From: Dastarcus helophoroides
Taxonomy: Eukaryota > Arthropoda > Insecta > Coleoptera > Bothrideridae
NCBI GenBank assembly: GCA_028583605.1
Contig: CM053337.1
Span: forward strand, 16,617,664-16,681,663
Direction of reading: 5' to 3'
Length of the DNA stretch: 64,000 nt
Positions 1 to 64,000 of the stretch are shown here, one piece after another (positions within the stretch are counted from its first letter, which is position 1; every line of letters starts with the position of its first letter). Position numbers and translations under genes: made by a program. The notes beneath the pieces were generated by a model that saw only the letters and a program-made list of their open reading frames with translations, searched no databases and had not been told where the DNA came from.

Positions 1-807
1 AAGTAAGCCGCAGGTGATCCAACGGGCAAAATCGCTTCGATGTTACGTCAGATGGTCGAATTTGACTGGATCACGCTTCTGGGCTCGAGCGAAAATGTTG
101 CTGACTTTTACCTTATTGATAATTTGAAAGTGACCTGACACAATTATCAGAACTTGCTTAACCATAAACGGCCGGGCAAGAAACGATATTAAAATCGTGT
201 GTGTGTAATTCAGCGACGGAAATGTTGCTCAAGTATAATTACGTTTGACACTTTTGACGGCGTTACAAACCGACGACAACCAGAAGAAAAAAAAAAGTTG
301 CGTGTTATACATTTTAATTGGCGTTGCTAAATCTCGACGGTATCGGCGCCGAAAATCGTTTAGAAACGCTCTTTTGTTGTTTCGTACTGAAATCTTAATT
401 CTTCCGCGGCCTATTGTGCAAAAACCGATTATATTTAGGTCGATCGTATATCTTTTGTTTCCATACGATATACCTTCGACGTCATATGCAAGTATCATTT
501 ACGCCTACCTGCTACCATTTTTGCTGCCGAGAAATCTGCATTCCAATGGAGTTTTTCGCAAAGCCGCAGAATGTCAGTTGTCCGTTCAATTCGGCCGCTA
601 TTTCACTCTGAGGCTTTGCTTAGTGGTTACGACAGGGCACTAAAAATACTTGTTAGAATTTCTCGCTATAGTGAAAGTAAGTTTGGGAAATTTCTTTGTT
701 CGCTGAAATATGTTTTAATCAAAAGGTCGATATTTCAGCCTTTGATTGGATTATTTCAGTAGCTATCGGTTGTGTAAAGAGCACATATTTCTTTAAACTT
801 CAAACCT
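1..807. other. Single-copy flank, no gene recognised
   Basis: Mixed-composition sequence without tandem structure. The longest open frame (245-643, + strand, 132 codons) has no recognisable domain, no splice context I can defend and a low-complexity basic start, so it is not called a gene. A perfect 10-bp inverted repeat, GCTGAAATAT, lies at 702-711 and 730-739 with an 18-nt loop. Confidence 0.5.
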
Positions 808-897
808 TTAGGTTTTGTGTCTGTACAAACGTTAAAGTCTCCAAAATATCAAAGGGACGTGGAGATTTGAACGTTTGTGCAGACGAGAAACCCAAAC
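808..897. repeat. Head-to-head pair of core modules
   Basis: Two copies of the 33-bp core face each other. The left copy (808-843) is in minus sense and the right copy (859-894) is in plus sense, reading GGAGATTTGAACG then TTTGTGCAGACGAGAAACC. The arms match at most positions over about 34 bp with a ~15-bp centre, so the segment could fold as a hairpin. It is the first occurrence of the core in the window. Confidence 0.75.
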
Positions 898-1147
898 AAA
901 TATTAACGTTTAAAGTCCTGAAGTTAATTAAAAGGTTTCTAAACTAGCACTAGCGTGAAAAATTAAATCTAAATACCTAACTATAAATTCAAATTTTATT
1001 CTAGGTTAAGTTCTCTGTTAGGTTTTTTCAAAACAACATTTGAAAGAATCCTCGATTCGTTTCGAAGTTAATCAATTCAATAAAAAGAAGAATTTCGCTT
1101 TTGCACCTGTGTTTCATCAAAATATTATAGTTTACAACAAAAAAATA

Positions 1148-1637
1148 GCTCGTATAGGCGAATTGCCCGGAGATTTCAACGCGAATGTAACAATGGATAT
1201 TAAATTTGGGAGATTTCAAGGCTCGTATAAACGAGTTGCTAGGAGATTTCAATGATTGTATAGACGAGTTGCCCGGAGATATCAACGCTCGTATAGGCAA
1301 GTTGCTCGGAGATTTCAACGCTCGTATTAGCGAGTTTCCCGGATATTTCAACGTTTGTATAGGCGAGTTGCCCGAAGATATCAACGTTTGTATAGGCGAG
1401 CTGCCCGGAGATTTCAACGCTCGTATTAGCAAGTTGTCGGGAGATTTTTAACGCTCGTATAGACGAGTTGCCCGGAAATTTCAAACCTCGTATTAGCGAG
1501 TTTCTCGGAGATTTCAACATTTGTATAGACGAGCTGCCCGGAGTTTTCAACGCTCGTATTAGCAAGTTGTCGGGAGATTTTTAACGCTCGTATAAGGCGA
1601 GTTGCAAGGGAAATTTCAATGCTCGTTTAGACGAATA
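1148..1637 (+). repeat. 33-bp tandem array, plus sense
   Basis: About 14 head-to-tail units. Successive box A starts at 1271, 1304 and 1337 are exactly 33 bp apart. Typical sense sequence is CCCGGAGATTTCAACGCTCG followed by TATTAGCGAGTT. Because 33 is divisible by three, an 11-residue peptide repeat containing GDFNARI is open over 1206-1451. Frame-breaking one-base indels at about 1448 and 1590 show the frame is not maintained. Confidence 0.9.
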
Positions 1638-1962
1638 GAAAAAACTGAAATTTCCACAAAAATAGAAATTTTGAAAGTTTTAATTGTAAAAAAATCAAAA
1701 TTTAAAAAAATTAAAATTTTATATAAAAAGTCATAATTCGGTGTCGAAGGTTTAAAAAAAACATTTTGAATGTGTTATCTAGTTTAAGAGTTCAAACATA
1801 AATATAAAATTTACAACAAATGAGACTTATGTACATAATCAAGCCTGAAACTGAAAGATTTTGAGTAATTGGAAGCAAAAATCCAAGATAAGAGTTGACA
1901 TTTTGAGTTTAACTGCTAATCTTAGGGGAAAAAAGTTAAAAGAATAAGAAATATAAACGAAA
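1638..1962. other. A/T-rich filler
   Basis: Runs of A and T with short direct repeats of AAAATT type; no core copies, no gene and no clear tandem period. It separates two 33-bp arrays. Confidence 0.6.
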
Positions 1963-1964
1963 AA

Positions 1965-2425
1965 TTGGGAGACTTCAATGAACGCATAGGTGAAATATAT
2001 TGGAAGACTTTAATGTACGTATAAGCGAAAAACCGTTAGACTTTAATGCTCATATAAGTGAGAAATCGATATACTTTAACGCTCCTATAAGCGAGAATCC
2101 GGGAGATTTTAACGCTCGTATAAGCGTGAATCTGGGAGACTTTAACGCTTGCATAAGCGAGAGTCGGGGAGACTTTAACGCCTGTATAAGCGAGAGAGAA
2201 TTTAGGAGACTTTAACGCCCATATAAGCGGGAATTTGAGAGACTTTAACGCTCGTATAAGTGAGAATTTGGGAGATTTTAATGCTTGTATAAGCAAAAAT
2301 CTGGCAGTTTTTAAAGCTAGATAAGCGAGAGTCTGGGAGACTTTAACGCTTGTATAAGCAAGAATCTGAGAGACTATAATGCATGGATAAACAAGAAATT
2401 AGGTGAGTTTATTGCGCGTATAAGC
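1965..2425 (+). repeat. 33-bp tandem array, plus sense
   Basis: About 13 diverged units of the form GGGAGACTTTAACGCTTG followed by CATAAGCGAGAGTC. Spacing is mostly 33 bp with occasional indels, for example near 2195. Box A is mostly the GACTTTAACGC version, unlike the GATTTCAACGC version of the preceding array, so the two arrays are separate subfamilies. Confidence 0.88.
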
Positions 2426-2514
2426 GCGAAGCTCAAAGTATTTAGAGTACAAAAAAACAAAAAACCAAGGATACGCATAAGTAAGAAATATTGTGTATAA
2501 AGCTAGGAAATTGG

Positions 2515-2710
2515 CATATTTTAACGTACAAAACAAATTGGAATTCGAGAGACTTTAACGCACGTATAAAACTACAACTAAAAGATTTTGGCGCAAGAAA
2601 TAGAGATTTTAACGCCTGCGTAAGAAAGAAACTTGGAGACTTTAATGCACGTGAAAACAAGAAACCGAGAGACTTCAATGCTCGCAAAAGCATGGAACTG
2701 CGCATGTAAA
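2515..2710 (+). repeat. Short degenerate 33-bp array, plus sense
   Basis: Five to six diverged units, such as GGAGACTTTAATGCACG at 2636 and AGAGACTTCAATGCTCG at 2669 (33 bp apart). The units before 2600 are partly truncated. Confidence 0.8.
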
Positions 2711-3480
2711 CCAAAAGACTGATAAAAAATAGAATTTCTCCAAATACATTTCAAGTTAAACGACAAAATCGAAGCTAATACATGTCGACAATGTGGCGAA
2801 ATGCCGAAGCTACTCGGTCGATTAGCGGGATTGCTCAAATGGTATAATTACAATTATTTTCTACTGTCATTGATCAATTAAATTTGGTGGTACGCCCACC
2901 TGATTTCGGATCGTTGACTGCTTTCGCAATCGTTTGTTATTGTCGATTGTTGTTCGATGGAAGGTGGCAAAATATAAATCCGGCTCGTTCTAGAAAATTA
3001 TGCTAACACGCGCTCGCCCTTCTAACTCACGTGCAACTACTAGGAGATTGTTGGCGATATGGTAAACGGATTACATTACAAAAGGAATTTTGCCTTGCCG
3101 GTAAACAGCGCGCACTTGATCAGATTTATAATTTATTGGGACTTCGGAAAACTGCAAGGTGAAACGAATAAAATGTCCGAGTGACTTAAGTTTTAAAAGA
3201 AGGTGTCTAAGGAAACGAAATTATTATTTAAACAATGTCAATTCGAGTCTTATTGCCCCGAAGGCGAAGCAAAAATTTAAAATATTCCAATAAAACAAAA
3301 CATTCATGCCAAATAACATTCGTATGCAAATTTGCCAAACTTTGGAGTTGTTTTGCATGAAAACATGTTGTGAATATTTAATTTTTATGGGGCGCTGTCG
3401 CAGTAGCTTAGAACAAAAATAAATTGTTACATTCTTCAAAGAAAACAGCTGAATTCCTTTACGTGGAGATTTGACTTGAT
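2711..3480. other. Single-copy island 1
   Basis: Non-repetitive sequence with more even base composition than the arrays. It holds short words typical of insect non-coding regulatory DNA (TGATCAATTAA near 2872, CACGTG near 3029) and a GGTGG-TACGC-CCACC dyad near 2887. No coding exon is recognisable and a regulatory role is only inferred. Confidence 0.4.
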
Positions 3481-3499
3481 GGTTAATTCCCTTCACTGC

Positions 3500-3645
3500 T
3501 TTTACGAAAAACTTTCTCTTTTTTCTGGATTTCTTTTACTCATTCTTTCGTTCCTTTCCTCTCTTTCTTCGCCCACTCTCTCTTTTTTCGTTTTATCTCT
3601 TTGTCTTTTTTCGCCCTCTCTCTTTTTATTAATTCCTAGTATGTT
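3500..3645. repeat. Polypyrimidine tract
   Basis: About 145 bp almost entirely C and T on the plus strand (runs of CTTTCT, TCTCTC and TTTTTTC) with no fixed period. Such a tract can adopt triplex (H-DNA) structures. It abuts the 5' end of the 219-bp higher-order array. Confidence 0.75.
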
Positions 3646-3649
3646 TGCT

Positions 3650-5440
3650 TCTTGCTTATACAAAATCTCTCAATTTCTTACTTGTACGTGCGTTAAAGTC
3701 TCTTAGTTTCTGGCTTGTTCGGCCATTAAAGTCTCTCAGTTTATCGCTTGTACGCGCATTAAAGTCTCTCTATGTCTTACTTATGCGTATGTTAAAGTTT
3801 ATCAGCATTTAGTTTATACGAGCATTAAGATCTTTCAGTTTCTTACTTGTACGCGCATTTGTATTCCAGTTTCTCACGTTAAAATCTGTCAATTTCTCAC
3901 TTGTACGTGCGTTAAAGTCTCTTCGATTCTGGCTTGTTTGGCCATTAAAGTCTCTCAGTTAATCGCTTTTGTTCGCTCATTAAAGTCTCTCAGTTTCTCG
4001 CTTGTACGCGCATTAAAGTCTCTCAATGTCTTACTTATGCGTATGTTATTTGAACGCGCATTTGTCTTTCAGTTTCTTACGTTAAAATCTCTCAATTTCT
4101 CACTTATGCGTGCGTTAAAGTCTCTTAGTTTCTGGCTTGTTCGCTCATTAAAGTCTCTCAGTTTATCGCTTGTACGCGCATTAAAGTCTCTCAATGTTTT
4201 ATTTATGTGTACGTTAAAGTCTATCAGTGTCTCGTTTATACGAACATAAACATCTTTCAGCTTCTTACTTGTACGAGCATTTGTCTCTCAGTTTCTTACG
4301 TTAAAATCTCTCAATTTCTCACTTATGCGTGCGTTAAAGTCTCTTAGTTTCTGGCTTGTTCGCTCATTAAAGTCTCTCAGTTTATCGCTTGTACGCGCAT
4401 TAAAGTCTCTCAATGTTTTATTTATGTGTACGTTAAAGTCTATCAGTGTCTCGTTTATACGAACATAAACATCTTTCAGCTTCTTACTTGTACGAGCATT
4501 TGTCTCTCAGTTTCTTACGTTAAAATCTCTCAATTTCTCACTTATGCGTGCGTTAAAGTCTCTTAGTTTCTGGCTTGTTCGCTCATTAAAGTCTCTCAGT
4601 TTATCGCTTGTACGCGCATTAAAGTCTCTCAATGTTTTATTTATGTGTACGTTAAAGTCTATCAGTGTCTCGTTTATACGAACATAAGAATCTTTCAGCT
4701 TCTTACTTGTACGCGCATTTGTCTCTTAGTTTCTAACGTTAAAATCTCTGAATATCTCACTTATGCGTGCGTTAAAGTCTCTTAGTTTCTAGCTTGTTCG
4801 CTCATTAAAGTCTCTCAGTTTATCGCTTGTACGCGCATTAAAGTCTCTCAATGTTTTATTTACGTGTATGTTGAAGTCTATCAGTGTCTCGTTTATACGA
4901 ACATAAAAATCTTTCAGCTTCTTACTTGTACGCGCATTTGTCTCTCAGTTTCTTACGTTAAAATCTCTCAATTTTTCACTTGTACGTGCGTTAAAGTCTC
5001 TTAGTTTCTGGCTTGTTCGCTCATTAAAGTCTCTCAGTTTATCGCTTGTACGCGCATTAAAGTCTCTCAATGTCTTACTTATGTGTATGTCAAAGTTTAT
5101 CAGTATCTAGTTTATACGAACATTAAAATTGTTTAGCTTCTTACTTGTACGAGCATTTGTCTTTCAGTTTCTTACGTTAAAATCTGTCAATTTCTCACTT
5201 GTACGTGCGTTAAAGTCTCATAGTTTCTGTCTTGTTCGCTCATTAAAGTCTCTCAGTTTATCGCTTGTACGCGCATTAAAGTCTCTCAATGTCTTACTTA
5301 TGCGCACGTTAAAATCTATTAGCATATCGCTTATACGAACATTAGAGTCTTTCAGCTTTTTCTTGTACGCGCATTTGTCTCTCAGTTTCTTGCTCGTGCC
5401 TGCTTTAAAGTCTCTTACTTTTTCGCAAAAAGAAGGGAAC
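3650..5440 (-). repeat. 219-bp higher-order repeat of 33-mers
   Basis: Core modules are in minus sense (GCGTTAAAGTCTCTTAG and relatives). A short module starting GCATTTGTCT recurs at 4058, 4277, 4496, 4715, 4934, 5153 and 5371, that is every 219 bp (last interval 218). Each period holds six 33-bp modules plus one truncated 21-bp module (6 x 33 + 21 = 219). Modules at the same rank in different periods are far more alike than neighbours within a period. The preceding interval (3855-4058) is 203 bp. The open frames at 3938-4249 and 5129-5449 follow from the 3-divisible period. Confidence 0.93.
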
Positions 5441-5454
5441 ATTTCGTAAAAAGT

Positions 5455-5718
5455 GTAAATTGGACTCTATTTGGCACAGTTTTGACTTTTTTGAAAATCT
5501 CGAGACTTTTCAAAATTTCAACTTTTCTCGCCATTTTGTTTGTTTTTGAGAATTTCAACGTTATTTTACAGTTGGGCAATTTTTTTCCATGATCGATTTT
5601 TTTTTAATTTTGACGAAGTTGTCGAAGTTTTGACTTTATTCCAAAATTTTGATTTTTCCAAATTTTGATTTTTTTCAAAATTTTGACATTTCTCGATGTT
5701 TTGACTCTTTTTTTTTAA
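5455..5718. other. T-rich degenerate filler
   Basis: Repeated words of the type TTTTGACTTTTTTCAAAATTT with no strict period. Similar filler recurs at 11.8, 13.2 and 15.3-17.1 kb, and in complement inside the 23.4-29.7 kb satellite, so it may be a decayed old repeat. No gene seen. Confidence 0.6.
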
Positions 5719-5794
5719 ATTGATATACAAATCTTGTTCCCCGAAACCGAGCACAATTAAAAAACACAACAACAACAACAGTTGCTTGCTTTTT
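5719..5794 (-). mobile_element. Fragment of retroelement-like sequence, copy 1
   Basis: About 75 bp matching the element at 58.4 kb in the same order: TTGTTCC, CGAAACC, an A-rich block, then AACACAACAACAACAACAG and GTTGCT. Similarity stops just after GTTGCT, where the other copy continues into its hammerhead-like motif. The CAA triplet is expanded here. Read on the minus strand, this is a fragment starting AGCAAC. The family is not identified; a Penelope-like origin is inference. Confidence 0.55.
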
Positions 5795-5799
5795 TTTAA

Positions 5800-6010
5800 A
5801 CTTCTGGTTTAAAAACAATCACAATTTAAATGGGAAAGTTTGCAAAAAAATGTCAAACTTAAAAAAAACGGAATATTTAATTTTTTAAAACTTAAATTCA
5901 CAAAAAAGGAAATTTTTTAAAAAAAGCGTAATTTTAGGAAAAAAAAAGTCAAAACTTTAAATAAAAGCAGAAAGTCTGAGAATCGAATTTTCGTAAAAGT
6001 CAACTTATTA
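5800..6010. other. A/T-rich filler
   Basis: Poly-A and poly-T rich sequence with no core, gene or tandem period, ending where the next 33-bp array begins. Confidence 0.6.
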
Positions 6011-8564
6011 AAAAAATAATAAGAGACTTTAACAAATTAACAAGCAAGAAACTGAAAGATTTAAACGCACGCGACATTTTAACAAGCGATAAGCTGAAAA
6101 ATTTAACGTTCATATAAGCGAGATAATAAGAGACTTTAAAGTAAGTATAAACAAGAAAATAAGAGACTTTAACGAGCTAACAAGCGAAAAACTTTAAACG
6201 CACGTGAGACTTTAACGAACAAACGAGAAATTGAGAGACTTTAACATACAAGAATCTGAGAAATTTTGACGTCTGTACAAGCGAGAAACTGAGAGACTTT
6301 AACGTACACCTAGACAAGAAACTGAGTTATTTTAACGAACTCAAGCTAGAACTGAGGGATTTTGACGCACGTCTTAGCGAGAAACAGAGAGATTTTAACG
6401 TGCGTACAAATAAGAATTTAACTCGCTAGCAAGAACTGAGAAATTTTGACGCACGTATTAGCGAGAAACTAAGAGACTTTAACGTACACCTAGACAAGAA
6501 ACTGAGTTATTTTAACGAACTTAAGCTAGAACTGAGGGATTTTGACGCACGTCTTAGCGAGAAACAGAGAGATTTTAACGCGCGTACAAATAAGAATTTA
6601 ACTCGCTAGCGAGAACTGAGAGATTCTGACTCACGTATTAGCGAGAAACTAAGAGACTTTAACGAGCGTACAAGCAAAAAGCTGAGAAATTTCAACGTTC
6701 GTATAAGCGAGATACTGAGTAAACATAAAAGAAATTGAGGTATTTTAACGCAGGTACAAGCGAAAAGCTGAGAAATTTTAACGTTCGTGTAAGCGAGAAA
6801 CTGAGAGACTTTAACGTTGGCACAGACAAGAAACCCATTTATTTTAACGATCTCACAAGCGAGATTTACGAGATTTTAATGCACGCATTAGCTCGAAACT
6901 AAGAGATTTTAACCTAAGTATGAACAAGAAAATAAGAGATTTTAACTAGCGAACAAGCGAAAAACTGAAAGATTTTAACGCATGCAATACTTCAACGTAA
7001 AAACAAAAACTTGAGAGACTTTAACGCACGTACAAGCGAGAAACTAAGAAATTTTAACATTGATATAAGCGAGATACTGAGAGACTTTAACGTAAACATA
7101 AGCAAGAAAATAAGAGACTTTAACGAGTTAGCAAGCGAGAAACTGATTAATTTAAATGCTCGCGAGACTTGAATGTATAAACAGGAAATTGAAAGACTTT
7201 ATTACACGTGCAAGATATGAGAAGCTGAGAGACGTTAACGTACGCATAAACAAGAAACTAAGTTATTTTAACAAGCTCAGAAGCAAGAACTAAGAGATTT
7301 TGATGCACGTATTATCGAGAAATTGGGAGATTTTAACGCAAATATGGAAAAAATAGGAGACTTTAACGAGCTAACAAGCGAGAAACTAAAAGATTTAAAC
7401 GCATGCAACGTATAAACAAGAAATTGGGAGACTTTAACGAACGTAGAAACGAAAAGCTGAGAAATTTTAACGTTCGTATAAGCGAGAAACTGAGAGACTT
7501 TAACGTACACATAGACAAGAAACTGAGTTATTTTAACGAACTCAAACTAGAACTAAGAGATTTTGACGCACGGCTTAGCGAGAAACAGAGAGACTTCAAC
7601 GCGCGTGCAAATAAGATTTTAACTCGCTAGCGAGAACTGAGAGATTTTGATGCACGTATTAGCGGGAAACTAAGAGACTTTAACGCGCGTACAAGCAAGA
7701 AGCAGAGAAATTTCACCGTTCGTATAAGCGAGATACTGAATAAACAAGAAACTGAGACGTTTCAACCATCTCACAAGCGAGAACTATGAGATTTTGACGC
7801 ACGCATTAGCTCGAAACTAAGAGATCTTAACGTAAGTATGAACAAGAAAGTAAGAGATTTTAATTAGCGAACAAGCGAAAAACTGAAAGATTTGAACGCT
7901 TGCAATACTTCAACGTAAAAACAAAAACTTGAGAGACTTTAACGCACGTACAAGCGAGAAACTAAGAAATTTTAACATTGGTATAAGCGAGATACAGAGA
8001 GACTTTAACGCAAACATAAGCAAGAAAATAAGAAACTTTAACGAGCTAGCAAGCGAGAAACTGATTAATTTAAATGCTCGCAAGACTTGAATGTATAAGC
8101 AAAAAATTGAAAGACCTTATTGTGCGTGCAAGAGAGAAGCTAAGATACGTTAACGTATGCATAAACAAGAAACTAAGTTATTTTAACGAGCTCACAAGCA
8201 AGAACTAAGAAATTTTACGCACGTATTATCAAGAAACTGGAAGATTTTAACGTAAATAAACAAAAAAAATAAGAGACTTTAACGAGCTAGCAAGCGAGAA
8301 ACTGAAAAGTTTAGAACACATGCAACGTATAAACAAGAAATTGGGAGACTTTAACGAACGTAGAAACGAAAAGCTGAGAAACTTTAATGTTTGTACAAGC
8401 GAGAAACTGAGATACTTTAACATACGCATAGTCAAGAAACCCAGTTATTTCAACGAATTTAAGCTAGAACTAAGAGATTTTGATGCACGTCTTAGCGAGA
8501 AGTAGAGTGACTTTAACGCGCGTACAAGTAAGATTTTAACTCCTTAGCGAGAACCGAGAGATTT
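6011..8564 (+). repeat. 33-mer array with nested 180 and ~918-bp periods
   Basis: Plus-sense modules of the AGAGACTTTAACG type, each followed by a variable arm and AGCGAGAAACT. Two higher orders are visible. A block containing GTACACCTAGACAAG starts at 6304 and 6484 (180 bp). A larger block recurs at about 918 bp: TGCAATACTTCAACG at 6983 and 7901 (918), TGCAACGTATAAACAAG at 7404 and 8321 (917). Many modules are truncated. A local 75-codon open frame at 7403-7630 encodes diverged GDFN-containing repeats but is interrupted on both sides. Confidence 0.9.
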
Positions 8565-8565
8565 T

Positions 8566-9297
8566 GAGAGAAGAGAAGAGAAGAGAAGAGAAGAGAAGAG
8601 AAGAGAAGAGAAGAGAAGAGAAGAGAAGAGAAGAGAAGAGAAGAGAAGAGAAGAGAAGAGAAGAGAAGAGAAGAGAAGAGAAGAGAAGAGAAGAGAAGAG
8701 AAGAGAAGAGAAGAGAAGAGAAGAGAAGAGAAGAGAAGAGAAGAGAAGAGAAGAGAAGAGAAGAGAAGAGAAGAGAGAAGAGAAGAGAAGAGAAGAGAAG
8801 AGAAGAGAAGAGAAGAGAAGAGAAGAGAAGAGAAGAGAAGAGAAGAGAAGAGAAGAGAAGAGAAGAGAAGAGAAGAGAAGAGAAGAGAAGAGAAGAGAAG
8901 AGAAGAGAAGAGAAGAGAAGAGAAGAGAAGAGAAGAGAAGAGAAGAGAAGAGAAGAGAAGAGAAGAGAAGAGAAGAGAAGAGAAGAGAAGAGAAGAGAGA
9001 AGAGAAGAGAAGAGAAGAGAAGAGAAGAGAAGAGAAGAGAAGAGAAGAGAAGAGAAGAGAAGAGAAGAGAAGAGAAGAGAAGAGAAGAGAAGAGAAGAGA
9101 AGAGAAGAGAAGAGAAGAGAAGAGAAGAGAAGAGAAGAGAAGAGAAGAGAAGAGAAGAGAAGAGAAGAGAAGAGAAGAGAAGAGAAGAGAAGAGAAGAGA
9201 AGAGAAGAGAAGAGAAGAGAAGAGAAGAGAAGAGAAGAGAAGAGAAGAGAAGAGAAGAGAAGAGAAGAGAAGAGAAGAGAAGAGAAGAGAAGAGAAG
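8566..9297. repeat. (GAGAA)n microsatellite, ~730 bp
   Basis: Roughly 146 uninterrupted GAGAA pentamers, broken only by two identical phase slips (AGAGAGAAG at about 8773-8779 and 8993-9001). The left edge lies inside a 33-mer: the module GAGAGATTTTGA runs directly into GAGAAGAGAA. One strand is pure purine. Open frames on both strands (about 250-280 codons, REEKR-type and LLFSS-type) are artefacts of the pentamer. True length may differ from the assembly. Confidence 0.97.
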
Positions 9298-9541
9298 TTT
9301 CAGAAAAAAACGACCAACTTTTTAATAAATAATCGAAATTTTGACAGTCACGATTCATAAAAGGAGTCGAAGTTTATAAATAATTGCGAAATTTCAAAAG
9401 AAAAAGGCAAATACTGTAAAAAAAACACGAAATTAGAAAATAGTCAAAATTTCGAAAAAAATTTTTTACGTAAAAGATGAATTTTGAAGAAACAAAATTT
9501 TTCGAAAAAGTCCCCTAGTTAAATAATATAAATTTTCGGTC
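9298..9541. other. A-rich spacer
   Basis: About 240 bp of A-rich sequence with AATTTCGAAAA words; no core and no gene. Confidence 0.55.
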
Positions 9542-11745
9542 TTAGCCAGAAACAGAGAGACTTTAACGCGCGTACAAATAAGATTTTAACTCGCTAGCGA
9601 GAGCTGAAAGATTTTGACGTACGCATTAGCTCGAAACTGAGAGATTTCAACGTAAGTATACACAAGAAAATAAGAGATTTTAACGAGCAAATAAGCGAGA
9701 AACTGAAGGATTTAAAGACCCGCAATTCTTTAGCGCAAGAACAAGAAATTGAGAGACTTTAACGCACGTAAAAGCGAGAAGCTGACGTTGGTATAGCGTT
9801 GGTATACGCGAGATACTGAGAGACTTTAACTTAAGTATAGATAAGAAAATAAGAGACTTTAACGAGCTAACAATCGAGAAACTAAAGTATTTAAACGCAC
9901 GTAAGACTTTCACGTATAAACAAGAAATTGAGAGACTTTAATGAACGTAGAAACGAAAAGCTGAGAAATTTTAACGGTTGTACAAGGGAGAAACTGAGAG
10001 ACTTTAACGTACGCATAGACAAGAAACTCAGTTATTTAACCAGCTCACAAGCGAGAACTAAGAGATTTTGAGATATGCATTACCGAGAAACGAGGAGATT
10101 TTAACGTAGGTATAAACAAAAAATAGGAGACTTTAATAAGTTAACAAGCGAGAAACTAAAATGTATAAACGCACGCAACGTATAAACAAGAAATTAAGAG
10201 ACTTTAACGCAGGTACAAGCGAAAAACTGAGAAATTTTAACGTTCGTACAAGCGAAAAACTGAGAGACTTTAACGTAAGCATAGACAAGAAACCCAGTTA
10301 TTTTAACGAGCTCACAAGCCAGATCTAAGAGATTTTGACGCACGTATTAGCGAGAAACTAAGAGATTTTAACGTAAGTATAAATAAGAAAATAAGAGATT
10401 TTAATGAGCGAACAAGCGAGAAACTGAATGATTTAAATGCACGCGAGACTTGAACGTATGAACAGGAAATTAAGAGACTTTACCGTGCGTACAAGAGAGA
10501 ATCTGAGAGCATTTAACGTAAGCATAGATAAGAAATTAAGTAATTTTAATGATCTCACAAACAAAAACTAAGAGATTTTGACGCACGCATTAGCGAAAAA
10601 CTAGGAAATTTTAATGTAAGTATAAACAAAAAATAGAAGACTTTAATGAGCTAACAAGCGAGAAACTAAAAGATTTAAACGCACGCAACGTATAAACAAG
10701 AAATTAAGAGACTTTAACACAGGTACAGGCAAAAAGCTAAGAAATTTTAACGTTCGTACAAGCGAGAAACTTAGAGACTTTAACGTAGGCATAGACAAGA
10801 AACCCAGTTATTTTAAAGAGCTCACAAACAAGAACTAAGAGATTTTGATGCACGTATTAGCGAGAAACTGAGAGACTTTAACGTACGCATAGACAAGAAA
10901 CCCAGTTATTTTAACGAGCTCACAAACGAGAACTAAGAGATTTTGACGCACGTATTAGCGAGAAACTGAGAGATTTTAACGTAAGTATAAATAAAAAAAT
11001 AAGAGACTTTAATGAGCTAACAAGCGAGAAACTAAAAGATTTAAACGCACGCAACGTATAAACAAGAAATTAAGAGACTTTAACGCAGGTACAAGCGAAA
11101 AGCTGAGAAATTTTAACGTTCGTACAAGCGAGAAACTGAGAGACTTTAACGTAGGCATAGACAAGAAACCCAGTTATTTTAACGAGCTCACAAGCAAGAA
11201 CTAAGAGATTTCGACGCACGTATTAGCGAGAAACTGGGAGATTTTAACGTAGGTATAAACAAAAAATAGGAGACTTTAATAAGCTAACAAGCGAGAAACT
11301 GAAAGGTTTAAACGCACGCAACGTATAAACAAGAAATTAAGAGACTTTAACGCAGGCACAAGCGAAAAGATGAGAAATTTTAACGTTCGTACAAGCGAGA
11401 AACTGAGAGATTTTAACGTACGCATAGACAAGAAACCCATTTATTTTAACAAGCGCACAAGCGACAACTAAGATTTAGACGCAAATCTTAGCGAGAAACT
11501 GAGAGAATTTAACGCGCGTATAAATCAGAATTTAACCCATTAGCGAGAACTGAGAGATTTTGATGCACGTATTGGCGAGAAACTGGGAGACTTTAACGCG
11601 CGTACAAATGAGAATTTAAGAGACTTTAACGCATATGTTATATAAACAAGAAACTGAGTGATTTTAACGAGCGTAACGAGCGAGAACCTGAGAGACTTTA
11701 ACGTTCGTATAAGCGAGATACCATAACAGACTTTAACGCACCTGC
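9542..11745 (+). repeat. 33-mer array with 267-bp higher-order period
   Basis: Plus-sense modules. The marker GCAACGTATAAACAAG occurs at 10175, 10685, 11051 and 11318. The last interval is 267 bp. The 366-bp interval equals 267 plus three extra modules (99 bp), visible as a duplicated triple near 10860-10970. The module set overlaps that of the 6.0-8.6 kb array (same CAGTTATTTTAACGAGCTCA module), so both arrays share an ancestor. Confidence 0.88.
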
Positions 11746-11749
11746 ACAT

Positions 11750-11970
11750 ACCTATTCTATTTTCGTGGCTTTTCAAAAATTTGATTTTTTTTTAAATTTC
11801 GACGTTTCATAATTTCACCTTTTTCTCAAAATTGTTACTTTTTTGCAAATTCCGAAATTTTCACTTTTTTCAAATTTACCTTTTTTTTAATTTCGACTTT
11901 TACTCAAAATTTTAGTTTTTAAATATACGATTACTTTTTCAAAATTTTGACTTTCAACTCATTTTGTAAT
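11750..11970. other. T-rich filler
   Basis: Repeated TTTTTTCAAAATTTGAC-like words resembling the filler at 5.5 and 15.4 kb; no gene seen. Confidence 0.55.
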
Positions 11971-13190
11971 TGTACTAATCAGTGGTGAGGTCGTTAGTTC
12001 ACGATTTCTTTAAGGCAGGTTCCGCGAATTTAGAAGGTTTTTTCGAATGTGGGTTGAATAACGCTTCCTCTAATTGAATTCTCACAGCTGTCGCACCATA
12101 TTATTAGATTTTAACGATGCGTGATTGAAAAGTGATTAACCATAGAGGATTTTTTACGAAAGTTCGATTGTTACGTTTAAAAACAAATTTACCGCTCTTT
12201 AATTTAAATTTAATCATCAATTTACCATTCCGCTTGCTCTTAGGCGGCGGATCTGTCTATCGATCTGTCATAAAAAAATTGTTCTGTAATTAATACCCGC
12301 GTCTTTGGAACCATATAAATCACTTTATTGTTTACTTAAACTGAAATTACGTCGAGATTTATGGGCGTCATGATTCTAATTAATTCTTTCTATCGGGGCC
12401 GTTCGGAATTCCATTTTCGTATCGGCGCGGCCAAGAAAAACAACTGTGCGCACATGTCGACTCGATTATGCATTCAAGACAGCAGGCGCGAAAAAGGAAT
12501 TGTTGACACTTGGATTTAAATGAATAATACAAACAAATAGTGCAACGTTCGAAATTATCGAAGGTCGATTTCGAAGCAACGAATTCTAATCAAGCAGCTA
12601 ATTACAATCAAATAGCGAATTACAAACAGCGAATTACAATCAAGCAACGAATTACAATAAAGCAACGAATTACAATCGTACCTTCTCAAGAAATCCGTTC
12701 AAGCACTTTCATTGATCCTTGAAAGAGGGGTCCACGACATTGAAAGAAATAAAAAACGCGAATCACCGACAAAAACTCGTCCACTTTGCACTTAAACGCA
12801 CTAATTAAACGAAATTATCTAACGCACAACTTCTTCATTCTTTCACTTCCATAACAGAACTGAAATATTTGAACATTAAAAACCTGAAACGTTATTTTAT
12901 GTCTACTATTACCGTTGAAGGTTATTATCAACTTTATTTTACATCCAAGTCTGTCTCCTTTCATTTATTTATAGAGGCGTTCGGTCCGTGTTTTACGATT
13001 TACAGCAATTATACCAAATTGATTTCGTGATCGCAACCTTCTGGCTTTTTCGATTAAATGTTTTCGGCGCTACGCGACCGATGCGATGCTACCTCGACGG
13101 AAACCAGTTTTTGGCCCGCTTCGGGTGACTTTGGAGACTTTCAGGCGCAACGCGGATAAATTTTACTTTTTCTTCTTAGGAAGTTTCAAC
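11971..13190. other. Single-copy island 2
   Basis: Non-repetitive apart from a short minisatellite. Homeodomain-type words cluster at 12355-12395 (TTTATGG followed by TCTAATTAATTC). No open frame longer than about 60 codons resembles a protein. Could be intergenic or intronic regulatory sequence (inference). Confidence 0.4.
12576..12678. repeat. 18-bp minisatellite
   Basis: About six diverged copies of GCAACGAATTACAATCAA, the most similar pair near 12640-12678. Local and unrelated to the 33-bp core. Confidence 0.8.
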
Positions 13191-13415
13191 GATTAATTTT
13201 CTCGATTACGAACTTTTATCGAATTCTATTTCGAAAATTTCGACTTTTCCCAAACAATCGATTGCTTCTGAATATTTCGACTTTTTTGCAGAATTTCGAC
13301 CATTTCCCGAATTTTTATTCAAAAATTTCGACAGTTTCTGAAAATTTTTCAAAATTTCAATAGTTGTCTGAAATGTTTTCAAGAACTCAACGTTCTTTTG
13401 AAAATTTCACGTGAG
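13191..13415. other. T-rich filler
   Basis: Repeated AATTTCGACTTTT words without fixed period, same class as the filler at 5.5, 11.8 and 15.4 kb. Confidence 0.55.
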
Positions 13416-13419
13416 TCAT

Positions 13420-15338
13420 ATTAAACAAGAAATTGGGAGACTTTAACGCACGTACAAGAGAGAAGTTGAGAAATTTTAACGTTTGTATAAGCGAGATACT
13501 GAAAGACTTTAACGTAAGTATAAACAAGAAAATAAGACACTTTAACCAAATAACAAGAGAATTTGACAACTAATAAGTGAGAAACTGAAAAATTTAAAAG
13601 CAAGCCAAACTTTAACGTATGAACAAGAAATTGAGAGACTTTACTGCGCATACAAGCGAATAACTGAGAGACTTTAACGTACGCATAGGCAAGAAACTGT
13701 GCTATTTTAACGAGCTCACAAACGAAAATTGACAGATTTTGACGCAAGTATTAGCGAGAAACTGAGAGATTTTAACGTACACATAGACAAGAAACTGAGT
13801 TATTTTAACGAACTCAAGCTAGAAGTAAGAGATTTTGACGCACGTTTTAGCGAAAAACAGAGAGACTTTAACGCGCGTACAAATAAGAATTTAACTCGCT
13901 AGCGAGAACTGAGAGATTTTGATGCACGTATTAGCGAGAAACTTTGAGAGATTTTAATACGCGTACAAGCAAGTAATTAAGAGACTTTAATGTACGCATA
14001 AACAAGAAGCTAAGTAAATTTAATGATCTCACAAGCAAGAACTAAGAGATTTTGACGCACGTATTCGCGAGAAACTGGGATATTTTAACGTAAGTATAAA
14101 CAAAAAAATAGGAGACTTTAACGAGCTAACAAGCGAGAAACTCAAAAATTTAAACGCATGCAACATATAAACAAGAAATTAAGAAACTTTAACGCACGAA
14201 CAAGCGAAAGGCTGAGAAATTTTAACGTTCGTATAAGCGAGAAACTGAGAGACTTTAACGTACGCATAGACAAGAAACCCAGTTATTTTAACGAGCCAAC
14301 AAATGAGAACTAAGAAATATTAACGAGCATAAAGACTTTAACGAGCTAACAAGCCAGAAACTGCTGGAAGATCTAACCGTAAGCGAGACTCTAACGTTTA
14401 AACAAAAAATTGAGTGACTTTATTGTGAGAACAAGCGAGAAACTGAGAAATTCTAACGTTTGTATAAGCGAAATACTTAGAGACTAACAAGAGACCTTAA
14501 CAACTAATAAGCAAGAAACTGAAAAATTTAGAAGCAAACAAAACTTTAACGTATAAACAAGAAATTGAGAGACTTTACTACGCGTACAAGCGAGTAACTG
14601 AGAGACTTTAACGTACGCATAAACAAGAAACTGAGTTATTTTAACGCGGTCACAAACGAGAACTGAGTGATTTTAACGCAAGTATTAGCGAGAAACCGAG
14701 AGACTTTAACGTACACATAGACAAGAAACTGAGTTATTTTAACGAACTTAAGCTAGAAGTAAGACATTTTGACGCACGTTTTAGCGAAAAACAGAGAGAC
14801 TTTAACGCGCGTACAAATAAGAATTTAACTCGCTAGCGAGAACTGAGAGATTTTGATGCACGTATTAGCGAGAAACTTTGAGAGATTTTAATACGCGTAC
14901 AAGCAAGTAATTAAGAGACTTTAATGTACGCATAAACAAGAAGCTAAGTAAATTTAATGATCTCACAAGCAAGAACTAAGAGATTTTGACGCACGTATTA
15001 GCGAGAAACTGGGATATTTTAACGTAAGTATAAACAAAAAAATAGGAGATCTTAACGAGCTAACAAGCGAGAAACTGAAAAATTTAAACGCATGCAACGT
15101 ATAAACAAGAAATTAAGAAACTTTAACGCACGAACAAGCGAAATGCTGAGAAATTTTAACGTTCATACAAGCGAGAAACTGAGAGACTTTAACGTACGCA
15201 TAGACAAGAAACCCAGTTATTTTAACGAGCTCACAAGCGAGAACTAAGAGATTTTGACGTACGTATTACCGAGAAACTGGGAGATTTTAACGTACGTATA
15301 AACAAAAAATAAGAAACTTTAATAAGCTAACAAGCGAA
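13420..15338 (+). repeat. 33-mer array made of a 934-bp duplication
   Basis: Plus-sense modules duplicated as a block. AGAGACTTTACTGCGC at 13635 and its relative at 14569 are 934 bp apart, and GCAACATATAAACAAG at 14160 and GCAACGTATAAACAAG at 15094 are also 934 bp apart. Modules are shared with the 6.0-8.6 and 9.5-11.7 kb arrays, so these three plus-sense arrays form one superfamily broken up by non-core islands. Confidence 0.9.
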
Positions 15339-15339
15339 A

Positions 15340-17110
15340 TTCATATTTTTAGTAAAATTTCGACTTTTTGTTAACATTTTGGGTTTTAAATATTCGATTC
15401 CTTTTCAAAAATATTTTCAATTCAAAGTTTTAAATATTCGATTCCTTTTCAAAAATATTTTTAATTCAAAGTGGATATTTTTGACCTTCTCTCCAAACTT
15501 TTAACTTTGTTTCTTTTTTTTTTGAGAGTTCGACTTTTTTTTCAGAATTTGAACTGTTTCTCAAATTTTTTTCAAAAGTTTAATGTTTTTTTGAAAACTT
15601 TCACTTTTTTTGTAAAAATTCCCACTTTTACTAAAAATTTTGACATTTTCGAAAATTTCGACTTTTTTGCAGATTTTCGTCTGGTTTTCGAATTTGTTCA
15701 ACTTTTTTTTGTAAATCTCGACTTCTGTTTAAAAATTCTCCTTTTTTCTAAAAATTTTGCCGTTTTTCTGAAAATTTTAAGTTTTTTTTTAGAAATTTAA
15801 TTGCGACTCGAATTTTTTTAAGAATTCAACTTTTTTTTTGAAAATTTCGACATTTCTTTGAAAATTCTCACTTTTACTGACAATTTAGATTTTTTTTTAG
15901 AATTCCGACGGTTTGTCGAAATTTTTTCAGTAATTCAACTGTTTTTTGGAAATTTCGACTTTTCTTTGAACATTCTCACTTTTACTGACAATTTAGATTT
16001 TTTTTTAGAATTCCGACGGCTTGTCGAAATTTTTTCAGTTATTCAACTGTTTTTTGGAAATTTCGACTTTTCTTTGAACATTCTTACTTTTACTGACAAT
16101 TTGAACTTTTTTTTAGAATTCCGACGGTTTGTCGAAATTTTTTCAGTTATTCAACTGTTTTTTGGAATTTTCGACTTTTCTTTGAACATTCTTACTTTTA
16201 CTGACAATTTGAACTTTTTTTTAGAATTCCGACGGTTTGTCGAAATTTTTTCAGTAATTTAACTGTTTTTTGGAAATTTCGACTTTTCTTTGAACATTCT
16301 TATTTTTACTGACAATTTAGACTTTTTTTTAGAATTCCGACTGCTTGTCGAAATTTTTTCAGTTATTCAACTGTTTTTTGGAATTTTCGACTTTTCTTTG
16401 AACATTCTTACTTTTACTGACAATTTGAACTTTTTTTTAGAATTCCGACGGTTTGTCGAAATTTTTTCAGTTATTCAACTGTTTTTTGGAAATTTCGACT
16501 TTTCTTTGAACATTCTTACTTTTACTGACAATTTAGGCTTTTTTTTTGGATTCCGACTGCTTGTCGAAATTTTTTCAGTAATTCAACTGTTTTTTGGAAA
16601 TATCGATTTCTTTTTGTGAAAATTTCCACTTTTGCTGACAATTTTGACAACTTTATGAAAATGTCGACTTTTTTCCAGAATTTCGTCCATTTCTCGATAT
16701 TTTTTTTAAAATCAAACTTTATTTTGAAAATCTTGACATTTCCTTGAATATTTCCACTTTTGTTAAAAATTTGACCTTAACAATTTCAATCAATTTTTTT
16801 GAACGTATCAATTTAAAAAAAATTATACTTTTTTTTGGAAATTTCAACCATATCAAGAAATCGTTTTAAATTTTTATATTAGACAGATTTTTTGAAAATT
16901 TCAACATTTTGTTGAAGAATTCGAATTTTATTGAAAATTTGGAAACAAGTAAAATTTTTTAAAATAAGTTACTAATATTTTCGGACAAAATGTAATGAAA
17001 TATTTAAAAAATTCAAAATATTGAGAAAAAGTGGAAATTTTCAAAAAACGTTAAATTTTCTTTAAAAATTCGAAATCTTACAATCGAAATTTTCACGAAA
17101 ATGTAAATTT
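15340..17110. other. Long T-rich region around a 108-bp satellite
   Basis: Pyrimidine-rich sequence of the TTTTCGACTTTTTT type. The central part (15845-16615) is an ordered satellite and the flanks are diverged copies of the same words. No gene seen. Confidence 0.6.
15845..16615 (+). repeat. 108-bp tandem satellite, ~7 copies
   Basis: TTGAACATTCT recurs at 15966, 16074, 16182, 16290, 16398 and 16506, exactly 108 bp apart. Units contain AGAATTCCGACGG and TTGTCGAAATTTTTTCAG. They lack the 33-bp core. The 3-divisible period gives open frames (15858-16262, 16290-16619) with a Phe-rich 36-residue repeat, which I read as a by-product of the T-rich unit. Confidence 0.93.
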
Positions 17111-17239
17111 TTTTTATGTTGTTCCAAGCTTGTGGAGCAAAAAATGCCCCATATTATTAATTTGAATCTGAGATGACAATATTCAAGTGTAACGTAGAGA
17201 CTTTAATACCTGAACAGATATTTGAATGCTTAAGCAAAA

Positions 17240-20200
17240 AAAAATAATAATTTTAAGTATGCTTACGCTCTAAACCATTCGAATTAACACCGATGATTCC
17301 AAATGATTCAAATTTGATGTTTGGGCGGTCGTAGAAATACGTTTTCATTTTCGGGCTTATCGCCTCTGCAAACGTTAAAATCTCCAAGTTACTTTCCTGC
17401 TCTAGCGTTGATATCTCCAACTTAAATCATCAAAATTTGCACGAAATTGACAAATCATCATATATTAGCCTTCACAGAGGCTTGTTGACGAACTGTTTAC
17501 GATCTTTACGTAAAAATCAATTTTAAATGGATTCTTTGCTTACGCTCTGAGGCATTAGAATTAACAGCGATGAGCCCAAATGGTTCAAATTTGAATTTTG
17601 GGCGGTCGTAGAAATACCGACGTTTTCGTTATACTAAAGTTCGTAATTTTTGGGCTTATCGCTTGTGCAAACGTTGAAATCTCCAAGTTTCTCTCCCGTT
17701 CTAGCGTTGATATCTCCAACTAGAATCATCAAAATTCGTGCGAAATCGACAAATTATCATATTCTAGCCTTCATAGAAATTTGTTGACGAATTGTTGACA
17801 ATTTTTATGTAAAAATCAATTTTAAGTGGATTCTTTGCTTACGCTCTGAACCATTAGAATCAACAGTGATGGGCCCAAATGATTCAAATTTGAATTTTGG
17901 GCGGTCGTAGAAATACCGACGTTTTCGTTATACTAGAGTTCCTAATTTTTGGGCTTATCGCTTGTGCAAACGTTGAAATCTCCAAGGCTCTCTCCTATTC
18001 TAGCGTTGATATCTCCAACTAGAATCATCAAAATCGGTACGAAATCGACAAATTATCAAATTCTAGCCTTCATAGAAATTTGTTGACGAATTGTTGACAA
18101 TTTTTACGTAAAATTCAATTTTATTGGATTCTTTGTTTACGCTTTGAACTATTAGAAATAACAGCGATGAGTCCAAATGGTTCAAATTTGAATTTTGGGC
18201 GGTGGTAGTAACACTGAGGTTTTCGTTATACTAAAAGTTCGTAATTTTTGGGCTTATCGCTTGTGCAAACGTTAAATTTTCCAAGTTTCTCTCCTATTCT
18301 AGCGTTGATATCTCCAACTAGAATCATCAAAATTCGCACGAAATCGACAAATCATCAAATTCTAGCTTTCATAAAAACTTGTTGACGAATTGTTGACGAT
18401 TTTCACGTAAAAATCAATTTTAAGTGGATTCTTTGCTTACGCACTGAGCCATTAGAATCAAGAGCAATGGGCCCAAATAGTTCAAATTTGAATTTTGGGC
18501 GGTCGTGAAAATACTGATGTTTTCGTTATACCAAAATTCGTAATTTTTGGGCTTATCGCTTGTGCAAACGTTGAAATCTCCAAGTTTCTCTCCTGTTCTA
18601 GCGTTGATATCTCCAACTAGAATCATCAAAATTCGTACGAAATCGACAAATTATCAAATTCTAGCCTTCATAGAAATTTGTTGACGAATTGTTGACGATT
18701 TTCACGTGAAAATCAATGTTAAGTGGATTCTTTGCTTACGCTTTGAAGCATTATAATTAACAGCGATGTGTCCAAATGGTTCAAATTTGAATGTTGGGCG
18801 GTCGTAGAAATACCGACGTTTTCGTTATACTAAAACTCGTAATTTTTGGGCTTACCGCCTGTGCCAACGTTGAAATCTCCAAGTTTCTCTTCTATTCTAG
18901 CGTTGATATCTCCAACTAGAAAAATCAAAATTCGTATCAAATCGGCAAATTATCAAATTCTAGCCTTCATAGAAATTTTTTGACGAATTGTTTACGATTT
19001 TTATGTAAAAATCAATTTTAAGTGGATTCTTTGCTTACGCTTTGAACTATTAGAATGACCAGCGATGAGCCTAAATGATTCAAATTTGAATTTCGGGCGG
19101 TCGTAGAAATACTGAACTAAAAGTTCGTAATATTTGGGCTTATCGCTTGGGCAAACGTTAAAATCTCCAAGTTTCTCTCCTATTCTAGCGTTAATATCTC
19201 TAACTAGAATTATCAAAATTTGCACCCAATCGACAAATCATCAAATTTTAGCCTTCATAGAAATTTGTTGACGAATTGTTGATGATTTTCACGTAAAAAT
19301 TAATTTTCGGTGAATTCTTTGCTTACGCTTTGAACTATTAGAATTAACAGCGATGAGTCCAAATGGTTCAAATTTGAATTTTGGGTGGTGGTAGAAATAC
19401 CGACGTTTTCGTTATACTAAAGCTCGTAATTTTTGGGCTTGCCGCCTGTGCCAACGTTGAAATCTCCAAATTTCTCTCCTACTCTAGCGTTGATATCTCC
19501 AACTTGAATCATCAATATTGGCACGAAATCAATAAATCATCAAATTTTAACCTTCATAGAAACTTGTTGACGAATTGCTGACGATTTTCACGTAAAATTT
19601 AATTTTAAGTGGATTCTTTGCTTACGATTTGAACTATTAGAATTAACAGTGATGAGTCCAAATGGTTCAAATTTGAATTTTGGGCGGTCGTAGAAATACT
19701 GACGTTTTCGTCATACTAAAGTTCATAATTTTTGGGCTTACCGCCTGTGCCAACGTTGAAATCTCCAAGTTTCGCTTCTATTCTAGCGTCGATATCTCCA
19801 ACTAGAATCATCAAAATTCGTACCAAATTGACAAATTATCAAATTTTAGCCTTCATAGAAATTTGGTGACGAATGTTGACGATTTTCACGTAAAAATCAA
19901 TTTTAAGTGAATTCTTTGATTACTCTTTAAACTATTAAAATTATCAGCGATAAGTGCGAATGGTTCAAATTTGAATTTTGGGCAGTCGTAGAAATACCGA
20001 CGTTTTCGTTATACTAAAGTTCGTAATTTTTGGGCTTATCGCTTGTGCAAACGTTGAAATCTCCAAGTTTATCTCCTATTCTAGCGTTGATATCTCCAAC
20101 TTAAATCATCAAAATTTGCACGAAATCGACAAATCATCAAATTTCACTCTTCATGGAAACTTCTTGACGAATTGTTTATGATTTTTACGTAAAAATCAAT

Positions 20201-20790
20201 TTTAGGTGGATTTTTTGCTTACGACTCTGAAGCATTATAATTAACGGCATGAGCCCAAATGGTTCAAATTTGAATTTTGGGCAATCGTAGAAATACTGAG
20301 GTTTTCGTTATACTAAAAGTTCGTAATTTTTGGGCTTATCGCCTGTGCAAACGTTGAAATCTCCAAGGTTCTCTCCTACTCTAGCGTTGATATCTCCAAC
20401 TGAAATCATCAAAATTCGCACGAAATCGACAAATCATCAAATTCTAGCCTTCATAGAAACTTGTTGACGAATTGTTTATCATTTTTACGTTAAAATTAAT
20501 TTTAAGTGGACTCTTTGCTTACGCGCTGAAGTATAAAAATTAAGAGCAATGAGCCCAAATGGTTCTTGAATTTTGGGCGGTCGTAGAAATACTGAACTAA
20601 AAGTTCGTAATATTTGGGCTTGTCGCTTGTGCAAACGTTGAAATCTCCAAGTTTCTCTCCTACTCTAGCGTTGATATCTCCAATTTGAATCATCAGAATT
20701 CGCACAAATTCGACAAATTATCAAATTCTACCCTCCATAGAGCCTTGTTGACGAATTGTTTACGATTTCGACGTTGCGGTTTTGTTTAGC
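17240..20790 (-). repeat. 299-bp tandem satellite, ~12 copies, two cores each
   Basis: The marker CAAACGTT (or variant) sits at 17369, 17668, 17967, 18266, 18565, 18864, 19152, 19451, 19750, 20048, 20348 and 20632. The usual step is 299 bp; two copies have a shorter step (288, 284) through the same deletion near ATACTGAACTAAAAG. Each unit has two minus-sense cores, GTTGAAATCTCCAAG and GTTGATATCTCCAAC, exactly 33 bp apart, in ~230 bp of unrelated sequence. Unit ends contain GGATTCTTTGCTTACGC. Confidence 0.95.
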
Positions 20791-21689
20791 CTTAAGAATG
20801 TTGTTGTATTCGGTGCCACCCAGTTCGCACCGAACTGCCGAAACCTCACGACAACATTGACGTCTTCCTTTTAAGGTCGCATCGACGGGAGCCCACACAG
20901 GCCTGCGAAAATGATCTCACCAGAGGCTGTGAGCGGCTTTTTACCGATGGTACGGCATCACACACACACACACAGACATACGGGCGCAAAAAATCAATTT
21001 AACCTTGTCATCCGCAAGTGCCGATACTTATTACACCGTTGTAATTCGTCTCATCCTGCTGCCGAGACGAAAGACTGCCTTTGTGACGATGCGAAGGTAC
21101 GCGTCGGCTCGTTAATGCCCCCGTTGGGCGCGACGGGCGGGGAAATACGATCGCTCGATTTTGCGGGATGAGGATCGATTTTGGTTGAGTCGTTGGCGTC
21201 GGAATACAAACAAACAAATGTGGGAAGTGACCCTGACCATTATTTACGTATTTGGGTGGGCGTTCTATTAAAAAAAAAGACGACGTGACGTGGCTTCTTT
21301 TACCACTGTAATGCATTTAATTTGCCAGTGAATTAAGTCGAGTAACTTAAGGATTAGCTAATAGTGAATATATTGCCCTACTTTCAGGATATTTCTGAAA
21401 TTTCGAGAAAAACTGACATTTGTAGAAGTTGACATTAAGTTTGTTAAAGTTGACATTGAATTAAAATCAATATTTTTTGGAAAAAAGTGTGTTAAAGGAA
21501 CCTAACTTTTGTTACGTATATTTTAAAAAGATAAACATTTTTAAAAATCGCTGTTAATTTAGGAGAAAATTTTAAATTTTTGATTGATTTTTCAATTCCT
21601 TGGGAAATAATGATTGAAATCTAGTGCTTTGCGTACTGTATTAACTAAAATATGGTCCGGGGAGCACAAAGTGCTTCAAATCATTAATT
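20791..21689. other. Single-copy island 3
   Basis: Less AT-rich segment (20800-21200), then AT-rich sequence. Small open frames on both strands (20911-21171 +, 21008-21316 -) overlap each other and show no recognisable domain. No gene is called. Confidence 0.4.
20959..20974. repeat. (CA)8 microsatellite
   Basis: Eight consecutive CA dinucleotides followed by an imperfect CAGACATAC. Confidence 0.9.
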
Positions 21690-21795
21690 TGGGTCGGAGA
21701 TATCAACGACTGTGCAGGCGAGAAACTTGGAGACTTCAACGCTTGTACAGACGAGAAGCTCGGAGATTTCAACGCCAGAGTAAGAAACATTCAAT
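21690..21795 (+). repeat. Isolated three-unit core array, plus sense
   Basis: Three successive modules, CGGAGATATCAACG, TTGGAGACTTCAACGC and TCGGAGATTTCAACGC, spaced 33 bp, within otherwise single-copy sequence. The closest relatives are the 1.1-1.6 kb array (shared GACGAGAAG and GGCGAGAA arms). Confidence 0.85.
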
Positions 21796-22600
21796 TTAAG
21801 GGCGTTATTTACTAAACAGCGAGATGTCCCATTTAAAAACCTGAAAATCCTCGACGTTTTGTTTTCAATGTTGAACCCCTCGCTACATCATCAGTCGCAA
21901 AATCCGTCACACGAACCGCGAAATTCAGGAATTCGTCGAGAAAGCGATGCATTCCGCCAATCGCGCCAAAATTTTAATAATCGGTGCAGTTAGCCTTCGG
22001 GTTGATGCCCCCGGGGCCCCACTTATACAAGTGAAAATCCAATAAATTACCGGGCCGCGGAATGCGGTCTTTAAGAATTAAGAAAACCGCTCGGGCATTA
22101 TGCAACCTCGGCGAAGATTTTTTATTGATTAAGCACCTCTTCTCGTTTCAACACCGATCTTGAGGCGATCTTACGTAAAAATCCCACAAGAACCCGTCCT
22201 GTTTTATAAAGGAAACGTGAAATTAAGTAATTATTGTTTATTAAATTCCCTCGGCGACTTTTTGATTTATATGCACTTCGTTCGTTTGTTGTAAAATGAA
22301 AAGCGTTTTTCGTCCTGCGTCTCCGTAGATCGGACGGCATCCGAGTCGTCGACGCTGACGCAACGGCCGATTTAACCAACTAGCATTGACCGTGACCCGG
22401 TTTTCGTGCGGTAGTTGGCTGGGCGTTATGCAATTTGTTTCGTTTGTGCAATCGCTTGCGCAACCGCGCGTGAATACTTCAAATTTCGGGAACAGGTGCA
22501 GCGCTCGTCGTAGCCTACGCTGTTCGTCGGAAACTCGCCCTTTGCCCAAAATTTAATCGATGGTGAAGACGTAAAAATTAGAAGAAAAACAACAATTTGG
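21796..22600. other. Single-copy island 4
   Basis: Relatively GC-rich non-repetitive sequence, including CCCCCGGGGCCCC near 22010 and the homeodomain-type word ATTGATTAAG near 22125. Overlapping minus-strand open frames (22122-22379, 22241-22549) lack recognisable domains. A conserved non-coding element is possible but unproven. Confidence 0.35.
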
Positions 22601-23370
22601 AAATCTCGAGAAGAACAAGTTGTTGGATTTTACGAAAAATTTCAATTTTTTTTATTCGTCTACCTCTCGAAATTTCGAACTTTTTCAAATTTTCATTATT
22701 TTGCAAAATTTGAGATGAAGTTTCTTAAAACTTCATCTTTTTTTTTTCGAAATTCTATTTTTCTCTCAAAATTTATAATTTTTTTTGTTTGATTTTATTT
22801 TCAAAATTAATTTTATTTTCTTTCAATTTGTTTTGGAAATTTAATGACTTACAAAAGAGCGTTGAGGTGCAGACTGATGATCAGACGAACCACAAATTGA
22901 ACAAAACGAAACAATATCTTGTCAAAATTTTAACAGTTTTAGTTTCTTAGTTAATAGAAGCCGATTAGTTGCTAAATATACACAAGACGAGTTAAATACG
23001 TAAGACGAGTTAGCTGGAAGTTAGGTTATGTTACGATTTCGATGCAATAGCTTAGCGAAACTTAGCTGTAGATGGCGTACCGATACGTTTCACGTGTACA
23101 TCTCTGTTGAAGGAGACTCGTGGCTTTAGAGAGGCGTCCGATCTTTGGGAATCCGAGCGAGTCACATCTGGCATCCCAACTAGGTCTCATACATCCTGCA
23201 ACACCCCTGTACTGTTTTTATTAGGAAAAAAAAAGACCCACAGCGACGCTGATGATGACGTGATGCATGAAGCTATATTACAGTATGAAAAACCGCGGAA
23301 TATGCTCGGAAAATGCTCGGAACTTATTGTTATATATTTTTGATATTATGAGTTATCGAAACTTTTTTTT
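22601..23370. other. AT-rich filler and short single-copy island 5
   Basis: 22601-22850 is T-rich filler of the TTTTCAAAATTT type. 22860-23345 is non-repetitive and holds no recognisable gene; a 78-codon open frame at 23107-23343 has no identifiable domain. Confidence 0.4.
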
Positions 23371-26300
23371 TTACCTAAAACGTCAAAATTAAGAAAAAAG
23401 TTTTTTCTCGGATTTTTCCCCTTTTTTTTTGTTAAATTTTTGACAATGAAAATTGTCAGGAAAAAAATTGAAATAAAAAAAAAAATTTCTTAAAATTTTA
23501 AATATAAATTTTTAAGGGGGGCTAATTTATTAAAATTAAATGGTATATCTTGTGACCCCTCATTGAAAAGATCTTTTCAAGGGGATTACAGTCCACTATT
23601 TGGTTTTGCGATAATCAAAAGCAAAAATGAGAAGAAAATGAAAATTAATTAATTTTTTTTTTTAATTTGGCACTTTTAAGTGCCCATTAAAAAAATCTTA
23701 AAAGCAGAATAAAAGAAAAGCGCAATTTTCAAAAATAAAAATAAGTTTAGAAAAAAGTCGAAATTGTCGAAAAAAAATCAAAATTTTGGAAAAAAAAACG
23801 AAATTTTCGAAACAATAAGAAAAAAATAAAAATTAATTATTTTTTTTTAAATATGGTATTTTTAAGTGCTCAATAAAAAAAGTTTTAAAAGCAGAATAAA
23901 AAAAGTGTAATTTTTAGAAAAACCATAATTTTTGGAAAAAATTAAAATTTTCGAAAAAAAATCGAAATTTTACAAAAAATCGGAGTTGGAGGAATTAAAA
24001 TATTTTGGAAAAATGTTTTGATTTGAAGAGACAGAAATTTTGAAAAAAGTGAAAATTTCAATTTTAAACAAAATTATTATTATAAATTATAATTATTTAA
24101 AATAAAATTACAGAAAAAAAGCTTTGGTATTTTCCCGTGAGAGGAGCGAATTTTTTTACTGAAAAATTTACAAAAAGGGTAATTTTGTAATTTTTCCTCA
24201 AAGGGGGGGTTAATTTTCTTCAATTAAATGATATGCCTTGTGACCCCTCATTGGAAAGATCTTTTCAAGAGGATTACAGTTCACTATTTTGTTTTGCGAA
24301 AATCAAAAGCGAAAATGAGAAGAAAATAAAAATTAATTTTTTTTTAAATCTGGCACTTGTAAGTGCTCATTTAAAAAATAAAACCTTAAAAGCAATATAC
24401 AAAAAAAGTCCAATTTTCAGAAAAACCATAATTTTTTAAAAAAGTCAAAATTTTGAAAAAAATCGAAATTTTCAAAAAATCAAAATTTTCGAAAAAATCG
24501 AAATTTTCCAAAAAAAATCGAAATTTAAAAAAAAACACGATATTTTCAAAGGAATCAAAATATTGCGGAAAAACGTTGGAATCTGAAGAAACAGAAATTT
24601 TGAAAAAAGGGAAAATTTGAATATGTCGACTTTTTAACAAAAAATTTCAGAAAAAAAGCTTTTGTATTTTCCCGTGAGAGGGGCGAATTTTTTTACTTAA
24701 AAATTCACGAAAGGCGTAATTTTGTTATTTTTCCTCAAAGGGGGGCTAATTTTCTTCAATCAAATGATATGCCTTGTGACCCCTCATTGGAAAGATCTTT
24801 TCAAGAGGATTGCAGTCCACTATTTGGTTTTGCGATAATCAAATGGAAAAATGAGAAGAAAATGAAAATTAATTAATTCTTTTTTAAATCTGGCATTTTT
24901 AAGTGCTCATTACAAAAAAAAAACTTAAAAACAAACTAAAAAAAGTGCAATTTTTAGAAAAACCATAATTTTTGGAAAAAAGTCGAAATTTTCGAAAAAA
25001 AAAATCGAAATTTTCGAAAAAATCGAAATTTTCCCAAAAAAAGTCGAAGTTGCAGAAAAAACACAGTATTTTCAAAGGAATCAAAATATTGCGGAAAAAC
25101 GTTGGAATTTGAAGAAACAGACATTTTGAAAAAAGGGAAAATTTAAAAATGTCGAATTCCTAAAAAAATTACAGAAAAAAAAAAGCTTTTGTATTTTCCC
25201 GTAAGGGGCAAATTTTTTTACTTAAAAATTTACAAAAAGAGTAATTTTGGTAGTTTTCTTCAAAGCGGGGCTAATTTTCTTCAATCAAATGATATACCTT
25301 GTGACCCCTCATTGAAAAGATCTTTTCAAGAGGATTACAGTCCACTATTTGGTTTTGCAAAAATCAAAAGCAAAAATGAGAAGAAAATGAAAATAAATTA
25401 TTTTTTTAAATCTGGCATTTTTAAGTGCTCATTTAAAAAATAAAGTCTTAAATGCAGCATACAAAAAAAAGACCGATTTTTAGAAAAACCATAATTTTTT
25501 TAAAAAGGTCGAAATTTTCGAAAAAATCAAAATTTTCGAAAAAATCACAATTTTCAAAAAATTCGAAGTTTTCGAAAAAATCGAAATTTTCCAAAAAAAT
25601 CGAAGATTTAGAAAAAAAAATGATATTTAAAAAATTCAAAATATTGCGGGAAAACGTTGGAATGTGAAAAACAGAAATGTTGAAAAAAGTGGAAATTTCA
25701 AAATGTTGAATTCTTAAAAAAAATTACAAAAAAAAGCTTTTGTATTTTCCCGTGAGAGGGGCGAATTTTTTTACTTAAAAATATACGAAAAAGGTAATTT
25801 TGGTATTTTTCCTCAAAGGGGGGGCTAATTTTCTTCAATCAAATGATATGCCTTGTGACCCCTCATTGAAAAGATCTTTTCAACAGGATTACAGTCCACT
25901 ATTTGGTTTTGCGATAATCAAAAGCAAAAATGAGAAAAAAACGGAAATTAATTATTTTTTTTAAATCTGGCATTTTTAAGTGCCCATTTGAAAAAAAAAA
26001 ATTAAAAGCAGAATAAAAAAGGCCCAATTATCAAAATAAAAACCATAATTTTGGAAAAAAGTCGAAATTTTCTTAAAGTCGGAATTTTTAAAATGTCAAA
26101 TTCTTACAAAAATTACAGAAAAAAAGGCTTTTGTATTTACCCGTGAGAGGGGCGAATTTTTTTAATTAAAAATTTACAAAAAGTGTAATTTTGTTATTTT
26201 TCTTCAAAGGGGGGCTAATTTTCTTCAATCAAATAATATACCTTGTGACCCCTCATTGAAAAGATCTTTTCAACAGGATTACAGTCCACTATTTGGTTTT

Positions 26301-29300
26301 GCGATAATCAAAAGCAAAAATGGGAAAAAAACGGAAATTAATTATTTTTTTTTAAATCTGGCATTTTTAAGTGCCCATTTGAAAAAAAATATTAAAAGCA
26401 GAATAAAAAAGGGCCAATTTTCAAAAAAAAAAACCATAATTTTGGAAAAAACTCGAAATTATCGAAAAGTCGGAATTTTCAAAATGTCGAATTCTTCAAA
26501 AAATTACAGAAAAAAAGCTTTTGTATTTTCCCGTAAAAGGGGCGAATTTTTTTAATTAAAAATTTACAAAAAGTGTAATTTTGTTATTTTTCTTCAAAGG
26601 GGGGCTAATTTTCTTCAATCAAATAATATGCCTTGTGACCCCTCATTGGAAAGATCTTTTCAAGATGATTACAGTCCACTATTTGGTTTTACGAAAATCA
26701 AAAGCAAAAATGAGAAGAAAATGGAAATTAATTAATTTTTTTTGAATCTGGCATTTGTAAGTGCTTATTTGAAAAAAAAATGTAAAAGCAGAATAAGAAG
26801 AGCGCAATTTTCAAAAAAAAACCATAATTTTGGAAAAAAGTCAAAATTTTCTTAAAGTCGGAATTTTTAAAATGTCAAATTCTTACAAAAATTACAGAAA
26901 AAAAGCTTTTGTATTTTCCCGTGAGAGGGGCGAATTTTTTTAGTTAAAAGTATACGAAAAAGGTAATTTTGGTATTTTTCCTCAAAGGGGGGGCTAATTT
27001 TCTTCAATCAAATGATATGCCTTGTGACCCCTCATTGAAAAGATCTTTTCAACAGGATTACAGTCCACTATTTGGTTTTGCGATAATCAAAAGCAAAAAT
27101 GAGAAAAAAACGGAAATTAATTATTTTTTTTTAAATCTGGCATTTTTAAGTGCCCATTTGAAAAAAAATTTTAAAAGCAGAATAAAAAAGAGCCAATTTT
27201 CAATAAAAAAAAACCATAATTTTGGAAAAAACTCGAAATTATCGAAAAGTCGGAATTTTCAAAATGTCGAATTCTTCAAAAAATTACAGAAAAAAAGCTT
27301 TTGTATTTTCCCGTTAAAGGGGCGAATTTTTTTAATTAAAAATTTACAAAAAGTGTAATTTTGTTATTTTTCTTCAAAGGGGGGCTAATTTTCTTCAATC
27401 AAATAATATACCTTGTGACCCCTCATTGAAAAGATCTTTTCAACAGGATTACAGTCCACTATTTGGTTTTGCGATAATCAAAAGCAAAAATGGGAAAAAA
27501 ACGGAAATTAATTATTTTTTTTTAAATCTGTCATTTTTAAGTGCTCATTCAAAAAATAAAGTTTTAAAAACTGAATACAAAAAAAAGTCTAATTTTCAAA
27601 AAAACCATTTTTTTTAAATCGAATTTTTCGAAAAAAACCGAAATTTTCGAAAAAATCGAAATTTTCGAAAAAATCGAAATTTTCCAAAAAAGTCGAAGTT
27701 GCAGAAAAAAGGAATCAAAATATTGCGGAAAAACGTTGGAATTTGAAGAAACAGAAATTTTGAAAAAAGGGAAAATTTCAAAATGTCGAATTCTTAACAA
27801 AAAATTACAGAAAAAAAAATCTTTTGTATTTTCCGTAAGAGGGGCGATTTTTTTTACTTAAAAATTTACGAAAAGGGTAATTTTGTTATTTTTCTTCAGA
27901 GGGAGGCTAATTTTCTTCAATCAAATGATATACCTTGTGACCCCTCATTGAAAAGATCTTTTCAAGAGGATTACAGTCCACTATTTGGTTTTGCGAAAAT
28001 CAAAAGCAAAAATGAGAAAAAATGAAAATTAATAATTTTTTTAAATTCTGGCATTTTTAAGTGCTCATTTAAAAAATAAAGTCTTAAAAGCAGAACACAA
28101 AAAAAGCCCAATTTTCAGAAAAACCATAATTTAAAAAAAAAAGTCGAAATTTTCGAAAAAATGGAGATTTGCGAAAAAATCAAAAATTTCCAAAAAAATC
28201 GAAGTTTTAGAAAAATAACACGATTTTTTCAAAGGAATCAAAACATTGCGGAAAAACGTTGGAATTTGAAGAAGCAGGAATTTTGAAAAAAAGGAAAATT
28301 TCAAAATGTCGAATTTTTAAAAAAAATTACAGAAAAAAAATCGTTTGTATTTTCCCATGAGAGGGGCAAATGTTTTTACCTAAAAATTTACGAAAAGGGT
28401 AATTTTGGTGGTTTTCCTCAAAGGGGGGCTAATTTTCTTCAATCAAATGATATGCCTTGTGACCCCTCATTGAAAAGATCTTTTTAAGAGGATTACAATC
28501 CACTATTTGGTTTTGCCAAAATCAAAAGCAAAAATGAGAAAATAATGATAATAAGTTATATTTTTAAATATGGCATTTTTAAGTGCTCATTTAAAAAATA
28601 AAGTCCTAAAAGCAGAATACAAAAAAATCCCAATTTTCAGAAAAACCATAATTTTTAACACTCGAAATTTTCGAAAAAATCGAAATTTTTGAAAAAATCG
28701 AGATTTTCGAAAAAATCAAAATTTTCGAAATAATCGAAAATTTCCAAAAAAAATCGAAGTTTTAGAAAAATAACACGATATTTTCAAAGGAATCAAAACA
28801 TTGCGGAAAAACGTTGGAATTTGAAGAAACAGAAATTTTGAAAAAAGGGAATATTTCAAAATGTCGAATTCTTAACAAAAAATTACAGAAAAAAAATCTT
28901 TTGTATTTTTCCGTAAGGGGAGCAAATTTTTTTACTTAAAAATATACGAAAAGGGTAATTTTGGTATTTTTCCTCAAAGTGGGGCTAATTTTCTTCAATC
29001 AAATGATATGCCTTGTGACCCCTCATTGAAAAGATCTTTTGAAGAGGATTACAGTCCACTATTTGGTTTTGCCAAAATCGAAAGCAAAAATGAGAAGAAA
29101 ATGAAGATTAATTATTTTTCCTAAAGGGGGGCCAATTTTCTTTAACCAAATGATATGTATTGTGACCCCTCATTGAAAAGCCCTTTCCAAGAGGATTACG
29201 GTCCACTATTTGGTTTTGAGATTATCAAAACTAAAAATAAAAAAATTAAAAATAATATTTTTTTAAGCGTCCATTTTAAAAAATTCGGAATTTTTAAGAA

Positions 29301-29660
29301 AGTAGAATTTAAAAAAATCGAAGTTGAAAAAAAAATCAAATTTCGAAAAAAATCGAAATTTTCAACAAAAAAAAGGTGTCGTAGAAGAAACTTGGAATTT
29401 TAGGAAAAATAAATTTTGATAAAAATGGCGATTTGAAAAAATTGGAATTTTCGAAATTCTTTAAATAAAAGTAGAAATTTACAAAATAATGGCTTCCAAG
29501 AAGAGGGGGCTAATTTATAAAAATTCAAAAGTATGCCTTGTGACCCCTCATATAAAAGACCTTTTCAAGAGGATTACAGCCCACTACTTAGTTTTCCGAT
29601 TATCAAAAGTACAAATAAGAAAAAACGAAAAATATTAATTTTTTTAAGAAGTCGACATTT
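23371..29660 (+). repeat. 390/520-bp satellite without the core
   Basis: TGTGACCCCTCATTG recurs at 23551, 24239, 24775, 25300, 25854, 26244, 26634, 27023, 27414, 27936, 28458, 29014, 29161 and 29539. Spacing falls in two classes, ~390 bp (25854-27414) and ~522-556 bp, plus ends (688, 147, 378 bp). The long form adds TCGAAATTTTCGAAAAAA-type repeats and a block with CAAAATATTGCGG. Each unit has a less AT-rich block: GGGGGGCTAATTTTC, then the palindrome TTGAAAAGATCTTTTCAA, then CAGTCCACTATTTGG. No GGAGATTTCAACGC core is seen. Confidence 0.93.
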
Positions 29661-30825
29661 TTAAGGGTTCATTTTTGTTTTCCTCTCGTTTCTCGCTCAA
29701 ATTCTATTCGAGTATGTTTTCAAAAGCAAAGCATTTTTGTCGTAATTCTCCCACCTGCACATTTTGAACAAATCTGCCAGAAAGTGATTAACCATGGTAA
29801 AATCTTTGGAAATGTTTAAGTCGCTGTTGCGATCAGGTAACGGTTTGTAATGCTGTCTGCGGCGCGATGGGCTTTAAGGGAAAGCTCGCTTGAAAATCGA
29901 CCAAAGAGGTTATGCGATAAAAATGGGGAACCCGAGAAGTTATCGAACTGTATTCTCATTAAGCGTTGTTCGCTCTTTATGGTTGTGAATGTTGCTCAAC
30001 TCAAGCGGAATGTTAAATTATTACAGGCAATTATGCGCCTAATTTAGAAGCTTTTAATTATGGGTGTTATAAATTAAAAGCAATGCTAATACATCGCGCC
30101 TATCATTAAATGTTGTTCGTGGGGATATTATGAAATAATTCCTGAAGCGTACGAGGCTCGATCGAATAATATAACTGCTGCATACCACAAAGAACATTTC
30201 ATTTAACTCTCAGCAAAACGTTCGGATACTTTCAGCCACTATTCTAAAGTTGTCATTTATAAAAATGACTCTCGAGTGCGACGAATGAATAAAAATGATT
30301 AATTTCACTCTTAAGCACTCTACTCGGCTTGAGAACGTCATTTAAGCTGAAGTATTTATGAATTCATTTCGAGGGCTAAGCGCACTACCATCAATTACCC
30401 CGATTCGGTTACATTGTACCAGATTCATTTTCCGTGGTCTTCTAACGGTTGTTTTATGGACTCGAAGGATCCGGCACATTAAAGATTAACAATTTAAATA
30501 ACTCGCCACATTCGTTGGCATTTAGACAACACAATAAAACCAACCACCAACGGCTCTGTGAGCCCATTCTTTCTTTCACGCGGAGTCGTTCGATAATTTA
30601 TGATGTCTTAAACGCCTGACCGTAAAATATACCTTCATTGTCCATATTAAATCAACATTAAGTGTTTTACGGGACGTTAAAGCGTTCGGCATCTGACAGC
30701 TCGAAATTAGGTCAGTAGAAACATCATAATCGAGTTGAACAGTTCTTACTTGCTTTTCAGGATCAAAAAGACCCTTAAATTAGACATTAAGTCTTTAATT
30801 TTAACGTTATTCTGGCGAGTTATTC
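29661..30825. other. Single-copy island 6
   Basis: Non-repetitive sequence with homeodomain-type words at 30045-30095 (CTTTTAATTATGGGTG, TAAATTAAAAGC). No coding exon is recognisable. The minus-sense 33-bp array begins right after it. Confidence 0.4.
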
Positions 30826-33800
30826 ACCTAAACGAGCATCGAAATCCCCGAGTTGCTCGCTTTACTTTGCATCGAAGTCTCCACTGTTACTCGCTTTTCT
30901 GCGCATCGAAATCTCCGAGTTACTCGCTTTTCTACGCATCGAAATCTCCACTGTTACTCGCTTTGTTGCGCATCGAAATCTCCGAATTAGCCGCTTTTGT
31001 GCGCATCGAAGTCTCCACTATTACTCGCTTTTTTGCGCATCGAAATCTCCGAGTTATTCGCTTTACTGGGCATCGAAATCTCCGAGTTACTCGCTTTACT
31101 GCGCATCGAAATCTCCACTGTTACTCGCTTTGTTGCGCATCGAAATCTCCGAATTACTTGCTTTTCTGCGCATCGAAGTCTCCACTGTTACTCGATTTCT
31201 TGTGCATCGAAATCTCCGAATTGCTCGCTTTACTTTGCATCTAAGTCTCTACTGTTACTCGCTTTTCTGCGCATCGAAATCTCCGAATTACTCGCTTTTC
31301 TACGCATCAAAATCTCCACTGTTACTCGCTTTGTTGCGCATCGAAATCTCCAAATTACTCGCTTTTCAGCGCATCGAAATCTCCACTGTTATTCGCTTTA
31401 CTGCGAATCAAAATCTTCGAGTTACTCGCTTTACTGTGCATCGAAATCTCCGAGTTACTCGCTTTTCTGCGCATCGAAGTCTCCACTGTTAATCGCTTTT
31501 CGCGCATCGAAATCTCCGAGTTACTCGCTTTTCTGCGCATCGAAGTCTCCACTGTTACTCGATTTCTTGTGCATCGAAATCTCCGAATTGCTCGCTTTAC
31601 TTTGCATCTAAGTCTCTACTGTTACTCGCTTTTCTGCGCATCAAAATCCCCGAATTACTCGCTTTTCTACGCATCAGAATCTCCACTGTTACTCGCTTTG
31701 TTGCGCATCAAAATCTCCAAACTACTCGCTTTTCAGCGCATCGAAATCTCCACTGTTATTCGCTTTACTGCGAATCAAAATCTTCGAGTTACTCGCTTTA
31801 CTGCGCATCGAAATCTCCGAGTTAGTCGCTTTACTGCGCATTGAAATCTTCACTGTTATTCACTTTTTTGCGCGTCCAAGTCACCGCAAGTTGGCGCTTT
31901 GGCTCACAAATTTGCGCCACGCTCTAAATCTGTGACTCGAATTAAATTTTATTCCAAATACTCCGCGGAACTCGCTTTTCTGCGCATCGAAATCTCCGAG
32001 TTATTCGCTTTACTGCGCATCGAAATCTCCGAATTACTTGCTTTTCTGCGCATCGAAATCTCCACTGTTACTCGCTTTGTTGCGCATCGAAATCTCCACT
32101 GTTACTCGCTTTTCTGCGCATCGAAGTCTCCACTGTTACTCGCTTTGTTGCGCATCGAAATCTCCACTGTTACTCGCTTTGTTGCGCATCGAAATCTCCG
32201 AATTACTTGCTTTTCTGCGCATCGAAATCTCCACTGTTATTCGCTTTACTGCGAATCAAAATCTTCGAGTTACTCGCTTTTCTGCGCATCGAAATCTCCG
32301 AGTTATTCGCTTTACTGCGCATCGAAATCTCCGAGTTATTCGCTTTACTGCGAATCAAAATCTTCGAGTTACTCGCTTTTCTACGCATCGAAATCTCCAC
32401 TGTTACTCGCTTTGTTGCGCATCGAAATCTCCGAATTACTTGCTTTTCTGCGCATCGAAATCTCCACTGTTACTCGCTTTTCTGCGCATCGAAATCTCCA
32501 CTGTTATTCGCTTTACTGCGAATCAAAATCTTCGAGTTACTCGCTTTTCTGCGCATCGAAATCTCCACTGTTATTCGCTTTACTGCGAATCAAAATCTTC
32601 GAGTTACTCGCTTTTCTGCGCATCGAAGTCTCCACTGTTACTCGCTTTTCTGCGCATCGAAATCTCCGAGTTATTCGCTTTACTGCGCATCGAAATCTCC
32701 GAGTTACTCGCTTTTCTGCGCATCGAAATCTCCACTGTTATTCGCTTTACTGCGCATCGAAATCTCCACTGTTACTCGCTTTTCTACGCATCGAAATCTC
32801 CGAATTACTTGCTTTTCTGCGCATCGAAATCTCCGAATTGCTCGCTTTACTTTGCATCTAAGTCTCTACTGTTACTCGCTTTGTTGCGCATCGAAATCTC
32901 CGAGTTACTCGCTTTTCTACGCATCGAAATCTCCGAGTTATTCGCTTTACTGCGAATCAAAATCTTCGAGTTACTCGCTTTTCTGCGCATCGAAATCTCC
33001 ACTGTTATTCGCTTTACTGCGCATCGAAATCTCCACTGTTACTCGCTTTTCTGCGCATCGAAATCTCCACTGTTACTCGCTTTTCTGCGCATCGAAATCT
33101 CCACTGTTACTCGCTTTTCTGCGCATCGAAATCTCCGAATTACTTGCTTTTCTGCGCATCGAAATCTCCGAGTTATTCGCTTTACTGCGCATCGAAATCT
33201 CCACTGTTACTCGCTTTGTTGCGCATCGAAATCTCCGAGTTATTCGCTTTACTGCGCATCGAAATCTCCACTGTTATTCGCTTTACTGCGCATCGAAATC
33301 TCCACTGTTACTCGCTTTGTTGCGCATCGAAATCTCCACTGTTACTCGCTTTTCTGCGCATCGAAGTCTCCACTGTTACTCGCTTTTCTGCGCATCGAAA
33401 TCTCCGAGTTATTCGCTTTACTGCGCATCGAAATCTCCGAGTTATTCGCTTTACTGCGAATCAAAATCTTCGAGTTACTCGCTTTACTGGGCATCGAAAT
33501 CTCCGAGTTACTCGCTTTTCTGCGCATCGAAGTCTCCACTGTTACTCGCTTTTCTGCGCATCGAAATCTCCACTGTTACTCGCTTTGTTGCGCATCGAAA
33601 TCTCCGAATTACTTGCTTTTCTGCGCATCGAAATCTCCACTGTTATTCGCTTTACTGCGCATCGAAGTCTCCACTGTTACTCGCTTTGTTGCGCATCGAA
33701 ATCTCCGAGTTACTCGCTTTTCTGCGTATTGAAGTCTCCACTGTTATTCGCTTTACTGCGCATCGAAATCTCCGAGTTAGTCGCTTTACTGCGAATCAAA

Positions 33801-36470
33801 ATCTTCGAGTTACTCGCTTTTCTGCGCATCGAAGTCTCCACTGTTATTCGCTTTACTGCGCATCGAAATCTCCGAGTTATTCGCTTTACTGCGCATCGAA
33901 ATCTCCACTGTTACTCGCTTTGTTGCGCATCGAAATCTCCGAGTTATTCGCTTTACTGCGCATCGAAATCTCCGAGTTATTCGCTTTACTGCGAATCAAA
34001 ATCTTCGAGTTACTCGCTTTTCTGCGCATCGAAATCTCCGAATTGCTCGCTTTACTTTGCATCTAAGTCTCTACTGTTACTCGCTTTGTTGCGCATCGAA
34101 ATCTCCGAGTTACTCGCTTTTCTGCGCATCGAAGTCTCCACTGTTACTCGCTTTTCTGCGCATCGAAGTCTCCGAATTACTTGCTTTTCTGCGCATCGAA
34201 ATCTCCGAATTACTTGCTTTTCTGCGCATCGAAATCTCCGAGTTACTCGCTTTTCTGCGCATCGAAATCTCCACTGTTATTCGCTTTACTGCGAATCAAA
34301 ATCTTCGAGTTACTCGCTTTTCTGCGCATCGAAATCTCCGAGTTACTCGCTTTTCTGCGCATCGAAATCTCCGAGTTACTCGCTTTTCTGCGCATCGAAG
34401 TCTCCACTGTTATTCGCTTTACTGCGCATCGAAATCTCCGAGTTATTCGCTTTACTGCGCATCGAAATCTCCGAGTTATTCGCTTTACTGCGCATCGAAA
34501 TCTCCGAATTACTTGCTTTTCTGCGCATCGAAATCTCCACTGTTATTCGCTTTACTGGGCATCGAAATCTCCGAGTTACTCGCTTTTCTGCGCATCGAAG
34601 TCTCCACTGTTACTCGCTTTGTTGCGCATCGAAATCTCCGAGTTACTCGCTTTTCTGCGTATTGAAGTCTCCACTGTTATTCGCTTTGTTGCGCATCGAA
34701 ATCTCCGAATTGCTCGCTTTACTTTGCATCTAAGTCTCTACTGTTACTCGCTTTGTTGCGCATCGAAATCTCCACTGTTACTCGCTTTGTTGCGCATCGA
34801 AATCTCCGAGTTATTCGCTTTACTGCGCATCGAAATCTCCGAGTTATTCGCTTTACTGCGCATCGAAATCTCCACTGTTACTCGCTTTGTTGCGCATCGA
34901 AATCTCCGAATTGCTCGCTTTACTTTGCATCTAAGTCTCTACTGTTACTCGCTTTGTTGCGCATCGAAATCTCCGAGTTACTCGCTTTTCTGCGCATCGA
35001 AGTCTCCACTGTTACTCGCTTTTCTACGCATCGAAATCTCCACTGTTATTCGCTTTACTGCGCATCGAAATCTCCGAATTGCTCGCTTTACTTTGCATCT
35101 AAGTCTCTACTGTTACTCGCTTTTCTGCGCATCGAAATCTCCACTGTTACTCGCTTTGTTGCGCATCGAAATCTCCGAATTGCTCGCTTTACTTTGCATC
35201 TAAGTCTCTACTGTTACTCGCTTTGTTGCGCATCGAAATCTCCGAGTTACTCGCTTTTCTGCGCATCGAAATCTCCGAGTTATTCGCTTTACTGCGCATC
35301 GAAATCTCCGAATTACTTGCTTTTCTGCGCATCGAAATCTCCGAGTTACTCGCTTTTCTGCGCATCGAAATCTCCACTGTTACTCGCTTTGTTGCGCATC
35401 GAAATCTCCACTGTTACTCGCTTTGTTGCGCATCGAAATCTCCGAATTACTTGCTTTTCTGCGCATCGAAATCTCCGAATTGCTCGCTTTACTTTGCATC
35501 TAAGTCTCTACTGTTACTCGCTTTGTTGCGCATCGAAATCTCCGAATTGCTCGCTTTACTTTGCATCTAAGTCTCTACTGTTACTCGCTTTGTTGCGCAT
35601 CGAAATCTCCACTGTTATTCGCTTTACTGCGAATCAAAATCTTCGAGTTACTCGCTTTTCTGCGCATCGAAATCTCCACTGTTACTCGCTTTGTTGCGCA
35701 TCGAAATCTCCGAGTTATTCGCTTTACTGCGCATCGAAATCTCCGAGTTATTCGCTTTACTGCGCATCGAAATCTCCACTGTTACTCGCTTTTCTGCGCA
35801 TCGAAATCTCCGAATTACTTGCTTTTCTGCGCATCGAAATCTCCGAATTACTTGCTTTTCTGCGCATCGAAGTCTCCACTGTTACTCGCTTTTCTGCGCA
35901 TCGAAGTCTCCACTGTTATTCGCTTTACTGCGCATCGAAATCTCCGAATTGCTCGCTTTACTTTGCATCTAAGTCTCTACTGTTACTCGCTTTTCTGCGC
36001 ATCGAAATCTCCACTGTTACTCGCTTTTCTGCGCATCGAAATCTCCACTGTTACTCGCTTTGTTGCGCATCGAAATCTCCACTGTTACTCGCTTTGTTGC
36101 GCATCGAAATCTCCGAATTACTTGCTTTTCTGCGCATCGAAATCTCCGAGTTACTCGCTTTTCTGCGCATCGAAATCTCCGAATTACTTGCTTTTCTGCG
36201 CATCGAAGTCTCCACTGTTACTCGCTTTGTTGCGCATCGAAATCTCCACTGTTACTCGCTTTGTTGCGCATCGAAATCTCCGAATTACTTGCTTTTCTGC
36301 GCATCGAAATCTCCGAATTACTTGCTTTTCTGCGCATCGAAATCTCCGAATTGCTCGCTTTACTTTGCATCTAAGTCTCTACTGTTACTCGCTTTGTTGC
36401 GCATCGAAATCTCCGAATTACTTGCTTTTCTGCGCATCGAAATCTCCGAGTTATTCGCTTTACTGCGCAT
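30826..36470 (-). repeat. 33/34-bp mosaic satellite, ~165 copies
   Basis: Minus-sense modules CGAAATCTCCGAGTTACTCG (33-bp class) and CGAAATCTCCACTGTTACTC (34-bp class). Each has one of a few second halves: TTTTCTGCGCAT, TTTGTTGCGCAT, TTTACTGCGCAT, TTTACTGCGAATC (always followed by AAAATCTTCGAG) or TTTACTTTGCATCTAAG. Variants are nearly identical within a type but ordered irregularly. Plus-strand frames stay open in all three phases for up to 619 codons, ending mainly at the TAA of CATCTAAGTC. On the core-sense strand each unit of the GAGTTAC class has a TAA in the GDF frame. I do not call these frames genes. Confidence 0.95.
31872..31972. other. ~100-bp unrelated block inside the mosaic array
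   Basis: Between two ordinary modules lies about 100 bp without core sequence (contains CAAGTTGGCGCTTTGGC and AAATTTGCGCCACGC). I see no flanking direct repeat and cannot identify it. It divides the array into ~1.0-kb and ~4.5-kb parts. Confidence 0.7.
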
Positions 36471-36905
36471 GAGTTTTTTAGTAATTTCACCACTTGTGTC
36501 AATTGTTCTGTAATAGTCAGACTAGCCGAAGCCTGCCACTTCGATAACTCAAGATTTTAGACCCAATAACACCTGTTTTATAGGTTTTAGTGGCCAAATT
36601 CGTCGTAAATCTTGGTGACTTTAACGTTAACGTAAGCGAGTAACCCATATACTTTGATGCGAGTTTTTTAATAATTTCACCACTTGTGTCGATTGTTCTG
36701 TAATAGTCAGACTAGCCGAAGCCTGCCACTTCGATAATTCAAGATTTTAGACCCAAGTAACACCTGTTTCATAGGTTCCAATGGCCAAATTCCTCGTAAA
36801 TCTTGGTGACTTTAACGTTAACGTAAGCGAGTAACCCATAAACTTTGATGCGGGTTTTCTGGTAATTTCACCGCTCGCATCAATTGTTCTGTAATAGTCC
36901 GAATT
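36471..36905 (+). repeat. 190-bp tandem repeat, 2.3 copies
   Basis: Units start at 36471, 36661 and 36852 (190 and 191 bp apart) with GAGTTTTTTAGTAATTTCAC or a variant; the third is cut off after about 55 bp. Each full unit holds one plus-sense core, GGTGACTTTAACGTTAACG followed by TAAGCGAGTAACCC. This is the opposite orientation to the adjacent mosaic array. Confidence 0.92.
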
Positions 36906-36913
36906 GCCGCAGC

Positions 36914-36990
36914 TGAAAATATTTACAAGCAATAATCATAGACCAGTTTTAGTCTTCCTTGGTCTCATCAGTATGCTGTAAATATTTTCA
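36914..36990. repeat. Perfect 14-bp inverted repeat
   Basis: TGAAAATATTTACA at 36914-36927 pairs with TGTAAATATTTTCA at 36977-36990 (49-bp loop). It sits where the 190-bp repeat breaks off. Confidence 0.8.
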
Positions 36991-37019
36991 ACTTACGAAA
37001 CGGTAGTTAACCACGTAAA

Positions 37020-37250
37020 CTCTCGTATTTAGGTGATTTTAACATTCGTTTGGGCAACTCACCTAAAACACTTTTAATTTTAACTGAGAATGTGTTAGAA
37101 TTTGGCTAATTTGGTGATTTGAACGCTCGCATGGACGAAAATGTTATGAATTTTACATATGCGTAGAATGTTCTCATAACAGTTGACGTATTTGGTAATT
37201 TTAACGCTCCCATTATCAAATAATTTGGAGATTTCGATGCGCGAAAACCG
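37020..37250 (+). repeat. Scattered degenerate cores, plus sense
   Basis: Four diverged cores at irregular spacing: GGTGATTTTAACATTCG (~37032), GGTGATTTGAACGCTCG (~37114), GGTAATTTTAACGCTCC (~37190) and GGAGATTTCGATGCGCG (~37226). Confidence 0.75.
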
Positions 37251-39100
37251 ACAAACCTGGAAGTTTCACATCTTTTTTAAAGACTCGTGTCGAAATCGTA
37301 ATATTTTGACAATTCAATATTTTTACTGTATTCGCGGACGTGATTGTGGGCTTCTAGGACGATATAGAGCTCGTTTTCGCTTTTCATTATCGGTGTAATA
37401 CACGTTCTCGTCGTTTTTCAGCGTTCGAATGAAGCAATATCGATGTTAAAGCGATTGCAGTAGGCTGGAAGAAGACATGTTTCGAACAATGAGGCGGTTT
37501 TTTTTTCTCTAAAATCACGCAGATGAATGGTAATCAAGTCAGCCTTGGACGGCCCACACCTGTGTTTAAATGTATATCAGTAATGGATAATTGTTACTAT
37601 TTTTAATGTGGGGTCTATTGTTGTCGTGACAGATGCCAATCTCGGCTGCAGCCACGTATTGTTCACACTCATTTTTACCGAGATGATGGAGAATTTATAA
37701 GTGAGTACCCAATTACTCGGGATTTTTTTCGTCTGTTCCACATTACATCGGCCGCTGATGAAGCTCGATTAAAAAATGCGAACTCAGCTGATAATGCTAC
37801 GAGACTCAAGTTACCAGTTTTCCCCTTTTTAAAGCTTTCAAGATTTCATAGCGATGCAAAAAATGCAAACTTTTCAAGCTTCTCATTTAACCTAGCGTTG
37901 AAATCTCCTAGTTTTTAAATACGAAACGCGTCAAAAGAAGGTGTTTCATGGAACAAATTCTTTCTTTTTTCGCTGTAATGACGGTCCGCTGGCCATTTAT
38001 GAAATTCACGTAGGTAACCTTCAAAAATCGTGGGTTGAAAAACCTGCAGACCCATTTAGATCTCAACCGCGATGCATATCATCTCGACAGACGTGAATTT
38101 GAGATATGACCCGTGACCCGTTCGTAAATATGTCCACTTTGGGCTACCTAATATACCTCAAGTTGATGTCATAATGTATAAATAAAGTATACGCTTTAAA
38201 AAGCAATTTTATCACATGAATACAATTCTTTCGCATAAGGTTTAATATTTAGCATCGAATATTAAGCGAATAAATAAAATAGAGCGAATATGCAACTCGC
38301 AATCATTAAAAATACGACTTCTGCAGAAGGCGCCACCTATCGACATTTTTTTAAGACTTGTACTCATGCAGATGTATATAAATTAATTTGGTTGTCTGCT
38401 TATTTGTTAAAATAAAATTGACGCTTAAACCTTTCAGAAGAGAAGCACTTTTGCTGATAAACAACCTCTTGTGTGCGAAACCTTGACCGAATCCATAAGA
38501 GACATGTTGCAATTCGAAACATCTGTTGTTGTATTCGCGCTACGCGGAGCGTTTTGCGCTTTTCCAACGTGGATTTATTCAAAGCTGCTCCTATTGTGAC
38601 TTAATTGATTTAATTAATGCGTTCGAATGGCTCTTTGTTGCATTCAGCTGAATTGCGACCTTTTAAGCTCTCTTTCGCCTTGATTCAGATAAAAAATAGA
38701 AGGTGCCTTCTGTATTATTAATCACTTTACGGTAGGAGCCGTTCTTGACTGCCCTTTTTTGTATGCTCTGCGGGGTACGTTGGGTGATATATGACCGAGA
38801 CTTTGCAGAAGAAGATTACCTTGTCATCGTGCAAGTAATAAGAGGATTGGTAATTTGTTTAATACTGTGAATCATTGGGTTTGCCATATATCTGTATTTA
38901 CACAGATTTAGCAATAAAACTGCATGGGACGTCAGGATGCTTTCGTGGTGACTAACAAAAAGTGTTCCAATTTGATCAGCCAATCTTCTATCATGATATT
39001 TCACAAATTTGATTTTAAGGGCATCTCCCAACTAAAGATTGAAATTTACTATTACCCTTACGCACGTGTGTCAAAAAGACCATTTTATTTAACTTTATAA
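37251..39100. other. Single-copy island 7
   Basis: The longest non-repetitive stretch, about 1.85 kb. No open frame has recognisable homology (38400-38582 and 38816-39031 on the minus strand are short and featureless). It contains a solitary core at 37879-37911. Confidence 0.4.
37879..37911 (-). repeat. Solitary core module, minus sense
   Basis: One 33-bp module, CTTCTCATTTAACCTAGCG followed by TTGAAATCTCCTAG, standing alone in single-copy sequence. It resembles the module of the 104-bp family (arm AAGCGAGAAGC). Confidence 0.8.
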
Positions 39101-39104
39101 TACT

Positions 39105-41180
39105 TATCTAGGAGATTTCAACGCCAATTTAAGCGAGAAGCTCAGAAATGTTACGTTTTTATTAACATTTTTATCGAAATGCGTCATTCTGAGTAACTTT
39201 GATCAATGATGACTATTCAATTTGGAGATTTTAACGCAGAGTTTAACAAAAAAGCGAAAATTTTCGCTTATTTGTAAAAAAAGTGCCAAAATTTGATTTG
39301 CCGAGTGCTTTAAACGATCGCATAGAGAGTTAATTAGCAGATCTTAACGTTTGCTTACAGCGCTACTGAAGAGATTTTAACGCTAGCGTACATGTAAAGC
39401 TTAAAAATTTAGCTAAAAATCGTGCTAGAATTTAATTTATTGAGTGATTTTTAATTATATGAAAGAGATTTCAACGCTAATTTAGGCAAGAAGCCTAAAA
39501 ATTCCACAGTTTTATTAAAAATTGTGCTATTTTCATTTATATCGAGTGATTTTTAACTTGATCGAAGGAGATTTCAATACCAAGTTAGGCGAAACACTTC
39601 AAAAATTCACATTTTTATTACAAATCGTCCTACAATTTAACAAATCAGGTATTTTTTAATCTATTTCAAGGAGATTTCAACGCTAACTTAAGCGAGAAGC
39701 TCAAAGATTTTACATTTTTACTAAATCTTTTATCAAAATGGTCATTCTGAGTGACTGTGATCAGTGATAAATATTCAGTTTGGAGATTTTAATGCAGAGT
39801 TTAGCAAGAAACCGAAAATGTTTACATATTTGTAAAAAAGGGTGTGCCAAAATTTGATTTGCTGGGCGCTTTTACGCTCGCATAGGGAGTTAATTAGCAG
39901 ATTTCAACGTTTGCTGACAGCTGCTGAGGAGATTTTAATGCTATTGTACACGCAAAGCTTGAAAATTTAGCTAAAAACCGTGCTAGAATTTAATTTATTG
40001 AGTGATTTTTAATTTGTATGAAAGAGACTTTAACGCTTATTTAGGCGAGATGCTTAAAAATTCCAGTTTTATTAAAAATTGTGCTATTTTCATTTATATT
40101 GAGTGATTTTTAACTTGATCGAAGGAGATTTCAATACCAAGTTAGGCGAAACACTTCAAAAATTCACATTTTTATTATAAATCGTCCTACAATTTAACAA
40201 ATCAGGTATTTTTTAATCTATTTCAAGGAGATTTCAACGCTAACTTAAGCGAGAAGCTCAAAGATTTTACATTTTTACTAAATCTTTTATCAAAATGGTC
40301 ATTCTGAGTGACTGTGATCAGTGATAAATATTCAGTTTGGAGATTTTAATGCAGAGTTTAGCAAGAAACCGAAAATGTTTACATATTTGTAAAAAAGGGT
40401 GTGCCAAAGTTTGATTTGCTGGGCGCTTTTACGCTCGCATAGGGAGTTAATTAGCAGATTTCAACGTTTGCTGACAGCTGCTGAGGAGATTTTAATGCTA
40501 TTGTACACGCAAAGCTTGAAAATTTAGCTAAAAACCGTGCTAGAATTTAATTTATTGAGTGATTTTTAATTTGTATGAAAGAGACTTTAACGCTAATTTA
40601 GGCAAGAAGCTTAAAAATTCCAGTTTTATTAAAAATTGTGCTATTTTCATTTATATCGAGTGATTTTTAACTTGATCGAAGGAGATTTCAATACCAAGTT
40701 AGGCGAAACACTTCAAAAATTCACATTTTTATTATAAATCGTCCTACAATTTAATAAATCAGGTATTTTTTAATCTATTTCAAGGAGATTTCAACGCTAA
40801 CTTAAGCGAGAAGCTCAAAGATTTTACATTTTTACTAAATCTTTTATCAAAATGGTCATTCTGAGTGACTGTGATCAGTGATAAATATTCAGTTTGGAGA
40901 TTTTAATGCAGAGTTTAGCAAGAAACCGAAAATATTTACATATTTGTAAAAAAGGGTGTGCCAAAATTTGATTTGCTGGGCGCTTTTACGCTCGCATAGG
41001 GAGTTAATTAGCAGATTTCAACGTTTGCTGACAGCTGCTGAGGAGATTTTAATGCTATTTTACACGCAAAGCTTGAAAATTTAGCTAAAAACCGTGCTAG
41101 AATTTAATTTATTGAGTGATTTTTAATTCGTATGAAAGAGACTTTAACGCTTATTTAGGCGAGATGCTTATTGTTAAAAA
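39105..41180 (+). repeat. 557-bp higher-order repeat, ~3.8 copies
   Basis: GGAGATTTCAACGC starts at 39111, 39670, 40227 and 40784 (559, 557 and 557 bp apart). The three internal copies are nearly identical. Each period contains about six diverged plus-sense cores at uneven spacing, including GGAGATTTTAATGCAGAG, GCAGATTTCAACGTTTGC, GGAGATTTTAATGCTATTG, AGAGACTTTAACGC and GGAGATTTCAATACCAAG. It passes into the 104-bp family without a sharp boundary. Confidence 0.92.
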
Positions 41181-43540
41181 TCGTGCTAAAATTTATTTAC
41201 TGAGTGATTTTTAAATTGTATAAAAGAGATTTCAATGCTAATTTAGGCGAGGTGCTTAAAAATTTTAAATTTTTACCAAAAACCGTGCTATTTTCATTTA
41301 GATCGAGTAATTTTTTATTCAATTGAAGGAGATTTTAATGTCAAATTAGGTGAAAAACTCAAACCCTTCACATTTTCCATACAAATCGTGCTACAATTTA
41401 ATTTGCAGAGTAATTTTTAATTTGTTTGAAGGAGATTTCAATGCTAACTTAGGCAAAAAGCTCAAACATTTAAAATATTTAGTAAAATATTTATCAAAAT
41501 GTGTTATTTTTAGTGAATTTAATAAATGATGAATAATCAGTTTGGAAGTTTAAAAGCGGAGTTTGAGAAAAAACTGAAAATTTTCACATTTAAAAAGAAA
41601 ATGTATCAAAATATGATTTGCTGAGTGCTTTTGACGCTAACAGATATTTAATTAATAGATTTCAACGCTCGCTTACAGTAACCGAGGAGACTTTAACGCT
41701 GGATTACACGTGAAGCTCAAAAATTTAACATTTTTACTAAAAATCTTTGCTACAATTTAATTTATCGAGTGTTTTTAAATTTAAATGAAAGAGATTTCAA
41801 CGCTAATTTGGGACTAGATGCTTCAAAATTTAATATTTTTATTAAAAATTATGCTAGTTTCATTTATATCGAACAATTTTAATTTGATTTCAGGAAGATT
41901 TCAATGCCAAGTTGGGTAAAAAAACTCAAAAACGTTACATTTTCCTTACAAATCGTGTTACAATTTAATTTACAGATTAATTATTAATTTGTTTGAAGGA
42001 GATTTCAATGATAAATCAAGCGAAAAAAGCCCAAAAGTTTTACATTTTTTTTACAAATCGTCCTACAATATTATTTACATGAAAGATTTTTAATTTATTC
42101 GAAGGAGATTTCAACGCCAGCTTTAGCAAGAAGCTCAAAAATATTTACATTTTTATTACAAATTGTCCTACAATTTAATTTACCGAGTAATTTTTAATTT
42201 GTTTGAAAGAAGATTTCAATGCCAGCTTAAGCAAAAAGTTCAAAAATTTCACATTTTTAGTAACAAATCATCCTACAAGTTAATCTGACAGGTGGTTTTT
42301 AATTTGTTTAAAGGAGATTTCAACGCCAGTCTAAGCGAGAAACTCAAAAATTTCACATTTTTAGTAACAATTCATCCTACAATTTAATCTATCAAGAGAT
42401 TTCTAATTTGTTTGAAAGAGATTTCAACGCCAATCTAAGCGATAAGCTCAAAAATTTCACATTTTCAGTAACAAATTATCCTACAGTTAATCCATCAATG
42501 ATTTTTATATTTTTTAAAGGAGATTTTCAACGCCAGTTTAAGCGAAAGCTCAAAATTTCATATTTTTAGTAACAATCATTCTACCCTTTTAATCTATCGA
42601 GTGATTTTTAAATTTTTTCGAAGGAGATTTCGACGCCAGTTTTAGGAAAAAACTCAAAAATTTTACATTTTTTTTTATGAAGTCATTCCACAATTCATTT
42701 AACGAGTAATTTTTAATTTCTTTGAAAGAGATTTCAACGCCAGATTAAGCGAGAAGCTCAAAAATTTCACATTTTTAGTAACAAATCATCCTACAATTTA
42801 ATCTATCAAGTGATTTTTAATTTGTTCGAAGAAGATTTCAACGCCAGCGTTAGCAATAAACTCAAAAATTTTATAGTTTTATTACAAATCATCTTACAAT
42901 TTAATTTACCGAGTGATTTTTAATTTGTTTAAAAGAGATTTCAACGCCAGCTTAAGCAATAAGCTCAAACATTTCACATTTTCAGTAGCAAATCATCCTA
43001 CAAATTAATCTGTCAAATGATTTTTCATATGTTTGAAGGAAATTTCAACGCCAGTCTAAGCGAGAAGCTCAAAAATTTCACATTTTTAGTAACAATTCAT
43101 CCTACAATTAAATCTATCAAGAGATTTCAAATTTGTTTGAAAGAGATTTCAACGCCAACTTAAGCGAGAAGCTCAAAATTTTCACATTTTCAGTAACAAA
43201 TCATCCTACGAGTTAATCTGTTAAGTGATTTTTAATTTGTTTGAAGGAGATTTCAACGCCAGTTTAAGCGAGAAGCTCAAACATTTCACATTTTTAGTAA
43301 CAAATCATTCTACAATTTATTCTATCAAGTGATTTTTAATTTGTTCGAAGGAGATTTCAACGCCAGCGTTAGCAATAAACTCAAAAATTTTAAATTTTTA
43401 TTACAAATCATCTTACAATTTAATTTACCGAGTGATTTTTAATTTGTTTTAAAGAGATTTCAACGCCAGCTGAAGCAAAAAGCTCAAAAATTTCACATTT
43501 TAGTAACAAATCATACTACAGAGTTAACCTGTCAAGTGAT
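41181..43540 (+). repeat. 104-bp satellite, diverged block
   Basis: Plus-sense unit with one core per ~104 bp: GGAGATTTCAACGCCAG, then TCTAAGCGAGAAGCTCAAAA, then ~60 bp AT-rich spacer containing ACAAATCATCCTACAATTT and GTGATTTTTAATTTGTT. Early units (41.2-42.0 kb) are more diverged and include 557-type modules. Confidence 0.9.
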
Positions 43541-45560
43541 TTCAATTTGTTTGAAGGAGTGTTTCAACCCGCCAGTCTAAGCGAGAAGCGCAAACATTTC
43601 ACATTTTTAGTAACGATCATCTTTACAATTTAATGTATCAAGTGATTTCTTAATTCGTTCGAAGGAGATGTTGTTAACGACCAGCTTTAGCAAGAAACTT
43701 CAAAAATTTTACAATTTTTTTAATGCAAAATTATCCTACAACTTTCATTTACCGAATAATTTGTAAGCTTTTTAAAAAAATTTCAACGCCAGCTTAAGCA
43801 GAAGCTCAAAACTTTCACATTTTGCAATAAACCAAATCATCCTACCAAGTTTAATTCGTCAAGTGATTGTTTTTAATTTGTTAGAGCGAGATTTCAACGC
43901 CGTCTAAGCGAGAAGCGCAATTACATTTCACATTTTTAGTAACAAATTATCCTACAATATTTAATTTATCAAGAGATTTTTAATTTGTTCAAAGGAATAT
44001 TTCAATGCCAGCTTTTAGCAAGAAATTTCAAATTTTTACATTTCTTTCATTAAAAATTCATTGCTACAATTTAATTTACCGAGTAGTTCTTTTAATTTTT
44101 TAAAAGAGACTTCAATTGCCACCAGCTTCAGGAGATTTTAATGCTACTGTACACGCAAAGCTTGAAATTTAGCTAAAAACGTGCTAGAATTTTAATTTAT
44201 TGAGTGATTTTTAATTTGTATGAAAGAGACTTTAACGCTTTATTTAGGCAAGATGCTTAAAAATTCCAGTTTTTATAAAAAATTTTGCTATTTTCATTTA
44301 TTTGAGTGATTTTTAACTTGATCGAAGGAGATTTCAAAACCAAGTTAGGCGAAACACTTCAAAAATTCACATTTTATTTCAAATCGTCCTACATTTTAAT
44401 AAATCAGTATTTTTTAATCTATTTCAAGGAGATTTCAACGCTAACTTAAGCGAAGAAGCTCAAAGAATTTACATTTTTACTAAATCTTATCCACAATGTC
44501 ATTTCTGAGTGACTGTGTCGTGATAAATATTCAGTTGGAGATTTAATGCAGAGTTTAGCAAAAACCGAAAATGTTTCACATATTTGTAAAAAGGTGCTGC
44601 CAAAATTGGATTTGTCTGGATTTTTATGTTTGCAAGGAGATTAACTTAGAGTTTAACGTTTGCTAACAAGCTGCTGAAGGAAATTTTAAGCTATTTTACA
44701 CGCAAAAAGCTTGACAATTTAGCATAACACGTCAAGAATAATTTTTGAATTTTTTGAATGAGATAAGAGCTTTAAGCTATAAGCTCAATTTCATTGTAAA
44801 AATCATGCTAAAATTTATCTATCAGTGATTTTTAAATTTGTTAAAGAGATTTCAAGCTAGCTTTAGCAGTCTATAAAAATTTTAAATTTTTACTACAAAT
44901 CATCCTGTACTTTCATTTAGATCGAGTAATTTTTATTCATTGAAGGAGATTTCAATGTCACTTAGGTAAAACTCAAAACCTTCACATTTTCAGTACAAAT
45001 CATCTACAATTAATTTGCAAGTAATTTTTAATTTGTTTGAAGGAGATTTCAATGCTAATTAGCAAAAGCTCAAACATTTAATATTTAGTAAATATTTATC
45101 AAAATGTTATTTTAGTGATTTAATAAATGTTTGAATTTGTTTGAAGGAGATCTTCACGCCAGTCTAAGCGAGTAAGCCAAAAATTTCACATTTTTAGTAA
45201 CAAATTCATCTACAATTAATCTATCAAGTGATTTTTAATTTGTTCGAAGGACGAATTCAAACGCCAGCGTTAGCAATAATCAAAAATTTAATATTTTTTA
45301 TTACAAATCATCTTACAATTTAATTTACCGAGTGATTTTTAATTTGTTTTAAAAAGATTTCAACGCCAGCTTAAGCAATAAGCTCAAACATTTCACATTT
45401 TCAGTAGCAAATCATCCTACAAAATAATCTGTCCAAGTGATTTTTATATGTTTGAACTTTGGAATTTCACGCCACAACAGTTTAAGCGAAAGAAGCTCAA
45501 AAATTTCATATTTTAGTAACAAATCATTCTTTACAATTAATCTATCGAGTGATTTTTAAA
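43541..45560 (+). repeat. Indel-rich stretch of the 104/557-bp families
   Basis: The same units as on either side but with many scattered one- to three-base insertions and deletions: AACGCCGTCTAAGCG for AACGCCAGTCTAAGCG (~43900), GACTGTGTCGTGATAAATA for GACTGTGATCAGTGATAAA (~44515), and AGTTGGAGATTTAATGCAG for AGTTTGGAGATTTTAATGC (~44533). A rearranged 557-bp copy lies at about 44125-45120. The pattern suggests uncorrected long-read consensus rather than biology. Confidence 0.7.
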
Positions 45561-47395
45561 TTTGTTCGAAGGAGATTTTCGACGCCAGTTTTAGGAAAAA
45601 ACTCAAAAATTTTACATTTTTATTATGAATCATTCCACAATTCAATTTAACGAGTAATTTTTAATTTCTTTGAAAGAGATTTCAACGCCAGATTAAGCGA
45701 GAAGCTCAAAAATTTCACATTTTTAGTAACAAATCATCCTACAATTTAATCTATCAAGTGATTTTTAATTTGTTCGAAGGAGATTTCAACGCCAGCGTTA
45801 GCAATAAACTCAAAAATTTTATATTTTTATTACAAATCATCTTACAATTTAATTTACCGAGTGATTTTTAATTTGTTTAAAAGAGATTTCAACGCCAGCT
45901 TAAGCAATAAGCTCAAACATTTCACATTTTCAGTAACAAATCATCCTACAAATTAATCTGTCAAATGATTTTTAATATGTTTGAAGGAAATTTCAACGCC
46001 AGTCTAAGCGAGAAGCTCAAAAATTTCACATTTTTAGTAACAATTCATCCTACAATTTAATCTATCAAGAGATTTCTAATTTGTTTGAAAGAGATTTCAA
46101 CGCCCAACCTAAGCGATTTTTTTTTTGAATAATCTGTTGTTATTTATTTTTTACGTCGTTTGAATTTTTAGTATAGTTTTAAGTGTTTTTCAGTGTTGAG
46201 TCCCAAACAGCGATTGACAAACCAAGATCCAACGCAATCGCTGTTTGATCTAATTTTTTTTTTCCATCCTACAATTTAATCTATCGAGTGATTTGTAATT
46301 TGTTCGAAGGAGATTTTGACGCCAGTTTTAGCAAGAAACTCAAAAATTTTACATTTTTATTATAAATCATCCCACAATTCAATTTAACGAGTAATTTTTA
46401 ATTTGTTTGAAAGAGATTTCAACGCCAGATTAAGCGAGAAGCTCAAAAATTTCACATTTTTAGTAACAATCATCCTATAATTTAATCTATCAAGTGATTT
46501 TTAATTTGTTCGAAGGAGATTTCAACGCCAACTTCAGCAATAAACTCAAAAATTTTATATTTTTATTACAAATCATCTTACAATTTAATTTACCGAGTGA
46601 TTTTTAATTTGTTTGAACGAAATTTCAACGCCAGCTTAAGCAATAAGCTCAAAAATTTCACATTTTTAGTAACAAATCATCCTACAATTTAATTTACCGG
46701 GTGATTTTTAATTTGTTTTAAAGAGATTTCAACGCCAGTCTAAGCGAGAAACTCAAAAATTTCACATTTTTAGTAACCTAATTTGTTTGAAAGAGATTTC
46801 AACGCCAACCTAAGCGAGAAGCTCAAAATTTTCACATTTTCAGTAACAAATCATCCTACGAGTTAATCTGTCAAGTGATTTTTAATTTGTTTGAAGGAGA
46901 TTTCAACGCCAGTTTAAGCGAGAAGCTCAAAAATTTCATATTTTTAGTAACAAATCATCCTACAATTTAATCTATCGAGTGATTTTTAATTTGTTCGAAG
47001 GAGATTTCGACGCCAGTTTTAGCAAAAAACTCAAAAATTTTACATTTTTATTATAAATCATCCCACAATTCAATTTAACGAGTAATTTTTAATTTCTTTG
47101 AAAGAGATTTTAACGCCAGATTAAGCGAGAAGCTCAAAAATTTCACATTTTTAGTAACAAATCATCCTACAATTTAATTTACCGAGTGATTTTTAATTTG
47201 TTTTAAAGAGATTTTAACGCTAACTTAAGCGCAAAGCTCAAAAATTTCACATTTTTTGTAATATCTTTATCGAATGCGTTATTATGAGTGATTTTGATGA
47301 ACGATTAATACCCAGTTTTGGAGATTTTAATGCACCGTTTGGCAAAAAACCGAAAATTTTCACAATTCTGTAAAGAAAAGTGCTAAAATTTAATT
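45561..47395 (+). repeat. 104-bp satellite, second block
   Basis: About 16 units with the same core and spacer as at 41-43.5 kb, clean of the indels just upstream. It is interrupted by a ~148-bp insertion at 46117-46264. The last units (47200-47395) drift toward 557-type modules (GGAGATTTTAATGCACCG). Confidence 0.9.
46117..46264. mobile_element. ~148-bp insertion with 13-bp hairpin
   Basis: It replaces part of a 104-bp unit: satellite stops after CCTAAGCGA and resumes at CATCCTACAATTTAATC. The block is bounded by T-runs on both sides. Near its right end CAAACAGCGATTG (46204-46216) and CAATCGCTGTTTG (46235-46247) form a perfect 13-bp stem with an 18-nt loop. No coding capacity. It could be a short non-autonomous element or a structured RNA-derived insert; the T-run would read as poly(A) if the element is on the minus strand. 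Identity unknown. Confidence 0.6.
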
Positions 47396-47850
47396 TGTTG
47401 ACAACTTTTAACACTCGCATGGATAAAATTAAAAGGTTGTGACGTATCTATTTAGAAATTTTGACATTTTTGTTGGAAGGTTCGTTCTTACAGAAATCAC
47501 GATATTTGATTTTTTAAGAATATGTAATTCGATTCGTTTCGTTAGTTTCAATTCACTTTGGCGAAAGAATCCGCGTAATAATAGTAAACAGCAAACAGTC
47601 GATTTCGAAGCATTAAATCTGTGTATAAACAGCGACAATGTGCAATTTGAACGGAAGTGCAACATTTCCAGCGCAGTTATTCACGCCGAGCGTTTATTAA
47701 TATATTGAATTGCATAAAACATGTTCGCGTAGGCCCCCAGCCTTAATTAGAAATGCTGCAGGTTCTCTTACACCCACAGCATCGTTAAGCCATGAGATTT
47801 AAACTTTGGTCGAAGAATATGCGTTCCCCCTCGCCTCTATCACGCGAAAA
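47396..47850. other. Single-copy island 8
   Basis: Begins with one decayed core-like word (CAACTTTTAACACTCGCATG at ~47401), then is non-repetitive. Overlapping open frames on both strands (47439-47708 +, 47429-47665 -) have no recognisable domain. Confidence 0.4.
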
Positions 47851-48230
47851 ATTGCTGGATGCAAATTATTTAGGATAAACCTATGCGACGATAACGCGAC
47901 AATAAAAATTGTCGGATGTAAATTATCTAAGACAAACCTATGTAATAATAACGCGATTGTCGGATGTAAATTATTTAGGACAGTCCCCGGGCAGTGATAA
48001 CGCGACAATAAAAATTGTTGGATGTTAATTATCTAGGACAAACCTATGCAATGATAACGCGATTGTCGGATGTAAATTATTTAGGACAAACCTATGCAGT
48101 GATAACGCGACAATAAAAATTGTCGGATGTAAATTATCTAAGACAAACCTATACGATGATAACGCGATTGTCGGATGTAAATTATTTAGGACAGACCTAT
48201 GCACCGATAACGCGACAATTTAAAACTGGA
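47851..48230 (+). repeat. Alternating 57/48-bp minisatellite
   Basis: ATAACGCG recurs at 47891, 47948, 47997, 48054, 48102, 48159 and 48207, giving steps of 57, 49, 57, 48, 57 and 48 bp, so the true period is a ~105-bp dimer. The long form carries GACAATAAAAATTGTC, a perfect 6-bp stem with AAAA loop. The short form keeps only the GATTGTC side. The rest (GGATGTAAATTAT, AGGACAAACCTATGC) is shared. Confidence 0.93.
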
Positions 48231-49390
48231 TTGACGTTTAATTAACAGATAAATTCCTCCAAGGTGCCTCGTTCCTTTATGTTATTCCTAACGAAATAAA
48301 AAATCCGTTAATAATATCATTAAGATCGAGGTAGTGACTCGTGCGGGCCCAACAAGACCAAATGGAAAACCTTGTGAAGGTTGTCTGGTGCGCTTTTTTT
48401 CGCCGAACGAGGTTGACTTCTGTTCTTTTTTTTTCCTCGGCGGTGCGCGAGGTGTGTCTTTCTCCTCGCGCGATATACATATTTGGGTCAGCGGTTGCAA
48501 AGCGCTCGAATCGAATTGCAATTTCACCACAACTGCACCTGGCGTGTCGCTATAACACCTGAAAATTCGACCTGACAACATTTCGACGGTTTTAGATATA
48601 TTTTCGATTTTGGTAAACAAATCAAATTGAATTTAAAAAATATTTTATTCGTTCCATATGTCCTTGGTTTCATCCATTCAATTCACGTTCCGCTCGTTAC
48701 ATTGTTGTCTTTTAATGAGAAAAAATGGTTTTATTGTAAGTCAAAGGGCACGCCTACTATTTCATCGGATTTGCATTGAAGAGTTTCGTAAACTGGCCCA
48801 TTGTGTTCGATTTATTTCCTGTTAGACGGCCGACGTGTTCGAATCGTAAATCATCCGGGCAATTTTTCATACGAACAAAAGTGAAATTGTTGGTTTTTAT
48901 TTATGATGCATTCGAATTTGTCCCACATTTCTTCGATACACATAAATCACATAGCGGCTGTCATTCTAGCCTGTCAACGATCGTAATCGAATTTTTTCGT
49001 AGCAACAATGCCCGAGAACAGGTTATTCGTTTATTACACGGATAACTGTTGTTAATATTGGCAGTTGAATTGTTTAGAAAGGTAACGGTGCGCGGTGGAC
49101 ACCTACAGGATAATTGTTGCACCCAATGCAATCAACAGAACAATTTTATCGGCGATGGCGCAATGAAATATTAGTTATCTGACCTGTTAGAATGTATAAC
49201 AATGAGTTATTAGTGAATTATTACGATTGTCATGCTAATAAATTACTCACGTTAGCGTTTCGCGGTAGCGGCGAGAAGCATCGGCCCAAGTTACCTGCAA
49301 CAATAAAGACAGCGTTAGCGTGTATCGTTTACAATCAGTCAAAAATTGTTCAAATTTATTTAACTATTTGTTCAAGAAAGAGTTGTCACA
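48231..49390. other. Single-copy island 9
   Basis: Non-repetitive. A local hairpin (GCGCGAGG at 48445-48452, CCTCGCGC at 48464-48471) lies in a GC-richer patch. Open frames at 48277-48620 on both strands overlap one another and resemble no protein I know. Confidence 0.4.
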
Positions 49391-50025
49391 AAACTACTCG
49401 CTTAATCAGGCGTTGAAGTCTCCCAAATATTAGCCTCAATGAGCGTTGAAATCACGACTTTATGAGCCGAAATGTCAAAACAACAAGAGAAAACGACTTC
49501 AGTTGTAGAAAAAACAAAATTTTTAGATTCAGCAACGACAGTCTGGCCTTAGCACTGGCAGTCATTTAAAATTTCAGTTGTAATTTTCCAGAGGTGGAAT
49601 AATAGTCTATTGAGGATTTTTCAGATTGGCTAACGATATTTTACACTAAATGTAGCCATTTGGTCGAATAAAGACCCAGGCTACTCGCCTAGGCGAGCGT
49701 AGGAGTCTCCGGGTTACTTGCCTAGGCGAGCATTGAAATCACCACGATATCGACGATTTTAGGGGGTAAAACATGTACAACAATGACAGATCGACCTCAA
49801 AGTTGTAACAAGAAGAAGAATTCGACCGAACGACTTTATAATCAGCTTCACATTCCGCATTAAAAAACGCAAATACAAACGAGAAATTTTCGTTGACTGG
49901 TAAACGAAAATACACCTTGTTATGTTGTTGACAGCTAATTGTCAAAATAACGCTTTAAATTACTAGGCTACTCGCTTAAGCGAGCATTGAAATCTCCAAG
50001 ACACTGGCCATCACGAGCGTTAAAA
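49391..50025 (-). repeat. Paired minus-sense cores with perfect dyads
   Basis: Three clusters of two cores: ~49395-49460, 49678-49752 and 49966-50030. Each pairs a GAAATCTCC-type or AGTCTCC-type core with one ending in GAAATCACC. Box B is a perfect palindrome in two: CTCGCCTAGGCGAG at 49684-49697 and CTCGCTTAAGCGAG at 49971-49984. Intervening ~200-bp segments are non-repetitive. The lead-in TTAACTATTTGTTCAA (~49361) matches the lead-in of the pair at 58.5 kb. Confidence 0.82.
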
Positions 50026-50159
50026 TCACCATAATTATCGCAAGTTTCAAATACAAAATTCGAAAAATTGACGTATGACTTCAAAATAATGACAATTGAG
50101 CACCACAGCGTCAAATATCCCTAAAAAATTTACTTTTAGTGAAAAATTATGCTAAAGTA

Positions 50160-51340
50160 CAATTTAAGTGATTGGAATGTACCAATTTGGAGATTTCAAT
50201 GCTAGTTTGGGCAAGAAGCCCACGAATTTTACGCCTTTGTTGAAAAAACGTTTCAAAATTTGACCTAATTGGTAACTTTAGCGTTAATGTGCTCAAATAA
50301 TTTGGATAGGCGCAAATATCTTGGAGATTTCAATGCTAGCTCAAGCAAAATGCCACAAATAATTACTTTTCTAGAAAAACTATATTAAAATATAATTTAC
50401 TACTACTAGTTTGCGCGAGTAACTCACAAATTTTGTTTTTGTTAAAATAACGTTTCAAAATTTGACTTATTTGGTGATTTTAGTGCTAATCTACGCAAAT
50501 AATTTGGAGATTTCAATGCTAGCCCAAGCCAAATGCCACAAAAAATTTCTCTTTGGGAACAGTTATATTAAAATATATTTGGCGATTTTAACGCATACAC
50601 AGGTAACTTACTCGAAGATTTACTTCTCGTGAAAAAGTATGCTAAAGTTATACTAAGTGACCTTTGCATTGGTGTCTAATTTAGAGATTTCAATGCTAGT
50701 TTCGGCGAGTAAATAACAAATTTTATGCCAATGTTGAAAAAACTTTCAGAATTTGACTTATTTGGTGATTCTAGCGTTAATCTATGCAAATAACTTGGAG
50801 ATTTTAATGCTAGCTCAAGCAAAATACCGCAATTGGGAACAATTATATTAAAATATACTTTACTTGGCGATTTTAACGCATACACAGGTAACTAACTCGG
50901 AGATTTACTTCTCGTGAAAAAGTATGTTAAAGTTATATAAGTGACCTTTGCATCGGTGTCTGATTTAGAGACTTCAATGCTAGTTTTGGCGAGTAACTAA
51001 CAAATTTTACGCCTTTGTTGAAAAAACTTTCAGAATTTGACTTGTTTGGTAATTTTAGTGCTAATATGCGCAAATAATTTGGAGATTTCAATGCTAGCTC
51101 AAGCAAAATGCCACAAAAAATTACTTTTTGGGAACATTTTTATTAAAATATACTTTACTTGGCGTTTTTAACGCATGCGCAGGTAACTAACTCGGAGATT
51201 TGAATGCTAGCTTTAGCGAGACCAACATTTTTAGGCTTGTATTAAAAAAATGTTTCAAACACTTTGTGAATATTTAAGCGTTTGTGGGGGCAAATAATTT
51301 AGCTTCAGCTTACACAAAAACAAAAAAAATTCGTGCTACA
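50160..51340 (+). repeat. ~285-bp repeat with four cores per unit
   Basis: GGAGATTT(C/T)AATGCTAG followed by CTCAAGC (or CCAAGCC) lies near 50322, 50505, 50789 and 51079. AGAGATTTCAATGCTAG and its relative lie at 50683 and 50967 (284 bp apart). Between them are GGCGATTTTAACGCATAC and GGTGATTTTAGTGCTAAT. All are plus sense. The same sequence recurs in reverse orientation at 55.7-57.3 kb. Confidence 0.85.
51217..51340 (+). repeat. Direct repeat flanking 104-bp array, left
   Basis: Starts GCGAGACCAACATTTTTAGG and runs through CACTTTGTGAATATTT and GGGCAAATAATTTAGCTT to AAAACAAAAAAAATT. It is nearly identical to 54537-54657. It belongs to the 285/820-bp family: a reverse-orientation relative lies at 55800-55915. 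Confidence 0.88.
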
Positions 51341-54300
51341 ATTTAATTTACAGATAAATTATCAATTTGTTTGAAGGAGATTTCAATGCTAACTCAAGCG
51401 AAAAGCCCAAAAATGTTACATTTTTTTTACAAATCGTCCTACAATTTTATTTACTTTTTATTTCGATTTTTAATTTATTCGAAGGAAATTTTAACACCAG
51501 CTTTATTTAGCAAGAAGCTCAAAAATTTTACATCTTTATTACAAATCATACTGCAATTTAATTTACCGAGTAATTTTTAATTTGTTTAAAAGAGATTTCA
51601 ATGCCAGCTTAAGCAAAAAGCTCAAACATTTTACATTTTCAATAACAAATCATTCTACAAGTTAATCTGTCAAGTGATTTTTGATTTGTTTGAAGGAGAT
51701 TTCAACGCCAGTCTAAGCGAGAAGCTCAAAAACTTCACATTTTTAGTAACAAATCATCCTACAATTTAATCTATCAAGTGATTTTTAATTTGTGCGAAGG
51801 AGATTTCAACGCCAGCCTAAGCGAGAAGCTCAAAAATTTTACATTTTTATTACAAATTATCCCACAATTTAATTTAACGAGTAATTTTTAATTTGTTTGA
51901 AAGAGATTTCAACGCCAGCTTAAGCAAAAAGCTCAAAAATTTCACATTTTCAGTAACAAATCATCCTACAAGTTAATCTGTCAAGTGATTTTTAATTTGT
52001 TTGAAGGAGATTTCAACGCCAGTCTAAGCGAGAAGCTCAAAAATTTCACATTTTTAGTAACAAATCTTCGTGCAATTTAATCTATCAAGTGATTTTTAAT
52101 TTGTGCGAAGGAGATTTCAACGCCAGTCTAAGCGAGAAGCTCAAAAATTTTACATTTTTATTACAAATTATCCCACAATTTAATTTAAGAAGTAATTTTT
52201 AATTTGTTTGAAAGAGATTTCAACGCCAGCTTAAGCAAAAAGCTCAAAAATTTCACATTTTCAGTAACAAATCATCCTACAAATTAATCTGTCAAGTCAT
52301 TTTCTTTTTGTTTGAAGGAGATTTCAACGCCAGTCCAGGCGAGAAGCTCAAAAATTTCACATTTTTAGTAACAAGTTATCCTACAATTTATTCTATCAAG
52401 TGATTTTTAATTTGTTCGAAAAAGATTTCAACGCCAGACTTAGCAAAAAACTCAAAAATTTTACATTTTTATTACAAATTAACCTACAATTTAATTTACC
52501 GAGTAATTTTTAATTTGTTTGAAAGAGATTTCAATGCCAGCTTAAGCAAAAAGCTCAAACATTTTACATTTTCAGTAACAAATCATCCTACAAAGTAATC
52601 TATCAAGTGATTTTAAATTTGTTTGAAGGAGATTTTAACGCCAGTCTAAGCGAGAAGCTCAAAAATTTCACATTTTTAGTAACAAATCATCCTACAATTT
52701 AATCTATCAAGTGATTCTTAATTTGTTCGAAGGAGATTTCAACGCCAGCTTTAGCAAGAAACTCAAAAATTTTACATTTTTATTGCAAATTATCCTACAA
52801 TTTAATTTACCGAGTAGTTTTTAATTTTTTTGAAAGAGATTTCAACGCGAGCTTAAGTAAAAAGCTCAAAAATTTCACATTTTCAGTAACAAATTATCCT
52901 ACAAGTTAATCTGTCAAGTGATTTTTAATTTGTTTGAAGGAGATTTCAACGCCAGTCTAAGCGAGAAGCTCAAAAATTTCACATTTTTAGTAACAAATTA
53001 TCCTACAATTTAATCTATCAAGTGATTTTTAATTTGTTCGAAGGAGATTTCAACGCCCGCTTTAGCAAAAAGCTCAAAAATTTTACATTTTTATTGCAAA
53101 TTATCCCACAATTCAATTTAACGAGTAATTTTTAATTTGTTTGAAAGAGATTTCAACGCCAGCTTAAGCAAAAAGCTCAAAAATTTCACATTTTCAGTAA
53201 CAAATCATCCTACAAGTTAATCTGTCAAGTGATTTTTAATTTGTTTCAAGGAGATTTCAACGCCAGTCTAAGCGAGAAGCTCAAAAATTTCACATTTTTA
53301 GTAACAAATCCTACAATTTAATCTATCAAGTGATTTTTAATTTGTTCAAAGGAGATTTCAACGCCAGCTTTAGCAAAAAGCTCAAAAAATTTACATTTTT
53401 ATTGCAAATCCACAATTCAATTTAACAAGTAATTTTTAATTTATTTAAAAGAGATTTCATTTCACATTTTCAGTAACAAATCATCCTACAAGGTAATCTG
53501 TCGAGTGATTTTTAATTTGTTTGAAGGAAATTTCAACGCCAGTCTAAGCGAGAAGCTCAAAAATTTCACATTTTTAGTAACAAATCATCCTACAATTTAA
53601 TCTATCAAGTGATTTTTAATTTGTTCGAGAAAGATTTCAACGCCCGCTTTAGCAAGAAACTCAAAAATTTTACATTTTTATTGTAAATCATCCCACAATT
53701 CAATTTAACGAGTAATTTTTAATTTGTTTGAAAGAGATTTCAACGCGAGCTTAAGTAAAAAGCTCAAAAATTTCACATTTTCAATAAAAAATTATCCTAC
53801 AAGTTAATCTGTCAAGTGATTTTTAATTTATTTGAAGGAGATTTCAACGCCAGTCTAAGCGAGAAGCTCAAAAATTTCACATTTTTAGTAACAAATCTTA
53901 CAATCTAATCTATCAAGTGATTTTTAATTTGTTCGAAGGAGATTTCAACGCCAGCTTTAGCAAGAAACTCAAAAATTTTACATTTTTATTGCAAATTATC
54001 CTACAATTTAATTTACGGAGTAGTTTTTAATTTTTTTGAAAGAGATTTCAACGCGAGCTTAAGTAAAAAGCTCAAACATTTCACATTTTCAGTAACAAAT
54101 CATCCTACAAGTTAATCTGTCAAGTGATTTTTAATTTATTTGAAGGAGATTTCAACGCCAGTCTAAGCGAGAAGCTCAAAAATTTCACATTTTTAGTAAC
54201 AAATCATCCTACAATTTAATCTATCAAGTGATTTTTAATTTGTTCGAAGGAGATTTCAACGCCAGCTTTAGCAAGAAACCCAAAAATTTTACATTTTTAC

Positions 54301-54531
54301 TACAAATCATCCCACAATTCAATTTAACGAGTAATTTTTAATTTGTTTAAAACAAACTTCAACGCCAGCTTAAGAATTTCACATTTTTCGTAACAAATCA
54401 TCCTACAATTTAATCTATCAAAAGATTTTTAATTTGTTTGAAGGAGATTTCAACGCCAGGTTAAGCGAGAAGCTCAAAAATTTCACATTTTCAGTAACAA
54501 ATCATCCTACAAGTTAATCTGTCAAGTGATT
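51341..54531 (+). repeat. 104-bp satellite, homogeneous block, ~30 copies
   Basis: GGAGATTTCAACGCCAG starts at 51695, 51799, 51902, 52006 and 52110 (104, 103, 104 and 104 bp). Units alternate among subtypes ending TCTAAGCGAGAAGC, CTTAAGCAAAAAGC and CTTTAGCAAGAAAC, suggesting a partial higher-order repeat of three to four units. A few units carry internal deletions, for example near 53456 and 54370. Confidence 0.93.
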
Positions 54532-54536
54532 TTAGC

Positions 54537-54657
54537 TTTAGCGAGACCAACATTTTTAGGCTTGTATTAAAAAATGTTTCAAACACTTTGTGAATATTTT
54601 AGCGTTTGTGAGGGCAAATAATTTAGCTTTAGCTTACACAAAAACAAAAAAAATTAC
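54537..54657 (+). repeat. Direct repeat flanking 104-bp array, right
   Basis: Second copy of the ~120-bp sequence at 51217-51340, joined to the 104-bp array after CAAGTGATTTTAGC. It continues beyond the repeat into sequence of the 285-bp family. Together the copies indicate that the 104-bp block lies within an interrupted unit. Confidence 0.88.
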
Positions 54658-54699
54658 CTTCCGTGAAGTTAACGTTGACTGTTAATGATTTAAAAGCTT

Positions 54700-54750
54700 A
54701 TAATAGTTAACTAACTCGGAGATTTTAATGCTAGTTCAAGCGAAAGACTT
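54700..54750 (+). repeat. Solitary core, plus sense
   Basis: TCGGAGATTTTAATGCTAG then TTCAAGCGAAAGAC at 54716-54748. It matches the 285-bp family and marks the right edge of this repeat domain. Confidence 0.78.
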
Positions 54751-55690
54751 ATTGATTTGTACGTTTATAGTCAAACTGTTAGGGAAGCTGGGAGCCAAAT
54801 TTCGAATTTATCTTTTTTTTTTCGGTATTTCAGCTTCAGTCTGGACTTTTACGACACACGGATTTCCATATCTGCGGGAAATTAAAGTAGTGTAAAATTT
54901 TTATCATGTTTTTTTTCGGTATGCGATTCAACGATGGCCTATTGGCTAAATGACCCGAGTCATCGGCGAGTAGGTACCGTTGCGGGATTTTTCGCCGGGC
55001 GCGCGCGATAACCATCGACATGGGCCCCCGTTATTGGGATACGATCTTTAACAAGCTGAGAGCAAGTCGGTGCGTTTTGATGGCGCGATAGCCGAACGGG
55101 TCACAGATACTAACACTCGCAGGCCGTGCACCACCTGTGGGCTGATATACTGCTATTTATACGTAAACGAAATTGCACTTTTATTCACCTTTAGATTTTC
55201 TCTCTGTCTCTGTTTGAATCAATCGCATTAGAGTGCGTGTAACCTTTTGGTGGATGCGCCGGTCTTTTTGTCGTTACAAGATCATTCTGTTTTATAACGT
55301 GTCAATTTTTTAATGAAAATTTGGGTTACAAAGTCAAAATGCATAGAAAACAGTTGAGATTTTTATTTTTATATTCAAATGTCAAGTTTAAACTCGAAAT
55401 TTGTTTTTATTAAATTTTTAACTCAAAATCCGAGGCGTTCATTTTTTATTTAAAGTTTGAGGTCGTCTCCAAAATTTGAACTTCTCAGACTCAAAAGTTG
55501 GAACATTTTGCCAAAATTTGTGGACAACAATCGACGAAAGTGCAAATTTCGATGTGGAATTCCAAAGTCGTAAATAATTTTTGAGTGGAATTCCCAATTG
55601 AAACTAAAATGGCGAAAGAAGGGAGCGCCATTAAATTCCAAATTTCGTCTTTCAGTTTCCCAAAAATTTTGACCACAAACTCACGAGTTT
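54751..55690. other. Single-copy island 10
   Basis: GC-richer patch at 54920-55140 (TTTCGCCGGGCGCGCGCG near 54988), followed by CTGCTATTTATACG near 55152, which resembles a TATA-type word but has no start codon or exon I can tie to it. The remainder is AT-rich and non-repetitive. Confidence 0.4.
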
Positions 55691-56356
55691 TTTAGCTTTT
55701 CGCTTAAAAAAAGCATTGAAATCTCCGAATTAGTTAACTATGTAAGCGTCTAATCGTTAAGTCAAATTTTGACGTTAATTTCGAGGAATTTTTTAGGTCT
55801 TATTTAAGCTGGAGCTAAACTCACCAAATTATTTGCCCTCAGACGCGCCACAGTAATGAAAACAGTTTTTGAAAGATTTTTTAACACTAACTTAAAAATG
55901 GTCGCCTTCTGGCTCAAGCTAGCATTCAAATCTTCGAGTTAAGTTACCTAGGTAAGGGTTAAAATCGTCAAGTGAAGTATATGTCAATATCATTTTACCC
56001 AAAAAGTGATTTTTTGTGGTATTTCGCTTGGGCTAGCATTGAAATCTCCAAATTATTTGTGCAATTAGAACTAAAATCATCAAATAGGTCAAATTTTGAA
56101 ACGTTTTTTTAAAAAAGACGTAAAATTTGTAGGCTACTTGCTCAAACTAGCATTGAAATCTCCAAATTAATTACCGATGCAAGATCACTTAGTATAACTT
56201 TAACATACTTTTTCACGAGAAGTGAATTTTTTGAGATTTTTGTTTAGGCTAACGCTAAAATTCGCATTAATATAATATTTGTCTTACTTTGACGAATTTT
56301 TAAAAATTGTTTAGACTCAAAAACTCATTCGTTCGAAAAAGTGTTAAAATCGCCGA

Positions 56357-56517
56357 GCTACTCGCTTAAGCGGGCATTGAAGTCTCTGGGCTACTTGCTT
56401 TTAGCGCATCGAAATCACCAAGAAGTCGTTCATATGATTCAATATAGATATCGTGGTGACTTCGATGCTCGCGAAGGCGAGTAGCCTGGAGACTTTAATG
56501 CTTATTTAGGCGAGTAT
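56357..56517. repeat. Foldback hairpin 1, ~70-bp arms
   Basis: The left arm holds two minus-sense cores (CTACTCGCTTAAGCGGGC and CTACTTGCTTTTAGCGCATC). The right arm holds two plus-sense cores (GGTGACTTCGATGCTCG and GGAGACTTTAATGCTTATT). The arms are imperfectly complementary over about 70 bp around CATATGATTCAATATAG. Confidence 0.85.
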
Positions 56518-57167
56518 TCTAGTGAGGTCTTTCGCTTAAAAAAAGCATTAAAATCTCCGAATTAGTTAACTATGTAAGTGTCTAATCGGTACGTCAAATT
56601 TTGACGTTAACTTCACGAAATTTTTTGGTTTTATTTAAGTTGAAGCTAAACTCTTCAAAATATTTGACCTCACACGCGCTACAATAATAAAAACAGTTTT
56701 TGAAACATTTTTTAACACTAACTTAAAAATGGTCGCCTTTTGGCTTAAGCTAGCATTCAAATCTTCGAGTTAGTTACCTAGGTAAGGGTTAAAATGGCCA
56801 AGTAAAGTATGTTTTAATATAATTTTACCCAAAAAGTGATTTTTTGTGGTATTCCGCTTGGGCTAGCATTGAAATCTCCAAATTATTTGCGCAGATTAGA
56901 ACTAAAATCACCAAATAAGTCAAATTTTGAAACGTTTTTTAACAAAGACGTAACATTTGTAGGTTACTCGCTTAAACTAGCATTGAAATCTCCAAATTAG
57001 TTAACGATGCAAGATCACTTAGTATAATTTTTCACGAAAGGTAAAGTTTTAAAGATATCTGTTTAAGCTGGAGCTGAAATTCACATTATTGTCCTACTTT
57101 GACGGATTTTTAAAAATTGTTTAGACTCACACACTCAATCGTTCGAAAAAGTATTAAAATCGCCGAG

Positions 57168-57326
57168 CTACTCGCTTAAACGAGCGTTGGAGTCTCTGGG
57201 CTACTTGCTCTTATCGCATCGAAATCACCAAGATATAGTTCATATGATTCAATATAGATATCGTGGTGATTTCGACGCCCGCTAAGGCGAGTAGCCCGGA
57301 GACTTTAATGCTTATTTAGGCGAGTA
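57168..57326. repeat. Foldback hairpin 2, ~70-bp arms
   Basis: Same architecture as hairpin 1: GCATCGAAATCACCAAGATA faces TATCGTGGTGATTTCGACGC, and GAGTCTCTGGGCTACT faces AGTAGCCCGGAGACTT. The loop is again CATATGATTCAATATAG. This is the best-matched of the three. Confidence 0.87.
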
Positions 57327-57360
57327 TTCTAGCGATTTCAAAAACTAAAAAATATCAAAA

Positions 57361-57607
57361 ATTTGTAGAAAAAAAAAACGTTAGTTTGATTCTTACTCAT
57401 TAACGGTTGCTAAGTCAAACTACCAAATATTCGGTTGACTAATTCCTTTTCATATCACGATATTGTTAGACTTTAGAAATTATTGCCCTCTTTCGCTTTC
57501 ATATTAACGCAAGATCTGTCGTAACAGACAGATGTTCAAAATATTTTCAGATGCATTAACAATATTTGCTTTTACTTATTAACCATTTGTGTGTGATATT
57601 CACTGAA
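57361..57607. other. Spacer, empty-site paralogue of 58.2-58.54 kb
   Basis: Shares ordered words with the later spacer: CATTAACGGTTG, CAAATATTCGGT, GACTAATTC, CTTTCATATTAAC, TTTGCTTTTA and TTATTAACCATTTG. It lacks the ~110 bp element found there. No core and no gene. Confidence 0.75.
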
Positions 57608-57765
57608 GCTACTCGCTTAAACGAGCGTTGAAGTCTTCAAGCCACTCGCCTTAGCGAGTATCGAAATCGCCAAGATATCGTTCATACGATTCAATATAGA
57701 TATCGTAGCGATTTTGGCGCTCGCTAAGGCGAGTAGCCCGGAGACTCCAATGCTTGCTTAGGCTA
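57608..57765. repeat. Foldback hairpin 3, ~70-bp arms
   Basis: Third copy of the structure: CTACTCGCTTAAACGAGCG on the left, GCTCGCTAAGGCGAGTAG on the right, loop CATACGATTCAATATAG. Its right arm continues directly into the 33-bp array at 57739-58165, so that array looks like an expansion of the hairpin's last module. Confidence 0.85.
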
Positions 57766-58165
57766 GAAGCCCGGAGACTCCAATGCTTGTTTAGGCTAGA
57801 AGCCCGGAGACTCCAATGCTTGTTTAGGCTAGAAGCCCGGAGACTCCAATGCTTGTTTAGGCTAGAAGCCCGGAGACTCCAATGCTTGTTTAGGCTAGAA
57901 GCCCGGAGACTCCAATGCTTGGTTAGGCTAGAAGCCCGGAGACTCCAATGCTTGTTTAGGCTAGAAGCCCGGAGACTCCAATGCTTGCTTAGGCTAGAAG
58001 CCCGGAGACTCCAATGCTTGTTTAGGCTAGAAGCCCGGAGACTCCAATGCTTGTTTAGGCTAGAAGCCCGGAGACTCCAATGCTTGTTTAGGCTAGAAGC
58101 CCGGAGACTCCAATGCTTGTTTAGGCTAGAAGCCCGGAGACTCCAATGCTTGTTTAGGCGAGTGA
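57739..58165 (+). repeat. Highly homogeneous 33-bp array, ~13 copies
   Basis: Near-identical units CCCGGAGACTCCAATGC followed by TTGTTTAGGCTAGAAG; only a few single-base differences (TTGCTTAGG, TTGGTTAGG). The homogeneity suggests recent expansion. The 139-codon open frame at 57754-58173 (11-residue repeat RLEARRLQCLF) is a consequence of the 33-bp period. Confidence 0.96.
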
Positions 58166-58388
58166 CTTTTTAAAAACTAAATTAATTGAAAATTTGCAGA
58201 AAAAATGATTTTTGCTCATTAACGGTTGTAACAATTTATCAAATATTCGGTCGACTAATTCGCTTTCATATTAACAATTCAAAATTGATTGCGCTATTTC
58301 GCTTGCACATTAACACAAGATTTTCAGATTTATCGTAACTTCGGGGAATTTAAAAAAAAATCGGATTTATTAACGAGATTTGCTTTTA

Positions 58389-58498
58389 TTTAAAAATTAA
58401 AATACAGAACTTGTTCCGAAACCAAGAAAGATTGAAAAACACAACAATGGTTGCTCTAACGCGTTTCGACAGCCAAGCTGTCATCTTCAGAGAAATTA
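58389..58498 (-). mobile_element. Retroelement-like fragment, copy 2
   Basis: About 110 bp absent from the paralogous spacer between TGCTTTTA and CTTATTAACC (~57583). It contains TTGTTCCGAAACC, an A-rich block, AACACAACAATGG, GTTGCT and then a hammerhead-like motif. The 5.72-5.79 kb fragment matches everything except the hammerhead part. The combination (minus-strand hammerhead-like motif, short tail) recalls Penelope-like retroelements, but no reverse transcriptase is present and the assignment is tentative. Confidence 0.65.
58453..58496 (-). ncRNA. Hammerhead-ribozyme-like motif
   Basis: Read on the minus strand: TTCT (stem I), CTGAAGA (catalytic-core type, 58484-58490), one extra T, GACAGC-TTG-GCTGTC (perfect stem II, 58468-58482), GAA, then ACGCGT (minimal stem III), T, and AGAG closing stem I. 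Predicted cleavage lies between 58458 and 58457. The extra T between core and stem II departs from the canonical hammerhead, so activity is uncertain. Such motifs are known from Penelope-like elements. Confidence 0.5.
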
Positions 58499-58540
58499 CT
58501 ATTTATTAATTAACTATTTGTTCAAAAAATGAAAGTCACT

Positions 58541-58620
58541 TGGGCTACTCGCTTAAACGAGCGTTGAAGTCTCCAGGCTACTCGCCTTAGCGAGCGTCGA
58601 AATCACTGCAATATCGTTTA
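58541..58620 (-). repeat. Unpaired left arm of the foldback unit
   Basis: Two minus-sense cores, CTACTCGCTTAAACGAGCG-TTGAAGTCTCC and CTACTCGCCTTAGCGAGCG-TCGAAATCACTG, then AATATCG. It matches hairpin left arms, but the right arm is missing. Confidence 0.85.
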
Positions 58621-59195
58621 CATGAGACAGAAAACATCTAAAGTCTCGGGTACTTTTAGCGTTTTCGCTCGACTGTTGCGAAGAAAGAAAATTGCTTCAT
58701 TCCATTTATTTTAATTTCGCTTAATAACTGACGTAATTACGGAATACCTTCATATTCTTAGCCTTAATAATAGTGTTTTCAGGTGCATAAATATCTGGGC
58801 TAACCGCAGTATAACCATCAGTACGACGGGCGACCCGCACACACATCTATAAGCAAGGCATGAGGTCAGGGCGGAAGAAGTGAAAATTCCACGGTGGCAG
58901 ATGCCCTCGGGGGCTCCAAACCTCATTTCAACATAATGCAGCTAATTATTTTTGCTTTCAATTTCATCTCGGCCGCGTTCATAAATATGCAAATTGAGTT
59001 CAAATTAAACCCGACTTTACGTTACATACGCAGCGGATTATTGCCGTCTTAATTATAAGAATCGCTGACGGCCCAGAGGCCATACAGATCGCGGGATATA
59101 CTAAGAATAAAGAACGGGCCCTTGTCATAGCGTATAAAACTAAATGATTGCGCAAGCGAATTCTCTTTGGATAATTAAAGTGAATTTAACGATCG
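58621..59195. other. Single-copy island 11, possible enhancer-like cluster
   Basis: Non-repetitive. Between 58935 and 59005 lie GCTAATTATTTTTGC and CATAAATATGCAAATTGAG, the latter containing a perfect octamer word ATGCAAAT and a TAAATA word. Homeodomain-type and POU-type words clustered in conserved-looking sequence suggest a regulatory element, but I have no alignment to support it. No exon seen. Confidence 0.35.
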
Positions 59196-59199
59196 GAGT

Positions 59200-59355
59200 G
59201 ACAAACACTTTGGAAATATCAACGCTTGGTTAGGCGAGAATCCCAAAAATTTAACAATTGTGTGAAGAATTGTTTTGGTTGCTTTGCGATTTTAATGCTT
59301 GCATAGGCAATTAACCCGGAGATTTCAACGCTAGATTAAGCGAGAGATCCAAAAG
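59200..59355 (+). repeat. Two diverged cores, plus sense
   Basis: TTTGGAAATATCAACGCTTG at 59211 and CCGGAGATTTCAACGCTAG with ATTAAGCGAGAG at about 59319-59350, plus a decayed GCGATTTTAATGCTTGC at 59286. Spacing is not 33 bp. Confidence 0.8.
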
Positions 59356-60344
59356 TTTCAAAATTTAATTTGTTTGATGATTCTAAACGACATGGTCAAC
59401 TATTTTAGATGTTATTCGCTTAGGAGAAAAGCGCAAACAACTTTCTTAATAATTTCCACGATAACATTCTTCTTAGCGCACCTACACCGAAATCTGCTTT
59501 TAACATAAATTTGGCTAGTTTCTTATAACTTGCATTCTTTTAGGTTTATGGGAGTGCCACCCTCAGTTTTACAAATACCACCACGCTCACGTGTCCGCTG
59601 TTTATAAAATTAACTCGCACGTTTTCCTAACTGTGTTAGCATTCCAAACATTTCACTTGTTCTCCGAACACAATCAGATTTCCTTCTGCATTTTACGTCT
59701 TTGTTTCAGATGTCGCCCGAGCTCTGGGGAATTCTTCGTCGGCGCGTTAAATAAGAGCGTGATCTTGAAAATCCTCCCGCATCGTATGCCAAAGCTCGGC
59801 GTATATTTTAAATAACGAGAAGTTGCTTTGTTTTCGTTATAGTTTCAAAGGTATGTATCGTGTTGGCCCAAAGCACTAATGTTTTCCGCCTTACGTGGGT
59901 GGCAGAAGTTGCCATTGTTATGGCAAACTCGCAGGCTTATTTGCGAAGGCTCTTCAATTCGATAAGGCGCGCGTACTTTATCATTATAACGCTTGGAATC
60001 GATGTAAAGTGAAAAACGAGAAAATTATTAATGGCTCGGGCGCCCGCGAAGGAAGATAAGTCTAACTGTAAATACGGCATTTTTCCATTTCGAAAACTAC
60101 TTGTTGGAACCAACGCTGAATTTGCACTTAAGCAAGGTTCTGATCTTTTACCCAATCCTTCTGTTTGAAAAACCACCAGTTAATGTCAATTTCGTGAGCA
60201 AAAGCTATGAAGTCAAGATTAAAAAAAAATAACTTTAAAAAAACCAAAATTCGGAAAAAAATTTTGCCAAAACACTTAAAAGAAAAACTAAAAAACGAAA
60301 TATTTACAAACAGAATTATAGAAAAATATAGACATTTCGTTTAA
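59356..60344. other. Single-copy island 12
   Basis: Non-repetitive, partly GC-richer (59700-59800 and 59900-60080). The 74-codon frame at 59591-59815 (+) and 79-codon frame at 59937-60176 (-) have no recognisable domain and no convincing splice or start context. Confidence 0.4.
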
Positions 60345-60600
60345 GCCAGTGTCGAGTTCCTCGGATTACTCGCTTAAACCAGTATTTAAATTTCCGGGTT
60401 ACTCGCTTAAAGGAGCATCGAAATCCCCAGGCAACTCGCTTTAAGTATCGTTGAAATCTCCGGGTTACTCGCTTAAGAGAGCGTTAAAATCTCCGGGTTA
60501 CTCGCTTAAGAGAGCGTTAAAATCTCCGGGTTACTCGCTTAACTAAGCATTAAAATCTCTGCGTTTTGACGGGCGTTAAAATCACCAAAATAACCATACA
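60345..60600 (-). repeat. 33-bp array, minus sense, ~7 units
   Basis: Modules of the form GGTTACTCGCTTAAG then AGAGCGTTAAAATCTCCGG; the two at 60470-60535 are identical. The last unit ends in GGGCGTTAAAATCACCAAA, the same ACC-type terminal core seen at 49.4-50.0 kb and at the ends of the arrays at 61.4-63.9 kb. Confidence 0.9.
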
Positions 60601-61383
60601 TTAAATACACAAATTTTCAATGAAATTTTTACCAAATTACCCTCTTTCATAAAACTGTTTTATTCCATCAGAAAAAAGAGTGTAATTACCACCGGAATAT
60701 TATACTAATATTATTAACAATCCACCGATTATTATTGGCAATATTGGCTCACGTATTGGGGAACCGATCGACCTTAAAAATCGAATAATGACAGGAAGGC
60801 GGCTCTTAAGCGCCGCTGCTAACGCTGCGCAATTACCGTCTGAAACAAAAAACCAATCTTATTTGTTTACCAAATTGGTTTTACTAATCATATGTTCGAC
60901 TGATACCCGTTAAATAATAATAATAAACGCATACACGTAACGCGTGTTTCTTTCAGATGAGTAAATACGCACAAAAGCATCGTGTCCATAATTTGATCGA
61001 ATTTTTTGTTGGTGGCGATCAGGAAGCTCGATTTAATGTATCGAACGTTGCGAATAATTACTTTGCAATTAGGTAAAACGCGTTTCAGTCTGGCCGAGTT
61101 AAAAACCGTTCGCTGAAAAAGCGTCGATTTTAAAGTTAAACGTGTAACTTGGTCTATTACTGTGACTAGACTAAAGGCCAGTCTGGTCGCTTTTTTGCCA
61201 TATTCGCTTTTATTTGTTCACTGCGGACGACTTATTTGTGTTCCGCGTTCAAGGTAAAGATGCTTCACTCTCTTAACCTCAACAACTTAAAAAACAAATA
61301 ACAAATTTAAAGAATGTGGCATCTTTTATTCGCTTTGGTACAAAACGTCGCAATTTTTGGAGTATTGGTCCAAATAAACATCT
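60601..61383. other. Single-copy island 13
   Basis: Non-repetitive. Its last ~70 bp (61312-61383: AGAATGTGGCATC ... GGTCCAAATAAACATC) resembles the end of the spacer that separates the following arrays, so it is a diverged first spacer. No gene seen. Confidence 0.45.
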
Positions 61384-62062
61384 TCAATTAAACGAGCGTC
61401 GAAATCTCCGGGTTACTCGCTTAAACGAGCGTCGAAATATCCAGATTACTCGCTTAAACGAGCGTCAAAATCTCCGGGTTCATCGCTTAGACAAGCGTCA
61501 AAATCTCCGTGTTCATCGCTTAAACGAGCGTCGAAATCTCCGGGTCACTCGCTTAAACGAGCGTCGAAATCTCCGGGTTACTCGCTTAAACGAGCGTCGA
61601 AATCTCCAGGCTACTCGCTTAAACTAACGTCGAAATCTCCGGGTTACTCGCTTAAACGAGCGTCGAAATCTCCGGGTTACTCGCTTAAACGAGCGTCGAA
61701 ATCTCCGGGTTACTCGCTTAAACGAGCGTCGAAATCTCCGGGTTACTCGCTTAAACGAGCGTCGAAATCTCCGGGTTACTCGCTTAAACGAGCGTCGAAA
61801 TCTCCGGGTTACTCGCTTAAACGAGCGTCGAAATCTCCAGGCTACTCGCTTAAACAAGCTTCGAAATCTCCAGATTACTCGCTTAAACTAACGTCGAAAT
61901 CTCCGGGTTCATCGCTTAGACAAGCGTCGAAATCTCCGGGTTCATCGCTTAAACGAGCGTCGAAATCTCCGGGTTACTCGCTTAAACGAGCGTCGAAATC
62001 TCCGGGTTACTCGCTTAAACGAGCGTCAAATCTCCAAGTTACTTGCTTAAGCCAGCGTTGAT
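61384..62062 (-). repeat. 33-bp array, minus sense, ~20 units
   Basis: ACTCGCTTAAACGAGCG then TCGAAATCTCCGGGTT. A run of seven essentially identical units occupies about 61620-61850, and a TTCATCGCTTAGACAAGCG variant recurs. On the core-sense strand the frame reads GDFDARLSE then a TAA stop in every unit, so the array does not code for a GDF-type protein now; other phases stay open by period. Confidence 0.95.
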
Positions 62063-62290
62063 GTCTCTTTTCGACCATTAAAATTACCACAATTTAGCGC
62101 AAATTCGTCATGTTTTCAAGGTCTTGATTCAACGGGTAATATTCTGCCATTTTATTCGATTACGCGAGCTATAATTTGTCGACTACAATAACAAAACATG
62201 TGTGAAAAAGATTGGAGAATGCGGTGGTGTGTGGTTTGTTTTGACACAATCTGTCACAAATTCTGGATTATTCGTCCAAATAAACATCGA
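62063..62290 (-). repeat. ~230-bp inter-array spacer, copy A
   Basis: Begins with an ACC-type core end (CGACCATTAAAATTACCAC), runs through ACGGGTAATATTCTGCCAT, TTTGTCGACTACAATAAC, GGTGGTGTGTGGTTTGTTTT and ends GTCCAAATAAACATCGAAA. Copies recur at 63025-63245, 63488-63707 and 63880-64000. Confidence 0.93.
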
Positions 62291-63024
62291 AATTTCCGGA
62301 TTACTCATTTAAACAGCGTCGAAATCTCCGGGTTACTCGCTTAAACGAGCGTCGAAATCTCCAGGTTACTCGCTTAAACGAGCGTTGAAATTTCCGGGTG
62401 CATCGCTTAAACGAGCGTCGAAATCTCCAGGCTACTCGCTTAAACGAGCGTCGAAATCTCCAGATTACTCGCTTAAACGAGCGTCAAAATCTCCGGGTTC
62501 ATCGCTTAGACAAGCGTCGAAATCTCCGGGGTCATCGCTTAAACGAACGTCGAAATCTCCGGGTTACTTGCTTAAATGAGCGTCGAAATCTCCGGGTTAC
62601 TCGCTTAAACGAGCGTCGAAATCTCCAGGCTACTCGCTTAAACAAGCGTCGAAATCCCCAGATTACTCGCTTAAACGAGCGTCGAAATCTCCGGGTTCAT
62701 CGCTTAGACAAGCGTCGAAATCTCCGGGTTACTTGCTTAAATAAGCATCGAAATCTCCGGGTTACCCGCTTAAACGAGCGTCGAAATCTCCAGGCTACTC
62801 GCTTAAACAAGCGTCGAAATCCCCAGATTACTCGCTTAAACGAGCGTCGAAATCTCCGGGTTCATCGCTTAGACAAGCGTCGAAATCTCCGGGTTCATCG
62901 CTTAAACGAGCGTCGAAATCTCCGGGTTACTCGCTTAAACGAGCGTCGAAATCTCCGGGTTACTCGCTTAAACGACTGTCGAAATCTCCAAGTTACTCGC
63001 TTATGCCAGCGTTGATGTCTCTTT
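62291..63024 (-). repeat. 33-bp array, minus sense, ~22 units
   Basis: Same modules as 61.4-62.06 kb. A block of about five modules (containing CCCCAGATTACTCGC and TTCATCGCTTAGACAAGC) recurs at about 62640 and 62812, a higher-order period near 170 bp. It ends with the same GCCAGCGTTGATGTCTCTTT as the array before. Confidence 0.94.
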
Positions 63025-63245
63025 TCGACCATTAAAATCACCACAATTTAGCGCAAATTCGTCATGTTTTCAAGGTCTTGATTCAACGGGTAATATTCTG
63101 CCATAATATCCGATTACGCCAGCTATAATTTGTCGACTACAATAACAAAACAAATATGTGAAAAAGTTTGGAGAATGCGGTGGTGTGTGGTTTGTTTTGA
63201 TTCAATCTGTCACAAATTTTGGATTATTCGTCCAAATAAACATCG
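63025..63245 (-). repeat. ~230-bp inter-array spacer, copy B
   Basis: Near-identical to copy A, with scattered substitutions (GCCATAATATCCGATTACG) and GATTCAATCTGTCACAAATT. Confidence 0.93.
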
Positions 63246-63487
63246 AAATTTCCGGATTACTAATTGAAACAGCGTCGAAATCTCCGGGTTACTCGCTTAA
63301 ACGAGCGTCGAAATCTCCGGATTCATCGCTTAAACGAGCGTCGAAATCTCTAGGTTACTGGCTTAAACGAGCGTCGAAATCTCCGGGTTCGTTGCTTAAA
63401 CGAGCGTCGAAATCTCCAGGTTACTCGCTTAAACGAGCGTCGAAATCTCCGAGTTACTCGCTTAAGCCAGCGTTCATGTCTCTTGTT
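63246..63487 (-). repeat. 33-bp array, minus sense, ~7 units
   Basis: Same core modules. It starts with the short GAAACAGCGTCGAAATCTCC unit that also starts the preceding array and ends in GCCAGCGTTCATGTCTCTTG. Confidence 0.93.
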
Positions 63488-63707
63488 GACCATTAAAATC
63501 ACCACAATTTAGCGCAAATTCGTCACGTTTTCAAGTTCTTGATTAAACGGGTAATATTCTGCCATATTATTCCTTTACGCGAGTTCTAATTTGTCGACTA
63601 CAATAACAAAACAAATATGTGAAAAAATTTGGAGAATGTGGTGGTGTGTGGTTTGTTTTGACACAATCTGTCACAAATTCTGGATTATTAGCCCAAATAA
63701 ACATCGA
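63488..63707 (-). repeat. ~230-bp inter-array spacer, copy C
   Basis: Third good copy (AACGGGTAATATTCTGCC, TTTGTCGACTACAATAAC, CCCAAATAAACATCGAAAC). Confidence 0.93.
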
Positions 63708-63879
63708 AACCTACGAACTACTCGCTTAAATGAGCGTTGAGTTGTCTAGGTTATTCGCGTTAACACGCGTCAAAATCTCCGGGTTCATCGCTTAAACGAG
63801 CGTCGAAATCTTCGGGTTACTCGCTCAAACGATCGTCGAAATCTCCAAGTTACTCGCTTAAGCCAGCGTTGATGTCTCT
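63708..63879 (-). repeat. 33-bp array, minus sense, ~5 diverged units
   Basis: Shorter and more diverged (GGTTATTCGCGTTAACACGCG), ending in the standard GCCAGCGTTGATGTCTC terminator module. Confidence 0.9.
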
Positions 63880-64000
63880 TTTTGACCATTAAAATCACCA
63901 CAATTTCGCGCAAATTCGTCACATTTTCAAGTTCTTGATTAAACGGGTAAAATTCTGCCATATTATTCGATTACGCGAGGTCTAATTTGTTGACTACAAT
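63880..64000 (-). repeat. Inter-array spacer, copy D, cut by window end
   Basis: Matches the first ~120 bp of the other spacers, so the spacer-plus-array unit continues beyond the window. Confidence 0.9.

Follow-up and report, generated by a model that had tools for sequence, protein, structure and literature searches.

One 33-bp module is common to many satellite arrays

Roughly 600 copies of one 33-letter DNA sequence lie across many satellite arrays within the 64,000-nucleotide stretch of Dastarcus helophoroides DNA analysed here (hereafter the window). The window combines this common module with linkers shared within two groups of unit types, a clustering of module subtypes and a divergent pairing of modules. 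We put a probability of about 0.5 on the reading that the copies form one 33-bp lineage, which spread locally, partly via head-to-head inverted pairs of which one arm was then amplified together with neighbouring DNA.

Scanning the whole window with an iterated 27-bp matrix, at a threshold chosen to give about one match per shuffled window, detected 609 modules, 302 on the plus and 307 on the minus strand; ten dinucleotide-shuffled windows gave 0 to 4 matches each (mean 1.3). The full module is 33 bp long, and its best-conserved portion is box A (GGAGAYTTYRAYGC), which occurs at 339 sites with at most two mismatches (shuffle mean 0.62, maximum 3). Box B was found at 124 sites (shuffle mean 3.2, maximum 8), some of which are scored on both strands because box B is near-palindromic. 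Neighbouring modules share their orientation in 588 of 608 pairs, and a 33-bp step separates same-orientation neighbours in 295 cases. The matrix search is biased toward intact box A: it missed 22 module slots in the 6–15 kb array in which box A has decayed (0.73; detected 0.84, shuffled 0.50).

The preliminary description of this DNA had reported a module of about 33 bp, in both orientations, in nearly all satellite families, and this observation is partly confirmed. The module is real, but "nearly all" is too strong: the eleven further tandem arrays picked from the tandem-repeat list have no module at all. These are arrays of AGAGA (8.6–9.3 kb), 108 bp (15.8–16.6 kb), 184 and 390 bp (23.6–27.6 kb) and 105 bp (47.9–48.2 kb), and six short AT-rich ones.

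The tandem-repeat list contains simple 33-mers and units of 219, 267/366, 67, 104, 191, 284 and 299 bp, and the reported 557-bp spacing, 934-bp period (13.6–15.3 kb) and unit of about 820 bp were all recovered. Simple plus-strand 33-mer arrays occupy positions 1169–1641 (consensus GGAGATTTCAACGCTCGTATAGGCGAGTTGCCC; tandem-repeat list and module spacing) and 1968–2700 (a subtype with an AAACTG tail; module spacing). They are followed by a minus-strand 219-bp higher-order repeat built of 33-mers (3671–5415; tandem-repeat list) and by a degenerate plus-strand 33-mer array with long higher-order periods (6022–8538), whose subtype recurs on the same strand in 267/366-bp higher-order repeats (9556–11723) and with a 934-bp period (13436–15344). 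The 299-bp satellite (17347–20768, minus) consists of a 233-bp linker and a module dimer, and a plus-strand module triplet about 1 kb away (21696–21794) mirrors this dimer (63/82 identical). A large minus-strand array of 33 + 34 bp holds about 165 modules (30817–36470); beyond it lie plus-strand 191-bp units with one clear module each (36474–36906), dispersed modules and module remnants (37032–37240, plus) and a single solitary module (37876–37908, minus).

Further along, plus-strand 557-bp units with several modules (39102–41170), whose linker is homologous to that of the 104-bp family, precede the first plus-strand block of the 104-bp satellite (41225–47352); the second, also plus, is at 51376–54750. 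Between the two blocks are three minus-strand module dimers at an exact 287-bp spacing with hardly alignable linkers (49391–50030) and the plus-strand 285-bp satellite (50189–51226), which has its linker in common with the units of about 820 bp. Two of the latter stand in tandem at 55698–57340 (no strand assigned); they contain a palindrome and are bounded on either side by modules in inverted orientation. The remaining features are a minus-strand dimer forming half a palindrome (58542–58607), three plus-strand modules of which two adjoin (59212–59350), a short minus-strand 33-mer array (60363–60586), and minus-strand 33-mer arrays split by a repeated linker of about 200 bp (61377–63879); the first two copies of this linker are about 956 bp apart, and a period of about 956 bp was found at 61.4–63.9 kb. 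As to whether unit junctions lie in the module, as in satellite families of the Meloidogyne type, the array edges at 17347, 39102, 41166 and 55698 are inside a module or at most 10 bp from one and the edge at 20768 is not, in a setting where modules are dense and edges blurred.

Linker sequences and module subtypes

Sequence around the module had been described as not shared between families. With a strict mask, the 104- and 557-bp linkers proved to be one sequence (z 11.8) and the 285- and ~820-bp linkers another (z 11.8), in both cases in the same orientation only. A single superfamily of composite units (104, 557, 285, 820, 37-kb and 59-kb) was considered and rejected, as the stricter mask divides it into the groups 104 + 557 and 285 + 820. 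Under that mask the similarity between the 557- and 820-bp linkers is borderline (z 3.7, score 38, shuffled maximum 39), and masking the weaker remnants of modules removes the similarity of the 37-kb and 59-kb linkers (z below 3). Several linkers carry box-A-like remnants, none of them in opposite orientation in the 16 stretches scanned.

In masked scans, the linkers of the 299-, 191- and 287-bp units and of the 61–64 kb arrays showed no match among themselves or to either linker group, and no box-A remnants were found in them; they are therefore of other origin or too old. One flank of the 287-bp group aligns to the 285-bp group at 46/61. The description of unshared surroundings thus fails for 104/557 and 285/~820 and stands, at this sensitivity, for the 299-, 191- and 287-bp units and the 61–64 kb arrays. 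Alignable flanks had been named as the sign that the families are diverged copies of one long unit, and they occur in two pairs of unit types but not in the others tested.

Module subtypes are less alike the further apart they lie in the window (16 hand-drawn family segments; Mantel r = 0.38, p = 0.0006; p-values here and below are uncorrected). The proposal of one short sequence that has seeded new satellites again and again, or has been kept in them, is supported, and the earlier interpretation as a whole is partly supported.

Head-to-head pairs and palindromes

Several of the apparently solitary copies are inverted pairs or dimers (810–893; 56.36–56.52, 57.17–57.33, 57.61–57.77 and 58.54–58.61 kb), and at the first four of these places we found inverted arms of tandem sub-repeats, the arrangement of a foldback element. 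The pair at 810–893 consists of two single modules head to head around an 18-bp centre, with 26/33 positions identical. Three palindromes have two modules in each arm and fold far beyond shuffles (z -11.8 to -14.5); two of them are copies of each other (56336–56516, z -11.8; 57146–57326, z -14.5), and the third lies at 57608–57772 (z -12.0; neither the pair nor the palindromes are assigned a strand). The right arm of the third is extended by 13 near-identical plus-strand 33-mers (57740–58168), whereas in the partner arm that module occurs just once.

The median gap is 162 bp at divergent junctions and 991 bp at convergent ones (p = 0.011), in a small test of 10 against 10 junctions, and after dropping one junction per side for the duplicated 820-bp unit p is 0.014. 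The innermost modules also resemble each other more at divergent junctions (0.72) than at convergent ones (0.64), with random opposite-strand pairs at 0.60 (p = 0.037). Mirror symmetry in the 67-bp/191-bp pair does not exceed chance (score 30, shuffled maximum 30), and the arrays at 3.7–5.4 and 6.0–7.5 kb align at 1026/1574, as would be expected of any two arrays of the same subtype.

A hopping short element had been among the explanations offered. The module tracts could belong to a foldback-type non-autonomous transposon, with terminal inverted repeats made of 33-bp sub-repeats and a transposase encoded elsewhere, whose inverted pair disperses and whose expanded arms are the arrays, as in Tetris of Drosophila virilis. 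The 1 + 1 and 2 + 2 head-to-head pairs, the inverted modules ending the ~820-bp unit and the 13-copy array growing from a single palindrome arm all fit such an element, and the TIR-220 repeats of Tetris are described as building blocks of satellite arrays (PMC4079207). Against it, no target-site duplication was evident by eye in the flanks read, Pfam scans of parts of the window gave no transposase domain, and module subtypes cluster locally where a mobile element would be expected to scatter them. We regard a foldback element as unlikely; of the hopping proposal, the head-to-head pairs are the form in which it could hold.

We prefer one lineage amplified in place. Every copy would derive from one 33-bp progenitor that spread mainly inside this part of the chromosome, through successive rounds of tandem amplification that ranged in scale from 33-mers through higher-order repeats to composite units capturing adjacent AT-rich DNA. 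Head-to-head inverted pairs, box A sides toward the centre, would presumably have formed along the way, and in the clearest cases one arm of a pair, alone or with adjacent DNA, would have been amplified into satellites of new period in both orientations. The pair would thus come first and the array second, and box A may have some advantage in amplification. The module would be common to the satellites because it is their oldest, common part.

Conservation of box A and a possible bound protein

The preliminary description also suggested a bound protein, with a logic comparable to that of CENP-B. A sequence-specific protein might bind the module, in particular its box A, so that selection retains the module in new satellites, a reading modelled on CENP-B and alpha satellite or on the 19-bp box of Meloidogyne. 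Mean column entropy over 17 family segments is 0.62 bits in box A, 1.54 at positions 15–20 and 1.30 in the tail, and of the 15 segments having at least five copies, 12 have their highest within-family identity in box A. Its share of variants (box A to other positions) is 86:248 among shared and 24:76 among between-family variants, against 64:112 among singletons (p = 0.014 and 0.044). When counted by consensus alleles rather than families, the deficit is not significant (8:24, p = 0.23), and among recent singletons there is no clear depletion of box A (64/176, expected 42%, p = 0.11).

On whether the core evolves more slowly than the linker, a check proposed earlier, the evidence is mixed. In the 104-bp family, box A diversity is 0.107 compared with 0.217 in base-matched linker, and box A ranks eighth lowest among 91 windows of 14 bp, though one 16-bp linker stretch, A/T-richer, is just as uniform (0.097 vs 0.11). 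In four duplicated unit pairs, the hand-pooled identity of modules (385/418) differs little from that of linkers (1087/1213), and in the 287-bp pair the modules (47/66 identical) fall below the heavily gapped linker (125/162).

Box B is not a constant box. It is more diverse than linker in the 104-bp family (0.30 vs 0.19; in a second analysis 0.27 vs 0.17), and its dyad has the best register in seven of the 17 family segments, the second best in three and a lower, weak one in seven. The unconserved box B, the preference of the module matrix for intact box A and the 22 missed slots with decayed box A all speak against binding, as does the module's lack of likeness to the CENP-B box. The latter is a 17-bp consensus (YTTCGTTGGAARCGGGA) with nine essential bases; all 17 consensus modules match it at best at 8–10 of 17 positions, no closer than shuffled modules (mean best 9.0–9.4, p 0.24–1.0). 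For selection on box A, or binding to it, the evidence is mixed, and we consider binding quite unlikely.

The contrast between singletons and shared variants has another possible source. The module could be a portable amplification seed whose head-to-head pairs act as a replication or recombination trap, with box A needed to amplify the neighbourhood and new satellites nucleated from adjacent DNA. Copies that have lost box A would then take no part in later amplification, and this would account for singletons occurring module-wide while shared variants are poorer in box A. Such a seed seems to us improbable.

Coding-repeat and other readings

Read in frame, the module gives the 11 residues GDFNARLSEKL, whose hydrophobic positions are spaced 3-4-4. 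It could be the relic of a protein-coding hendecad repeat in which most of the old variation is synonymous. In frame 0, 49% of the single-base codon differences between the 17 family consensus modules are synonymous, against a column-permuted mean of 29% (p = 0.024); the antisense of the frame-0 codon partition gives p = 0.035 and the remaining four frames p 0.43–0.94. A synonymous excess exists within 8 of 12 families at p < 0.05, and the 219-bp repeat is 73 codons long. The frame-0 excess nevertheless loses significance when corrected for six frames, the codon pattern is absent among singletons (32/43/31), the C/T and A/G changes could simply be transitions, and the excess extends to families unable to code now. 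Steps of 32, 34, 65, 71, 79 and 104 bp break the frame between modules, and several consensus modules have a stop at codon 10. One protein query found no homologous protein at E 0.001, and module-frame ORFs at 1.2 and 4.3 kb gave Pfam matches that were all below cut-off. The signal is weak, and we did not adopt this reading, which we consider very improbable.

Helical phasing of A/T at 11 bp was likewise rejected (mean power share 0.18; p = 0.012 for that period alone, 0.20 over all periods); the 11-bp periodogram is strong in the 61–62 and 3.7–5.4 kb arrays and absent in the 299- and 104-bp arrays. An origin from an RNA gene or tRNA found no support from Rfam at gathering scores or from ARAGORN; in RNA hairpin folding of 17 consensus dimers, four (segments F6, F11, F15 and F16) had z below -3 on one or both strands. 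Exact patterns, including the 390-bp satellite, had no match in viral contigs, nor exact patterns in genome contigs, nor one stretch of sequence in plasmids. Matches of 12–14-mers in the published literature, one of them on C. elegans chromatin, were taken as unrelated.

Relation to known satellite systems

Satellite families of Meloidogyne carry conserved boxes, a 17-bp CENP-B-box-like Box 1 and a CenH3-associated 19-bp box. A short sequence conserved among such satellites has been proposed to bind protein or to favour array rearrangement (PMC9673304, PMC3694981). As in those accounts, a short sequence is kept here across otherwise divergent satellites, and we found it in satellites with an unrelated remainder (the 299- and 191-bp units and the 61–64 kb arrays). 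Two pairs of unit types do have linkers in common. Unlike Box 1, the module has no CENP-B-box similarity (the comparison was with the 17-bp CENP-B-box consensus), and unlike the Meloidogyne boxes as described it itself builds simple 33-mer arrays and inverted pairs.

The excerpts on Tetris and TIR-220 likewise describe inverted arms with tandem sub-repeats giving rise to longer satellite-like arrays (PMC4079207); the repeats there are of about 220 bp, compared with 33 bp here, and the parts of the window read or scanned revealed neither defined ends of an element nor target duplications nor a transposase relative. Helitron-associated satellites of Caenorhabditis are reported as short repeats in several families, some related, on mobile elements (PMC4595182), and a partial Pfam scan of the window found no Helitron domain. 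In Tribolium madens, TmSat1 and TmSat2 are both traced to one progenitor of about 110 bp with dyad symmetries (PMC13081366). The window resembles that account in that one short progenitor leads to multiple satellites via higher-order repeats and inverted arrangements; it differs in its 33-bp progenitor, its larger number of derived unit types and its extent, 64 kb compared with megabase arrays (PMC13081366).

The window is a further clear case of one short progenitor underlying many satellites rather than a new system. It may display successive stages of satellite birth together: single modules, inverted pairs, an expanded arm, higher-order repeats, and finally composite units that have captured linkers. 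Were these stages put in order with the help of sister species, the start of new satellites, and whether a short sequence promotes it, could be tested directly.

Distribution of the 33-bp module

Scanning the window with an iterated 27-bp matrix identified 609 modules, units of 33 bp once a 6-bp tail is counted, with box A at positions 1 to 14; they cover 20,077 bases in total. The matrix threshold was set on shuffled windows at about one false match per window, and ten shuffles gave 0 to 4 matches each. Modules occur on both strands (302 plus, 307 minus), orientation is the same in 588 of 608 neighbouring pairs, and the spacing between same-orientation neighbours is 33 bp 295 times and 34 bp 75 times. 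Seventeen hand-drawn family segments, with arrays named by unit length, contain 596 of the 609 modules; the remaining 13 were excluded from family statistics. Averaged over columns in these segments, entropy is 0.62 bits in box A, 1.54 at positions 15-20, 0.87 at positions 21-27, and 1.30 in the tail. Among 33 registers, the box B dyad (CTCGYTTAARCGAG) comes first in seven of the 17 segments, second in three, and below second in seven, including the 67-, 219-, and 267-bp arrays.

The preliminary description held that nearly all satellites share the module. It does recur in many arrays, but none of 11 further tandem arrays, which we picked ourselves from the window's tandem-repeat list, contains it. 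AT-rich 184/390-bp satellites (23626-29400) lack the module, and several copies retain a stretch reading approximately PCDPSLKRSFQEDYSPLFGF in one frame; one 24-bp pattern from this stretch was unmatched in viral contigs. Also without the module are a 108-bp array (15808-16648; copies 92% matching), one frame of which is open for 118-146 codons, and a 105-bp tandem repeat (47857-48219), itself showing a 48-bp sub-period, that stands apart in otherwise unique DNA. The region of degenerate 33-mer array at 6-11.7 kb includes 145 AGAGA units (8567-9297, 98% matches).

Relatedness of linkers and neighbouring modules

Linkers, the DNA between modules inside composite units, were compared with matrix matches masked, in all 78 pairs of 13 linkers and control stretches, against the opposite orientation and 60 shuffles. 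Seven same-orientation pairs reached z of at least 4.9, as did one of 78 in opposite orientation (z 5.5; two module-free AT-rich arrays). Since this mask had spared the weaker module remnants, the test was repeated with the mask lowered to 6 bits and 100 shuffles. Under this strict mask, the 285- and ~820-bp linkers matched at z 11.8 (opposite orientation 1.3), as did those of the 104- and 557-bp units (opposite orientation -0.4); 557 versus 820 was borderline (z 3.7; score 38, shuffled maximum 39), four pairs involving the 37-kb and 59-kb copies dropped to z 2.9, 2.4, 0.5, and -0.6, and all pairs in opposite orientation stayed below z 3.5. Four of the unit types first listed are therefore two families, 104+557 and 285+~820. 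The earlier statement that flanking sequence is unshared between families fails for these pairs but stands, within the sensitivity of the masked pairwise scans, for the 299-, 191-, and 287-bp and 61-64 kb linkers, which were unmatched there; in a separate alignment, one flank of the 287 group aligned to the 285 group (46/61).

As local descent would predict, module subtypes become less similar with distance along the window (Mantel r=0.38, p=0.0006; 16 segments, second 104 block excluded). A scan of 16 stretches (linkers, arrays, and single-copy DNA) found box A remnants in module orientation in the 104, 557, 285, 820, and 37-kb linkers and opposite-orientation remnants in none of the 16. No remnants were detected in the 299, 191, 287, 59-kb, and 61-64 kb linkers, the 390-bp satellite stretch, or four single-copy stretches; the 108-bp array has four weak box A-like remnants, all of one repeated unit.

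Conservation within the module

Selection on the module is possible. In its favour, box A varies least of all segments in 12 of the 15 families that have at least five copies, in a set for which the matrix favours copies with intact box A. Variants that are shared, or that separate families, fall in box A less often than singletons do (p=0.014 and 0.044; p=0.23 when counted by consensus alleles). Box A is also less diverse than base-matched linker (0.107 versus 0.217) among 61 units of the 104 family delimited by linker anchors. In the 299 array, diversity is 0.083 for modules and 0.126 for linkers, and its two box As rank 17th and 26th lowest among 286 windows. Against selection, the whole module is as diverse as the linker in the 61 units of the 104 family (0.181, 0.166), no module could be detected in six of them, and part of the 104 linker matches box A in uniformity.

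Also counting against selection, four duplicated unit pairs (the 820 and 285 units, the 57.4-58.2 kb stretch, and the first linker of 61-64 kb) sum to 385/418 identical positions in modules and 1087/1213 in linkers, with 3 and 233 gap positions, respectively. Outside this sum, modules and linkers are identical at 47/66 and 125/162 positions in the 287 pair, 28/30 and 181/196 in the third 61-64 kb copy, 237/241 and 216/228 (with 487 module gaps) in the whole 61-64 kb repeat, and 87/98 and 226/270 in an overlapping 57.3 kb comparison.

Read in frame, the module gives GDFNARLSEKL. Synonymous differences among families are in excess (49% versus 29%, p=0.024), also within families incapable of coding now, and frame breaks, stops, and flat singletons oppose present coding. 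GDFNA resembles the nuclease motif of LINE elements, a likeness for which the Pfam scan of ten ORFs gave no support. Besides these ORFs, the Pfam scans covered the stretches 20.8-23.3, 36.9-39.1, and 47.3-61.4 kb in six frames and positions 1-800 in the three plus frames; they returned two weak sub-cut-off matches, DUF2195 (in 20.8-23.3 kb) and ASFV_L11L (in the scan that took in positions 1-800). One reading frame at 31.9-32.9 kb passed the MarR cut-off (27.6 versus 24.6 bits), which we regard as spurious because the frame sits in a repetitive satellite array. Rfam gave no family at gathering score for the window and ARAGORN no tRNA, and no relatives were found by exact patterns in viral and genome contigs, by one stretch against plasmids, or by one protein query.

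Inverted pairs and palindromes

Module orientation switches 20 times across the window. Where the switch is divergent, with minus followed by plus and the box A sides facing the centre, the junction gap has a median of 162 bp, versus 991 bp at convergent switches (p=0.011; p=0.014 after dropping one junction per side for a duplicated unit). Similarity between the innermost modules is 72% for divergent and 64% for convergent switches (p=0.037), against 60% for random opposite-strand pairs. Palindromes lie at 56.34-56.52 kb (fold z -11.8), 57.15-57.33 kb (-14.5), and 57.61-57.77 kb (-12.0), the first two being copies of one another; at position 57740, a palindrome arm's outer module is present in 13 copies (98% matches), compared with a single copy in the opposite arm. 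Mirror symmetry over 82 bp (63 identical) links the 299-bp dimer to the 21.7-kb trimer, about 1 kb away, and alignment of the 67- and 191-bp arrays revealed none beyond chance. The arrays at 3.7-5.4 and 6.0-7.5 kb align, as expected anyway of two same-subtype arrays. At 49391-50030, three module dimers are spaced at exactly 287 bp, with intervening linkers that are hardly alignable (z 0.8-2.7).

Comparison with known systems

Published accounts describe satellites with a short box in common in Meloidogyne (PMC9673304, PMC3694981), arrays grown out of foldback arms in Drosophila virilis (PMC4079207), and, in Tribolium madens, a pair of satellites that share a single short, dyad-bearing progenitor (PMC13081366). 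We place the locus outside the CENP-B-box group, as a further case of known phenomena in which these three traits are combined at one place.
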